DNA from: Acidobacteriota bacterium
Lineage (GTDB): Bacteria; Acidobacteriota; Thermoanaerobaculia; Multivoradales; Multivoraceae
Assembly (NCBI GenBank): GCA_026708285.1
Contig: JAPOVF010000314.1
Span: forward strand, 1-42,552
Length of the DNA stretch: 42,552 nt
Direction of reading: 5' to 3'
Shown here: positions 1 to 42,552 of the stretch, piece by piece
How positions within the stretch are numbered: position 1 is the first letter of the stretch
How the letters are laid out: each line of letters begins with the position of its first letter
Translations under genes and position numbers: made by a program
Notes under the pieces: generated by a model
Database searches by the model: none
Told to the model about the DNA's origin: nothing
The model's input: the letters and a program-made list of their open reading frames with translations, nothing else

Positions 1-2115
1 AGCGTAGGAGGCACCGCGGTCTTCGATCAAGGTGGCCGGCTGGTGGCCATGATTGCCCTTGAGCGGCCCAGGGATTATGGGAACGACGAGGAGGCACCTT
101 TGAGGCCGGTCTCGGTGCCCGCTCGCGACGTGGCGGCGCTACTGGCACTCTCGGCCGAATGGCGGGCGTGTCTGGCGTCGCCCACGCCGGAGTGCGTCTT
201 GGCTGAGGCTGAGAGGACCGCGATCGCCAGTGGAGATGGTGTAGACCGCGTGGCCACGGCCTGGAAGGAGCTGGGCTCTCGTGAACGAGCCGAGACGCTC
301 CTGAAGGACGATGCCACCATTACTCCCGGCTCGGGTCGCCACGGCCCGAACGACTGGCTGGCTTTCGCGTTGGTCCAGCTCGAAGCAGGTGACGAAGCAG
401 GAGCCCTGGAGTCACTCGCGGCGCTTAAGAGCGCGGCGACTCGACAGTGGGATGACGCCACCTGGCGCATCGACTTCTACGCGCGGGCAGCGGCTTCTCT
501 CATGGAGGTTAGTGCTGCGGGCGCGGCTGCCGATCTCGCGGACGAGGCTTTGCTCCTGGTGAACGACCGCGACGGTCGGGATCGAACTCTGAGCGGTGCC
601 GTTCGGGTGCAGGCGAGTGCCGGCCAGGCCGGCGCGGCGCTCAGCACGGCCCGGTTGATGGCCGATGAGGAAAAACGGCGCGTCGCCTTGCGCGAAGCGA
701 GCCGAGCACTGGTGAAGGCGGGTGACCTGGAGGCCGCTTCGCGGGTCGCTGAGGCGATCTCCGACGCTCGTTACCGGGCTTCTGCGCTTCGGACGGTGGT
801 GGCGGCCCTGGCTAGACGCGGTGAAGTCGAGAGGGCGCTTCGCTTGGCGGACGCGATCGACAGCCCGGACGCCTGGAACCACCCGCTGAACGCCGTGGCG
901 GCGGTCCTGGCTAGACGCGGTGAGGTCGGGAGGGCGCTTCGCCTGGCGGGCGCGATCGACAGCCCGGACGCCAGGAACTATTCGCTGAACGCCCTGGCTC
1001 TAGAGTTCGTCGGGGACAGCGAGTTCGGGGCCGCTCTGGAAGCGGCTCTTCAGATGGACGACACGTGGCTGCGAGTGGAGGCACTGCGTCGGTTGGCTCG
1101 CAATCAGGCGAAGGCCGGCGATTTCCAGGGAGCCTTGAGTACGGCTGAGCACGTCAAGCCGTCACGGGTTTCCGGCCGTGAGGACTCCACCGGCTGGAAC
1201 TCGTGCCAGCGGAAGGCCTATTGCGGAACCCTCTCCTTCCTCGCGGAGATCATGGCTGAGGCCGGCGACCTTGAGGGGGCCTTTGCAGTTCACGAACGGT
1301 TGGAAGAACCCTTGGACCGCTTGCTGGTCCTGGCGAAAGTCGCCCCCTCCGCGGACGCATTGGGTGACGCGGAGATCCAGGAAGCAGTCTTGGAACTAGC
1401 CGATGCGGTCCCGGTAGCCGCCTTGAGCGACATACGAGACTTGGAGGACATCGCCCCCGCGCAAGCCGCGGTTGGCGACCACGAGGGGGCGGAACGTACC
1501 CTCGCAGCGGTGGCCGTGGCGCCGTGGAGCGACGAGAATCTGAACAGCTCGGGCTCCGAGCGGAGAGGGACTCCGATGAGCGATCCGCAGTTGAACGCGA
1601 AGAAGACCGACAATGCGATGTCGGGGATCGTCGAAGTCCTGCGGGCGGCGGGCGACTATGGCAGGGCGCTCTCGGCAGTGGAACGTTTGGGGAGTGTGCA
1701 CGCCCGGTTGCGGCACCTTCGCGGCATTGCCGAGGCGCAGGCAGGCGCGGGCTTTGTCGAGGACGCCCAGCTGACGTACTCGGCCGCTTTGGAAGAAGCG
1801 GAGCGGATGCGTGGCATGGGGGTCTTCGCGACTCACACCGACGACCGAAAGGCCTCCCTGGGGCGCATTGCTTACTCGCAGGTTGGCGTCGGCTTTCTGG
1901 AAGAGGCACTGGAGACCGTGAGTCTGATCGACTCCGGGCGCAGGAGCCCTGGTCTGTCGCGCGTGGTTCACGCCGCCTGTTCGGCGGGTCAGTTCCGGTA
2001 CGCGCTGCGCGTACAAGGACTCGTGGACGTTTGGCGCGATCGAGCCCTGGTTGACATCGCCAGAGGGCTCGCCGGCCTCCCGGTCCGCGAACTCCCTCTT
2101 GGCTTCGCGTGGTAG
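1..2115 (+). CDS. Helical-repeat (TPR-like) protein, possible trypsin-like N-terminal domain; 5' end outside the window
   Basis: The frame is open from base 1, so the gene is cut by the window edge; the GTG at 43 is probably internal. The first residues read SVGGTAVFDQGGRLVAM, which resembles the end of a trypsin-like protease domain (GxSGGxVFDxxGRLVG), although the usual S-G-G is altered. The rest is made of alanine- and leucine-rich helical pairs such as ARRGEVERALRLADAI, spaced about 33 residues apart, as in TPR-type solenoids used for protein binding. Two adjacent repeats (808-1005) are almost identical in DNA. The protein ends cleanly at a TAG. The substrate or partner is unknown. The repeat call is firm; the protease link is a guess. 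Confidence 0.75.
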   Translation, partial: SVGGTAVFDQGGRLVAMIALERPRDYGNDEEAPLRPVSVPARDVAALLALSAEWRACLASPTPECVLAEAERTAIASGDGVDRVATAWKELGSRERAETLLKDDATITPGSGRHGPNDWLAFALVQLEAGDEAGALESLAALKSAATRQWDDATWRIDFYARAAASLMEVSAAGAAADLADEALLLVNDRDGRDRTLSGAVRVQASAGQAGAALSTARLMADEEKRRVALREASRALVKAGDLEAASRVAEAISDARYRASALRTVVAALARRGEVERALRLADAIDSPDAWNHPLNAVAAVLARRGEVGRALRLAGAIDSPDARNYSLNALALEFVGDSEFGAALEAALQMDDTWLRVEALRRLARNQAKAGDFQGALSTAEHVKPSRVSGREDSTGWNSCQRKAYCGTLSFLAEIMAEAGDLEGAFAVHERLEEPLDRLLVLAKVAPSADALGDAEIQEAVLELADAVPVAALSDIRDLEDIAPAQAAVGDHEGAERTLAAVAVAPWSDENLNSSGSERRGTPMSDPQLNAKKTDNAMSGIVEVLRAAGDYGRALSAVERLGSVHARLRHLRGIAEAQAGAGFVEDAQLTYSAALEEAERMRGMGVFATHTDDRKASLGRIAYSQVGVGFLEEALETVSLIDSGRRSPGLSRVVHAACSAGQFRYALRVQGLVDVWRDRALVDIARGLAGLPVRELPLGFAW
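808..1005 (+). repeat. Two tandem 99-bp repeats inside the helical-repeat gene
   Basis: Copies begin with the same 17 bases at 808 and 907 and differ at few positions. Each codes for one 33-residue helical unit, so the duplication keeps the reading frame. The near-identity suggests a recent duplication or gene conversion of a single unit. Confidence 0.85.
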
Positions 2116-2471
2116 CCGCCCAAGTTCGCGGCGGACGGTGGCGGCCACACCGAACCCGAGGACACCCACGAGGGCGTTGACTGCCAAACCCGGCGGGGCG
2201 GGATCGAGGCCCTGGTCTTCCCCGGGGTTCAGGGGTGATGGTCGGGCCGAACCGTTTCCGCCGGCGTCGTCGATCTGGAGCTGGAGAATGACGACAACCC
2301 TGGATCCGTCCTTGCCGCTCTTCGACCGTGTACTCCGCCTCGACCTTGTCGATGGCCTGGGGGCGCCCCGATAGGATTGGGAGTCGTTCGAGGTCCTGGT
2401 GCACTGTGCGCGGCCGCCAACAACTTCGGCTTGGGAATGGGGATTATCCAGATGTCTAGACGGCGTGTCAG
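2116..2471. other. Gene-poor stretch with a possible decayed minus-strand reading frame
   Basis: No intact gene is convincing here. On the minus strand, one frame reads AIDKVEAEYTVEE up to about 2325. Another then continues as GSRVVVILQLQIDDAGG and, near 2187, as a hydrophobic run (ALVGVLGFGVAATV). Joining them needs one frameshift, and the second frame runs without a stop into the antisense of the upstream gene. This may be the remains of a small gene or only antisense noise from GC-rich DNA. Confidence 0.25.
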
Positions 2472-2633
2472 TTACTTCTTCTGTCGCGTTCTGTTGGGCT
2501 CGCTGGCCTTCGCCGTCTTGCGTTCCGTTTGCTTCGGCTTTGGTCGGTAGAGGCGTAGCGCGAGGGCGACGTCCTCGGGGGTGGCGTCGCCGTACTCCAC
2601 GGGGGACGGATCGTTCTTCAGTGGGTGGGTCAT
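2472..2633 (-). CDS. Small ATPE...LYRPK protein, copy 1
   Basis: A 53-residue, charged protein of unknown function. I start it at the ATG at 2633; the frame can be extended to 2702, but that extension overlaps the upstream gene. It holds YGDATPEDVALALRLYRPK followed by a lysine- and arginine-rich tail ending in RTRQKK. The same motif, YGNATPEEVARALLLYRPK, occurs in the 3486-3965 reading frame, so the two are paralogues. It lies just downstream of the membrane protein at 2656-3108 and is probably co-transcribed with it. No signal peptide or membrane segment is visible. Confidence 0.65.
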   Translation of the reverse strand: MTHPLKNDPSPVEYGDATPEDVALALRLYRPKPKQTERKTAKASEPNRTRQKK

Positions 2634-2655
2634 CGGGCGCGAGGGTAGCGCAGGT

Positions 2656-3108
2656 TCAGGATTTTGGAACGAACAGCCAGCTAGTTGTAGGCTTGTCAAC
2701 ACGAATGAAACGACGATCCTCGGGCCCGTAGATTAGCTTGTAACCTGAGCGCATAACCTGCCCAGGAACCCCATCGATAGTGAGCGAAGAGCTAACGTAC
2801 GCCCCACGTTGGTTCGATCCCTGGTTGTTCGGATAGATCTCGTCGAGGACACCACCGTCCACATCAGAACGCCAGAGTAGCATGTGGCAGCACTTGGGTT
2901 CATCAGGTCCGGGAATCTCAATGAAGTACCCCCGGTCATTTTGGGCGACAAAGTCATCGGAGGTCACCTCTTCGCTAGTAGACCATCCTGCGCGAATCGG
3001 GTGCTTGTAGGACTTGTGTGTACGGATTCGCTCGGCCAAGAAGAAGGCCACAACAGCAGCTACCACTATGGTTAACTGAACGCCGCGCAGGAGCGTCTCT
3101 GCGTTCAT
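2656..3108 (-). CDS. Membrane-anchored hypothetical protein
   Basis: This is a 150-residue protein with one N-terminal membrane helix (about residues 9-26, LTIVVAAVVAFFLAER). A soluble domain of about 120 residues follows, rich in aromatic and beta-forming residues, with a KCCHMLLW motif. I do not recognise the domain. The topology suggests a protein anchored in the inner membrane. The GC content is lower than in the conjugation genes, which fits an acquired accessory gene. It sits in a run of small minus-strand genes. Confidence 0.65.
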   Translation of the reverse strand: MNAETLLRGVQLTIVVAAVVAFFLAERIRTHKSYKHPIRAGWSTSEEVTSDDFVAQNDRGYFIEIPGPDEPKCCHMLLWRSDVDGGVLDEIYPNNQGSNQRGAYVSSSLTIDGVPGQVMRSGYKLIYGPEDRRFIRVDKPTTSWLFVPKS

Positions 3109-3131
3109 CTAGACCTCGACTCCCCCGTTAA

Positions 3132-3353
3132 CTATGGTGTGGGTTGGATCAGGGCAATGATCCCGACTAGTGCGGCGATGATCACGCCGGTTTGGATCAG
3201 GAGTGCTTTGTAGAGATCACCACGGGTGACTAGTCGACGGGTTGATTCGGTAGCGGCGTCATCGATCACCCGTGCGTGGGCTGCTGCTTGTCGTTCTGGT
3301 AGCCCGGAGTCTTGCAGTGTCTTCGCGGTATGCAGAGTAACGGTGGCAGTCAT
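3132..3353 (-). CDS. Small membrane protein resembling a short DUF1640/coiled-coil protein
   Basis: A 73-residue protein. The first half reads SGLPERQAAAHARVIDDAA followed by TRGDLYKALL, like the head of bacterial DUF1640-type proteins, where an ExQAxAxA segment and a T-K/R-x-D-L step precede a C-terminal membrane helix. The helix here is IQTGVIIAALVGIIALI (about residues 54-70). It lacks the long central coiled coil of full-length members. Those proteins are usually of unknown function and common on phages and plasmids. It lies 23 bp from the next gene, suggesting co-transcription. Confidence 0.6.
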   Translation of the reverse strand: MTATVTLHTAKTLQDSGLPERQAAAHARVIDDAATESTRRLVTRGDLYKALLIQTGVIIAALVGIIALIQPTP

Positions 3354-3388
3354 CGCATCACTTTAGCGGTTGTAGCGTGGCGGCTGGT

Positions 3389-3465
3389 GCGACCGTAGCT
3401 CAGAAGGTAGAGCACCGGTTTGATACGCCCTGGTGTCGCAGGTTCAAGTCCTGCTGGTCGCACCA
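3389..3465 (+). tRNA. tRNA-like gene, possibly Ile (GAU), with abnormal anticodon arm
   Basis: The acceptor stem GCGACCG/TGGTCGC (last pair G-T), D-arm GCTC/GAGC, T-arm GCAGG-TTCAAGT-CCTGC and encoded CCA end are all normal. The anticodon arm is not. The 7-base loop TTGATAC gives anticodon GAT at 3422-3424, but its stem CCGGT/GCC..GG closes only if two bases (CT, 3430-3431) bulge out of the 3' strand. Other foldings give a 9- or 11-base loop. It may be a degenerate or element-borne tRNA, and the identity is uncertain. Confidence 0.7.
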
Positions 3466-3485
3466 GCACGAGGAGCATACCTCAC

Positions 3486-3965
3486 TCAAGCGTCAAGGCA
3501 CGGAAACGCCTCTACGTCGGATATCGGCTGGAACGGACCGGGGCCAGACTCGTAGGTCCTCGTGGTTCCCGTCTGGCTCTCAGTCACCGCTACTCGCACG
3601 GCCAAGTCGGTGATTGCTGCCATGAACACCCACCGGTGGCCGTTAACCGCGCAGGCGTCGAGCAGCTTGAACAACATCTCGGGATTGTCCTTGTCGAAGA
3701 AGTATTGCAACGCCACGCTTTCGTTGACCGTGATGCCTTGAGACTCGTGCTGATGTCCATCTGGTGTGGTCGCAACCGCAGAGACTGAGTACGCTCCTCT
3801 AAGCATCGTGTGGGCGGACATGGGACTCTCCTTCGGGCTCGTCCTTCTTCGGTGTGGCCTGTTCCGCTTTGGTCGGTAGAGGAGTAGTGCTCGGGCGACC
3901 TCTTCGGGTGTGGCGTTGCCGTAGTTGGCTGGTGGCAGGTCCAAGTCTCTCTTCATGCGGGGCAC
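3486..3965 (-). CDS. Fused reading frame: ATPE...LYRPK protein (copy 2) plus hypothetical protein with its own internal start
   Basis: The 159-codon frame has two parts. Residues 1 to about 48 form a paralogue of the protein at 2472-2633 (YGNATPEEVARALLLYRPK). The remainder starts at Met 49 (ATG at 3821), which has a strong ribosome site, AAGGAG, seven bases upstream. That gives a 111-residue protein of unknown function (MSAHTMLRGAYSV...), with no membrane segment. No stop separates the parts. The cell may therefore make the long protein, the short one, or both. The ancestral state was probably two adjacent genes, as copy 1 ends on its own stop. Confidence 0.65.
   Translation of the reverse strand: MPRMKRDLDLPPANYGNATPEEVARALLLYRPKRNRPHRRRTSPKESPMSAHTMLRGAYSVSAVATTPDGHQHESQGITVNESVALQYFFDKDNPEMLFKLLDACAVNGHRWVFMAAITDLAVRVAVTESQTGTTRTYESGPGPFQPISDVEAFPCLDA
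3828..3833 (-). promoter_or_regulatory. Internal ribosome-binding site AAGGAG
   Basis: AAGGAG lies seven bases before the ATG at 3821, inside the longer reading frame starting at 3965. This is the best ribosome site in the fused frame and argues for an internal start. Confidence 0.6.
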
Positions 3966-4045
3966 GTGAGCACCTTCTTGACCGCTTTATCTAGTACGCA
4001 GCGAGGGGGATTATGTACGGTGATACTCATCGTGGTCAGTTCGAT

Positions 4046-4663
4046 CTACTCCTCGTCTACGTTCAGGTCGGTCTCGGTGATCTCGGATGAGAACTCTCGT
4101 GCTCGGTCGAGGATGTAGTCCGTGTTGGCTCGGAGCACTACGCCGCTGGCCGTACGCACCTGTGCGACGTAACCGAGTGATGCGTAGTACTCGGAGGCTT
4201 CGTTCTCAGAGAACAAGCGCCAGTTCCATTCAAAGATCTGTTTGCCCCCTGGTCCCAGGTCCACGATCTCTGTGGCGGACAACGTCTTGATTCGGTTGCC
4301 CCAGACGTCGAAGACAATGTAACGAACCTCCACGGCGGAGATTGGTTCCGTGACTGGCCTGATCGAGGCGGTGACTGCATACTGGTACTCACCACGAGCG
4401 TATCGGGAATCCCCAGGTTTGTAGATTGTCCTGACGCCTGTGTTGCCGCTTTCGTCGCCGTCTAACTCTACTCTCATCCGTTCGGGATCGTGGACAGTGA
4501 CCCACACTCGGCGGAGGGAGGACGACTTGTTGAGCACGATTCCGAATCCAAGCTTAGTCTGAATTGACCCGCCGTCAGTCCTAGATGTCGTCTGAGACTC
4601 TACTGGTGGCGCACAGGCGACGAGGGCGGCAGCGGACAGGAGGAGCGACAGGACGGTCTTCAT
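4046..4663 (-). CDS. Lipoprotein of unknown function
   Basis: A 205-residue exported protein. The N-terminus MKTVLSLLLSAAALVACAPP is a clear lipoprotein signal with lipobox LVAC, so Cys17 should be lipidated. The mature part is mostly predicted beta structure (for example RRVWVTVHDPERMRVELDG and EVRYIVFDVWGNRIKTL). It ends in an acidic tail. The segment from about residue 110 to 150 resembles a small immunoglobulin-like or DUF-type sensor fold, but I cannot name it. It is divergent from the plus-strand gene at 4745. Confidence 0.75.
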   Translation of the reverse strand: MKTVLSLLLSAAALVACAPPVESQTTSRTDGGSIQTKLGFGIVLNKSSSLRRVWVTVHDPERMRVELDGDESGNTGVRTIYKPGDSRYARGEYQYAVTASIRPVTEPISAVEVRYIVFDVWGNRIKTLSATEIVDLGPGGKQIFEWNWRLFSENEASEYYASLGYVAQVRTASGVVLRANTDYILDRAREFSSEITETDLNVDEE

Positions 4664-4730
4664 TGTGTGTACCCTTTGTTCTTGATTTGACTGAGTTGAA
4701 TTGTCTCCGGTAGAACTTGGTTACACCACA

Positions 4731-4740
4731 CCTCCGGAGG
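4731..4740 (+). promoter_or_regulatory. Palindromic ribosome-binding site
   Basis: CCTCCGGAGG is a perfect 10-base palindrome ending in the GGAGG ribosome site of the gene starting at 4745. The site could be masked by its own hairpin or by dimerising leaders. Confidence 0.45.
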
Positions 4741-4744
4741 AGTT

Positions 4745-4936
4745 ATGCGACGCAGGTATCGACTACGAAGCCACGACCGAGAGCATGAACGCTACCTTGA
4801 TGCCATTGACGAAGCGAGGGGCAACGTCCGCCTCGCTCGGCGGGACTACCACCAAGCCCTGGACGAACCGGCAGAACTGGAAGAAGCCGACCCAAGGGAC
4901 GACCACCGACTACGTCGACGACGAGAGCCACGATGA
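4745..4936 (+). CDS. Small highly charged hypothetical protein
   Basis: A 63-residue protein rich in arginine, aspartate and glutamate (for example RRRYRLRSHDREHERYLDAI), probably one or two helices. The start is fixed by GGAGGAG four to ten bases upstream. The stop overlaps the next start as ATGA (4933-4936), so the two genes are translationally coupled. No known family is recognised. It may bind nucleic acid or a partner by charge, but this is only inferred from composition. Confidence 0.55.
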   Translation: MRRRYRLRSHDREHERYLDAIDEARGNVRLARRDYHQALDEPAELEEADPRDDHRLRRRREPR

Positions 4937-5127
4937 CCATAGGACGATCTCCTTCGCATGCTTCACCGACCGGCATGGTGATCGACACGCCGAAGCCGGA
5001 CCTGAGCCTGACTGCGAAGGACTTCCAATTCGGAGACTTGGTAGTTGTCGGATTCGATAGTGCTGAGGAAGCGGCGGAATACGCCCGTTCGCAGAGCTAC
5101 GAGGTCAAGGTCGAGGAGGCCCGCTAG
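4933..5127 (+). CDS. Small hypothetical protein coupled to the upstream gene
   Basis: A 64-residue protein. The second half, SLTAKDFQFGDLVVVGFDS followed by AEEAAEYARSQSYEVKVEEAR, looks like a compact alpha/beta fold. The start ATG overlaps the stop of the preceding gene (ATGA). Its own stop overlaps by four bases the stop of the convergent gene at 5124-5381. The function is unknown. The codon pattern and coupling support it as real. Confidence 0.6.
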   Translation: MTIGRSPSHASPTGMVIDTPKPDLSLTAKDFQFGDLVVVGFDSAEEAAEYARSQSYEVKVEEAR

Positions 5128-5381
5128 GGACCGCCACGCTCCTCCCAGTTCTTGCGGATGCGGTCAAGCTCCTCCAGTTCAGCCTCGTCGAGGTCCTTGA
5201 GGTCCAACCCTTCGCAACGCTTCACGCTGAACAGGGGCGTGCCGCTCCCGCTGGCCTGGGTGGGCTTGTGCATTTCCAGCTTGGCTTGGTCATCTAGTCG
5301 CCTGCGGGCACACTCGTAAGCCTCACCGATTGTGGAGTGCTCGCATTCGCGAGGACAGATGGTCGTTCTATACTTAGCCAC
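5124..5381 (-). CDS. Small hypothetical protein, cysteine-containing N-terminus
   Basis: An 85-residue protein. The N-terminal half has ICPRECEHSTIGEAYECA (three cysteines and one histidine) and could bind a metal. The C-terminal half is an acidic helix (DLKDLDEAELEELDRIRKNW). No family is recognised. It is convergent with, and overlaps the stop of, the plus-strand gene ending at 5127. Confidence 0.55.
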   Translation of the reverse strand: MAKYRTTICPRECEHSTIGEAYECARRRLDDQAKLEMHKPTQASGSGTPLFSVKRCEGLDLKDLDEAELEELDRIRKNWEERGGP

Positions 5382-5611
5382 GTTGCCTAGATTCCCCTTG
5401 CGATACGGTCAAGGTTTCGATTGATACGTTCCAGTTACCGAGCGACTTCGTGGAGCATCCGTTCGATGCCCCGGGTGTCGGTCGCGGCCATGGTCGACCC
5501 TCCCAGTGATCGTGGTGGTCCAGGGGAAGCGAGTCCCTGAACCGAGAAATCGGGGAGGCTAGCCCAGGATCAACTACGAAGTCGCCTATCAGATGATGGG
5601 TATCAGAGTCG

Positions 5612-5698
5612 TCACCGTTGTTCGAGGTCGAAGATGGCCACGTAGTTCTCGTGGACGCGGGAGTCGATGCGGTCGACCTCGACGATCAGCGACAGGGG
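5612..5698 (-). pseudogene. C-terminal gene fragment of unknown origin
   Basis: The minus strand encodes PLSLIVEVDRIDSR followed by VHENYVAIFDLEQR and a TGA, with strongly GC-rich third codon positions typical of real genes here. Upstream of about 5700 the frame turns into antisense of the potassium-channel pseudogene, so only the tail of some other gene is left. The join marks a deletion or insertion breakpoint. The parent family is not recognised. Confidence 0.4.
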
Positions 5699-6243
5699 CG
5701 TTGGCCACCGAGTACGTCCTTCGGATCGGGCTCGCCCGTGACCGGCGAGGATATCTACTGAGCTTCTACGGCGTCGTCGATCTGCTGGCGTGGCTGCCGA
5801 CGGTGATCCTGAGCGTCGATTCACGAGCCTAGCGCGCCGTCCGTTTGCTGCGGCTGCTGCGGCTACTCAAGCTGGCTCGAATCGGCGCGGAGAACCGGTT
5901 CTTCAAGGCGCTTTGGTCGATGAAGGAGCACTGGCTGGTCTTCATCATGACGACAGTCGTAGTTGTCTACGTGGTTTCGACCTAACTCCAAATGCTCGAG
6001 CACGAGGCGCAGCCGGAGACCTTCGGTTCCATCGCAACTGCATATGGTGGGCCGTCGTGACGATCACTACCGTCGGGTATGGGGACACGTATCCGGTCAC
6101 TCCGGGCGGGCGCTTTGCTCGCCTCGGCGTTCGCGCTGATGGGGATCGGCATCGTCGGCATGGCTGGTGGAATCACAGCAACGGCGCTTGTGGGTTCCGA
6201 GCGGAAGCTGCGCGAGCGATCCGCAGAGACCCGCCAGCTATAA
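5699..6243 (+). pseudogene. Decayed voltage-gated potassium channel
   Basis: Fragments match the intact channel at 33670-34356: TEYVLRIG, then SFYGVVDLLAWLPT, an S4 segment RAVRLLRLLRLLKLARIG, LEHEAQPETFGSI, the selectivity filter WAVVTITTVGYGDTYPVTPGGR and a last helix GIGIVGMAGGITATALVG. They lie in three frames. There is an in-frame TAG at 5830, a TAA at 5983, and frameshifts near 6040 and 6110. The 5' part before TEYVL is missing. It cannot make a working channel. It is not a recent copy of the 33.7 kb gene, since the protein sequences differ clearly. Confidence 0.85.
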
Positions 6244-6294
6244 CTAGTCGTTCCAGTCTGGCCGAGCGGCTTCCAAGGCGATTCGTCGCGGCGG

Positions 6295-6807
6295 TTAGGC
6301 GACGGGCTTCCGCTCGCGGGAGAAGTAGGCGGCGATGGTGTTGGCGCCGGTGTTGTACGGATGCCGGTAGGCAGCCTGGCGTTCGGTTTCGACCTGAGCC
6401 GGCGAGAGTTCGTAGAGGCGCCGGGTGTCGTTCGAGGCGTACCCGGTGGAGAGGAAGCGGCGAACGCAGCGCCGATCGCCGGAGCGATCGACTAGGTAGA
6501 CGCCGTTGTCGCCGTGGTTGAGGCCGCCGAAGTGATGAGGTTCGAGGGCGCGAACGAACCAGCCCTCGGGGATTCGGGGCGCGTTGAAAACTCGAAGATG
6601 GTAGGTGCTGTGCCTGTCTTGGTCGAAGAACTCGCCGGCGATCTGGATGAAACGGGCTGGCTGGAAGGTGGTGTCGGCGTCGATGCCCCGGCGGTCGAGT
6701 TCGTCGAGAAGAGGGTAGACGCTCTCGGGGCCGCCGTTCCAATGGAGGTAGGTGGCGCAGCTGACGCTGGTGCGGTTGGCGAAGAGGACTACGGCTCGGT
6801 TGCCCAT
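6295..6807 (-). CDS. Conserved hypothetical protein of plasmid/phage type (MGNRA...YLHWNGGPESV)
   Basis: A 170-residue soluble protein beginning MGNRAVVLFANRTSV and containing YLHWNGGPESVYPLLDELD. I recall this pattern from a family of uncharacterised plasmid and phage proteins, but cannot name it. An AAGGAG ribosome site lies ten bases before the ATG. It is the most downstream minus-strand gene of the conjugation block, separated from it by 700 bp, so it may be a separate unit. No signal peptide or membrane helix is seen. Confidence 0.65.
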   Translation of the reverse strand: MGNRAVVLFANRTSVSCATYLHWNGGPESVYPLLDELDRRGIDADTTFQPARFIQIAGEFFDQDRHSTYHLRVFNAPRIPEGWFVRALEPHHFGGLNHGDNGVYLVDRSGDRRCVRRFLSTGYASNDTRRLYELSPAQVETERQAAYRHPYNTGANTIAAYFSRERKPVA

Positions 6808-7511
6808 GTTAGTGAAGCTCCTTACGGCGTCGGTTGGCGGTGATCTCGTCTCTCACCCATTGCCTGGAGACGAGAGCGGTGCCGGACGGCAGCCGAAGAG
6901 CGGGGTGGCGGATGGGCGGGCCGGCAAGGTCGAAAGCGGCCGGCTTCAAGACGGGCTTGCAACTTCCCCGCGGGGAACGAAGCGATCAGGCGCGTTGGGA
7001 GGCGGCGAACTGGTGGTGTGCAGACTCGGTGTCCAGCCGTGGCCTCCGTGTTGGTCGGTGGCGTCAGCTGCTCCGGAGCGGTGGCACAGGCTGGCGGGAG
7101 GAAGGGGCGACGGTCGGTTGGCGGTGGACCGTCATGACGGGCAGGAGAGGTCCTGCCTACTTCGCCTAGCGTCGGGATCAGCCGTCGCCGGTTCCGGGCT
7201 GTTGTACTAAGCAGGCGACCCGACACGGGGCTTGCACCTACGGTGACCGGCTGGACGTCATCGCGGTCCTGGCGGGCGGCTGGAGGCTTCGGTAGGCTCT
7301 TCGCGGCTTGCCGCGGGAAGGGAGTCGAAGAGGTGTCGCTGCCGATTCCGAGCCCCCACGGGAGTGGGGAAGAGTCGGTGCGTTGCGGCCTGCGCGACAG
7401 GTCCGGCCAGCGCCCGTCCGGCCACCCGAAGTCGCGCCAAGCCTCGAAGGTCGTTTGTCTACTCGCCGGAGAAGGACGCTCCGAGGGCAGAGCCTGGAGG
7501 AACGTTTGAAG
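6808..7511. other. 700 bp without a convincing gene
   Basis: Several open frames exist on both strands, but their products are proline- and arginine-rich and look like noise. An imperfect hairpin surrounds 7138-7160 (GGCAGGAGAGGTCCTGCC). I see no promoter or known RNA. Confidence 0.4.
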
Positions 7512-7563
7512 GCCGGCGGCGGCCGGAGCCGCCGCCGGCGCTGACGACGCTCTAGGCGTCGTC
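7512..7563 (-). terminator. Double hairpin at the end of the conjugation operon
   Basis: GACGACGC-TCTAG-GCGTCGTC (7543-7563) is a perfect 8-bp stem whose loop holds the stop codon of the gene at 7552. Immediately downstream on the minus strand, GCCGGCGGCGGC-CGGA-GCCGCCGCCGGC (7512-7539) is a perfect 12-bp GC stem. There is no T-run, so termination may be Rho-assisted, or the hairpins may mainly protect the 3' end. Confidence 0.55.
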
Positions 7564-7806
7564 TCCCGCAGGCTGCTCGCGCAGCTCGTAGATGCGGGTG
7601 TGGACCTGATCGGCCAGCTTGCTGAGCACGAGCAGGTCGTTGAGGCCGAAGCTCCGAGTGGTCTTCCACTCGCCGTCCTCGGTGCGGTAGAGCCGACCGA
7701 AGGTGACGTTGTAGCGGATGGCCCCGTCGTCGCCGACCTGGTTCTGCCAGATCGCGGCCTTGACGGATCCGACGCGGACCTCGTCGATGGGAGTTGGGGT
7801 GGACAC
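7552..7806 (-). CDS. Small conjugation-associated hypothetical protein
   Basis: An 84-residue protein. The frame is open far upstream, but the GTG at 7806 has an AGGAGG ribosome site close by and the codon pattern becomes natural only from there. Sequence: VRVGSVKAAIWQNQ, then IRYNVTFGRLYRTEDGEWKTT and RSFGLNDLLVLSKLADQ. Similar short proteins are, as I recall, common beside plasmid and ICE transfer genes, with no assigned role. A decayed relative of its C-terminal half lies at 29563-29712. It is separated from trbB by 460 bp and ends in a strong hairpin. Confidence 0.7.
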   Translation of the reverse strand: MSTPTPIDEVRVGSVKAAIWQNQVGDDGAIRYNVTFGRLYRTEDGEWKTTRSFGLNDLLVLSKLADQVHTRIYELREQPAGDDA

Positions 7807-8266
7807 GATTCTCTTTCCTCCTTGGTTAGTGGGTCTGTGGCTTTCGCCGCTCACCCCCTCTTGGCGGCGAGCGACAGGCACACGCCATAGGAGGATGCAG
7901 CGAAGGCGGTGGCGTGCCGCGGAGCAGTCGGCACGAGGCAAGAGGGTGCCAAACGGCCGTTGGGCCGAGCGAAGCGGTCTGGCGGCTTCTTGCGCCGGCC
8001 CGCGGGGCGCTCTCGCCGAAGCTGCGGTGGAGTGTCGCCCTCGACCAAGCGGACGTGAGCAGCGTTCGGCAGAATCGCGGTCGAACAGAGTCGATGGCTG
8101 GTGGGCATTGCTGCGGGGCGGGCGTTCGCAAGACAGGAGCTGCGGCTTCTGAGGTCTGGGGAGGAAAGGCGCATCGGGCCAGTCGACGGCTTCAATGGAC
8201 CGGCGTGACGGTCCCGGGGGAGTTCCTCGGTATGGACCGGAGAGCACAAGGATGGAGGTGAGGGTG
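7807..8266. other. 460 bp leader-like region without a convincing gene
   Basis: A minus-strand frame runs through this stretch in phase with the gene at 7552-7806, but its proline- and arginine-rich product looks non-coding. The region may carry a promoter or leader for the small gene. Nothing else is supported. Confidence 0.4.
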
Positions 8267-9316
8267 TTACACGAGGTTCGAGTCACGCGGTCGCAGGTTT
8301 GCTGCGAGGGCGGGGCGTCCGCTCTCGCTGCGGCGACGACGGGACCTGGGCGGTGTGGATGCAGCCCGCGGTCGCACCGCGACCTGGTCGGTGAGCCATG
8401 CGTTGTCCTCGGCCTGCCAACTCCGGAGGAGGAGAGCCTCCTCGACATAGCGGCGACCCTTGAGGCGGGTCATGTGAAGAACGAGGGAGATGCCGTCGAC
8501 GACGCTGCGGCAGACCACCTCCCAGGGGAGTTCGCCGGCCTGCATGGCGCAGCTGGCCAGACGTGAGAGCGCGGCGCGGGCATTGTTCGCGTGGACGGTG
8601 GTCAGGGAGCCGCCATGGCCCGTGTTGAGGGCCTGGAGGAGGTCGGCGGCCTCCTGACCACGAACTTCTCCGACCACGATGTGATCGGGTCGGTGTCGGA
8701 GCGAGTGCCTGACTAGGTCCCTGATGGTCAGGGAGCCCTCGCCTAGCTCGCGAGCTTCGAAGCGGACAACGTTCGCCTGCTCGATGCGGAGTTCTAGGGT
8801 GTCCTCGATGGAGACGATGCGCTCGTGATGCGGCAGCAGTTCGATGAGGGCGTTGAGGAGCGTGGTCTTGCCGCTGCCCGTGCCGCCGCTCACGAGGATG
8901 TTCTCGCGGTTGCGGAGGGCGTCCTTGGCGGAGTCAACAATGGCTGGGGTGAGGCTGCCGTTGTCGACCAGGTCCTGCACCGAGAAGGAGCGGTTGCCGA
9001 AGCGCCGGATCGTGATCGCCACGTGGGGCGCGGCGGGTGGTGTCGTGATGGCGACGCGCGAACCATCCGGGAGGCGGGCATCAAGGGCGGGGTCGGTCTT
9101 GGGATCGAGGCCCAGGGGTCGAGCGATGCTGATGGCGGCTCGGCGGAGCGCCCTGTCGTCAAGCTGGGGCGCTTCGACCTGTTCGAGGCCGGCGCCGGCG
9201 CGCTCGGCCCAGGCGTTGCCGGGGCCGTTGATCATGATCTCGGTCACTTCCGGATCCTCGAGGAGCGCTTCGAGGCCGGGGAGGAAGGTCTTGAGGGTGG
9301 CGAGGCTGTCGGTCAT
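8267..9316 (-). CDS. trbB: Type IV secretion ATPase, TrbB/VirB11
   Basis: A 349-residue hexameric traffic ATPase of the VirB11/TrbB/CpaF family, which sits on the inner face of the membrane and powers pilus assembly and substrate transfer. Walker A GGTGSGKTT lies at residues 144-152, the Asp box EDTLEL at 171-176, Walker B IVVGE at 213-217 and the His box NTGHGGSLTTVHA at 231-243. All catalytic motifs are intact and the length is usual. It follows the coupling-protein gene by 41 bp, a gap that holds an operator-like palindrome. It is last in the transfer gene order, whereas trbB is first in classic trb operons. Confidence 0.93.
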   Translation of the reverse strand: MTDSLATLKTFLPGLEALLEDPEVTEIMINGPGNAWAERAGAGLEQVEAPQLDDRALRRAAISIARPLGLDPKTDPALDARLPDGSRVAITTPPAAPHVAITIRRFGNRSFSVQDLVDNGSLTPAIVDSAKDALRNRENILVSGGTGSGKTTLLNALIELLPHHERIVSIEDTLELRIEQANVVRFEARELGEGSLTIRDLVRHSLRHRPDHIVVGEVRGQEAADLLQALNTGHGGSLTTVHANNARAALSRLASCAMQAGELPWEVVCRSVVDGISLVLHMTRLKGRRYVEEALLLRSWQAEDNAWLTDQVAVRPRAASTPPRSRRRRSESGRPALAANLRPRDSNLV

Positions 9317-9330
9317 GGAGTGTCGGTACG

Positions 9331-9346
9331 GACGGTATGAACCGTC
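9331..9346. promoter_or_regulatory. Inverted repeat upstream of trbB
   Basis: GACGGT-ATGA-ACCGTC is a perfect 6-bp dyad in the short gap between the coupling-protein gene and trbB, flanked by near-repeats CGGTACGG and AATACGG. It could be an operator or a small RNA hairpin that tunes trbB. Confidence 0.4.
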
Positions 9347-9357
9347 AATACGGAATC

Positions 9358-11796
9358 TCAGATCTCGCCGGCGTCGCGCTGCCGCCAGTAGGAGCGGTCA
9401 TGTGGAAGGTAGTGCGGCTTGAGGTAGAGCCTGGTGGCGGGGAGGGACTTCGAGCCGTCGTAGGGCAAGGCGATCGCCTGGTAGTTCTGAAGCAGGGTGA
9501 AGGTTCGCGGATGGAACATGGGTTCGCGCTGTTCGCGGTAGGTCTTGCTGGCGCCCAGGCTGCCGCCCTGGCCACCGCCAGGGCGGGCGGTCACGAGCGA
9601 GAAGCCGGGCTTGCTCGACTCCGAGAAGGAGTAGGACGGGGAGAGCCGGGAGACTTTGCCGCACATGTTGGAGGCGAGGTCGGAGCTGCTGTCGTCGCTG
9701 AGGGTGAGGAAGATGCGGGTGCGAAGCGTCTGCAGGAGGGTGCGCCAGGCGTCGTTGCCGGCGAGGACGGAGCGAAGCGAGGCGATGGACTGGGTGGCGA
9801 CGATTGGAATGCACTTGCACTGGCGCGTGAGCGCGAAGGACTTCTCGTCGCCTGAGGGATCGTCCTCGCCGACCGTGGCGAAGCTCTGGTACTCGTCGCA
9901 GAGGAAGACGGCCGGCCGGAAGTAGCGGTCGGGATTGCGCTTCATCTGGGCCGGCCTCCGTAGGAGGGTCTGGAGCCAGGCGTTCTTGAGGAGGACGCCG
10001 ACCGCGCGTGCGAGCGAGGGGTTGGCGCCCGCTGGCATGTTGAGGGCCACCACCTTGCCGCCCTCGATGAGGTCGGCCAGGGGCGGCAGCGGGGCGAGCA
10101 TTCCGCCGGCGACGCGGCCGTCCGTTTGGGTGGACCGTTCGGCCCGATCGGCGTCGGAAGGCCCCGTTTCGGGGCCTGTTTGCTCCATCTCCCCGGGGGT
10201 CGCGGGCAGATTAGGGGTGTTCGCGGCCGGGGTTTCGTGGGGAGACGGCGGGGCGAAGAGGCGCGCGACGTCGGGCAAGTCGAAAACGGAGAGGAAGACG
10301 CTGATGTTCTCGACGATGGAGCTGCGGAGTTTGTTGTCGAGGGTCAGCCAGTCTTTCTGGTACCACCGGTTGACGGCTTCCAGCCTGGCCAAGCGGTCGT
10401 CGGGCGGGGCCGCCCGCGGGGCCACCGGCTCCCACGAGACGCCGAGCTGGTCAAGGCGTTCGGTGAGCTCGGGGCTGTCGGCGGCCAAGTAGCCGCCGCC
10501 GCGGCCGGGCTTGAAGGTTCCTCCGGGAAGTTCGGGATGGTCGACGTCTTCAGCGGCGATCCGGATCCGGGGCTCGGAAGCCGGGTGCTCGCAGAGCGTC
10601 CTGGCGGCGGTGATTTTCGTCTGGAAGGCTCTGGCGTCAATCGTGAGTCGATAGACGTCGCGGAGGGTGACCCAGGGATCGGGGAAGACGCGGTGGAGTT
10701 CGATGATCCAGCGGACGAGGTTGGTGGACGCTTGGTGCCAGAAGGGGTCCTTGGACTTGCCGAAGAGCTGGTTGAGGAGGTTGGCGAGGGTGTAGGCAAG
10801 GCTGTAGCTGTCCATGTCGGAGTCGAGGGGATTCCACTGCCAGCGGCCGCCCAGGGCGATCTCGACGTAGTCGTCCTCGCGGCCGTTGTCGGCGAGGAGC
10901 TGGCGGATGTCGTGGCAGAAGTCGCCCTTGACCTCGAGGACGAGGCCCGCGGCGCGTCGTTGCGGATGGTGGGCCTGCCAGGAGAAGAGCTGTTCGGCGA
11001 AGGGCCGCATGCAACCGCTGGTCTTGCCGGTGCCGACGGCGCCGAAGATGGCGACGCCGGTGTAAAGACCGCGCTCGGGGATGCTGAGCCACCGCGGCCG
11101 ACTGGCCTCCCTGGCCTCGATCGGGTGATGGAGCTCACCGAGGACGAGGGAGGGAGCCTGGTCGTCGGTGGACGCCGGCCAGGCGGGAAGAACGCCGCGG
11201 CCGCGGCTGGCGGACTCGGTGCGGGAGCCGAGCCAGACCCGAGCCGCGCCGGAGAGGAGAAGGACGCCTCCGAAGGCGACGACGCCCGGAGCGGCCTGAT
11301 GCCAAGCGCGGAAGAGGGCATGGACGGTCGGGTCGTGGTACTGGATGAAGTCCAGGAGGGGGTCGTCGCCGATGGCCGGGAAGGGTTGGACCTGGCCGGC
11401 CCAGCGGAACGCTCCGATGCCGGCCGCCAGGGCCGCGGTCAGCCGGAGCGTGAGGATGCCCCGCAGCGCACGGACGAGTCGGCCGAGGCGACGGTGAACC
11501 CCGGCGCCGGCGACGCGGCCGCCGCGATCGAGAATGCGGCGGACCGCGACAGGGACCAGGTCGACCGCGACGATGAGCGCGGCGGCGAGGGTGGCCCACC
11601 AGGCCGCGCGCAACACCGCGAAGTCGAGGTGGGTTCGTAGAGCGAGGGAGTCGAGCCAAGCGACGCTTCCGGGGCTTGGCCAAGCGGCGAAGCGGAGCGT
11701 CAACAGGAGAACGCCGACGCCCACGGCCGTCGGCCAGAGTAGGCGCCCTAGGAGACGCGGCGGAGCCGTGGCCGCCGATCCGTTCGGGGTGGTCAT
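9358..11796 (-). CDS. Type IV coupling protein, VirD4/TraG-like
   Basis: An 812-residue membrane ATPase that brings the relaxase-DNA complex to the secretion channel. There are about four membrane helices before residue 190 (around 24-39, 68-86, 115-130 and 171-189), where TraG proteins often have two or three. The cytoplasmic part has Walker A GAVGTGKTS near residues 252-260 and Walker B VFLCDEYQSFA near 640, followed by a TQSIASLRSVL sensor segment typical of the family. A proline- and threonine-rich insert near residues 515-560 is unusual. It lies downstream of a repeat-rich noncoding stretch that may be oriT. Confidence 0.92.
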   Translation of the reverse strand: MTTPNGSAATAPPRLLGRLLWPTAVGVGVLLLTLRFAAWPSPGSVAWLDSLALRTHLDFAVLRAAWWATLAAALIVAVDLVPVAVRRILDRGGRVAGAGVHRRLGRLVRALRGILTLRLTAALAAGIGAFRWAGQVQPFPAIGDDPLLDFIQYHDPTVHALFRAWHQAAPGVVAFGGVLLLSGAARVWLGSRTESASRGRGVLPAWPASTDDQAPSLVLGELHHPIEAREASRPRWLSIPERGLYTGVAIFGAVGTGKTSGCMRPFAEQLFSWQAHHPQRRAAGLVLEVKGDFCHDIRQLLADNGREDDYVEIALGGRWQWNPLDSDMDSYSLAYTLANLLNQLFGKSKDPFWHQASTNLVRWIIELHRVFPDPWVTLRDVYRLTIDARAFQTKITAARTLCEHPASEPRIRIAAEDVDHPELPGGTFKPGRGGGYLAADSPELTERLDQLGVSWEPVAPRAAPPDDRLARLEAVNRWYQKDWLTLDNKLRSSIVENISVFLSVFDLPDVARLFAPPSPHETPAANTPNLPATPGEMEQTGPETGPSDADRAERSTQTDGRVAGGMLAPLPPLADLIEGGKVVALNMPAGANPSLARAVGVLLKNAWLQTLLRRPAQMKRNPDRYFRPAVFLCDEYQSFATVGEDDPSGDEKSFALTRQCKCIPIVATQSIASLRSVLAGNDAWRTLLQTLRTRIFLTLSDDSSSDLASNMCGKVSRLSPSYSFSESSKPGFSLVTARPGGGQGGSLGASKTYREQREPMFHPRTFTLLQNYQAIALPYDGSKSLPATRLYLKPHYLPHDRSYWRQRDAGEI

Positions 11797-11833
11797 CGCT
11801 CCGGTCCGAGCCTTCCCGCAGGGATCAATCTGG

Positions 11834-12104
11834 ACGTGAGCGACCCTCCCGCAGCACTGGAAACAGGGCTGGAAAAGGGAAGCCCTTCCGCGCCGCTCCA
11901 GGCGGGCGGAAGGGGGGGTCGCTCACGTCCCAACCCGGCCGCCTGGGGCGGACGGGTTGCTGCGCCCGCAAGGGCGCTTTGCCGGAACAGAGCCCGAGAA
12001 ACACGTTGTGTTTCAAGGACAATTCCGCGGGTGTCGGCGGAAGACGGCAACTGGAAAAGGCCGCTAGGAAGAACTGGAAAAGGGGGGAGCTGTCCTTTTC
12101 CAGT
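11834..12104. repeat. Inverted and direct repeats upstream of the coupling-protein gene; candidate oriT
   Basis: A 13-bp perfect inverted repeat, ACGTGAGCGACCC (11834-11846) and its complement (11916-11928), encloses 69 bases. CTGGAAAAGG occurs at 11869, 12051 and 12074. An inverted copy at 12094-12104 forms an 11-bp hairpin with the third copy (ACTGGAAAAGG, 12073-12083, loop of 10). The stretch between the flanking genes carries no convincing gene. Repeats plus hairpins next to the coupling-protein gene fit an origin of transfer, but no nick consensus is recognised. Confidence 0.5.
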
Positions 12105-12133
12105 CCTGGTGCGGCCGCCTGGTTGACCCGGAG

Positions 12134-13105
12134 TCACGCGAGACCTTGGGGCGAGAGGCCGCGAGGGTGGTGCGTCGAGTAGGCGTCGATCACCGGTAGG
12201 GAGGCGACGCCGGAGTCTTCCGCCTCGGCGCGCTGGCGAAGGTGAATGGAGAGTTGGCGGGCGGGCTCAAAGCCGCCCCACTGCTCGAAGCCGGCGGGGT
12301 CGGCCGCGAGGATGGCCGCTCTTAGGTCGGCCAGCGTTTGCCTCTCCTCTGGGGTGAGCGGCTGCCCGGCCGCCGGCGTGTCGTTCGTCCAGGCGGCGAC
12401 CTTGTGGGAGAGCTCGTGCTGTTTCGCCACGGTCCGCGCCACGGCAGCGACGCGGACCTCGGTTCCGAGCGCGCGGAGCCGGCTCCAGAGGGGGCGGTGC
12501 TCGGCGGCCCAGCGCTGGAGTTCCCGGTCGGTCTGGCGGCCGGGGTCGATGTAGACGAACGTCGCCGACTCCTCGTCGGCGGCGATCGGCAGCTTCAGCG
12601 CGAAGTAGCGGACGGTGCGCTTCGCGGAGCCGCCGTAACGGCGGCTCGGGAGGTGGACGCGGCGGATGCCGCGGCCGGTGAAGTGGTCGACCTTCTCCTG
12701 CTCGGTTGCGAGCCAGGGGAGGTCCGGGTGGCGGATGACGTGGTCGAGCGAGAGGAGGCGGCGGAAGAGGACGAGGCCCTCCTTCGGGTGACGGCGATGG
12801 CGGATGTTCTCCACGCTTAGGGCGCGGTAGAGACCGCGGCCGAAGACATGGGTGTAGTGGAGTCTGGTATCGACGTCCGGGAGGGGATGCTCGCGAGCGA
12901 AGCCAGCGGCGACGAGGGACCGCGCGAAGGTACGGGCGGTCTCCGGAGAGCATCGATGATGGTCGGTGAACTGCGTCCTCGTGAAGACGCCGGAGTGGAG
13001 GCACACGAGGGCGAGCCATGCGGCCTCGTGCGGCCGGAAGCCGAGCTCGTTGAGCGCGGCGTATCGGCCGTCCAAGTGAGGTACGTCCGGGGCGTTGAGC
13101 GCCAT
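12134..13105 (-). CDS. Winged-helix/nuclease-like conjugation protein, replication-relaxation type
   Basis: A 323-residue protein. The ATG at 13105 lies two bases after the trbF stop (TGAACATG). Residues 10-75 form a winged-helix-like unit (FRPHEAAWLALVCLHSGVF, then ETARTFARSLVAAGFAREH). The second half has LPIAADEESATFVYIDPG and TDRELQRWAAEHRPLWSRL, reminiscent of the PD-(D/E)XK-like part of replication-relaxation proteins. I recall similar uncharacterised proteins next to plasmid transfer genes. It is last before the candidate oriT, so a role in DNA processing is a reasonable guess. It is not a recognised relaxase. Confidence 0.65.
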   Translation of the reverse strand: MALNAPDVPHLDGRYAALNELGFRPHEAAWLALVCLHSGVFTRTQFTDHHRCSPETARTFARSLVAAGFAREHPLPDVDTRLHYTHVFGRGLYRALSVENIRHRRHPKEGLVLFRRLLSLDHVIRHPDLPWLATEQEKVDHFTGRGIRRVHLPSRRYGGSAKRTVRYFALKLPIAADEESATFVYIDPGRQTDRELQRWAAEHRPLWSRLRALGTEVRVAAVARTVAKQHELSHKVAAWTNDTPAAGQPLTPEERQTLADLRAAILAADPAGFEQWGGFEPARQLSIHLRQRAEAEDSGVASLPVIDAYSTHHPRGLSPQGLA

Positions 13106-13107
13106 GT

Positions 13108-13761
13108 TCAGAAGTCGACGACCTGGTCGGCCTGGATGTAGGTCACGAGGATTCCCATCGGATTGACGGGAAGGAGATCCGGCGGGACCTCGGGCAGGAA
13201 GGTGAACTGGAGCGAAACGCTCCAGCGCTCGCGGGCGACCTCCTCGCCATCCTCGAAGATGACGAGCTCGAAGTCGGCGGCCGCGCTGTGGGGCGGCTCT
13301 GGTTGAGGCCGAATGGACAGGGCGACCCGCTCGACCTGGCGTTCCTGTTCCGCGAGGCCGGCCGCGACGGCCGCGACGGCCTGGCCGTCGCGCCGGAAAG
13401 CAGCGTCGGCGAGGCCGGTGGCCAGGAAGCGGAGCGACCGGGCCCAGGCCGTCTGAGCGGTTGCCGTTCGTCTGGAGAAGTGGTCGGTCACGAAGCTGGC
13501 CAGGAAGTACTTGGTGGTCGGGTCCATGGGATCGGCGACGGCCTCGACGGCCTCGTACGCGAGGGCCTCGGCGCGGCCCACGTCGTCTACGCGGATGACG
13601 ATCGGCTTGGGGAGCTCGACGCTGGAGAGCCGGACGACGGCGACCAGGAGAAGAAGAAGGACGCCCCCGAGGGCGTAGCTGGCGAGGCGGAAGTGTCGGT
13701 TGGAGACGACAAGCTCGCCCCACACGTCGGCGAACTCCTTGCCGGGGTCCGGTTTGCTCAT
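13108..13761 (-). CDS. trbF: Type IV secretion inner-membrane protein, TrbF/VirB8
   Basis: A 217-residue bitopic protein with a short cytoplasmic N-terminus (KEFADVWGELVVSNRHFRL), one membrane helix (YALGGVLLLLLVAVVRL, about residues 29-45) and a periplasmic NTF2-like domain ending NPMGILVTYIQADQVVDF, a typical TrbF end. It scaffolds the assembly between the inner membrane and the VirB9/VirB10 core. The start overlaps the trbL stop as ATGA, so translation is coupled. Confidence 0.88.
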   Translation of the reverse strand: MSKPDPGKEFADVWGELVVSNRHFRLASYALGGVLLLLLVAVVRLSSVELPKPIVIRVDDVGRAEALAYEAVEAVADPMDPTTKYFLASFVTDHFSRRTATAQTAWARSLRFLATGLADAAFRRDGQAVAAVAAGLAEQERQVERVALSIRPQPEPPHSAAADFELVIFEDGEEVARERWSVSLQFTFLPEVPPDLLPVNPMGILVTYIQADQVVDF

Positions 13762-14993
13762 GCCGGGAGCCCCCCTTTGAGGGGTGCCGCCGCGACTCGG
13801 GCGGGAGCGGCGACGATGCGGCCGGCCATGAAGGCTCCACCGACGAAGCCGGCGCCGTCGCTGCCGGCGCCGACGATCATGCCGGCAATGTCCCCGATCT
13901 TGAGGATGGAGACGATGGCGCAGATGATGACGCCGAAGACGGGGACGAGCCAGACGCCGGTAGCAGCGGTCATCGTCTGGACGGTGAAGTCCGTGGCCGA
14001 GAGGCCGCGGGAGAAGCCCATGATGATGCGGGTCCAGAGGCCGATCATGGCCGCCGCGATCGCGCTGTAGAGGCTGTATTGCAGCATCGCCTTGAACCAG
14101 CCCCAGAAGAGGAAGTCCATCTTCGGGACGACCATGAAGGGGATGAAGAGGGGGCCAAGGGTGACGAGGACTGCGACGGCGATCTTGGCGAAGATCACCT
14201 GGGCGAGGGCGAGGGCGATCACCACGACCATGCCGAGGACGAAGCTGCCCAGGATAGCGGCGAGGAGAGCGAGGTGGGTCACCTGCCGTCCTCCGGTCGT
14301 GACGGCGTTCCAGAGGTTGGTTGAACCGGCCTGCTCGGCGACGATGTTGTAGTGGTCCCTGGCCAGCACCATCACCGTTCCCATGCCTTGCGCGAGGATG
14401 TCGGTGCCGAAGAGTGCGGTGATCGCGTCGCCCTGCGCGGTGATCAGCTCGGGAAACGAGAAGCCGCCGGCGAAGGGTGTGGCGTAGAACTGGAGTAGGC
14501 CCAGCGGGAGGGAGAGGGTCAGGATGAACTTGATGAGCTCCCAGGCCTGGAAGGTGCCGCTCAGGGCGATTCGAGCGCCGGTCCAGACGATGAGAATGAG
14601 AGCGATGCCACGGGCCAGGCCATTGCCCCATCCGAGGATCGTGTTCTGCGCGGCGCCGGAGAGCACGATGTTGATGGCTGTGTCGACGAACTGAGGAAGC
14701 TGGCCGACGTTGTTTTCGTTGACGTTGGGCGTCCCTGGTTGGGCGACGGCAGGGGGAGCGGTCAGGAAAAGGATGGCGGCGAGCGCCAGGAAGGGCGCTA
14801 GCGGTCGATTGGCGGCTCTAGATCCGGAGCCTGCGCACGGCTTGCGCCGCGAGGCGGAGGACGCCCAGGAACGCCGCGTAACGCGAGCAAGGGGCGTCCG
14901 GCGTGGGCAGGGCTTGCCTGGGCGACCTTGAGCGGAGCCAGCCCTTGCGTCACGAGGCGTGGAGGAAGATCTTGAGAGGGAGGGCATCACCAT
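13758..14993 (-). CDS. trbL: Type IV secretion polytopic membrane protein, TrbL/VirB6
   Basis: Up to 411 residues. The ATG at 14993 follows the trbJ stop by four bases, but the first 65 residues are arginine-rich and look non-coding. The real start may lie nearer the signal-like segment PLAPFLALAAILFLTAPPAV (residues about 66-85). After a periplasmic stretch come six or so membrane helices, including IALILIVWTGARIALSGTF and VFGVIICAIVSILKIGDIAG, then an alanine- and glycine-rich tail. VirB6/TrbL forms part of the DNA path across the inner membrane. It ends in an ATGA overlap with trbF. Confidence 0.87.
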   Translation of the reverse strand: MVMPSLSRSSSTPRDARAGSAQGRPGKPCPRRTPLARVTRRSWASSASRRKPCAGSGSRAANRPLAPFLALAAILFLTAPPAVAQPGTPNVNENNVGQLPQFVDTAINIVLSGAAQNTILGWGNGLARGIALILIVWTGARIALSGTFQAWELIKFILTLSLPLGLLQFYATPFAGGFSFPELITAQGDAITALFGTDILAQGMGTVMVLARDHYNIVAEQAGSTNLWNAVTTGGRQVTHLALLAAILGSFVLGMVVVIALALAQVIFAKIAVAVLVTLGPLFIPFMVVPKMDFLFWGWFKAMLQYSLYSAIAAAMIGLWTRIIMGFSRGLSATDFTVQTMTAATGVWLVPVFGVIICAIVSILKIGDIAGMIVGAGSDGAGFVGGAFMAGRIVAAPARVAAAPLKGGLPA

Positions 14994-14997
14994 GCGG

Positions 14998-15894
14998 CTA
15001 GTTCAGGCGGAAGGCCCGGCTCCAGGCGTAGCCCTGGCCGCGGACGCGGTTCTGAGCGCGGTCCGCTCGTCGGCGCTCCGCGCGTTCGGTGGCAATCCAG
15101 GCCTCAAGCTCTTCGCGGTGCTCCCGGACCTGAGCGGCCTGGGCCAGCATGTCGCGGGCGGCGTTGTGGGCGAGAAGCTGGGCTACGGCCATTTCGATCT
15201 CGGTCTTGGTGAGTGCGTTGGCATGCTGCTCCTGGGCGAGGGCCGTCTCGCTGAGGTTCGTCTGCTGGCGACTCCGCTCGACGGACGCGGAGGCGTTGCC
15301 GATCAGCTCCACGACGCGTTCGGCGCTGTCGAGGACGAGGTAGTCGGCGACAAGCGCGCGGTCCGAGCGTTGGCGCTGCGCGAGCCAGTTGTTGGAGGCG
15401 CTCGGGACGTCGCGGAAGGTGCGGGTGTACCGTTGTCGGGAAACGGTGTCGGCCGTGGCGAGCTCCTGCCGGAAGTGGGTCAGCAGGGAGTTGGCAGTGT
15501 CGTCCTGCATGTTGGCCATGGCGTTCAGGACTTGAAGTGGTGGACCGTTGAAGTCGCCAGCCCAGGCAACACCGGTGGCATCCTCAAGAAGGTGCACGGG
15601 ATCGGTGCTCAGATCCTCGAAGCGCTCGACAAGGGCGCCGACGCGGCCCATTGCCTGATCGAGGTCCTGCTGGATCTGGTCCTTGAGTTCGAGCACGGTG
15701 TTCGCGGCCTCGGCCGCGGTGGCCGCGGTTTCGACGGCGCTCAAGGCGTTTTCGGCGACGTTGAGGATCTGGGTGATCTCGCTGGCGACGCCGGAGAGGC
15801 TGCCTAGCAGGCCGGAGGCGGGGAGAGCCGCCAGGACCACAAGGAACGGGAGGAGAGCGGCAACGGCGCGGCGTAGACGGGGACGGTTGGTCAT
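14998..15894 (-). CDS. trbJ: Type IV secretion pilus-associated protein, TrbJ/VirB5
   Basis: A 298-residue exported protein. The signal peptide covers about residues 1-28 (AVAALLPFLVVLAALPASG). The rest is almost entirely helical and alanine-rich, with LLGSLSGVASEITQILNVAENAL near the start and a coiled coil (NLSETALAQEQHANALTKTE) later, as in TrbJ proteins. VirB5/TrbJ is a minor pilus component that helps contact the recipient. The start at 15894 overlaps the trbI stop (ATGA), which decides it against longer frames. Confidence 0.85.
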   Translation of the reverse strand: MTNRPRLRRAVAALLPFLVVLAALPASGLLGSLSGVASEITQILNVAENALSAVETAATAAEAANTVLELKDQIQQDLDQAMGRVGALVERFEDLSTDPVHLLEDATGVAWAGDFNGPPLQVLNAMANMQDDTANSLLTHFRQELATADTVSRQRYTRTFRDVPSASNNWLAQRQRSDRALVADYLVLDSAERVVELIGNASASVERSRQQTNLSETALAQEQHANALTKTEIEMAVAQLLAHNAARDMLAQAAQVREHREELEAWIATERAERRRADRAQNRVRGQGYAWSRAFRLN

Positions 15895-17213
15895 TGATCG
15901 ACTCCTGTGGATTGGGGTGGAAGGAGAAGGTCGGCGGTGAACCAGACGCGCAGGCGATGGCCCGCGCGGATGGTGATGGTCGGGAGGCGGTTGAGGAAGC
16001 GGTCCATGATCTGCATTCCGGTTTCCGAGAAGCTCCGTGCAGCACCCAGCTGGAACTGCTCCTGGGTGCCGGCGTAGGGATTGGTGCCGGCGGCCGCGAG
16101 GCCGCTCAACAGGCCGACGCCGCCGGCGGCGAGGAAAGTGCTGAGGTAGTGGCGATCGACCTGGTCCTTGAGCGCGCCTTCGCCGATCTGGTTGAGGCCC
16201 TGGAAACGCAGAGCGGCCCACCGGCCGTCGGGGAAGACGAGTCGATGGAAGCCGACGGCGAGTCGACTCTGGTTCTGGTCGCGGACCGCCTGAACGGTAC
16301 CGATGAAGCGGCTGCCGCGGGGGATCAGGACGGTCTGGCGGTCGGCGCTGTAGAAGGGCACGGCGACGACGGCCGCGACGGGGCTTGGGAAGTCTCCGCT
16401 TAGCTGGGTGACGAGGATGGCTTCTACGAAGGAACCCTCGTGGATGCGGTGGAAGCCGTCCGGGTCGTCGGGAGCGACGACGCGTTCAGGGCGTTGGTAG
16501 GTGGGGAGATTGTTGGAGTCCGGGAGGGGAACGTCCAGGGTGCCACCTCGGGGCTCGGTTGCGGCCTCGAGAAGGGCGTTGACCGGCGACTGTTGCTGTC
16601 TCGCGGCGGCGCTGATGGCGTCGTAGAGGTTGTCGAGCCGGTTCCGGGAGGCTGGTGCGGCTTCGGCCGCAGTGGCGGCAGCCACGCCGGCCGCGTCGGC
16701 GTCGCGGACGGAGTGAGCCACAGGGGCGGCGAGCAGGGAGCGTTGCCGGCGCTCGATGGACTCAAGGTGGAGCTTGAGACGAAGCTCAGCCTCCTCGGGA
16801 GAGAACACGTCGGACTCCCAGGGGTTGTCCTGCTCCTCGGGAGTGATGCCGGCGAGGCGCTCGAGGATGCTCTGGCCGGGATCCGGATCCGGCTGCAGGA
16901 GGTTGAGGTTGGCCTCACGAACCGCCTCGCGTTGGGCATCCAGTTCTTCTTGCGCTAGTTCGAAGGCGGCTTGTCGCCGCTGGTTCTCGACCTCGCTGCC
17001 GAGGCGGTCCTCGACGTCGGCGTCGACCGCGCCCTGGTCGACCATCTCCTGCGTGGGATCGGGGGTGTCCTCCTCGCTGCCGGCGCCGCCGCCGATGGTG
17101 GCGGCGACGATCACGACGACGAGGACCACGGCGAGGATGGCGACCACGCGGTTCATGAGGTTGGCCGGCAGTGCGCCGGCCGGCTTCGGGACGATCTGTT
17201 TCCAGTCGGGCAT
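15891..17213 (-). CDS. trbI: Type IV secretion core protein, TrbI/VirB10
   Basis: A 440-residue protein that spans both membranes and gates the channel. A short cytoplasmic N-terminus is followed by one membrane helix (VVAILAVVLVVVIVAATIGG, about residues 27-46). A variable, glutamine- and alanine-rich periplasmic linker comes next, then the conserved beta-barrel domain with IHEGSFVEAILVTQLSGDF, VLIPRGSRFIGTVQAV and GDGWLQ-like neighbours in trbG. The C-terminus ends RAGHRLRVWFTADLLLP. It begins three bases after trbG and overlaps trbJ by ATGA. Confidence 0.92.
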   Translation of the reverse strand: MPDWKQIVPKPAGALPANLMNRVVAILAVVLVVVIVAATIGGGAGSEEDTPDPTQEMVDQGAVDADVEDRLGSEVENQRRQAAFELAQEELDAQREAVREANLNLLQPDPDPGQSILERLAGITPEEQDNPWESDVFSPEEAELRLKLHLESIERRQRSLLAAPVAHSVRDADAAGVAAATAAEAAPASRNRLDNLYDAISAAARQQQSPVNALLEAATEPRGGTLDVPLPDSNNLPTYQRPERVVAPDDPDGFHRIHEGSFVEAILVTQLSGDFPSPVAAVVAVPFYSADRQTVLIPRGSRFIGTVQAVRDQNQSRLAVGFHRLVFPDGRWAALRFQGLNQIGEGALKDQVDRHYLSTFLAAGGVGLLSGLAAAGTNPYAGTQEQFQLGAARSFSETGMQIMDRFLNRLPTITIRAGHRLRVWFTADLLLPPQSTGVDQ

Positions 17214-17216
17214 GAG

Positions 17217-18092
17217 CTACTGGAGGGGGTCGGGTTCGTCGAAGGTCCAGGTGACGCGTTGCTTCCCGATCTGGAGCCAGCCGTCGCCTATGACGCGACG
17301 GACGACGTAGAGGCCGTCCTCGGTCAGGTCGTAGGGGACCAGGGAGGGTTGTCCGTCCTTGCGTTCGTAGAGGGCGGGAGACTCTTGGGAGAGGCTTCGC
17401 AGGTAGGTGAACTGGCCGTCGTGCCACATCCCTTCGACCAGGAAGGGCCAGCGCTTGGCCTTGTCCTGGAGCCGGTAAGGAAAGCGGACGCGAGTGGGAT
17501 ACTCGGCGCGGAAGCCGTTGACCTGGTCGACGGCGTCGGCCTTGGCCGCGGCGACCTCCTCCGCGGCGGTCCGCCGGTGATCGGCGGCGGCCTCGGCAGC
17601 TGCCCGGGCCATGGCCCGGTAGGAGGCGACCTGGTCAGCGGCGACGAATGCCGGCCGGTGGGCTTCGGTGGCGGCAGAGGCGGGCTCCGCCTCGCTGTCG
17701 TCCAGTCGGACGATGAGGTGGGGCGGGGTGTCGGAGGACTCGGAGACCAGGAAGGGGTAGATCCGGCCGGATTCACAGACGAGGGCGACATTCGTGGCGA
17801 CGCCTTCGTCGGTGGGCTTGAGGAATGCGACGTTGGCACTGCCGCTGAGGTGCCAGTACTCCAAGTCGCCGACTACGAAGTCGAGAATGTTCTCGCCGGC
17901 CGGGAGGGTGATGACGGTCGTGTGTCGTACGCGGGTGCTGATCCGCCAGACCTCCTCGGTGTAAGGATCGATGCGGAGAATGTGGGAGTCTTGGGCGACC
18001 AGGGGAAGAGCGAAGAGGAAAGCGATGGCAGCCGTGATGGCGGGCGGGATGTACAAGATGTGTTTACCTCTGTTGGTTTGCCAGGACCTCAA
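17217..18092 (-). CDS. trbG: Type IV secretion outer-membrane core protein, TrbG/VirB9
   Basis: A 291-residue exported protein. The signal peptide ends near ALPLVAQD (about residue 34). The N-terminal domain holds THVI-type segments such as HTTVITLPAGENILDFVVGD. The C-terminal domain holds RVRFPYRL and ends GLYVVRRVIGDGWLQIGKQRVTWTF, a VirB9/CagX hallmark. VirB9 forms the outer ring with VirB10. The 5' end overlaps trbE by 29 bases; a start inside this overlap is likely, but which codon is used is unclear. No separate VirB7 lipoprotein is seen next to it. Confidence 0.9.
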   Translation of the reverse strand: MRSWQTNRGKHILYIPPAITAAIAFLFALPLVAQDSHILRIDPYTEEVWRISTRVRHTTVITLPAGENILDFVVGDLEYWHLSGSANVAFLKPTDEGVATNVALVCESGRIYPFLVSESSDTPPHLIVRLDDSEAEPASAATEAHRPAFVAADQVASYRAMARAAAEAAADHRRTAAEEVAAAKADAVDQVNGFRAEYPTRVRFPYRLQDKAKRWPFLVEGMWHDGQFTYLRSLSQESPALYERKDGQPSLVPYDLTEDGLYVVRRVIGDGWLQIGKQRVTWTFDEPDPLQ

Positions 18093-20487
18093 GGGCGTCG
18101 GCGAGACCGTGTTGAGCGACGGCCTCGGCCCTCCGTTCGCCGTCGACGGGTGAGCTGGTGTAGAGCCAGTAGGACTCGGGATCGACCTCTAGGCGGACGA
18201 CGCCGGCTTCGTTGGCGCGGCGCAGGTAGAGCTCGCGCTTGGGCAGGAGGCCGCGGATGGTCTGCATTTCCGTGTCGTTCAGGCGGAAGGTCGTCTGAAC
18301 GCTGTCGGGGAGGTCGGGATTGGCCAGGAAGAGCTTGGTGGGGAGGGATTCGAGCAACGCCTGGGCGCCCTCGGTGTCGGTGAGGTCAACCGCGCTCTGC
18401 GTCGAGAGGACCAGTGCGGCGTTGCGCTTCCGCCAGGTCTTTGCGGCCTCGGCCAGGTAGGTCAGGACCGCGCGGTCGTTCAGATACCGCCAGGCTTCAT
18501 CGACCACCATGAGCTTCACGCGGCCGGCCTCGGCCGGGTCGTCCAGGGCGAGGCGGAGGCGTTCGAGGAGGAAGAATAGGGCGGCCTCGCAGAGGTCGTC
18601 GTGCTCCGCGGCGCCGGCAAGGTCGATGACCTGCCAGTCGGCGAGTTGGAGGGTGTCGTCTCCGCCACCGTCGAAGAACTTGGCCCAGACGCCGTCGCTG
18701 TGCCAGCGGCTCATGGCTGGCCACATGGAGGCGGGCATCGTGCTTACCAGGGTGGAGAGGGTGCGCTCTCGGGGGTCGGCGGCCTTGTAGAGGTCCTCCA
18801 CGCGTTCGCGGATCTCGGTGGTATCCGCGCCTTTGAGGGTGTAGCCGCCGATGCGGAGAAGGCGGCTGACCCAACCGGTGAGGAAGCTGAACGTGCGCTC
18901 GCCAGGAGGGAGGCTGAAGGGCTTTAGCGCGAACTCGTCGCCGGCGGCGTCGGGGTTGAGTTCGAGGTAGCCACCGCCGATGAACTGAGTAAGCCAACGG
19001 TAGGAACCGCCCAGGTCGAGGACGAGGACGCGTGGCGCGTAGTGCTGGGACTGAACGAGTAGGAAGTTCAAGGCGAAGCTCTTGCCGGCTCCGGTGGCGC
19101 CCAGGATGAGGGTGTGGCCCACGTCGCTGCCGCCGAAGAGGTCGTAGTGGTAGGGGGTGCGCCAGGGCGTTTCGAAGATGGCCATGGCCGGCTTTCCGAG
19201 GTGCTTGCATTCGGTCTGGCCAGGAGGCGGCCCGAAGAGCGGTGCCAGGCAGGCGGCGACGCCGGCGCTGCTGAACACGGTTCGGATCTGGCGCTTCCGG
19301 GGTTGCCCGGGCAAGCGGCTCCACCAGGCGGGAAGCTGCCCGAAGCCTTCGCGGATGACCTTGGCGTCGGCGGCGCCGAAGATTCGGAAGAGGTCGGCGT
19401 CCAGGGCCTCGATCTCGGCCAGGTCGTCGCCGTGGAGCGCGATGTTGAGGGAGATGTCGCCGTAGGCAACGCCTTCTGTCTCGAGTTCGACGAGAGCGTG
19501 AGCGATCCGGGCCGATTCAGCGTCCGCCGCGGAGTCGACCATGGCCGCGGCCGTACCCTGGGCGTCCTGCATGTGGGCGACCATCGAGTAGCGCTTGCTG
19601 AAGTAGTGCCGCTGCACGCTCCGGATCTTGCGCCGGGAGGCGGCGAGGGGTTGCGGCCGCCACTCGAGCGAGATCGTGACGGTTGCTTCGAGGCGGTAGA
19701 GCTCCGCCAGCAGGTTCGGTCTGGCCTGAACGGGCGGCGAGGTCAGGTTGTAGAGGATCAGGGGCTGGCCATCGAGGCGCAGGAAGCGCCGCTCGGCTTC
19801 GAGTTGGGAGAGGGCGAGTCGCCAGTTCAGCGCGCTCGGGATGTGGTCGCCGTGCCAGGGTTGACCAGGCCGGTTCACGAGTTCGGAGAGGACGCCGGTG
19901 GCTTCGGCAGCGGGTAGCAGCCGAAGGGGCGTCACGTCGGAAGCGAGGGCGGCGGAGGCCTCGACGAGCTGGCGGAAGCGTTCGGCCGCGGCGGTGACGT
20001 GGCGCCGGAGGAAGGCGCACTCGTCCGGCTTGGTTCGGTTCTTGATCCACTCGTGGGCGGCCGCGAGGACGCCGGCGTTGCCGGAGTGCGCGTTTCTCTT
20101 GAGCTGGGCGTCGTGCGACCACACGACGTAGGCGCGGAGGTCCTGGACGCGGCGCTCGAGAAAGCGGCGCCGCTTCTCCTGGGAGATGGCGGCGATGCCG
20201 TTCAGGCCGTCGATCGGCGCGAGGCGTCCGGGGCGGCGCAGGAGGTAGAAGTAGAGGCGAGTGTGGGGATCGAGGCTGCTGAGGAGGCGGAGCCAGCGGC
20301 TAAGAACCTCGTCCATCTGCTGCGGAGTGCGGCCGTCGACGACGGCCGGGGAGAGCGTGGCGACAGCGAGAAGCTCGCCGTTGCGGGTAAGGCAGAAAGG
20401 ATGGTCCTGGAGCCAGCCCCAATAGGGAAGCTCCTCGGCGAGGCTGCCGGCGGCCTCGTAGTCGGCGCGTTCGGCGTCCAGGTTCAT
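18064..20487 (-). CDS. trbE: Type IV secretion ATPase, TrbE/VirB4
   Basis: An 807-residue ATPase, the largest energiser of the secretion machine, bound to the inner membrane and recruiting pilin. Walker A is GATGAGKS at residues 463-470 and Walker B LMVVDEAWRYL near 650, followed by STQSAVDL, a standard VirB4 segment. The N-terminal half (GWLQDHPFCLTRNGELL..., RRKIRSVQRHYFSKRYSMVAHM) is the CagE_TrbE_VirB domain. The start at 20487 overlaps the trbD stop (ATGA), and longer frames are rejected. All catalytic motifs are intact. Confidence 0.94.
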   Translation of the reverse strand: MNLDAERADYEAAGSLAEELPYWGWLQDHPFCLTRNGELLAVATLSPAVVDGRTPQQMDEVLSRWLRLLSSLDPHTRLYFYLLRRPGRLAPIDGLNGIAAISQEKRRRFLERRVQDLRAYVVWSHDAQLKRNAHSGNAGVLAAAHEWIKNRTKPDECAFLRRHVTAAAERFRQLVEASAALASDVTPLRLLPAAEATGVLSELVNRPGQPWHGDHIPSALNWRLALSQLEAERRFLRLDGQPLILYNLTSPPVQARPNLLAELYRLEATVTISLEWRPQPLAASRRKIRSVQRHYFSKRYSMVAHMQDAQGTAAAMVDSAADAESARIAHALVELETEGVAYGDISLNIALHGDDLAEIEALDADLFRIFGAADAKVIREGFGQLPAWWSRLPGQPRKRQIRTVFSSAGVAACLAPLFGPPPGQTECKHLGKPAMAIFETPWRTPYHYDLFGGSDVGHTLILGATGAGKSFALNFLLVQSQHYAPRVLVLDLGGSYRWLTQFIGGGYLELNPDAAGDEFALKPFSLPPGERTFSFLTGWVSRLLRIGGYTLKGADTTEIRERVEDLYKAADPRERTLSTLVSTMPASMWPAMSRWHSDGVWAKFFDGGGDDTLQLADWQVIDLAGAAEHDDLCEAALFFLLERLRLALDDPAEAGRVKLMVVDEAWRYLNDRAVLTYLAEAAKTWRKRNAALVLSTQSAVDLTDTEGAQALLESLPTKLFLANPDLPDSVQTTFRLNDTEMQTIRGLLPKRELYLRRANEAGVVRLEVDPESYWLYTSSPVDGERRAEAVAQHGLADALEVLANQQR

Positions 20488-20774
20488 TCGATGAGATGGA
20501 GGTGCCAGGTGGAGGGCTTGCCGGCGTCGTAGCGGGTTCGGCTGGAGCCGGCCTTCGCCAGGATGGAGAGCATGTTGGGATCGCGTTTCCAGGCGAGAAA
20601 GCCGGCCACGTAGAGGACGGCGAAGATCAGCGCTCCGGTGATGATCGAGTTGAGGCCGTTCCAGACGCCCAGGCCGAGCGTCATGGAGAGGAGAAACCAC
20701 CGGCGCTCCACGCCCAGAATCTTCATGGGGCGTGAGAGCGCCGGGTGGCCGTACCAGGGTGTCTCGCCGCGCAA
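20484..20774 (-). CDS. trbD: Type IV secretion membrane protein, TrbD/VirB3
   Basis: A 96-residue protein with the VirB3 pattern: a polar N-terminus (YGHPALSRPMKILGVERRW), then two closely packed membrane helices (about residues 26-62) and a short basic C-terminus. VirB3 works with VirB4 in pilus assembly. It lies six bases from the upstream gene and overlaps trbE by ATGA. Confidence 0.87.
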   Translation of the reverse strand: MRGETPWYGHPALSRPMKILGVERRWFLLSMTLGLGVWNGLNSIITGALIFAVLYVAGFLAWKRDPNMLSILAKAGSSRTRYDAGKPSTWHLHLIE

Positions 20775-20780
20775 GGGGAG

Positions 20781-20942
20781 TTAGAAGCCGGCCCAGAGCT
20801 CGGTCAGGCCGGTGGTAAGCGCGGCCATCGCGATGGCGGCGGGCAAGCGCCGCCGACGGGTGTAGCTGAAAGCGGCGAGGAGGGCGTTCGTGGCAAGGGC
20901 CATGAACGCGGGGGAGGGGAAGAGAGCAACGACTTCGGGCAT
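20781..20942 (-). CDS. Tiny two-helix membrane protein between trbC and trbD
   Basis: A 53-residue protein, MPEVVALFPSPAFMAL..., with two hydrophobic segments (about residues 8-26 and 33-51) joined by a basic YTRRRRL turn, so both ends probably face the periplasm. The position between the pilin gene and trbD, with short gaps of 14 and 6 bases, argues for a function in the same apparatus. It is not a recognised trb component. Confidence 0.6.
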   Translation of the reverse strand: MPEVVALFPSPAFMALATNALLAAFSYTRRRRLPAAIAMAALTTGLTELWAGF

Positions 20943-20956
20943 CAAGGTCGCTCCGT

Positions 20957-21277
20957 CTAGAAGAGCCAGTTGAGGAAGTTCGCCGCGCCCATCGTCATGC
21001 CCAGGCCGAAGATGATTCCGGCCAGGAGCTTCTTCGAGCCGCCCTCGCCGAAGGCGAACATCAGGCCGCCGATGACGAGGGCCACGAGGCTCAGGCCTCG
21101 AGCGATCGGACCGGTGAAGGCGGTCTGGAGCCGAGTGACGGCCGTCTGCCACGGGCTGGTGCCCTGGGCCATGGCCAAGGCGGGCACGAGGAAGAGGAGC
21201 GTCGTGAGCCGAATGGAGAGGCTCTGGAGTCGAGAAGGCGGAGCCTGCGGCTTCGCGCCGACGGTTTCCGGGGTCAT
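20957..21277 (-). CDS. trbC: Conjugative pilin, TrbC/VirB2
   Basis: A 106-residue prepilin. A long signal peptide (about residues 1-38, ending ALAMAQG) precedes the mature pilin, which has two hydrophobic helices, GLSLVALVIGGLMFAFG and KKLLAGIIFGLGMTMGAANFL, split by a short EGGS loop. This is the usual VirB2/TrbC plan. The ribosome site AAGGAGG is strong, as expected for an abundant subunit. Confidence 0.9.
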   Translation of the reverse strand: MTPETVGAKPQAPPSRLQSLSIRLTTLLFLVPALAMAQGTSPWQTAVTRLQTAFTGPIARGLSLVALVIGGLMFAFGEGGSKKLLAGIIFGLGMTMGAANFLNWLF

Positions 21278-21308
21278 GGGGTGTCCTCCTTGCTAGGCGG
21301 TTGTCGGG

Positions 21309-21626
21309 TTACTCGATGAAGTCGCCTTGCTCTTGATCGGCGAGGCGGCGCGTCAAGTCCGGGTCGCCCTCTCCACGGCGGAGAGAGCGTTCGACCAGGT
21401 CCACCTTTCTGCCCACGTCGTGCAGGCCGAGACGGCGTAGCACGGCCGCGAGTCCCACCATGAAGGTGGCCGCGGCGAGGAAGGTGTAGAGGGTGATGGG
21501 TAGCCAGTACTCCTGAACGATGAAGCGTCCGTGGGGCGCGAGGAAGTCCAGGCGCGCCATGGCGTAGAAAGCGAGGATCGCCATCAGGGAGAGGGTCAAG
21601 CCGAAGCTGATGCGCCAGGTGTGCAT
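21309..21626 (-). CDS. Small membrane protein in the conjugation operon
   Basis: A 105-residue protein with two membrane helices (about residues 8-25 and 43-62). Its basic and acidic cytoplasmic tail reads RRLGLHDVGRKVDLVERSLRRG. No known family is recognised. It is contiguous with the gene before it (next base) and precedes the pilin gene by 31 bases. It is one of several unassigned membrane proteins clustered upstream of trbC, perhaps for mating-pair stabilisation or entry exclusion; that is inference from position only. Confidence 0.65.
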   Translation of the reverse strand: MHTWRISFGLTLSLMAILAFYAMARLDFLAPHGRFIVQEYWLPITLYTFLAAATFMVGLAAVLRRLGLHDVGRKVDLVERSLRRGEGDPDLTRRLADQEQGDFIE

Positions 21627-21896
21627 TCAGGGTTCAAGTTCGCGGAGGGTCTGCCGGTGCTGTTCGATCTGTTCGTCGAGGTACCTGAGCATCTGGGCGT
21701 TCTCGACCAGTCCGGCGGAGACCGCGAGTAGAGCGCCGGCAGCGCCGGCGAGAGTGGCGACGAGAACAACGATCCAGAGATGCCTCCTAAGGAGGCGCTT
21801 GGCGCGGGCCGCGTGCTCGGCCGTCCGTTGCTGGAGCCGTTCCGTCTCGGCGAGCACGCGGCGGTTCTCTCGCCTCCGGTCTTTGGTGCTGACCAT
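21627..21896 (-). CDS. Small membrane protein with coiled-coil ends
   Basis: An 89-residue protein: a basic, coiled-coil-like N-terminus (RRRENRRVLAETERLQQR), one membrane helix (about 40-62, WIVVLVATLAGAAGALLAV) and a second short coil (YLDEQIEQHRQTLREL). The start at 21896 overlaps the upstream stop as TGATG, so the two are coupled and longer frames are not needed. The family is unknown. Confidence 0.65.
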   Translation of the reverse strand: MVSTKDRRRENRRVLAETERLQQRTAEHAARAKRLLRRHLWIVVLVATLAGAAGALLAVSAGLVENAQMLRYLDEQIEQHRQTLRELEP

Positions 21897-22198
21897 CAGT
21901 CGAGGACGTTCCAGATGGACCAGACAGCGACGATCAGCCCGATGACGATGGCGATGGTCGGGAAGAGCCATAGACGGGTCGGAGCGGGACCTGGTGCCGG
22001 CTCCGGGGTCCATTTCTTGCGGAAGGGCGGAAGTTGCCGGGCGACGGTAAGCGCGCGCTCAAGGCGCCGGCGCTCACGGTGTTCCATGACGGCAACGGTC
22101 ACGGCTACGACGAGGACCAAGGCGAAGCACGCGTAGAGCGACCAGCTGATCACGGTGTACTGAAGCAACTTGGAGAGTGGGATTGCGGGATAGCCCAT
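21896..22198 (-). CDS. Small membrane protein in the conjugation operon
   Basis: A 100-residue protein with two membrane helices (about residues 14-37 and 78-96). They are joined by a basic, proline-rich cytoplasmic linker with EHRERRRLERAL and EPAPGPAPTRLW. No family is recognised. The start follows the upstream stop by one base (TGACATG), and its stop overlaps the next start (TGATG). The tight coupling supports a shared function with its neighbours. Confidence 0.65.
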   Translation of the reverse strand: MGYPAIPLSKLLQYTVISWSLYACFALVLVVAVTVAVMEHRERRRLERALTVARQLPPFRKKWTPEPAPGPAPTRLWLFPTIAIVIGLIVAVWSIWNVLD

Positions 22199-22199
22199 G

Positions 22200-22376
22200 T
22201 CAGTGGTCCTTGTTGCGGCCAGTCACGCGGGCCCAGGCTTGCTGGGCCGCGTCGAGGGGGCGGTCGGGGCAAGGGGCGCCGAGATAGACGAGAAACGGGG
22301 AAAGGAGCACCAGGACGGCCACGACGTGCGCTGCGGGGCCGGTTCCGGTTCCGAGAGGAGGGACTTCGGCGTTCAT
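22200..22376 (-). CDS. Very small membrane protein in the conjugation operon
   Basis: A 58-residue protein, MNAEVPPLGTGTGPAAHVV..., with one membrane helix (about residues 18-38, HVVAVLVLLSPFLVYLGAP) and a short polar tail ending TGRNKDH. The start overlaps the stop of the upstream gene as ATGA (22373-22376) and the stop lies one base before the next start. It is easily missed because of its length, but the double coupling strongly suggests that it is translated. Confidence 0.65.
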   Translation of the reverse strand: MNAEVPPLGTGTGPAAHVVAVLVLLSPFLVYLGAPCPDRPLDAAQQAWARVTGRNKDH

Positions 22377-23269
22377 AGGTCGAGGAGGCCGTCCTCGATG
22401 CCGCCGCGGCGTCCGCCGCTGTTGGTGGAGCCGCTGCTCGGAGAGGAGAGACCGCGTAGCGCGGCGGCCAGGTGGCGGGCGGCCTTGGGGCTTGACGCGA
22501 AGAGAGCGAAGCCGGCTGCGCTCTTGGCGGCGATCGAGGCGCGGGTGTAGTGCTCGGTGGTGATCTCGATGTTGACCCGGCCTTCCGTTGGGCCGTCCGG
22601 GCCGCGGGCGATCTCGATCTGGGCGTCGGGCCAGAGGATCGCTCCCTTGTCGTCAAGGGGCAGTTGAAATCGCGCGGCGATCTCCTCGCGCAGCGCGTCG
22701 GCCGCGTCGCGGCCGCGCGCTGTCCGGACGGCCTCGGTGCGTCTCATGATCTCGCTGCGCATCTCGGCGTCAAGCCGGACACGTCGCAGGTGGAGACCAC
22801 GCTCGGCCAGGCGGTCGCGCGCCGCGGCGACGGCCCGGTAGAGAGCGAGGTCGTGCTTCAGGTCGGTGCTCTTGCCCAGGCCGCTCCAGGTGCGTTGCTC
22901 GGAGGCCCAGCCGCGCAAAGGGGCGACGTCGCGGGCGAGGCGCTCGCCCGCTGGCGTCGCCGTGAGGACCTTGGTGGCGCGAGCGGTCTTGGTGTCGCGG
23001 AGTTCGTGCTCCTCGACCAGGCCAGACTTCTTGAGGTTGTCGATGCCGCGGCGGCCGGCGAAGAAGTGGCCGCCGAACTGGCGGTCGACCAGGTCGCGTG
23101 AGGCGACGGCGCGATGGACGGCTACGTCCACGAGAGACGCTTGGAGCCGGTCCTGGAAGGACCTGCGCTCAGGCTCCCGACCGGCGAGCTCGCGGCGGTG
23201 GCCTCGTTCTCGAGACGGCGGGCGCTGGGTCTGCTCAAGACCTGCTCGGGGATCGGAGAAGCGGCTCAT
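22373..23269 (-). CDS. Winged-helix plus nuclease-like protein, replication-relaxation-like
   Basis: A 298-residue protein. Residues about 60-115 look like a winged helix (DRQFGGHFFAGRRGIDNLKKSG, then KVLTATPAGERLARD). Residues about 135-260 have KHDLALYRAVAAARDRL, then PDAQIEIARG and RVNIEITTEHYTRASIAAKS, a spacing like the PD-(D/E)XK-type core (D...E.T) of replication-relaxation (Replic_Relax) proteins. That family is linked to plasmid replication and transfer in other bacteria. I cannot confirm membership or relaxase activity. It follows ardC by five bases and overlaps the next gene by ATGA. Confidence 0.6.
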   Translation of the reverse strand: MSRFSDPRAGLEQTQRPPSRERGHRRELAGREPERRSFQDRLQASLVDVAVHRAVASRDLVDRQFGGHFFAGRRGIDNLKKSGLVEEHELRDTKTARATKVLTATPAGERLARDVAPLRGWASEQRTWSGLGKSTDLKHDLALYRAVAAARDRLAERGLHLRRVRLDAEMRSEIMRRTEAVRTARGRDAADALREEIAARFQLPLDDKGAILWPDAQIEIARGPDGPTEGRVNIEITTEHYTRASIAAKSAAGFALFASSPKAARHLAAALRGLSSPSSGSTNSGGRRGGIEDGLLDL

Positions 23270-23274
23270 CGGAT

Positions 23275-24678
23275 CTATCCGCGAGTGGGTCCGTCGTCGC
23301 GGCCGTGCGCTTGTTCGGCGATCGCGGGATCGTGAACCGCGTGGCCTTGGGCCTGGTTGGCGAAGCTGTCGGCGACGCTAAGGACGGCCTTGCGCTCGTC
23401 TGAACTGAGCGATTGGGCGTCGATCGCGTGGTTCTGCAGGTCGCCGCGAAGGCCGCGGAAGTCGGCCGTCTTCGGTGTGTAGGCGTTCTGCGAGGCGACC
23501 AAGTGGACGGCCTGGAGGTCGCGGATCAACTTCTCGGTCGGGCGGTCCTCGTTGCCGTTGCGGCGGAGGACGCCCAGCGCGGCATCGGCGGCGCGCGAGA
23601 TGTTCCCGTTGAAGCGGGTGGCGGCTTGCTGTTGTGCCGCTGCTGCCTGTAGAGCCTGAGTCGGATCGAGTTCTTCGCGTCGCTCAAGCTCCGGGCCGGG
23701 CTGACGGTCTTCAGCGTCGGCAGCGGGCTGCTGCGGGGGCTGTTGCTCGCGCTGTTCGATGCGCTCGCGCGCGGGCTCGATCAAGTACCGGGAGATCCGC
23801 TCCGCGTCGGCCGCCGCGCGGTAGATCTCCCTGGGGTCGTCTTCGAGAGCCTTTACCCAGCTAGCGACGTAGGCGGCGCTGTCGTTCTGGGGCTGGTGGC
23901 CCAGGCCGATCTTCTCGCCGGTCATCATCGCGGCGATCTCGGCGCGGAGCTCCTCCCTCGCGTACTCGGGGCTGCCGAACTTCTTGCCGAGGGTGTCGCG
24001 GTTGAGGCGATCGGGATGGCCGGTCGCGTGGCCGAGCTCGTGGATGGCGGTCTGGTAGTAGCTGCCGGTGCTGGGGAACTGGCCGGGTTCAGGCAGGACA
24101 ACTTCGTCGGTACGGACGTTGTAGTAGGCGCGGTCGCCGGCTTGGTGCTTGACGGTGACGCCGCTGGTCTCGATGATGGCGTCGGCTGCGGCGTGGCCCT
24201 CCCATTCGGGGGGAGCCGTGGCGGGCGGTCGCTCGGGGAGGCCGCCGGTCTGTTCGGCGTTGAAGACGGAGTAGGTGCGGACGAAGGGCTTGGGGCGTTC
24301 GAGGACGGTGTAGACCGGTTCGCCGGCATCGTTGAGCTTGGGATTTCCCTGGTCGTCCTTGGCGGGGACGAGCTTCGTGGTGGAGAAGAAGAGGATCTGA
24401 GTGGCCCGTTCGCCGCGTTCAACGTGGCCGCCTGCCTCCCTGATCTGGCGGTAGGTGGCCCATCGGTTGTCGGTGTAGCCCCTTGTCTGGGCGGCGACAC
24501 TGAGGTAGAGGCTGTTGCCTCCCGCGTAGCGTCGGCCGGTTGCGAGGTTCTCCGGAAGGGAGCGCTCGCCGGGCTTCCAGGGCTTCTGGAAGGGGGCGGT
24601 TCCCTCCTCCAGTTGGCGGATGATCTGGCGGGCGAACGTCTTGTGGTACTCGCCGACGCGGTCTTTGGAGGGGGCCAT
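23275..24678 (-). CDS. ardC: ArdC-like antirestriction protein with zincin-like domain
   Basis: A 467-residue protein of the ArdC family. Residues 8-140 are the ArdC N-terminal single-strand-DNA-binding domain (YHKTFARQIIRQLEEGTAPF, LPENLATGRRYAGGN). The zincin-like domain follows, with HELGHATGH at 213-221 and a downstream glutamate in REELRAEIAA. The C-terminal third is glutamine-rich and variable. ArdC proteins protect incoming plasmid DNA from host restriction and are often among the first genes to enter the recipient. Here it leads the transfer operon, after a small gene whose start is missing. Confidence 0.92.
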   Translation of the reverse strand: MAPSKDRVGEYHKTFARQIIRQLEEGTAPFQKPWKPGERSLPENLATGRRYAGGNSLYLSVAAQTRGYTDNRWATYRQIREAGGHVERGERATQILFFSTTKLVPAKDDQGNPKLNDAGEPVYTVLERPKPFVRTYSVFNAEQTGGLPERPPATAPPEWEGHAAADAIIETSGVTVKHQAGDRAYYNVRTDEVVLPEPGQFPSTGSYYQTAIHELGHATGHPDRLNRDTLGKKFGSPEYAREELRAEIAAMMTGEKIGLGHQPQNDSAAYVASWVKALEDDPREIYRAAADAERISRYLIEPARERIEQREQQPPQQPAADAEDRQPGPELERREELDPTQALQAAAAQQQAATRFNGNISRAADAALGVLRRNGNEDRPTEKLIRDLQAVHLVASQNAYTPKTADFRGLRGDLQNHAIDAQSLSSDERKAVLSVADSFANQAQGHAVHDPAIAEQAHGRDDGPTRG

Positions 24679-24679
24679 G

Positions 24680-24919
24680 TCAGAGGCCCGCCTCCATGTT
24701 GGCGTGGAGGAGGTCGGCGAACTCGGCGCTGCCGCCGGTATGATCGAGGAGGCCGAAGCGTTCGGCGAGATCCGGGGAGACAGCGACGAGGATGCCGGTC
24801 GAGAGCGAGGCGTTCAGCGCGGTGGCGAGACCTTCTTCGGTGAAGGCCTCGATTACCGGCTGGCCGTCGATGTCTTGGAGTTCGGTGTCTCCAGGTGCGA
24901 TAAAGTCGATTATCGCCGC
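24680..24919 (-). pseudogene. Small gene lacking its start, directly upstream of ardC
   Basis: A natural-looking minus-strand frame (IIDFIAPGDTELQDIDGQ, then ILVAVSPDLAERFGLLDH and ANMEAGL) ends in TGA one base before the ardC ATG. Upstream, it has neither an ATG/GTG/TTG start nor a ribosome site before it runs into antisense of the recombinase gene. A matching start (TTG ACG ATT ATC GAC TTT, with AGGAG seven bases before) lies at 28967 on the other strand, in the same frame. Joining the two would give a 79-residue protein. The function is unknown. Confidence 0.65.
24897..24917 (-). repeat. Recombination-site-like dyad next to the recombinase gene (inverted copy at 28969)
   Basis: GCGATAA-AGTCGA-TTATCGC (24897-24916) has perfect 7-bp inverted arms around a 6-bp spacer, the layout of a tyrosine-recombinase core site, and ends four bases before the recombinase ATG. 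The 21 bases match 28969-28989, in inverted orientation, at 18 positions, including the whole spacer. Confidence 0.5.
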
Positions 24920-25891
24920 ATGACTGTGCTGCTTGACCGCCCCGGGAGAGTTGTTCGTCGCGACCCTCAGGACTACCCGGAGGTGCTACGCCAAGCCGGT
25001 CCCGCCGCTCTCTTTGCCGCCGACGAGTTCTTTACGGCGAAGCTCCGAAACGCTCACACGCGTCGGGCCTACAAGCGTCCCGTGATGCTCTTCCTCGAGT
25101 GGTGTAGGGATCAGCAGCTAGACCTGCGTTCCGTGTCGCCAGGCGACGCCGCCAGGTTCATCGACAGTCTCAGTTCTGTCTCAGTCCAGAAGCTCGCGAT
25201 AGCGGCCCTACGCCAGTTCTTCGATGTGCTCGTGACTCGCCATGCGGCGATGCTGAACCCGTTTCGCTCTGTCCGCGGGCCGCGCCGCGATACGCGTGAG
25301 GGCAAGACGCCCGAGATCACAGTCCCTCAAGCTCGGCAGCTCCTCGACTCCCTCGACAGTGCTCGTCCAGTCGGGCTCCGCGATCGCGCGATCCTAGGTA
25401 CATTGACCTACACGGGCCAGCGCGTCGGCGCACTCGCCCGACTCCGCCTTCAGGATCTCCGTGACTACGGAGATCGGCGATCGTTCACCTTTCGGGAGAA
25501 GCGTGGCAAGGAACGCGAGATACCCCTCCGGTTCGACCTCGATCGCTGGATCTGCGAGTACATGGCGGCTGCGGTGCCTGCAGGCGATCCGAAGACTGCC
25601 CCACTCTTTCGGACTGTGTCTCCCACCACCGCTACAGGTTTCACGAGTCGTGGCGTTCGGCCGTGGACGATCCGCACGCTTCTCAAACGTCGCCTCCGCG
25701 ACGCCGGCTTACCCGAGATCATCACGCCGCACAGTTTCCGGGTCATGGTAGTCACCGATCTCCTGAGTCAGGGCGTGCCGATTGAAGAGGTCCAGTATCT
25801 CGCGGGCCATTCCCACCCCTCTACCACGCAGGTCTACGACCGTCGCGGCCGCCGCGTCACCCGCAACCTCGTCGAACGCATCTCCGTCTGA
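24920..25891 (+). CDS. Tyrosine recombinase (XerC/D or integrase type)
   Basis: A 323-residue site-specific recombinase. The N-terminal SAM-like DNA-binding domain spans about 30-110 (AHTRRAYKRPVMLFLEWC). The catalytic domain has all expected residues: Arg168 in YTGQRVGAL, Lys194 in EKRGKEREIPL, His271-x-x-Arg274 in HSFR, His297 in LAGHSHP and nucleophile Tyr306 in TTQVYDRR. The ATG at 24920 gives a normal XerC-like length; the frame opens 300 bases earlier, but that part is antisense to the small gene upstream of ardC. No ribosome site is clear. A dyad lies directly before the start, as expected for an attachment or inversion site. Confidence 0.9.
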   Translation: MTVLLDRPGRVVRRDPQDYPEVLRQAGPAALFAADEFFTAKLRNAHTRRAYKRPVMLFLEWCRDQQLDLRSVSPGDAARFIDSLSSVSVQKLAIAALRQFFDVLVTRHAAMLNPFRSVRGPRRDTREGKTPEITVPQARQLLDSLDSARPVGLRDRAILGTLTYTGQRVGALARLRLQDLRDYGDRRSFTFREKRGKEREIPLRFDLDRWICEYMAAAVPAGDPKTAPLFRTVSPTTATGFTSRGVRPWTIRTLLKRRLRDAGLPEIITPHSFRVMVVTDLLSQGVPIEEVQYLAGHSHPSTTQVYDRRGRRVTRNLVERISV

Positions 25892-26341
25892 CGAACACCC
25901 GAGAGCGAGAGCCAATGGCCTCACGCCCCCCAGGACACCCGCAGAAGACGATCCGCCTAGGAGCCCGCGTGTAAGGGTGCTCTCCTCGAGTATCTGGCGG
26001 CAAGCCTGGTGCTCCCTAGGCAAACCTTGGTCGCGTGGCCGAAGAAGGGAGGGCCGACCTGGGACGGAGACGCTGCGAGCGTCGTCTCGGAGCAAGGAGT
26101 CGTCCGAGGTCGCCCTCCCTACTGACTTAGACGCAACGACCGCCGCAGTCTTCGCTTCCTGGGCGGCCATGGGCTGGATTCTCCCGGCCCGATCTCTGGA
26201 GAAGGTCGCGGCGGCCGGGAAGCTGCCGCAACCGAGCAGCTGGTTTCAGCCGCGCGGCGAGGCGATCGAGGAGTACACACCCCTGGCACCGCACCGCAAG
26301 CGGAGATCGAGCCGGGAACGGCCGTCTAGGGCGGCCGCGAC
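25892..26341. other. Noncoding region with long hairpin; possible gene remnant
   Basis: No intact gene is evident. The first part leads to a long hairpin (26046-26120). From about 26106 a plus-strand frame reads naturally for 70 codons (FASWAAMGWILPARSLEK, LPQPSSWFQPRGEAIEEY), without a clear start, and may be the remains of a gene. Confidence 0.35.
26046..26120. other. Long, nearly continuous hairpin; possible structured RNA or replication signal
   Basis: AGGGAGGGCCGACCT (26046-26060) pairs with AGGTCGCCCTCCCT (26107-26120), with one bulged base. After one mismatch, GGACG (26062-26066) pairs with CGTCC (26101-26105). Inside, ACGCT-GCG-AGCGT (26070-26082) forms a tight hairpin, with a further GAG/CTC closure. 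There is no T-run. Candidate roles are a counter-transcribed RNA controlling repA, a single-strand origin, or a recombination site for the nearby recombinase. Confidence 0.5.
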
Positions 26342-26572
26342 TCATTCCGTCTCCCTTCCTTCGCGAGAACCTCCGTTCGTTGTTCCGCCGCCGAACCTTC
26401 TGCCGTCAAGGCCATGCTTGGTGCCATCAGCCCCACGCCCAACCACATGAGCCAACACGAGCAAGAGCGTCTCGTCCGTCCGCCATCGGTCACCTGGGCC
26501 GGGGATCATCGCTCCGACCATCCCTGTACCGAGTACGCCTATCACTCCCAGCACTACGAGCACCTCGATCAT
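26342..26572 (-). CDS. Small membrane protein, second of a coupled pair
   Basis: A 76-residue protein with a single N-terminal membrane helix (IEVLVVLGVIGVLGTGMVGAM) and a polar, glycine-rich tail. Its ATG overlaps the stop of the preceding micro-gene as ATGA (26569-26572). The tail from about residue 50 is low in complexity, so the true end or function is uncertain. It lies downstream of repA and the repeats on the same strand. Confidence 0.45.
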   Translation of the reverse strand: MIEVLVVLGVIGVLGTGMVGAMIPGPGDRWRTDETLLLVLAHVVGRGADGTKHGLDGRRFGGGTTNGGSREGRETE

Positions 26573-26685
26573 CTTGCGCAAGACCCCGCCACCAGCAGCG
26601 CCCCAACCAAGACGTAGAGCACGCCCACCGCGATCGCCACTACGACAATCCCGGCGCGATCCGCGGACGGCAGCCACCCCAACAT
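26569..26685 (-). CDS. Micro-membrane protein, first of a coupled pair
   Basis: A 38-residue protein, MLGWLPSADRAGIVV..., that is essentially one membrane helix (GIVVVAIAVGVLYVLVGALL) ending SCAR. It overlaps the next start by ATGA. Such tiny hydrophobic peptides next to replication genes can be toxins or channel-like regulators, but nothing in the sequence proves this. There is no strong ribosome site. Confidence 0.4.
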   Translation of the reverse strand: MLGWLPSADRAGIVVVAIAVGVLYVLVGALLVAGSCAR

Positions 26686-26812
26686 CAGCCATTCGCCCCG
26701 CCACTTCGTGGCCGATTCGGCTCGCTCTCCAGGCGCTCCATCCGCCTCGGCGCCGGCGTACGCCCCACGATTGCTCTCAGAGATCCCAAGCCTCGGGCTT
26801 CCACGACTCCCG

Positions 26813-26897
26813 TCGCTGAAAACGTACACCAGAGATCGTGCCTTGGTCGCTGAAAACGTACACCCAAAGCGGTGATCCTTCGCTGAAAACGTACACC
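26813..26897. repeat. Three exact 18-bp direct repeats next to repA (iteron-like)
   Basis: TCGCTGAAAACGTACACC starts at 26813, 26847 and 26880, that is every 33-34 bases, about three helical turns. It lies 110 bases downstream of the repA stop. Spacing and identity fit iterons bound by a plasmid initiator. On the other strand each reads TGTACGTTTTCAGCGA, which also looks like multiple end repeats of some IS21-family elements; no partner end or transposase is present. Confidence 0.75.
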
Positions 26898-27010
26898 TAC
26901 CAAGTAGATCCAACTAGACCTACCTAGCAAGTAGCAGCACGATGCACCTGCGGAAGACGACCACGCGACTGGCTATCTGCAAGAACCACAGAGGGGAGAG
27001 AGAGCCCGCG

Positions 27011-28024
27011 CTACCGCGCTACACGACTCCGTCGCGCCGGGATCTTCGGCGTGGTCGGTCCGATCACCAGCGCTCCTGCCCGGTTCTTGTGTCCTCGTCG
27101 GCCAGCTTCCACGCGGTAGTTCAGCCTTGGCCAGACGGCTTTGATCTTCCGTAGCTCCCGCAACGCTCGTCGACGGAACATCTGCACCTCGTTCTTGTCG
27201 TACTGCTCGCTCGGTTGGTCCGCGAACTGTCGATAGAGCACCGGCCAAGTGATCCGTCGTGGCCGGTCCAGACTGAACGTCGCGTAGGTGAGCCACAGGT
27301 AGAGGTCGAGTCCCAGGGGGCACCGCCGCAGCGCTCTGAGCGTCGCCATGTCCACCGGAACCGGCCGACGGAGAATCTCCGCGAAGAAGCCGCTCCCGAG
27401 ACGAACCGTGCTCCCCCACATGCTCGGTGTCTCGGGTGATTCCACTTGCCACCAGAGCTCCGACCGGTCCGCGATCATCGACGCCACGCTTCGCGTGAAT
27501 CCCTCCCGCTCATAGCTCAGCCGGATCGACGCGTTGAAGAGCCGTTCGATCTGATCCCGGAGCCGCGTCCGATCCCCGCGAACGCCCCCGCTCCTGCTAG
27601 TGATCCCCAGCTCCCGCATGAACTCCGCGAGCGTCGCGCCCAGCCGCAGTCTCGCGGACTGGGTCCTCACAACTTCGGTGCAGATCCACGCCAGTAGCAG
27701 GCGTGGGAGCGTGCCGAACGGTAGGCCTGGTTGGCCCGTCGCCGTCACGATCATTGTGTACGGCCCGTTCCTTCGTATGAACTGCCGCTCGTTTCCTCGG
27801 TTTCGACGCGGAAGGGCGCAGAGCGTCAACAGTCGCGCCATGAAGGCCACTTCGACGTGGTCGTACCGCTCTAGGCCACTTTGTCTAGTCGCGGGTAGCC
27901 GCCGAAGCCCCCTTGAGAGCCGGCGCTCGTTCGTCAACACGACTGATAGGGGTCTCATGTGTAGGCCTTCCACCTGGGCGCTCGGCCGAACCATGACCGT
28001 TGCGCGGCTGGCCCAGGCGGACAC
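27011..28024 (-). CDS. repA: Plasmid replication initiator, RepA type
   Basis: About 337 residues from the GTG at 28024, which has an AAGGGG ribosome site; an ATG at 27958 is an alternative. The segment RNGPYTMIVTA, then GLPFGTLPRLLLAWICTEVV and LGATLAEFMRELGI, is typical of the plasmid-encoded RepA C-terminal family (PF04796). Later come RLFNASIRLSY and CPLGLDLYLWLTYA, also family features. Such proteins bind the origin and start replication. The 18-bp repeats downstream are the natural binding candidate. It is divergent from the primase, with a shared promoter region. Confidence 0.88.
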   Translation of the reverse strand: MSAWASRATVMVRPSAQVEGLHMRPLSVVLTNERRLSRGLRRLPATRQSGLERYDHVEVAFMARLLTLCALPRRNRGNERQFIRRNGPYTMIVTATGQPGLPFGTLPRLLLAWICTEVVRTQSARLRLGATLAEFMRELGITSRSGGVRGDRTRLRDQIERLFNASIRLSYEREGFTRSVASMIADRSELWWQVESPETPSMWGSTVRLGSGFFAEILRRPVPVDMATLRALRRCPLGLDLYLWLTYATFSLDRPRRITWPVLYRQFADQPSEQYDKNEVQMFRRRALRELRKIKAVWPRLNYRVEAGRRGHKNRAGALVIGPTTPKIPARRSRVAR

Positions 28025-28040
28025 TTCGCCCCTTTCTCTC

Positions 28041-28076
28041 TTGCGAGGCGAGGTGATGTGTGATAATCATGTTATC
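28041..28076 (+). promoter_or_regulatory. Promoter and dyad operator for the primase gene
   Basis: TGTGATAAT (28059-28067) is an extended -10 box, with TTGCGA (28041-28046) as a weak -35. The -10 lies inside the dyad GATAA-TCATG-TTATC (28062-28076), so a repressor bound there would block transcription. A start point near 28074 would favour the ATG at 28087. Confidence 0.45.
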
Positions 28077-28950
28077 CAACTTCACCATGAGAACTCAGGG
28101 TTCATCCGCTGCGTACGTCCACGTGCTCTTTGAACCGGTTGACTACGTCGCCGTTCTCGCCGTCTCTCGCGGAGTCCCGAAGCGGCCGGCGGTTCTTCAG
28201 CGGATCGTAGTCGCTGGTCGTGTCGCGGGCGAGCGCTATCAAGCCTGGCTGCGCCACCTGAACGCCCAGGGGTACGACCTCTTCCTCGGAGTGAACCCAG
28301 TGGATCCGGTTCGGGGGAGGCGCGAGAAACAAGACATCGCCGAGGTTCGGCGCCTCCAGCTTGACCTCGATGCCGACGGGGCGAACTCCCTTCAGCGCCT
28401 CCTCGCAGACGTTGAGTCGAGGCGCCTTCCGCCGCCAGCAGTCGTAGTTCGCAGCTCTCTCCGCAACTACCAAGTGCTCTGGCACACGACGCGAAAGGCC
28501 TGGACACAGCGGCAAGCCGAGGACGCTATGGGGCGCTTAGCTGATCGCTACGCAGGCGATCATTCCGTGGCCGACGTGGCGCGCGTCATGCGCTTTCCCG
28601 GTTTCCGCAACAAGAAGCCGGGCCGTAAGAACGCCCTTGCGACTTGGACGGACTACGGCGGCGACTCGGTCGATCCGGCGAGCTTCGGTCACCTGCCAGC
28701 CAGCGACGTCCGGGTCAGGTCCAATCCGCAGCCCGCAGGCCGACGTATGGCGGTCCCTAGCGGCATCAGCCAGAGCGAGCGCGATTGGGCGTTTGTGCGC
28801 GACCGTCTGCGGAAAGGCGCTGATCGCGGTGCCCTAGTCGCCATCCTCGAGCAACGCCGTCAGGACAAGTTCAACCCGGCCGACTATGCGTCTCGGACCG
28901 TGCGGAAAGCCGCTGAGAGTCTTCAGCTTGACAGTCAACCTGCGCGCTGA
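28060..28950 (+). CDS. RepB-type DNA primase (archaeo-eukaryotic primase fold)
   Basis: Up to 296 residues. The listed start is a GTG; ATGs at 28069 and 28087 are alternatives, and the promoter position favours 28087. Characteristic segments are GYDLFLGVNPVDPVRG, the metal-binding LQLDLDADG (residues about 99-107), VRSSLRNYQVLWHTTR and ADVARVMRFPGFRNKKPG, all typical of the RepB-like primase family (PF16793) of phages and plasmids. It would prime DNA synthesis of the element, either in replication or after entry as single strand. A TTG start with a good ribosome site follows 16 bases after its stop. Confidence 0.88.
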   Translation: MIIMLSNFTMRTQGSSAAYVHVLFEPVDYVAVLAVSRGVPKRPAVLQRIVVAGRVAGERYQAWLRHLNAQGYDLFLGVNPVDPVRGRREKQDIAEVRRLQLDLDADGANSLQRLLADVESRRLPPPAVVVRSSLRNYQVLWHTTRKAWTQRQAEDAMGRLADRYAGDHSVADVARVMRFPGFRNKKPGRKNALATWTDYGGDSVDPASFGHLPASDVRVRSNPQPAGRRMAVPSGISQSERDWAFVRDRLRKGADRGALVAILEQRRQDKFNPADYASRTVRKAAESLQLDSQPAR

Positions 28951-28966
28951 CGAAAGGAGCCAACCT

Positions 28967-29119
28967 TTGACGATTATCGACTTTCTCGCTGCTACTCAAG
29001 CCGGAACCCCGCGTCGAGCCGGTTCTCAAGGGCGTGGGGCAGGGTGCCGTTTCGTGCGGGGCGATCTGGCTGGAACGGGGACGGGCAGCGGCGTTGAGCC
29101 CACCAGGCTTGGCTGGTGA
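28967..29119 (+). pseudogene. Displaced start of a small gene behind the primase
   Basis: AGGAG (28955-28959) sits seven bases before TTG ACG ATT ATC GAC TTT. The frame gives MTIIDFLAATQAGT and then turns into low-quality sequence, stopping after 51 codons. The first six codons align, in frame, with the start-less gene fragment at 24680-24919. It most likely marks the original start of that gene, separated from it by rearrangement. Alternatively it is a genuine 50-residue gene. Confidence 0.5.
28969..28989 (+). repeat. Inverted counterpart of the site at 24897-24917
   Basis: GACGATTATCGACTTTCTCGC matches the complement of 24897-24917 at 18 of 21 bases. The 6-bp spacer (AGTCGA on the other strand) is identical, while the arms are less symmetrical (4 of 7 pairs) than at the recombinase-side site. 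Confidence 0.5.
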
Positions 29120-29252
29120 GCCACCAACGCAGGGCTTTCCTGTGCCGATCGCCAATCTCGCGCTTGTCGCCTTCGATCCGAGTACAGGAGACTAGGGTCC
29201 GACGCGTCGTGGAGCGAGAAACCAGAACGGGATAGACGATTCGATCCAGCAT
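28992..29252 (-). CDS. Hypothetical protein, basic
   Basis: An 86-residue basic protein beginning MLDRIVYPVLVSRSTTRR, with tryptophan-rich RWWLTSQAWWAQRR in the middle. The ATG at 29252 has an AGGAGG ribosome site, which is half of a TCCTCC-TT-GGAGGA dyad (29266-29279). The codon pattern is fair in the first 50 codons. No family is recognised and it may be only partly real. Confidence 0.35.
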   Translation of the reverse strand: MLDRIVYPVLVSRSTTRRTLVSCTRIEGDKREIGDRHRKALRWWLTSQAWWAQRRCPSPFQPDRPARNGTLPHALENRLDAGFRLE

Positions 29253-29562
29253 GGCGGCCGTCCTCCTTGGAGGAGAGGCCTAGCGCCCGAATTGGCGCCG
29301 GGCCGTCTGTCACCGCCACGTGCAGACATGGAAGGTCCCGCCTATTAGCCGGCTTCGGGAGCTACCCGCCGCCTCTTAGGGGGCTCATGTACTGGGCAGA
29401 CAACCCGAGATCGGCGCCTGCGCTGCGGTCACAGACTGCCAAGTCTACCTGTTCAAGCCCAGGCGAGGGCGGAGGACACTAGCTGTGAGGGTGTTGCTCG
29501 TCGGTCGGGACGTGCCATGAGCTCATCCCTTGCTGCGGAGGGGGTGATCGCGGCGCGGGTGC
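29253..29562. other. 300 bp without a convincing gene
   Basis: Apart from the small dyad carrying a ribosome site at 29266-29279, I see no gene, known RNA or promoter. Confidence 0.35.
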
Positions 29563-29712
29563 CTACTCGGTCAGCTTGCTGAGGGCGATCTGGTCGTTGA
29601 GGCCGAATCGCCGGGTCGCGTTCCGTAGACCTGCATCCTCAAGATCGATGAATCCGCAAACGAGGCTGCGCTGTGCCTCTCCTAGCGTGCCGATTGTGCG
29701 AAAGACCAAAGT
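29563..29712 (-). pseudogene. Decayed relative of the conjugation-associated gene at 7552-7806
   Basis: The minus-strand frame ends NATRRFGLNDQIALSKLTE and a TAG, matching TTRSFGLNDLLVLSKLADQ of the intact protein. Upstream it continues as IGTLGEAQRSLVCGFIDLEDAGL, which does not match, and there is no standard start. It overlaps the promoter of the next gene. It is probably a leftover from an earlier element with the same transfer module. Confidence 0.55.
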
Positions 29713-29718
29713 TTGGTG

Positions 29719-29734
29719 TATAACCGTCTAGTTA
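29719..29734 (+). promoter_or_regulatory. -10 box and dyad, probable leaderless start
   Basis: TATAAC (29719-29724) ends nine bases before the ATG at 29734, where transcription would begin, so the mRNA may have no leader; no ribosome site is present. ATAAC-CGTCTA-GTTAT (29720-29735) is a dyad covering the -10 and the start, as expected for self-repression. Confidence 0.45.
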
Positions 29735-29934
29735 TGGAAAAACGACTCCTGCGACGGGACGAAGTAATGGACCTACTACAAATCTCAGAGGCGACTTTGT
29801 ATCGCTGGCAACGGGAGGGTCTACTCCCGCAGCCCCTCAGTCTCGGTCCTCGATCGAAGCGGTGGCCACTGGACGAGCTTGAGGCGTTCATCGCCGGGAA
29901 ACGGCATAGGAGCGACGACCTTCGCCGCAAGTGA
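29734..29934 (+). CDS. AlpA/MerR-like helix-turn-helix regulator or excisionase
   Basis: A 66-residue DNA-binding protein: LLRRDEVMDLLQISEATLYRW, then REGLLPQPLSLGPRSKRWPLDELEAFI. This is the compact winged-helix pattern of AlpA-type regulators and excisionases of P4-like elements. They switch integrase genes on or assist excision. Here the matching P4-type integrases are only relics (30.8 and 36.7 kb), but the regulator itself looks intact. The start is chosen at the ATG at 29734 because the -10 box lies directly upstream. Confidence 0.8.
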   Translation: MEKRLLRRDEVMDLLQISEATLYRWQREGLLPQPLSLGPRSKRWPLDELEAFIAGKRHRSDDLRRK

Positions 29935-30764
29935 TGGACGACGAACCACGTAGTCAGTAGGGCGATTTCGCCACGAAGGCCGGTCTCGCGGTCAAGCGAC
30001 ACAGTGTGTCGTGATGGCGCCTCGACGGCCCCGGTCTCCGGCCGTCGTAGGCATCAACGGCCGGACCCACAGCCAGATTGACGGCAAGGGCGGTCGCCGC
30101 AGGAGTACTCTCTCGCAAGTGGAAGTGAGGATTGCATCTGACTTCCAAGAAAGAGTTTCCCTGAAGTTGATCGGCAGGATGTCCAGAGCACTCTCATTCT
30201 CTTCTGCTCTCTAAGGTTCTCTTTGGAGCTTCGCGCCGCTGTGGCGCTCGGCTGAATAGGGTGGCAATAGCCGAAAGGGGCACTTTTTTTCAGTGCTTCG
30301 TGCCGCGCTCCTATGGTCTTCGTGCTTGGACCGTGACTTCCACTGCGTGGGTCGCCACTGTGGGCGGGCGGAGAAGGTGGGCTAGCAGGTCCGGGCGGAA
30401 CTAGAGCCGGTGGGGATCTCGCTGACTGGTCGGGTTCCTGTACGGGACTTCGCGATAGGGGAGACCGTTAGCCCCACTTGAAGCCGCGCTGGCTCGCTGG
30501 TAATCAAGAAGATGCAGAAACCCGATGGTCGGGGGCGTTCTCCCGAGGCTGTTGCGGAGTCGGCTCCTGCTGCTCGAGTGCGGCGCGCGAGATTCCTGCC
30601 CAGGTAGGTCGCCCGACGTCACGTAGGGTCCTGAGTAGGGGTCATCCAGTGTGCCAGCGCGGGGATGGGACCGTTCGCCGGATTCTTGGTCGCGCTCGAT
30701 TCCGGCTCCGGGACTTTGGCGCCCGATTCTGGGCAGGGGAGTCGTGACTGACCGAGTGCTCCAG
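29935..30764. other. 830 bp without a convincing gene
   Basis: There are small dyads: GACAC-AGT-GTGTC (29998-30010) and GCACT-TTTTTTC-AGTGC (30280-30296). A plus-strand frame at 30011-30214 (SQVEVRIASDFQERVSL) is possible but has no ribosome site. The region looks like decayed DNA downstream of the integrase relic. Confidence 0.35.
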
Positions 30765-31140
30765 TCGACGACGGCTCCGCAGTACTGGTCCCAGCGGTCC
30801 ATGAGTTCGGGCCCTCTGATCAAGCAGGTCGCTTCTCTGGTGAGCCGGTTCAATCTGGCTCCCGACCGCGTGACCTAGGCACGTCTCCGCTCGACCGCGC
30901 GAGACACCTCCCTCTGCCGTCCACGACCGGAACAAGGATCGGAAGCCGTGAGCAACGGAGTCGATGTCCAGTCGCTTCAAGAACCGATTGACGATCGTGT
31001 GAACGAGGGCCTTCGAGGTCGTCGCCGGCTGGAAGACGTAGCCCTTTCCACCGCCTAGTGGCCGCGCCTGGTCGAGGACTGTCGAGAGCCGTCACGCTGA
31101 GCGGGATTCGATCCTCCCGGTTCGTCTGCGTGCTCTTCGC
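30765..31140 (-). pseudogene. P4-type integrase relic 1 (C-terminal part)
   Basis: Fragments of a phage-type tyrosine recombinase run in two frames: TNREDRIPLS, LGGGKGYVFQP, TIVNRFLKRLDIDSVAHGFR (the H-x-x-R active-site pair), SLFRSWTAEGGVSR, ETCLGHAVGSQIEPAHQRSDLLDQR and LMDRWDQYCG. These match P4-like integrases (HGFRxxFRxWxxE, LxHxxG, YxRSDLxxxRxxLMxxWxxY). At least two frameshifts are present and the N-terminal two-thirds is gone. A second relic of the same family lies at 36645-36870. Confidence 0.8.
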
Positions 31141-31163
31141 CTTCGGCGTCCCGACGGCCGACT

Positions 31164-31370
31164 AGACGTCCAAGATCTGGTCACCGTCGTCTGGCCGGCC
31201 GTCGGTGTAGGCCCACAAATCGTCGCTCGGCTGCTTGGGCAGCCGCGCTACCACCAACGTAGTAGAGCGGTTTCGCGTCAGGAACAAATCTCCGGCTAGG
31301 TCCTTCTGGTCACTGCGCTTGCCAGCAACGAAAGTCGAGGCAATCTCGTCGAAGAACCGGTAGTGTCTCA
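31164..31370 (-). pseudogene. C-terminal gene fragment
   Basis: The frame HYRFFDEIASTFVAGKRSD, then LAGDLFLTRNRSTTLVVARL and DDLWAYTDGRPDDGDQILDV, ends in a TAG and has coding-like third positions. Upstream it enters the neighbouring gene in another frame, so no start is available. The family is not recognised. It is joined to the integrase relic, marking another breakpoint. Confidence 0.45.
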
Positions 31371-31898
31371 GTTTGGAAGTTCCAACGGAAGTCCCGTATC
31401 AGGGAAAAACCCCGTTCCGAATCCCCAGAATACGAGTCCGAAACCTGCGGCAACGGCTACAATCTGGGCTACGCGCATTAAGTTTGTTGATCGAGAAGTA
31501 GGCACTGGGGAGTGGCCTATGGATTGATCTAGGGGTTCCGACACAACCCGCATCCCCTGAGGACCCGTTTCCTCAGCGTTCTTTAGGCGATTCATCACTT
31601 TCTCTGTCTGAGTCTTCAATCTTATCTGGTGCTGACGATGAGATAAGAACAGGCAGTGTAGAAACACGAGGCCAAACGCGAGCGACAATACGAAGCAAAC
31701 CAAAGCCAGGCGCAGTGGGAGAGGAAGCTCGCCAAGACTTCCGCTTCCGAGGACAATACCTGCTGCCATGACACCTGACACAACGCTAAGGGTTCTATGG
31801 AACTCCCTGACAAGGGCAGATGCTTCTTCGGCTATGCGTTTGTCTTCTTTTGTGTAGTCAAGCAGGAATTGATCCTGAGTTTTGTTTATCTCTAACAT
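31368..31898 (-). CDS. Membrane protein, three helices, hypothetical
   Basis: A 176-residue protein with a soluble, charged N-terminus (about 1-35). A helix pair follows (about 36-57, VVSGVMAAGIVLGSGSL; and 63-84, LALVCFVLSLAFGLVFLHCL), then a polar loop and a last helix (about 143-163, VAQIVAVAAGFGLVFWGFG). The GC content is clearly lower than in the transfer genes. No family is recognised. It is the first cargo gene after the integrase relic. Confidence 0.6.
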   Translation of the reverse strand: MLEINKTQDQFLLDYTKEDKRIAEEASALVREFHRTLSVVSGVMAAGIVLGSGSLGELPLPLRLALVCFVLSLAFGLVFLHCLFLSHRQHQIRLKTQTEKVMNRLKNAEETGPQGMRVVSEPLDQSIGHSPVPTSRSTNLMRVAQIVAVAAGFGLVFWGFGTGFFPDTGLPLELPN

Positions 31899-31910
31899 TC
31901 GCCCTCTTCT

Positions 31911-32186
31911 TCAACCTCCGATCAGCTCCCGCGGGAAGCCAAGCACTAGGTCCAGCAGGATCGGGACAATGAAAAGCCACCACGACAGCGCCCACGATGG
32001 TCCGAACACGGTGTCACCTATCCGCCATGCGGATGAACGGACGGATAGCTGGGTACCCGGCTGCCTGATCCCGCACCCGACGACACGTTCCTCACGATCA
32101 AGGGCCAGGTCCAGGAGCCGGGAGTTGTTGAAGCCGACGGCCACAGATTCTCGTTCAGCGCCTCCGTTGGTGGCGGGGGAGCGCAA
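31911..32186 (-). CDS. Possible small membrane protein
   Basis: A 91-residue frame from a TTG. The C-terminal half has a hydrophobic segment (ALSWWLFIVPILLDLVLGF), weakly like small lipoproteins of the YceK type, but without a lipobox. The N-terminal half reads AVGFNNSRLLDLALDREERV. The start is doubtful, and overlapping frames compete. Confidence 0.35.
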   Translation of the reverse strand: MRSPATNGGAERESVAVGFNNSRLLDLALDREERVVGCGIRQPGTQLSVRSSAWRIGDTVFGPSWALSWWLFIVPILLDLVLGFPRELIGG

Positions 32187-32336
32187 CGGCGGTGTGCGAG
32201 AAATGACGTCCTATGGGAGGGAGCGCTGCCCCGCCCCGCGCCATACAGCGTGAACATTACGTGAACCTCCTTCTTGGGCTAGTGTCTCAGTCTAGAATCT
32301 GTGTCGACGGCGTGCGCGTCAGGGACCGTTGTTCCG

Positions 32337-33185
32337 TCACTCGCACACGATTGGCACGGCCTTTTCGTCCACATCAGACGAGACAAGCAGCACGTTGCCA
32401 GGGCCACCGCAGTAGGAGTCCTGTATCGCCTTCCTGGCGCGGCAGGCCATCGCATCAACATCGGAATCAACGATGCAGTCCACCTCCCGGTCAGGGAACG
32501 CTATACCGAATACTCCCACCGAAACCGACACGTCCATCACCGTCCTTTCATCCCGGACGGGATCGTCGTCAGTCGTTCCGATAAAGGCAGCCTTGTTGTT
32601 CTCGTAGGCCCTGTCCATACAGGCATCTAGGCCTTTGAGGCTGACAAGCCTTCCTTCGTCTCCCTGGTAAGGCGGGATAGGTCCCGGCAGTCTCTTGTTG
32701 GTTCTGCTCGTCGTGTACCGCCACAACGTGCCGGGGGCGACAGTTACTTTCGCGTAGTGCCTGGAGCAGTCGGCAACTTGTTCAGCGGCCCTTCTGGTGC
32801 GCGGTCCGACGGTGCCGTCGGAGATGACCCCGGACATGACTTGGGCGATGTTCCTTGCTGCACCGTCGAGACAGGATACGGTCTTCTTTGCACTAACGGC
32901 ATCGAGAATACCGGTCACGAGGTTGCCGTAGCCCCGGTAGCTGTAGTCTCCGGTGACGGCAGCGCCGAGGTCAGATGCCACGTTCACGGCGTCGGTGTAG
33001 CCTCTCCCAAGGGATACGCCACTGCATCTAGCGGCTTCCGACTCCACTTGAAGCATAGCCCTGGCGAGGGGCCTCGTCTTCATCCGTTGAAGTTCGTTGT
33101 CCGTGTACCACTGGCCGAAGGCTCCAGAGGCCACCATCGTGAGCACTGGCAGGCACGCAAAGGTCGTTCCACGACGTCTGGTCAT
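32337..33185 (-). CDS. Secreted cysteine-containing hypothetical protein
   Basis: A 282-residue exported protein. The signal peptide is about residues 1-24 (LPVLTMVASGAFGQW). The mature part has about eight cysteines (for example SEAARCSGVSLGRGYTDA, TVSCLDGAA, VADCSRHYA, ACMDRAYE, DSYCGGPGN), probably paired as disulfides in the periplasm. No family is recognised. It is separated from the next gene by only 11 bases and may share its transcript. Confidence 0.6.
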   Translation of the reverse strand: MTRRRGTTFACLPVLTMVASGAFGQWYTDNELQRMKTRPLARAMLQVESEAARCSGVSLGRGYTDAVNVASDLGAAVTGDYSYRGYGNLVTGILDAVSAKKTVSCLDGAARNIAQVMSGVISDGTVGPRTRRAAEQVADCSRHYAKVTVAPGTLWRYTTSRTNKRLPGPIPPYQGDEGRLVSLKGLDACMDRAYENNKAAFIGTTDDDPVRDERTVMDVSVSVGVFGIAFPDREVDCIVDSDVDAMACRARKAIQDSYCGGPGNVLLVSSDVDEKAVPIVCE

Positions 33186-33196
33186 GAGCTTCTATC

Positions 33197-33673
33197 CTAG
33201 CGGGTCCGCCGCATTTCCCGGTACTTCGTGCAGGGTCCGAACTCGCAGTCGGTGTACTGGCGTAGTGAGCCGCTGGGGGTGATGACAAAGATGTTGTCGG
33301 GTTGCCCGGTGCGGTTGGTCATGGCGAATGCTGGTCCTGGTCCGCATGTTCGGCATTCTGACCAGCGTTCGAGTGGTTCTTTGCCATAGCCGTCGTGGAG
33401 ATAGAGGGTGCTGTTCTCTCTGGCGATGGTTTTCGACTCGTTCCAGAGGGAGTCGTGCCAGACGCCCAGCACACCGGTCTTCGAGAGGTCGACGGAGGAG
33501 CGGCTGGTTGTCGCCGGGCGTTGCTGGCGGTCCGGGTCGCTTCTCCGGTCGGGCGTGACGGCGACGCACATCAGCGCGAGGACGAGCAGCAGCCCGAAGG
33601 TCACACCGAAGGCGGTGGCGCACCCGGAGCGGCGCTTCGGTTCTGGCGTGGGGTCGTCAAACAGTTCGGTCAC
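33197..33673 (-). CDS. Membrane-anchored protein coupled to the potassium channel
   Basis: A 158-residue protein starting at the GTG at 33673, which overlaps the channel stop as GTGA. A cytoplasmic N-terminus (TELFDDPTPEPKRRSG) precedes one membrane helix (about 21-42, FGVTFGLLLVLALMCVAV). An extracytoplasmic domain follows, with two CxxC-like pairs (ECRTCGPG and DCEFGPC). The coupling to the channel suggests an accessory subunit or a protein acting with it. No family is recognised. Confidence 0.65.
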   Translation of the reverse strand: MTELFDDPTPEPKRRSGCATAFGVTFGLLLVLALMCVAVTPDRRSDPDRQQRPATTSRSSVDLSKTGVLGVWHDSLWNESKTIARENSTLYLHDGYGKEPLERWSECRTCGPGPAFAMTNRTGQPDNIFVITPSGSLRQYTDCEFGPCTKYREMRRTR

Positions 33674-34356
33674 GTTTCCTTTGTCTTGGTTAGAGCTGCG
33701 GCCACGAGTCCTGCTGGAGCGGCGACGATGGCCATGCCGCAGAGAAGCACCAGAGTGGTGAAGATCCGGCCGCCGGCGGTGATGGGGTAGGTGTCCCCGT
33801 AGCCCACGGTCGTGAGTGTGGCGACGGCCCACCAGAGGCTACCGGGGATGGAGCCGAACACGTCCGGTTGCGCTTCGTGCTCGAAGAAGTAGATGCCGGT
33901 CGCAGCGAAGTACAGCAGCAGACCGGTGGTGAGGACGAAGATGGCGGCTTCCTCCTTGACGCTGAGCAGTGCATGTCCGAGACGTTGGACGGCTCGTGAA
34001 CGGGTGACCTTGAGAACCCGCAGGAGCCTGAACAGCCGCACCGCCCGGATTGAGCGGAGGTCAAGTCCGAGGAGCGTGGGGAGGATGGCGGCGAGGTCAA
34101 CGACGCCGTAGAAGCTGGTGATGTACTTCCAGCGCTTGGGAGCGGTAGCGACTCGCAGGATGTACTCGGTAACGAAGATGCCGGTGATGGCGGTGCTGGC
34201 GGTACCGAGGACCGTTCCCAAACGGGCAGCAATGTCGTCCACGGTGGCCACGCTGTCGAGGACGAGTCCAGCGAGGATGATGGCCATGACGGCAGAGTCG
34301 AACACCCGGCCGGCTGGGGTGTCGTTCTGCCACACGATTCGCCGTAGTGCGTTCAC
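33670..34356 (-). CDS. Voltage-gated potassium channel (six-helix type)
   Basis: A 228-residue ion channel. The voltage-sensor helices lead to an arginine-rich S4 (RSIRAVRLFRLLRVLKVTR, residues about 101-119), then S5, a turret with EHEAQPDVFGS, the pore helix and filter TLTTVGYGDTYP (filter TVGYGD at 183-188) and S6 (VLLCGMAIVAAPAGLVAAAL). It has the minimal KvAP-like length, without a long cytoplasmic tail. All key features are intact. It forms an overlapping pair with the downstream membrane protein. A decayed relative lies at 5699-6243. Confidence 0.9.
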   Translation of the reverse strand: MNALRRIVWQNDTPAGRVFDSAVMAIILAGLVLDSVATVDDIAARLGTVLGTASTAITGIFVTEYILRVATAPKRWKYITSFYGVVDLAAILPTLLGLDLRSIRAVRLFRLLRVLKVTRSRAVQRLGHALLSVKEEAAIFVLTTGLLLYFAATGIYFFEHEAQPDVFGSIPGSLWWAVATLTTVGYGDTYPITAGGRIFTTLVLLCGMAIVAAPAGLVAAALTKTKET

Positions 34357-34422
34357 GATGGGGGGCTCAGTCTTGTGTCTCGCCCTGAAGTCTGCAGAAC
34401 CTTCGCCGTCAGGTCGTAAGGC

Positions 34423-35094
34423 TCAGTCTACGGGCTTCTTCCCGACATCGATGAGTATGGCCTTGGGGGTCGTGCCTTGTAGATGAGGAGCCAAACCCTT
34501 GCGGCATGGAATGCCTACAGCCCTAAGAACCGTAGTAAGGGCCGCTAAGGCAGGGCCGGCACTACCATTATCTTCTCCAATGGCCAGGAACACGCCAGAG
34601 TTGGTTGAAACTCCCGCTGTATCGCCAGCGACGGTTACAGAGATGCCGCGGCCCGTCTGCGACGACACTCTCATCCATCCCGCGGACTTCAGCGTATCGT
34701 CAAGCACTCGAAGCAGCGACTGGGATTCGGAGTCAGGATACACCGTGAAGCCAAAACGCTGTCCAGCGAACTGTTTCACCGATGCCACGATTTCATCTTG
34801 ACCATCTGACGTTATGGTCCTCGGCTCGATGAGCTTCGCCAGCTCAAGCCGGGCCTGGGAGGCAACGGCCTCTGCTTCTTCTGCACGGGCATTCGCCTCT
34901 GCGGAACGGGCATCTGCGCGCGCAATCTGATTGCGCGACTCGATTCGATGTGCCTCCATTCTACGGTCCTTATCTGCATTGACTCGCGCAGAAAGATGAT
35001 AGATCGCCAAGCTCGCAACCGCTACGATCCCCACACAGACGAAGTAGACCACGTGCACCCACTGTAGAATCTTCTCAACGGTCGTTGCTTCCAT
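34423..35094 (-). CDS. Membrane-anchored coiled-coil protein
   Basis: A 223-residue protein. I start it at the ATG at 35094 (MEATTVEKIL); an upstream ATG at 35127 is also in frame. One membrane helix (about 9-31, WVHVVYFVCVGIVAVASLAI) is followed by a coiled coil (about 38-88, RMEAHRIESRNQIARADAR, AEEAEAVASQARLELAKL). The soluble domain (SVKQFAGQRFGFTVYPD, and ALAALTTVLRAVGI) may be an alpha/beta fold. Similar layouts occur in uncharacterised membrane-anchored proteins of genomic islands. Confidence 0.65.
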   Translation of the reverse strand: MEATTVEKILQWVHVVYFVCVGIVAVASLAIYHLSARVNADKDRRMEAHRIESRNQIARADARSAEANARAEEAEAVASQARLELAKLIEPRTITSDGQDEIVASVKQFAGQRFGFTVYPDSESQSLLRVLDDTLKSAGWMRVSSQTGRGISVTVAGDTAGVSTNSGVFLAIGEDNGSAGPALAALTTVLRAVGIPCRKGLAPHLQGTTPKAILIDVGKKPVD

Positions 35095-35173
35095 ACTGCT
35101 CACCCAGTACCGAGCCCCGCCGTGCAAGCGCTCAAACTGCGGATCTCGATGGTCGTCATTGTCCCACTGGCTC

Positions 35174-35476
35174 CTACCTGCGGTTGCGGAGGACGTTGGT
35201 GGCGAACTTCTGTTTCCAGTATGCCCGGTTAGTCGCCGGCGTGGTTGCGCGCGGACACCCGTCGTGGCGGTGCCCGAAACAGCCGTGCACGAAGCAGACC
35301 GCTCGGTAGCGGGGAGAGACGAGATCTGGCCGGCCTGTTAGTGCCGAATCGTGGAATCGGTAGCGAAGGCCACGAGCGTAGAGGCTGGGACGCAGAGTCA
35401 GCTCCGGCCCTGTGTCTCGGCTCCGCACTCGCGCCATGATGCGCGAAGGAGTCCCGGCGTCAACGGTGTCCGGCAC
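35174..35476 (-). pseudogene. vsr: Truncated very-short-patch repair endonuclease, Vsr
   Basis: The GTG at 35476 has a GAGGAG ribosome site and opens a 100-residue protein: TPSRIMARVRSRDTGPELTLR, YRFHDSALTGRPDLVSPRYR, FVHGCFGHRHDGC and AYWKQKFATNV. Vsr nicks next to T:G mismatches left by cytosine methylation. The catalytic aspartate (GRPD) and both histidines are present. The conserved Trp of FWH is Gly, and the C-terminal third with the WEC segment is missing (usual length about 140-150). No cytosine methylase is nearby. It is probably inactive. Confidence 0.7.
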
Positions 35477-35529
35477 GCTCTCCTCGGCTCCGGTTGCCTC
35501 GCAGGTCTTGGGACGGTGACGACCAGATG

Positions 35530-36111
35530 CTACTCGACCGCCGTGCGTTGCTGAGGCCAACCGATCGATTCTAAGTAGCGGCTAGCACTCGAACAAAGGC
35601 GAACGTACTCTTCTGCCATGTAGGACGAGATGGTGAACCGGCGGGAGTGTGCCGCTTCATTCCGAACGTGATTGAGGTGACGGAGGATTCCAAGGCCATC
35701 GGCATCCAAGTGTCCGGCGTTCTCCAGCAGGCGGATGATCTTGCCCGCTGGCCGCCATCTACTGCGGTCGAGGTCAAGGCGATCACAGACATCTCGAAGG
35801 GACTTGTCCACATCGAGCCATGCCTCTATGACCGCAGCTCTTGGACTACGCTCTACAGACGCTTTCGCGTGAATCGCGACCGCACTTTGGTCGTCCGTCT
35901 TGTCAGGTGCATCAGGTAGCTGGTTTGCGTTGTCTTTGGCAGCATCTAGGTGACGCTTGACGGTCACCATGTTGTCTCGGATGCCGATCATCTCTAGGCC
36001 GTCTATGAGCCCTTTCACGGGTTTCCTGAAGATCACTGCCAGGATGAGAAGAACGATTGGCCAGCTCGCCGCATCCGCGAGGGCCGCGACCAATTCCATC
36101 CAGGGACTCAT
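35530..36111 (-). CDS. Membrane-anchored DUF4145-like protein
   Basis: A 193-residue protein from the ATG at 36111 (MSPWMELVAALADA). One N-terminal membrane helix (WPIVLLILAVIF, about 17-30) ends in RKPVKGLIDGLEMIGIRD, a common join to a cytoplasmic domain. Later segments AVIEAWLDVDKSLRDV and GILRHLNHVRNEAAHS resemble the helical DUF4145 domain, seen in proteins of mobile islands and defence loci with unknown action. The 3' end extends 31 bases past the end of the longest vsr frame. Confidence 0.6.
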   Translation of the reverse strand: MSPWMELVAALADAASWPIVLLILAVIFRKPVKGLIDGLEMIGIRDNMVTVKRHLDAAKDNANQLPDAPDKTDDQSAVAIHAKASVERSPRAAVIEAWLDVDKSLRDVCDRLDLDRSRWRPAGKIIRLLENAGHLDADGLGILRHLNHVRNEAAHSRRFTISSYMAEEYVRLCSSASRYLESIGWPQQRTAVE

Positions 36112-36225
36112 GGTGCGGCCCAAGGCTCCACTGAACATAGCCCAATGCAGTTCGCTTCACTCATGGTGTTTCTCTTGGGTGTTGAGAGTACGAGGTCTCA
36201 CGGTGAGGTCTTGCGCGAGGGATCA

Positions 36226-36492
36226 TCAGCGCAGTTCACTATTCGAACGACGGGCCGTTCGGGCGCGGTCGCTTGTGCGCGATAGAAGCCGGAGGATCCA
36301 CGGCTGCGTGGCGCCTTGGAATCCCGCCGTGAGGCTAAGCTGGAGTCCGAAATGGCGCTCGGACGGAAGAGCCGAGAGCGCAACCACGATCAGCGCGATC
36401 GTCGCGATGCCGGCCCAGAAACCGGCCTGGGTCCGGGTCGGATTGTCGTGAACGGCTCTCGTTGGTGTCGGTGTCAGCGGCCGCCGGTTCAC
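36226..36492 (-). CDS. Small single-helix membrane protein
   Basis: An 88-residue frame with one membrane helix (about 24-42, GFWAGIATIALIVVALSAL), a short polar N-terminus (NRRPLTPTPTRAVHDNPTR) and a basic tail. The codon pattern is fair at the start and weak after residue 55. No family is recognised. Confidence 0.4.
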   Translation of the reverse strand: MNRRPLTPTPTRAVHDNPTRTQAGFWAGIATIALIVVALSALPSERHFGLQLSLTAGFQGATQPWILRLLSRTSDRARTARRSNSELR

Positions 36493-36644
36493 GGCTTCAG
36501 CCTAGTTGCACTCGATGTCGATCGTCAACGGCGGGCCGGTGCCGGTTGCGCTGAGCGAGCGGAAGGACCCTTGGCGCGCTTTGCGGTGTCCTCAAGCTGT
36601 CGATCCAGAATCCCCCGTGCATGGGGAGACGACGTACTACTCGA

Positions 36645-36870
36645 TACGGCACCGTAGTGCCAGCCCCAACGCTCCATGACTTCTGCCCTTTGGTCGAGCA
36701 GATCACTTCTCTGGCAAGCCTGTTCGAGTTGGTTCCCGAGATCGTGTGACCCAGGCAAGTCTCGGCTACCTCCCGCGAGACGCCCTCCCCTGCCGTCCAC
36801 GACCGGAACGAGGACCGGAAGCCGTGAGCGACGGAGTCGATCTCCAGTCACTTCAAGAGGCATCGACCCT
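36645..36870 (-). pseudogene. P4-type integrase relic 2 (C-terminal end)
   Basis: One frame gives EIDSVAHGFRSSFRSWTAGE, then GVSREVAETCLGHT. A second, after a one-base shift, gives GNQLEQACQRSDLLDQRAEV and MERWGWHYGAV. It aligns with relic 1 (30765-31140) over about 200 bases, in the same orientation, and is cut upstream at about 36870. It lacks the N-terminus and most of the catalytic domain. Confidence 0.8.
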
Positions 36871-37332
36871 ATGACTGCCGACACGGGCAGGACGAGGCCC
36901 GCGTCATTCGTCGCCACGGAGTTCGGCATCGTTGAGCCCGTATGCTTGGCGTAGTATCTAGACGGCTAGTCTCCCGCAGCAGATCGTCGGCTAGACAGTC
37001 GAGAGGGTTTCGCCCGCAAACGGGACCATGTTGGGGGACACCTTTCGACCGTCGTTCCGTGCAAGTGATCGTCTTCTATGCAATTTAGCCGAGGTCCGGC
37101 CGGGAGTCACAGCCGCACAGATCGCTACGGACGGGGGGCGGCGGATGCTCTAACTGACGGGCCTCAGACGGCTGAGCGCCGCGACCCGAACAGACCGGGG
37201 GGCGGTGAGGAGATCCCCTTGACGGAGTAGATGACGGGAGCGGCCCGTGCCTGCCCTGGGGGTAGAGTTACTTCTTCGCGCTGCCTAGGTGCATGGGCAC
37301 TGGCCACCGATGTCGTCGAGAGAGGAGGAGGA
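36871..37332. other. 460 bp without a convincing gene
   Basis: This stretch lies between the integrase relic and hicB. I see no gene or RNA. It should contain the hicBA promoter, but no clear -35/-10 pair stands out. Confidence 0.35.
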
Positions 37333-37548
37333 ATGCAGGAGTACACCGCGATCGTCAAGCGGGCCGGCGACTGGTGGATCGGCTGGATCGAAGAAGTGCC
37401 GGGCGTGAACTGCCAGGAGCGGAGCCGCGAGAAGCTGCTGGAGACCCTGTCCATCACTCTGGGCGAGGCACTGGAGTTCAATCGCCAGGCAGCGTTGGCC
37501 GCGGCTGGTGAGGGCTACACCTTGGAGAAGGTCGTCGTTGCTACATGA
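37333..37548 (+). CDS. hicB: HicB-family antitoxin
   Basis: A 71-residue protein with a GGAGGAGG ribosome site just upstream. It has the HicB partial RNase H-like fold: EYTAIVKRAGDWWIGWIEEV, then PGVNCQERSREKLLETL and GEALEFNRQ. It neutralises the HicA mRNA interferase and often represses the operon. This short form lacks the extra C-terminal DNA-binding domain of longer HicB proteins. The antitoxin gene comes first and overlaps hicA by ATGA. Confidence 0.88.
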   Translation: MQEYTAIVKRAGDWWIGWIEEVPGVNCQERSREKLLETLSITLGEALEFNRQAALAAAGEGYTLEKVVVAT

Positions 37549-37733
37549 AGCGCAGAGCCCTTCTGCGGCATCTTCGAAGACAGGGCTGCGAGTTGGTGCG
37601 CGAGGGGCGACGGCACTCTTGGTGGCGGAATCGCGCTGACGATCGGCGCAGCGCGATTCCGCGCCATACCGAGATCAACCGGATACTGGCGCGGAAGATC
37701 TGCGCGGATCTTGGCGTCGAGCTGGTCCCCTGA
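37545..37733 (+). CDS. hicA: HicA-family mRNA interferase toxin
   Basis: A 62-residue protein with the double-strand-RNA-binding-like fold of HicA: LLRHLRRQGCELVREGRRHS, where the histidine of GRRHS is the likely catalytic residue, and IPRHTEINRILARKICADLGV. It cleaves mRNA when free of HicB. The start overlaps the hicB stop (ATGA), so the toxin is made only with translation of the antitoxin. Confidence 0.88.
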   Translation: MKRRALLRHLRRQGCELVREGRRHSWWRNRADDRRSAIPRHTEINRILARKICADLGVELVP

Positions 37734-38059
37734 GCCGTTCACCTGGTGGCTTCCCGGTTGGGGGCTGAGGGGTTTGGCGTCTGCTCTGACCGTCTCGTGG
37801 ACGCGACCATCGCGGCGGAGTTGAGGGGCCGCGCGACCTCGAATCGTCCCGGTCGGACGGTATCGCTTCTCCCGTGGTCCGGCTTGAGCGTGGTCTCCGG
37901 GAGTTGGGCCAGAGTGTGGGACCCGTAGGGCTGGCCGTCCGCTAAACCATTGAAACGTAAGGACTTACGTCTCCGGACAACCTGACTCTCATTCTGCGTC
38001 CTCCTCTGTTCGACTGATGCCGGGAGTGTAGCGGAGGACGCCCCCTGCGACGCAGTCTC
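37734..38059. other. Intergenic region with a perfect dyad
   Basis: No gene is seen. ACGTAAG-GA-CTTACGT (37955-37970) is a perfect 7-bp dyad, suitable as an operator or recombinase site. The region separates hicA from the convergent gene at 38060-39136. Confidence 0.45.
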
Positions 38060-39136
38060 CTAGTCGCTGCCGCCGCCAGTACTCGCCGCCTTCGCGGCCG
38101 CCACGTCGGCCTCGAGGATCCGCGCGCCGCGCAACGTGTTCCCCATCGCGTAGTTGCCCTCGTGACAGGCGTACTCGTAGACGAGTTCCGGGCGGTTCCT
38201 CCAGATGTACTCGCCGGACCAGGGCGCCTCCCAGGTGGCCGGGTCGTCCATCGTGAAGTGGTAGAGGATGTCGCCGTTCGGCTGCAGGGTCAGGCGCTCC
38301 GTGACGTGAAGCTCCTGGGTGGATCCTCGCAGGAACGTCCTGGGGTGGAAGTTCACCGAGTCGATGACCAGGGTGTCACCCTCCCACCAGCCGACCGAGT
38401 CGCCGAGCCACTTGCGCTCTTCGGGGTCGGGGTGCTCGTCGTTCAGGCGCACGATCCTGGCGTCGTGGTTCATCTCGATCAGGATCATGACGTGGTCTTC
38501 GGTCTGCACCACGCGCTTGTAGTTGTTGTAGGCGCTCGGAAGCGTCGGCGTGGCGCCGGTGAAGCCGACGATGCAGCGTTCGGTGATCGGCAGCGACTCG
38601 GGGCCGTCGTAGGGGCCGGGACCGTCGATGTCGAGCCACCAGGCGGAGCCGTCGTTCGGCCGGCGCAGCTTGTTGCGTGCCGTCCTTCTCGCCTTCGCGG
38701 CCTCGGTCATCTCGGGCATGCGGCCGTTGGGCGGGTCGACGATGATCGACGTCCGGAACTTGCCGTCGACCGAGAATGCTTCGGTGCCGATGTCCAGCCA
38801 GAAGAAGTTGTAGCCGCCGACGTTGCCGGCGCCCCCGCCTGAGCCGTCGCCGCCGACCGGCGGGGGCTCGCGGTCCGGGTCGCTGACCTGGTGGCGGTCG
38901 GCCCGGCGCTTGGCCGCGTCGGCCTCGATCTTCTCGGCTTCTTCCCTGCTCAGGAACAGGTTGTCGCCGTACTTCTCGGGCCGCTGCAGCGGAGTCAGCG
39001 TGGCCGCGTCGTAGTTGCCGGCCAGGTCGGGCCGGCCGCTGGGCGTGCGCTTGATGTCGTCCTGGGCCGCCAGGGCAGGCGCGGCGACCAGCAGCAGGAC
39101 GATGGCGGTCAAGGTTGCAGGGACTCGGGTTCTCAT
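38060..39136 (-). CDS. Secreted conserved hypothetical protein
   Basis: A 358-residue exported protein. The signal peptide is about residues 1-24 (ATLTAIVLLLVAAPALAAQ). The start of the mature part, RTPSGRPDLAGNYDAATLTP, followed by LSREEAEKIEADAAKRRAD, is the opening of a family I know as common, uncharacterised secreted proteins in Acidobacteriota and marine bacteria. Further segments are GPYDGPESLPITERCIVGF, VQTEDHVMILIEMNHDARIV and WWEGDTLVIDSVNFHPRTF. A catalytic role has not been assigned. The gene looks chromosomal and intact. Confidence 0.8.
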   Translation of the reverse strand: MRTRVPATLTAIVLLLVAAPALAAQDDIKRTPSGRPDLAGNYDAATLTPLQRPEKYGDNLFLSREEAEKIEADAAKRRADRHQVSDPDREPPPVGGDGSGGGAGNVGGYNFFWLDIGTEAFSVDGKFRTSIIVDPPNGRMPEMTEAAKARRTARNKLRRPNDGSAWWLDIDGPGPYDGPESLPITERCIVGFTGATPTLPSAYNNYKRVVQTEDHVMILIEMNHDARIVRLNDEHPDPEERKWLGDSVGWWEGDTLVIDSVNFHPRTFLRGSTQELHVTERLTLQPNGDILYHFTMDDPATWEAPWSGEYIWRNRPELVYEYACHEGNYAMGNTLRGARILEADVAAAKAASTGGGSD

Positions 39137-39385
39137 TCGGTGTCCTCCAGGTCTTCTCGCGGTCTCGGGCAGGACATGGGCCTACGCCAGCCGGACGGCA
39201 GGCACGGCGACGAGCATGGGCTCATTCTACGCGTTCGGCCGCGCCGCTGCGAGCTTGTGACCTTAGGGAGATGCCGAGGAAGGAAAACGTGTCATCTTCG
39301 TGACGATTAACGCAAGTAGGTGACGTTCGCACGATTCCAAAAGTAGAGTCCGCGTCTACCTGGTTGCGCCGCGAGGAGGTGAGCG

Positions 39386-41737
39386 TTGACGACAGTCGAC
39401 GAACTGAAGCAAGAGAACGAGAGGCTGCAGGAGCGCATCTCCGTGCTGAGCACGGCCATTCTGCGAGTCAACGGGAGCCTCGACATCAATACCGTCCTTC
39501 AGGAGGTAGTGGACAGCGCCCGCGCGCTGACCAAGGCGCGATTCGGTGTGATCACGACGGTCGACGACTCGGGGCACGGCACGGATTTCGTGACGTCCGG
39601 CTTCTCTCTCGAAGAGCACGAACTCATGGCCGCCTGGTCCAACGGCCCCCGGCTCTTCGAGCACCTGCGAGATCGTGATTCACCGGTAGGACTCAGTGAG
39701 CTTCCCGCTTACGCACGTTCGCTCGGCATTTCCGAGGACCTGAGGTCGAAGACCATGCAATGCAGGCCGATGCGCCACCGTGGCGTCCATGTCGGGAACT
39801 TCTTCCTCGCCGACAAGGAGGAGGCGGAGGAGTTCAGTGCCGAGGATGAGGAGATCCTCCTGTTGTTCGCCTCACAGGCGGCCGCTGCGATCGCCAATGC
39901 CCGGACCTACCGACGCGAGCGACAGGCGCGCGCCAACCTGGAGACTCTTGTCGACACATCACCGGTCGGCGTCGTGGTCTTCGATGCGGCGACCGGGACT
40001 CCGGTCTCGGTGAACTCGGAGGCCAAGAGAATTGTCGAGGGCCTGCGAACGCCCGGGCGCGACTTGGTCGAACTGCTTCAGGTGTTCAAGCTCCGGCGCG
40101 CCGACGGGCGGGAAGTCGGCCTGGACCAGTTCTCGATCTCGAGCCAATTGGGTACTGGTGAGACGGTGCGCGCCGAGGAGATCGAACTGGTGGCGCCCGA
40201 CGGCCGGAGCGTGAACACTCTGGTCAACGCAACGCCCATTCACTCTGCGGACGGTGATGTCGAATCGGTTGTCGTGACACTGCAGGACCTGGCTGCTCTC
40301 CGGGAGTTGGAGCGATTGCGCGCCGAGTTCGTCGAGTTGGTCAGCCACGAGCTGCGTACACCCCTTACGTCGATAACCGGGGCCGCCACCACCGCCCTGA
40401 ACTCGGCACTGACCCTGGAGCGGGCCGAACTGCTCCAGTTCTTCCGGATCATCAACGCGCAGTCGGAGCACATGCACGGTCTGGTCAGCGACTTGCTGGA
40501 CGCAGGGCGAATCGACTCGGGCACCCTCTCGGTGAACCCCGAAACCGCGGATGTGGCTGGTCTCGTTGACGAAGCACGCACCACCTTTCTTTCCGCGGGA
40601 AACACACACGCGCTCAGTATCGACCTACCGCTTGACCTGCCGCCGGTAATGGCTGACAGGAGGCGTATCGTGCAGGTTCTGAACAACCTGTTCGTCAACG
40701 CGTCCAGGTGCTCTCCCGATCACTCTGCGATTCGAGTCGGTGCCGTGCTCGACGATGTGCACGTAACGATCTCGGTATCGGATGACGGCATGGGCATACC
40801 ACCGGAACTGCTACCGCTTCTGTTCCGAAAGCGCTCGGGTCTTGGCGGCAGAGTCAGGAGCCGCCGCCCGGAACCGGCTGGCCTCGGCCTGGCGATCTGC
40901 AAGGGTCTGGTGGAGGCACACGGTGGCCGCATCTGGGCCGAGAGCGGAGGGCCGGGACTTGGCTCGCGGTTCACCTTCACTCTTCCGGTTGCAGAGGGCG
41001 ACGCCGGCCGTTCGACCGGTTTCGCCGCGAGCCGTGCCCAATCCGCCGGGCCCGGACGCGAGCCGGTGCCTGTCCTGATCGTCGACGACGACCCGCAAAC
41101 GCTCCGCTTCGTCCGCGATGCTCTCATCGATAACAGGTTCGCTGTAGCGGTGACCGGCGACCCGACGGAACTGCCGAGCCTGATCAGGCGCCACAAGCCC
41201 AAGTTGGTTCTGCTGGACCTCCTCCTCCCCGGGATCGACGGAATCGAGTTGATGGACCGAGTGCCCGAACTGGAAGACCTGCCGGTCATCTTTATCTCAG
41301 CGTACGGAAGGGACGAGACCATCGCCAGGGCCCTCGAAGCGGGAGCCGCCGACTACATCGTGAAGCCGTTCTCCGCCACGGAGCTGACCGCGAGGGTGCG
41401 GGCTGCCCTGAGGCGACACGTTGAGGCGACGCCTTTCTTGCTGCGGGACCTTGCTATTCACTACGACCAACGACAGGTCACGCTGGGCGGACGCAGGGTG
41501 GAACTGACGGCCACGGAGTACGAGCTGCTTCGCCTGCTCTCCATCAATGCAGGACGCGTAGCCACCTACGATTCCATCCTGCGCAGAATCTGGGGCAGCA
41601 AGAACGCTACGGATCCGAAGCTTGTGCGCTCCTTCGTCAAGAAACTGCGCCGGAAGCTGGGAGACGACGCACGCCGGCCCGCTTACATCCTGACGGAGCA
41701 CGGTGTCGGCTATCGCATGCCCACCGCCACAGATTGA
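39386..41737 (+). CDS. Histidine kinase fused to an OmpR-type response regulator with DNA-binding domain
   Basis: A 783-residue protein from a TTG with ribosome site GAGGAGGTGA. Order of domains: a short coil; a GAF domain (about 30-175); a PAS-like domain (about 185-305); HisKA with VSHELRTP (phosphoacceptor His321); an ATPase domain with NNLFVNA (433-439), DDGMG (466-470) and GLGLA (499-503); a receiver domain with LIVDDDP (564-570), Asp611 and the conserved Lys in IVKPF; and a winged-helix output domain (about 690-783, VELTATEYELLRLLS, TEHGVGYRM). Signal sensing and transcription control thus lie in one chain. No membrane helix is present, so it senses a cytoplasmic cue. Confidence 0.92.
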   Translation: MTTVDELKQENERLQERISVLSTAILRVNGSLDINTVLQEVVDSARALTKARFGVITTVDDSGHGTDFVTSGFSLEEHELMAAWSNGPRLFEHLRDRDSPVGLSELPAYARSLGISEDLRSKTMQCRPMRHRGVHVGNFFLADKEEAEEFSAEDEEILLLFASQAAAAIANARTYRRERQARANLETLVDTSPVGVVVFDAATGTPVSVNSEAKRIVEGLRTPGRDLVELLQVFKLRRADGREVGLDQFSISSQLGTGETVRAEEIELVAPDGRSVNTLVNATPIHSADGDVESVVVTLQDLAALRELERLRAEFVELVSHELRTPLTSITGAATTALNSALTLERAELLQFFRIINAQSEHMHGLVSDLLDAGRIDSGTLSVNPETADVAGLVDEARTTFLSAGNTHALSIDLPLDLPPVMADRRRIVQVLNNLFVNASRCSPDHSAIRVGAVLDDVHVTISVSDDGMGIPPELLPLLFRKRSGLGGRVRSRRPEPAGLGLAICKGLVEAHGGRIWAESGGPGLGSRFTFTLPVAEGDAGRSTGFAASRAQSAGPGREPVPVLIVDDDPQTLRFVRDALIDNRFAVAVTGDPTELPSLIRRHKPKLVLLDLLLPGIDGIELMDRVPELEDLPVIFISAYGRDETIARALEAGAADYIVKPFSATELTARVRAALRRHVEATPFLLRDLAIHYDQRQVTLGGRRVELTATEYELLRLLSINAGRVATYDSILRRIWGSKNATDPKLVRSFVKKLRRKLGDDARRPAYILTEHGVGYRMPTATD

Positions 41738-41897
41738 GTGCCCCGCACCGTGGCGACAGCTTCGGGAGTTGCAGGCCGAGCACTCGCGGCAACACTTCCT
41801 GGGGCACTTCCGGCGCTAAGAAGACACCAATCGCGTTGATTGGGTCACGGCACGGTCACCAGAGATGTGTACAGTGCCCCAGTTCCGGTGAATCGCC

Positions 41898-42413
41898 TTG
41901 GAGGTCCAGGAGGTGGGTGTCGGTGTTGGTAGGTACGAAGTCAGCGGACTGGAGTTTGAAAAGCTAAACGACCGAACAGATTGGCCATTCCGAGTCGTTT
42001 CTCGATACAGTTACTTGTGGAAGCGTAGACCTGATGTCGAGCTGGGGCTCCCAGGGAATCAACCAAGGGTGACCATAGAGGCGCAGAATGGCCGCACGGT
42101 CGCAGAAGTCACGGGTGCCGGCGCCGTTCTGTTGCCCGGTTTTGCATGGAACGGAAGTACCGGCGCGAAAGGCACAATGTTCTGCACGAGAGCGTCAGCC
42201 TTGCATGACGTGTGGTGCCAAGCCATGCGGAAACGGCTGTATCGGAAGAGCTACAGGAACTGGTGGCGGGGAGCGTCGGAGTATCGTCGCGCCTGCATCG
42301 ATGACGGCATGAACAAGCTCGTAGCTTGGCGTAGGCACCTGGGGCTCTGCTGTTCCTATCCGTTCTTCGACCGGCACTCTCGCCAGCGAAGTCGCCAGAT
42401 ACTCGCGAAGTAG
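41898..42413 (+). CDS. DUF1353-like hypothetical protein
   Basis: A 171-residue frame; the start (TTG at 41898, or GTG at 41913) is uncertain. The segment VLLPGFAWNGSTGAK, followed by RASALHDVWCQAM and YRRACIDDGMNKLVAW, resembles the DUF1353 pattern (pGFxxDGAS...AxxHDxLY...A...F...M). That family is found in phages and accessory regions and has no proven role. The two TGTGTACAGT copies at 41866 and 42445 flank the gene. Confidence 0.5.
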   Translation: MEVQEVGVGVGRYEVSGLEFEKLNDRTDWPFRVVSRYSYLWKRRPDVELGLPGNQPRVTIEAQNGRTVAEVTGAGAVLLPGFAWNGSTGAKGTMFCTRASALHDVWCQAMRKRLYRKSYRNWWRGASEYRRACIDDGMNKLVAWRRHLGLCCSYPFFDRHSRQRSRQILAK

Positions 42414-42466
42414 CTCGGAAAGATCGCGATTCCGTCGCATGACGTGTGTACAGTCTTCGCGATCAC

Positions 42467-42531
42467 AGGGGTCGCCCGTTCTTCAGCACGTCCGGGGACG
42501 AGAGGTGTTTGGTCGACTGCGGGCGACCCCT
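42467..42531. repeat. 12-bp perfect inverted repeat at the window edge
   Basis: AGGGGTCGCCCG (42467-42478) and CGGGCGACCCCT (42520-42531) are exact complements with a 41-base loop. It may terminate the upstream gene, though there is no T-run, or be part of another element cut by the window end. Confidence 0.5.
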
Positions 42532-42552
42532 CAGTCGCCACTGCCGGCGCCG

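Follow-up and report, generated by a model that had tools for sequence, protein, structure and literature searches.

Relaxases of the MOBC class, such as MobC of CloDF13 and TraX of pAD1 (PF13814), consist of a winged helix followed by a restriction-endonuclease-like fold, and their genes are often paired with that of a VirD4-type coupling protein. TraX binds oriT repeats that lie away from nic (PMC12857230). In pCW3, the relaxase TcpM is accompanied by the winged-helix protein TcpK, which binds oriT repeats (PMC6137059), and streptococcal IMEs encode a Rel_PF13814/MobC protein together with VirD4 (PMC5357655).

Here, we analyse a stretch of 42,552 nucleotides (the window) whose transfer gene set is an integrative conjugative element (ICE) of an Acidobacteriota sponge symbiont. 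Our best explanation, which we hold with moderate confidence, is that the protein P1, possibly with a second protein, P2, as the nickase, starts transfer at a 337-bp candidate oriT, and that P1 is a divergent, MOBC-like protein which standard typing overlooks.

The conjugative element

An earlier note on this DNA had described a near-complete conjugation system lacking a relaxase of the HUH or TraI type, with two winged-helix proteins as suspects. The gene content agrees: Pfam finds VirB2-4, 6, 8-11 and VirD4 in the ICE, that is, the coupling protein, VirB11, VirB4, the pilin and the core proteins, and relatives keep the whole VirB/VirD4 set in unchanged order (Table 1). Two closed sister units, a 26,505-bp circle in genome G001 and a 29.4-kb tandem unit in G009, have in common the VirB/D genes, integrase, ArdC, P1, P2 and a few small or partition genes, and nothing else. 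The missing relaxase was borne out as well, since the window proteins tested against Pfam and NCBIfam gave no relaxase family match; PF03432, PF08751, PF03389 and PF07514 (HUH relaxases MOBP/V, MOBF and MOBQ; MOBH) occur neither in the window nor in the closed units. Both suspects are real genes of conserved families, for which 51 P1 and 19 P2 sequences were aligned. In Acidobacteriota, Gemmatimonadota and some Proteobacteria, P1 is conserved with virB8 and virD4 as its neighbours, and it is singled out because of the adjacent cis site and the satellites that carry it. The raw-list ORFs 12134-13840 and 13108-14631 are over-extended forms of P1 (12134-13105) and VirB8 (about 13108-13761). A separate RepA coexists with the candidate site in the ICE.

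Table 1. Features of the ICE, with coordinates in the window.
Feature	Coordinates	Strand	Remarks
Conserved 84-aa protein	7552..7806	-	Directly after P1 in other lineages; no Pfam match
VirB11 ATPase (VirB11/T2SSE)	8267..9316	-	PF00437 1e-49; TIGR02788
VirD4/TraG coupling protein	9358..11796	-	PF10412, PF12696
Candidate origin of transfer, non-coding, 337 bp	11797..12133	-	Directly after P1, between P1 and virD4
Cross-phylum core	11811..11846	-	GGGTCGCT-N-ATCCCTGCGGGAAGG
15-bp constant inverted repeat, 3' arm	11832..11846	-	GGGTCGCTCACGTCC
Iteron 4, direct copy	11870..11877	-	CTTTTCCA
15-bp constant inverted repeat, 5' arm	11916..11930	-	GGACGTGAGCGACCC
Iteron 3, direct copy	12050..12060	-	
Iteron 2, direct copy	12073..12083	-	CCTTTTCCAGT
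Iteron 1, inverted copy	12094..12104	-	ACTGGAAAAGG
P1, proposed transfer initiator/oriT-binding protein, 323 aa	12134..13105	-	Winged helix + Replic_Relax-like domain
VirB8	13108..13761	-	PF04335; start per gene caller, approximate
VirB6/TrbL	13758..14993	-	PF04610
Conserved protein, VirB5 position, role unknown	14998..15894	-	Kept in sister elements; no significant match in Pfam search
VirB10	15891..17213	-	PF03743
VirB9/CagX	17217..18092	-	PF03524
VirB4 ATPase	18064..20487	-	PF19044; start per gene caller
VirB3	20484..20774	-	PF05101
VirB2 pilin (TrbC/VirB2)	20957..21277	-	PF04956 3e-17
P2, candidate nickase	22373..23269	-	Winged helix + PD-(D/E)XK-like domain; alignment of 19, AlphaFold model
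ArdC-like anti-restriction protein	23275..24678	-	PF08401, PF18818; adjoins P2 in relatives
XerD-like tyrosine recombinase (integrase)	24620..25891	+	PF00589, PF02899; start uncertain, 24677 also possible

A structured candidate oriT next to P1

Transfer probably starts at the site that separates P1 from virD4, judging by sequence hallmarks expected of an oriT: the site is non-coding, carries inverted repeats and iterons, adjoins a mobilisation gene and is found on putative mobilisable elements without a T4SS. An ORF at 11793-12137 ('P3'), taken for a small gene in the gap separating P1 from VirD4, was rejected because its frame breaks in the relative L077 and its sequence is of low complexity; it is the cis site. 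The site also carries GGGTCGCT...ATCCCTNCGGGAAGG, a core that is found again behind P1 in other phyla. Sixteen copies show a mean column identity of 80%, and the single strand folds at -100.8 kcal/mol versus -66.3 kcal/mol in shuffles (z -9.2). The iterons differ by element and have compensatory arms; over the site, changes on both sides of a pairing number 51, against 20.6 in shuffled sequences. A search of 396 Acidobacteriota genomes for the core returned 32 sites, and 0 for the reversed pattern. In 41 of 73 loci the core follows P1 at a distance of no more than 400 bp, with 0 hits of the reversed-motif control in 1.1 Mb; the other 32 loci are without a strict core in that interval, some carrying it slightly further on. 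Variability in P1 peaks in the recognition helix (0.52-0.58 versus 0.04-0.2 around it), and the P2 recognition helix has no such peak. Distances among P1 recognition helices and distances among iteron sequences showed no association (n=12; partial Mantel r 0.01, p 0.40).

P1 and the site also travel without the T4SS. Both recur in islands with a different integrase class (Arm-DNA-bind_3/P4-type, XerD-like in the ICEs), VirD4 being present or absent; VirD4/TraG accompanies P1 in elements without other VirB genes, islands that lack virD4 still have the cis site, and there is an island with integrase and cis site from which P1 is absent. One integrase and P1 island is absent at the matching site of a relative, and no tRNA genes that could serve as attachment sites were found near the intA islands. 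By analogy, this nested series resembles what would be expected of an oriT and its initiator. P2 is seen only with the full gene set. In the plasmid collection P1 and P2 had no match and VirD4 matched just two distant plasmids, and the viral contigs held neither a P1 relative nor the core motif.

P1, P2 and the nicking enzyme

In the AlphaFold models of P1 and P2 (pLDDT 88 and 81, core about 93), the winged helix described in the earlier note is present in both proteins and precedes a domain of mixed alpha/beta structure. PDB fold searches with both models returned winged-helix matches only and are therefore uninformative on the second domains. In a viral structure library, the P1 model has only two matches at E<0.001, both Bacillus phage proteins aligned over 264-274 columns with modest TM-scores of 0.37-0.39. 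The best, identified by Foldseek and the sole P1 structural match tested, is gp146 of Bacillus phage G (E 5e-5, prob 1.00, 264 columns, 11% identity), which matches PF13814 (Replic_Relax) at 4e-25, is classed by PHROG under 'replication initiation by nicking' and, unlike P1, carries RPD and FFEID motifs. Because TMq is only 0.39, the match lends fold-level support and is not proof; at that level, P1 is predicted to combine the winged helix and restriction-endonuclease-like fold of MOBC/Replic_Relax proteins.

Sequence profiles do not recover this relationship. None of the 51 P1 members matches PF13814 at E<=10 among the listed families, nor was a match found in a whole-genome search, and 0 of 19 P2 members are recognised by the profile; by contrast, it picks up the MobC protein of a CloDF13-type plasmid at 8.5e-22. 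Profile comparison with MOBC by hhalign, full length and core only, gave probabilities of 0.6-6% (2-6% for P2) and hence no support. The resemblance to replication-relaxation proteins that the note had seen has fold-level support for P1 and none at the profile level for either protein. Since a Replic_Relax/MOBC-type protein aligns with the P1 model along its full length, the 'unconventional' way of starting transfer that the note considered comes down to a divergent relative of a known non-HUH relaxase class and not a new fold.

The MOBC catalytic pattern PD...ExE..K is absent from P1, which has no PD and a W or H at the expected K; by an equivalence judged by eye, the first acid is replaced by Y185 in 45 sequences, F in 5 and H in 1, and position 187, the second acid, is D or E in 51/51, with R116, K138 and H203 invariant. 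In P2, H139 D140, P214 D215, E235 and K249 are invariant across the 19 sequences, and an alpha-beta-beta-beta-alpha-beta topology, taken from DSSP strings without superposing coordinates, fits PD-(D/E)XK together with D215/E235/K249; no nuclease is seen among the structural matches because winged-helix proteins fill the list.

These residues bear on whether P1 might be the relaxase on its own, using a MOBC fold whose active site has been rebuilt (R116, K138, H203 and the acid at 187), while P2 would, for example, regulate or process the leading region. We regard this as unlikely but worth keeping in view: the minimal islands keep P1 and not P2, the four residues are retained and the P1-VirD4 pairing mirrors plasmid MobB-MobC (T4CP-MOBC) pairs, whereas the canonical PD and first E are missing. 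It is a sharper version of our best explanation and compatible with it.

Other readings of the site and P1

Site and P1 could instead serve regulation, replication or excision, as an iteron-binding repressor or initiator or a recombination directionality factor. Iterons and winged helices are typical of initiators and repressors too, and P1 adjoins the integrase in islands; yet P1 sits within the T4SS operon and has the fold of a nicking/mobilisation family, while the site is kept without virD4, lies far from the integrase in the ICE and coexists with a separate RepA, which makes this reading improbable. There is also little chance that a tyrosine recombinase is the relaxase, as are TcpM of pCW3, MpsA of SGI1 and MobK of pIGRK, with P1 as a TcpK-like winged-helix helper binding oriT (PMC6137059 for TcpK, PMC6414798 for MpsA, PMC8152469 for MobK). 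A tyrosine recombinase is present in most complete elements and islands examined, the P1-less island included, but these enzymes can be exchanged and fall into two classes whereas P1 and site are constant, and about 12 kb separate the integrase from the site in the window ICE.

That a canonical relaxase of another element acts in trans is highly improbable: six of seven genomes have PF03432, TrwC or MobA_MobL matches on other contigs, but their linkage is inconsistent (same-contig relaxases in G009 lie ~15-18 kb outside the tandem unit) and G018, with the full ICE gene set in a 97% complete genome, has no genome-wide match to the four families searched. The closed units and G018 also leave the note's hidden standard relaxase just outside the gene set unsupported, and a check of relatives for a separate relaxase found genome matches only elsewhere.

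Proposed mechanism and outlook

We return to P1 as initiator. The ICE would be self-transmissible, with transfer beginning at the 337-bp site; P1 probably recognises it, with the element-specific iterons as the most likely point of contact, and would hand the DNA to VirD4. P1 alone may make the nick; slightly likelier is a pairing of P1 with P2, the latter contributing the intact PD-(D/E)XK-like residues. Mobilisable elements with the cis site only, with site and P1, or with site, P1 and VirD4 would borrow the ICE machinery in trans. Against P1 in this role count the failed PF13814 and MOBC profile searches, the missing PD and first acid, the modest TM-scores, the null helix-iteron test and the 32 loci without a nearby strict core. 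Tentatively, and with more doubt than conviction, we suggest that P1 founds a new MOBC-fold relaxase family with an active site rebuilt or completed by a partner (P1 recognising, P2 cutting), a cross-phylum oriT and satellites reduced down to integrase and oriT.

The relaxase profiles searched miss P1 elements, and conjugation is therefore probably undercounted among the Acidobacteriota and Gemmatimonadota associated with sponges and soil. Such elements can be looked for with the DNA motif and the protein profile that the P1-oriT pair provides. If P1 and P2 split recognition and catalysis, this division of labour would be unusual among conjugative relaxases. How far satellites of this kind can be reduced is shown by the oriT-only islands.

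Comparison with known systems

P1 shares with MOBC relaxases the order of domains and the pairing with VirD4, and the TraX oriT repeats are comparable to the iterons of the ICE. It differs in having no detectable sequence or profile similarity to them and no PD or first E, and the ICE adds a second winged-helix protein with intact PD/E/K and a heavily structured cis site. Like pCW3, the ICE has no HUH relaxase and, as proposed for P1, a winged-helix protein on short oriT repeats; TcpK is transcription-factor-like and TcpM a dedicated recombinase-derived relaxase, whereas the ICE has VirB/VirD4 machinery and a nuclease-like second domain. The P1 islands resemble in layout the streptococcal IMEs, in which integrase, MOBC-type protein and VirD4 likewise form a mobilisable unit, the IMEs with serine integrases and a recognisable PF13814, the P1 islands with tyrosine integrases.

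A conjugation gene set without a recognisable relaxase

The earlier note described a near-complete conjugation system lacking a recognisable relaxase, and this is borne out: Pfam names the VirB/VirD4 components, and relaxase families found no match among the window proteins tested in either Pfam or NCBIfam. The two winged-helix proteins suspected of initiating transfer, P1 and P2, likewise had zero matches in these collections. Missing profile matches are weak evidence of absence, because curated profiles miss divergent members.

Features of the window and their positions
Feature	Position	Strand	Remark
Two neighbouring 99-nt repeats	796-993		90% identical; within ORF 43-2115
Lone tRNA-Ile(GAT) gene	3389-3465		towards left side of element
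Strongest ssDNA folding outlier	7501-7700		overlaps 84-aa gene
84-aa protein	7552-7806	-	
VirB11, VirD4, VirB8, VirB6, VirB10, VirB9, VirB4, VirB3, VirB2 pilin	8267-21277	-	Pfam
Cis site (candidate oriT)	11797-12133	-	non-coding
P1	12134-13105	-	
P2	22373-23269	-	
ArdC	23275-24678		Pfam
XerD-like recombinase	24620-25891		Pfam
RepA_C replication protein	27011-28024	-	
RepB-type primase	28060-28950	+	
63-nt stretch	29562-29624		related to 7501-7700
Right end	38043-42552		family member at 38060-39136

It had also been proposed that the relaxase might lie outside the window, which is not simply so. One relative contig is a closed circle of 26,505 bp (G001:C150; exact end overlap of 7,933 bp), a second (G009) contains a 29.4-kb tandem unit, and a recognised relaxase is absent from both gene lists. 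Besides VirB/D genes, integrase, ArdC, P1, P2 and the 84-aa protein, these closed units share only a few small or partition genes. A genome-wide search for four relaxase families returned matches on other contigs and, in one case, elsewhere on the contig that holds the unit, with no consistent linkage of any canonical relaxase to the element. A relaxase supplied in trans is an alternative; relative G018 carries the full element and has zero matches to the four families in its genome. In G009, the contig with the tandem element also bears, beyond its unit, a canonical PF03432 relaxase and a match to MobA_MobL (G009:C3:46691-51699), which apparently belong to another mobile element.

The window is the entire contig C201 (42,552 bp), part of a draft genome totalling 4.99 Mb, and a sister genome shows 99.93% identity across 1-38042. 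At the right end the two contigs, identical otherwise, diverge; here the window matches a tandem chromosomal gene family, which makes this end either an integration junction or a join introduced by assembly. The sister contig and every relative in the genus with the same gene set are Acidobacteriota MAGs, for whose contigs misbinning is possible; many apparently come from marine sponges, the host being read off isolate names. The RepA_C and primase genes recur in three relatives and did not turn up in another four (G009, G018, C150, C270); given their presence, the element may pass through a plasmid phase. Coverage of the closed 26.5-kb G001:C150 is 55x, vs 18x, 30x and 55x for three other contigs of its bin.

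A structured non-coding site beside P1

The 337 bp between P1 and virD4, initially and mistakenly read as a small gene, share 80% identity among 16 copies in the genus, including copies without virD4. Folded as a single strand, the copy in the window reaches -100.8 kcal/mol vs -66.3 for shuffles (z -9.2); its hairpins show 51 double-side changes vs 20.6 in shuffles, a covariation signal that is lost when hairpin partners are slid. Part of the site lies between the arms of a constant 15-bp inverted repeat. The first hairpin is built from an element-specific repeat, present four times in the window, whose positions are fixed in several elements. In an unbiased folding scan of the window just one stretch ranks above the site, and at each of ten distant loci examined the sequence 3′ of P1 is one of the top outliers.

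A core common to distant loci, AGCGACCC ... GGGTCGCT ... GATCCCTNCGGGAAGG, has 32 occurrences across 396 Acidobacteriota genomes (reversed pattern, 0) and lies within 400 bp after P1 in 41 of 73 P1 loci, slightly farther in some others. In G016 the site adjoins an integrase with no P1 beside it, and the genome as a whole lacks P1, with just a 24-residue match elsewhere. Core copies without a detected P1 also occur at L194 (G006:C10:48801), L199 (G000:C29:3886) and L202 (G342:C494), two of them with an integrase gene within 0.5 kb.

P1 as a constant, probable mobilisation gene

The place of P1 between virB8 and virD4 holds wherever both genes occur, in a set of 80 loci that covers Acidobacteriota, Gemmatimonadota and some Proteobacteria; it is the constant, putative mobilisation gene. 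Islands of integrase and P1, with or without VirD4, also exist in which other T4SS genes and P2 are absent; their integrases are of a different type (Arm-DNA-bind_3), and for one island the corresponding site in a relative is empty. In related ICEs, truncated virD4 genes are followed by genes for P4-type integrases (L098 11795, L103 2282, L114 11963, L126 11949, L138 3423), at two conserved places near codons 305 and 356, which suggests islands that target the coupling-protein gene of conjugative elements.

Proposed initiation of transfer

AlphaFold models of P1 and P2 are confident, and PDB structure searches returned winged helices only. Against a viral structure library, P1 gave two matches with E<0.001, Bacillus phage G gp146 and a phage JL protein, both covering nearly its entire length. 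Phage G gp146 is a Replic_Relax protein (4e-25) whose PHROG reads 'replication initiation by nicking', and Pfam files the MOBC relaxases as Replic_Relax (PMC5357655). P1 thus seems to share the fold of this known non-HUH class, judging from a single AlphaFold model and a TM-score that is modest, but not the sequence signature of the class. P2 has invariant residues (H139-D140, P214-D215, E235, K249) in an order that fits PD-(D/E)XK.

The best reading, computational throughout, is that P1 initiates transfer at the cis site: its winged helix would recognise the site and hand it over to VirD4, and either P1 itself or P1 together with P2 would make the nick. The recognition helix is the variability peak of the N-terminal domain in P1, not in P2; this is consistent with element-specific iterons, and only suggestive because a formal test of helix-iteron coupling was null. 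Alternatively, the recombinase might act as the relaxase, or the cis site might be regulatory.

No prior description of the P1/cis-site module was found in the open-licence literature. The MOBC class is akin to PD-(D/E)XK restriction endonucleases, and TraX, one of its members, binds oriT at five direct repeats (PMC12857230). Unlike MOBC relaxases, P1 has no PD and a Y at the first acid; an acid is kept at position 187, and R116, K138 and H203 are invariant. The layering of conjugative element and islands resembles that of integrative mobilisable elements, and P1 with VirD4 can be likened to MobC and its coupling protein on MOBC plasmids (PMC5357655).

Follow-up and report, generated by a model that had tools for sequence, protein, structure and literature searches.

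A plasmid whose replication module is probably invertible between mirror-image sites

Two inverted sites and a split gene

The window considered here (the whole stretch analysed, 42,552 nucleotides from an Acidobacteriota bacterium) raises the question of how a small gene at the head of a conjugal transfer operon is translated when its reading frame has no start, and whether a start found 4.1 kb away, beside a mirror-image copy of a short site, belongs to it. The first-pass annotation proposed that the DNA between the two sites is an invertible replication module. On balance, we consider it probable from sequence comparison that these 4.1 kb form such a module and would give a start to the series of small gene, ardC, and type IV secretion system (T4SS) genes. 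The relevant features are:

8267 to 9316, minus strand: T2SSE family ATPase, presumably VirB11-like
9358 to 11796, minus strand: coupling protein (TraG-D_C, TrwB_AAD_bind)
13758 to 14993, minus strand: TrbL/VirB6 family protein
15891 to 17213, minus strand: TrbI family protein, which we take to be VirB10-like
17217 to 18092, minus strand: CagX family conjugal transfer protein, presumably VirB9-like
18064 to 20700, minus strand: VirB4-type T4SS ATPase
23275 to 24678, minus strand: ardC (ArdcN and MPTase-PolyVal)
24680 to 24913, minus strand: start-less small gene immediately ahead of ardC; from the site onward, 77 codons plus stop
24897 to 24917, no strand: site 1, the recombinase-proximal putative recombination site, GCGATAA-AGTCGA-TTATCGC plus one base
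24920 to 25891, plus strand: Xer-like tyrosine recombinase (Phage_integrase and SAM-like N-terminal domain)
26810 to 26897, plus strand: three direct repeats around GCTGAAAACGTACACC at a spacing of 33-34 bp, probably the iterons of oriV
27011 to 28024, minus strand: RepA_C replication initiator
28072 to 28950, plus strand: RepB-type DNA primase, upstream of the leader and in the same direction
28953 to 28959, plus strand: Shine-Dalgarno (SD)-like AAAGGAG of the leader
28967 to 29119, plus strand: leader ORF with TTG start, MTIIDFLAATQ..., its first codons forming a start half joinable to the small gene
28969 to 28989, no strand: site 2, inverted relative to site 1, with an identical 6-bp spacer and a single imperfect base per inner arm

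No promoter-like site was detected at 24400-29500 of the window, and hence none before the primase; the primase itself had no match in PLSDB at 1e-5. For a 3-kb stretch of the left flank, the matches in five relatives are confined to a dispersed repeat or short pieces.

The pair of inverted 21-bp sites described in the first-pass annotation was recovered in full, with 18 of 21 bases matching, the spacer AGTCGA/TCGACT in both, and perfect 7-bp arms at site 1 (GCGATAA/TTATCGC). Site 1 overlaps the 5' end of the small-gene frame and site 2 sits within the first codons of the leader ORF. A 20-mer built from both sites occurs with up to three mismatches only at these two places in the window, and had no match in 100 dinucleotide shuffles of it. 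Across 60 windows simulated with a first-order Markov model, the closest match to site 1 had 13-15 of 21 bases, against 18 observed. Inverted sites with an identical spacer enclose the segment, and a recombinase is linked to them, with a start codon 3 bp past the site 1 arm in the window. Shufflons use several sites to give alternative C-terminal ends; a shufflon was rejected here because a spacer search of the window finds only two sites.

The small-gene frame ends at 24680, one base ahead of the ardC ATG (24678), and contains no ATG, GTG, or TTG from the upstream stop (24988) to 24820, as the claim of a missing start had held. The start assigned to it at 28967 is in frame and has the AAAGGAG ribosome site, although the codon is TTG rather than ATG. 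When the halves were joined in silico, ORFs of 79, 79, 79, and 81 codons ran to ardC in all four elements tested, so that inversion would rebuild the gene as predicted; an SD with an in-frame start occurs at 2.2-2.6% of positions as background. The anatomy of the sites and of the split gene is solid.

Conservation of the layout in two plasmid lineages

Four relatives retain the layout and the spacer. G001:C107 is a near-identical copy (99.9%) and shares order, orientation, and both sites with the window, as do G014 and G010; G002 keeps the layout with a damaged site 1 and has lost most of the small gene. These group A copies are mutually non-independent. Site 2 is unchanged in four genomes over all 22 of its columns, an unbroken stretch longer than any other in the alignment, where 63% of the 1,104 columns are invariant.

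A second plasmid, G001:C150 (circular, 26,505 bp, recombinase 65% identical), repeats the arrangement. Its small gene has no start and crosses GATAA-CAGCCT-TTACC, and the inverted site lies within MNKAITAF..., preceded by AGGAGG, an ATG, and the promoter-like TTGCAA-18-TATGAT. The spacer is CAGCCT at both C150 sites, compared with TCGACT in the lineage of the window, and a first-order Markov model predicts 8.5e-6 occurrences of the 13-bp core shared by the two C150 sites. As judged from these sequences, two diverged plasmid lineages retain the layout, the second represented by C150 as one plasmid only, and both site spacers have changed together. Terminator-like hairpins after the C150 leader were discounted (2 found, 3.8 expected by chance).

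Among the four group B recombinase loci, C150 alone has the layout. In G000:C270 one site with another spacer is fused to an unrelated frame, with no second copy on the same contig, and G009:C3 has two direct copies inside a duplicated block. The five group C loci (recombinases 61-65% identical) have one site each, as do their genomes at up to two mismatches, so group C yields no further switch.

The start-less orientation was found in all five group A contigs and in C150, the six assemblies with the layout, and pattern scans of 21 genus genomes, designed so that a flipped junction would register, returned none. The site pair, split gene, frame, and gene order of the original proposal are borne out, and the arrangement recurs with another spacer in C150; the inversion itself was not seen. 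Arm strength was considered as an explanation for the single orientation, since the two strong arms come together at site 1 in group A; the idea was dropped because C150 shows the opposite pattern.

Proposed mechanism

We propose that the Xer-like recombinase would act on its own site 1 and on the inverted site 2 that shares its 6-bp spacer. The sequenced orientation would be the OFF state, in which the half carrying the ribosome site and start ends in the short leader ORF, leaving the side with the small gene, ardC, and T4SS without a start. Strand exchange at the common spacer would join the start half and the small gene in frame (ON), with the primase operon now lying ahead of small gene, ardC, and secretion genes; in C150, it would place the transfer side behind promoter-like sequence divergent from rep. 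Reversibility and an effect on transfer we infer. A second, inverted site may in this way convert a one-site resolution system into a switch.

A broader reading, which we offer tentatively, is that such plasmids choose between vertical and horizontal spread by a heritable DNA switch, their own resolution recombinase flipping the replication module against the transfer operon. Because the lead gene would take its first codons from the recombination site itself, only flipped plasmids would translate that gene and express transfer. If inversion occurs, conjugation would be phase-variable, with most copies transfer-silent, few ON, and both states heritable; a stability system would have become a regulatory switch by the gain of one inverted site. 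The idea also supplies a sequence test for all plasmids, namely a recombinase-linked site sharing its spacer with an inverted site that heads a start-less gene.

Orientation and selection on the small gene

The single orientation of all six assemblies is also what would be expected if one ancient inversion had split the gene and the layout had been inherited since, the small gene being in decay or dispensable. The loss of most of the gene in G002 fits this history, as does weak apparent selection: dN/dS is 2.1, 0.49, and 0.50 among three group A copies and 1.03-1.25 between group A and C150, values that are not low and lend no support to function. Against it, the three group A copies and C150 all retain an open frame of the same length (234 nt including the stop), and the start halves are kept. 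Moreover, spacers are identical within each plasmid and differ between lineages (TCGACT and CAGCCT), a pattern that would not arise from independent drift at two sites. We regard a fossil inversion as unlikely.

The small gene has no match in PLSDB at E 0.01, and Pfam and PHROGs yield no match for its protein. Its predicted structure (8 rows, mean pLDDT 66.6) gave no match at E<=0.001, the best being 0.27. The first-pass annotation held that homologues with another N-terminus would count against a split gene. Such homologues do precede ardC in G018 and G009, with their own ATG, different N-termini, and no adjoining site, but N-termini vary among all copies.

The recombinase family and its usual site

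The recombinase matches Phage_integrase (Pfam, 2.3e-23), and R168, K194, K197, H271, R274, H297, and Y306, which we take to be catalytic, are invariant in 7/7 recombinases. It is neither XerD proper (115.9 bits, NCBIfam equivalog cut-off 329.6) nor XerC proper (111.3 bits, cut-off 335.15). The family is widespread on plasmids; the phylum survey (396 genomes) gives a lower bound, as only five candidates were scored per genome. Viral contigs yielded no confirmed relative among 45 stretches matched in a recombinase-alignment scan, and in two site-pattern scans gave four loci where the best recombinase match had E 0.065.

We read whole 16 of the 160 PLSDB records with this recombinase. All 16 have a linked site (L133 only as a variant form), palindromic with a 6-bp spacer, and site 1 agrees with ATAA-N6-TTAT at 8/8 inner bases, which upholds its earlier description as a tyrosine-recombinase-like core. 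One copy was present in 15 records, two direct copies in one, and an inverted pair in none, under a rule lenient enough to detect site 2 of the window; chance matches expected are 0.007-0.05 per record. The family looks like a plasmid resolution system normally served by one site, a multimer-resolution role suggested by this one-site norm. The window departs from the norm in having two inverted sites. A pdif module served by host XerC/D alone was set aside, since such modules have no recombinase gene of their own and here one adjoins site 1.

Plain multimer resolution, with site 1 at work, site 2 a by-product or in other use, and inversion unused, would accord with the usual single site, located 0.05-1.1 kb ahead of the recombinase gene. 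Yet an inverted second site with the exact spacer is present in both lineages, where 0.005-0.011 chance matches are expected in the group A contigs and C150, and site 2 does not vary among four genomes. One would also expect a recombinase that can resolve multimers to carry out inversion, barring a topological filter. We consider this explanation quite improbable.

Translation of the small gene as sequenced

It is very unlikely, in our view, that no switch exists and that the small gene is translated from a GTG or rare start at site 1, the leader being a separate peptide. In G014 and G010 a GTG does lie in frame, two codons ahead of the site codon ATA (V-A precedes I-I-D-F), so the absence of a start is strict only for the window, G001:C107, and G001:C150. 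That GTG has no SD-like tetramer by the rule applied, and no such codon exists in the window or C150; at site 1 of the window, G014, G010, and C150, no in-frame start is accompanied by an SD-like tetramer under that rule, and the upstream sequence on the small-gene strand is antisense to the recombinase.

Flp on the yeast 2-micron plasmid causes an inversion that turns theta replication into a double rolling circle. Copy-number amplification by such an inversion around the origin is hardly credible here. In its favour, inverted sites enclose the recombinase, probable iterons, and RepA, and in C150 both rep and the recombinase lie on the arc from 5709 to 11078. Amplification leaves the in-frame start in both lineages unexplained, however, and the sole indication of copy number is contig coverage in one bin, 18 for C107 and 55 for C150.

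Comparison with known systems

Our literature search, which covered few subscription journals, returned no account of a transfer operon being controlled by an inversion that supplies a start. Plasmid multimer resolution of the Cre/ResD kind uses a recombinase with its own palindromic site, one site being the norm. The present system resembles these in recombinase and site, but has two inverted sites. Rci of R64 reshuffles several segments and thereby varies the ends of a pilus protein. The likeness lies in a plasmid-borne tyrosine recombinase that inverts DNA and changes a gene serving conjugation, as is predicted here. Cre and the R64 shufflon with Rci are both named in PMC8138268. By contrast with Rci, a single pair of sites would here supply the start at the head of the transfer operon.

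The content of the flipped segment is a point of comparison with invertons such as the RecV switches of C. difficile and the invertible promoters on Bacteroidales ICEs. Both combine inverted repeats with a site-specific recombinase to control expression, as predicted here, and there it is promoters or regulatory segments that flip (PMC5903667, PMC8748976). At our locus the replication module would flip instead, and the site lies within a coding frame.

A precedent in site arrangement comes from Acinetobacter plasmids, where, as reported in PMC9947245, active pXerC/D (pdif) pairs have identical spacers and oppositely oriented pairs invert reversibly, forming hybrid sites. The window likewise has oppositely oriented plasmid sites with an identical spacer. 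In Acinetobacter, according to the same text, the sites are of XerC/D type and resistance modules flip, whereas here the recombinase is encoded by the plasmid itself and a start-less reading frame contains the site.

Recombination sites and gene layout

The two 21-bp sites proposed in the first-pass annotation lie where it had placed them, at 24897-24917 (site 1) and 28969-28989 (site 2), matching in inverted orientation at 18 of 21 positions around an identical spacer, with site 1 a perfect 7-6-7 dyad. Simulated windows (n = 60) gave a best match to site 1 of 13-15 of 21, against the 18 of 21 observed, and a 20-mer built from both sites had no match in 100 shuffles of the window.

Features at and between the sites
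24920-25891, between the sites: tyrosine recombinase
26810-26897, between the sites: three iteron-like repeats
27011-28024, between the sites: RepA_C initiator
ending at 28950, between the sites: RepB primase
beyond site 1, minus strand: start-less 77-codon frame (the small gene), then ardC, then type IV secretion genes
at site 2: leader ORF with a TTG start, preceded by AAAGGAG

The gene before ardC had been described as start-less, and its frame in the window has no start. The start and ribosome site expected at site 2 are present, with the qualification that the start codon is TTG. A search of window positions 24400-29500 found no promoter-like site.

Inversion had also been predicted to rebuild the small gene in frame. 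When the halves were joined at the spacer in silico, all four joined ORFs ran to ardC, giving small genes of 79, 79, 79, and 81 codons in the window, G014, G010, and the more distant plasmid C150, respectively. Positions that combine an SD-like tetramer with a start in frame within five codons make up 2.2–2.6% of the total; the start half of G014 (AAGGGG) falls outside this rule. Translation of the small gene and ardC is likely to be coupled because the stop of the former abuts or overlaps the start of the latter.

Conservation among close relatives

The window's assembly comprises 4.99 Mb in 402 contigs; the relatives identified by name are MAGs labelled Acidobacteria or Holophagales, with isolate names that suggest marine sponges. 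The recombinase occurs at 89–100% identity in five of 21 genus genomes (the window, G001:C107, G014:C4, G010:C109, and G002:C1), and all five contigs are collinear from ardC to past site 2 in one common orientation. Four distinct sequences were aligned over 1,104 columns, and the longest stretch without a difference is the 22 columns of site 2. Site 1 lies in a 24-column invariant run in three sequences, the second longest of 1,322 columns, with 15 of 1,300 windows equally invariant. Most of the small gene is deleted in G002, and a hint of cleavage at site 1 comes from the deletion end, which falls about 2 bp or less from the arm/spacer edge.

Over 1-38042 the window matches G001:C107 at 99.9% identity; beyond that junction the two differ. 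A dispersed repeat of ~100 nt at window ~3600-3704 recurs in all five relatives searched.

A second plasmid lineage

Contig G001:C150 is a circular 26,505-bp plasmid, since its two ends overlap exactly over 7,933 bp in direct orientation. It encodes a recombinase with 65% identity to the window's, and its small gene, also before ardC, contains no ATG, GTG, or TTG from the upstream stop to the site. This gene spans GATAA-CAGCCT-TTACC, a site that closely precedes the start of the recombinase gene. The second site, inverted and with the same spacer, lies within ATG AAC AAG GCC ATA ACA GCC TTT..., divergent from the rep gene, with AGGAGG ahead of the ATG and a promoter-like TTGCAA-18-TATGAT further upstream. 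The 13-bp core of these sites is expected 8.5e-6 times on C150. Both sites within each plasmid have a common spacer, which differs between the window and C150 lineages.

The three remaining recombinase loci of the C150 group are without the two-site layout. G000:C270 has one site with a different spacer; there (L067, ~10671) the recombinase-side half-site is fused to another frame, which read antisense resembles hicA, and the fusion looks like a recombination junction. G009:C3 has two direct site copies in a duplicated block and an intact small gene before ardC. This recombinase-bearing block of 3.39 kb (1-3393 and 29398-32790 of a 71-kb contig, 99.8% identity) includes a BrnT/BrnA-like gene pair.

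Site number in the recombinase family

The window recombinase scores far under the cut-offs for both XerD and XerC, and its relatives in PLSDB comprise 160 records, every one at <60% identity. Sites were called on both strands by the exact spacer of the linked site plus at least six of eight inner arm bases. Sixteen of the 160 records, hand-picked among the matches listed from records <50 kb, were read whole: 15 have one site, one has two direct copies flanking the recombinase, and none has an inverted pair. Two more, partly read, have one site each, as do five further relatives at 61–65% identity. From other acidobacterial genomes, three contigs were read whole and four in part; six of these seven have one site and G421:C8 has an inverted pair. 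An eighth, G389:C30, showed no site of this form in 20 of 282 kb. Phylum loci with short flanks contain at least one such palindrome in 11 of 15 cases. Since these counts mostly show one site, a single linked site is the family norm, as multimer resolution would lead one to expect, and inverted pairs that come with a start half are exceptional.

The direct sites of Paludisphaera borealis plasmid PALBO2 (L131, NZ_CP019084.1; 19757 and 22339, spacer CGCCCT) flank the recombinase, possibly as an excisable block. In the 40 of 51 kb read of G421:C8 (L143 and L144), canonical sites at ~20861 and ~23084 (inverted, spacer CGTCCT) enclose a recombinase gene, possibly a second kind of invertible module. 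A GATAA-N6-TTATC palindrome at the end of G012:C23 (L106, 31-46) lies ~150 bp upstream of a different tyrosine recombinase.

Evidence against inversion and proposed mechanism

The sites, frames, gene order, and recurrence with a different spacer agree with the proposed invertible module, but no flipped copy was found in the five close-relative contigs or in C150, and pattern scans of 21 genomes, with mismatch limits wide enough to catch a flipped junction, returned none. Besides this single orientation and the lack of a promoter-like site in the region searched, three observations count against a switch. For the small gene, dN/dS was 2.1 between the window and G014, 0.49 and 0.50 for each with G010, and 1.03–1.25 to C150. 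In G014 and G010, a GTG lies in frame close to site 1. Finally, the N-termini of small-gene homologues had been proposed as a check, with a mixed outcome: G018 and G009 carry intact homologues before ardC with different N-termini, both without an adjoining site.

Flipping of the replication module by the recombinase at the two sites is nonetheless the most likely reading. The sequences establish the layout, its conservation and recurrence, and the one-site norm of the family; from these we infer activity on the two sites, reversibility, and an effect on transfer. The recombinase is perhaps transcribed from a promoter overlapping site 1, given that in the window and C150 its start codon lies only 3–6 bp from the arm. 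It would bind the arms of both sites and exchange strands at the common spacer, inverting the module. In the predicted ON form, the ribosome site and start (in C150 also the promoter-like sequence) would be joined to the small gene, ardC, and the type IV secretion genes; the sequenced OFF orientation would be the common state. According to PMC9947245, active pXerC/D pairs of Acinetobacter plasmids have identical spacers, and pairs in opposite orientation invert reversibly; the pairs described here likewise have one spacer common to both sites of each plasmid.
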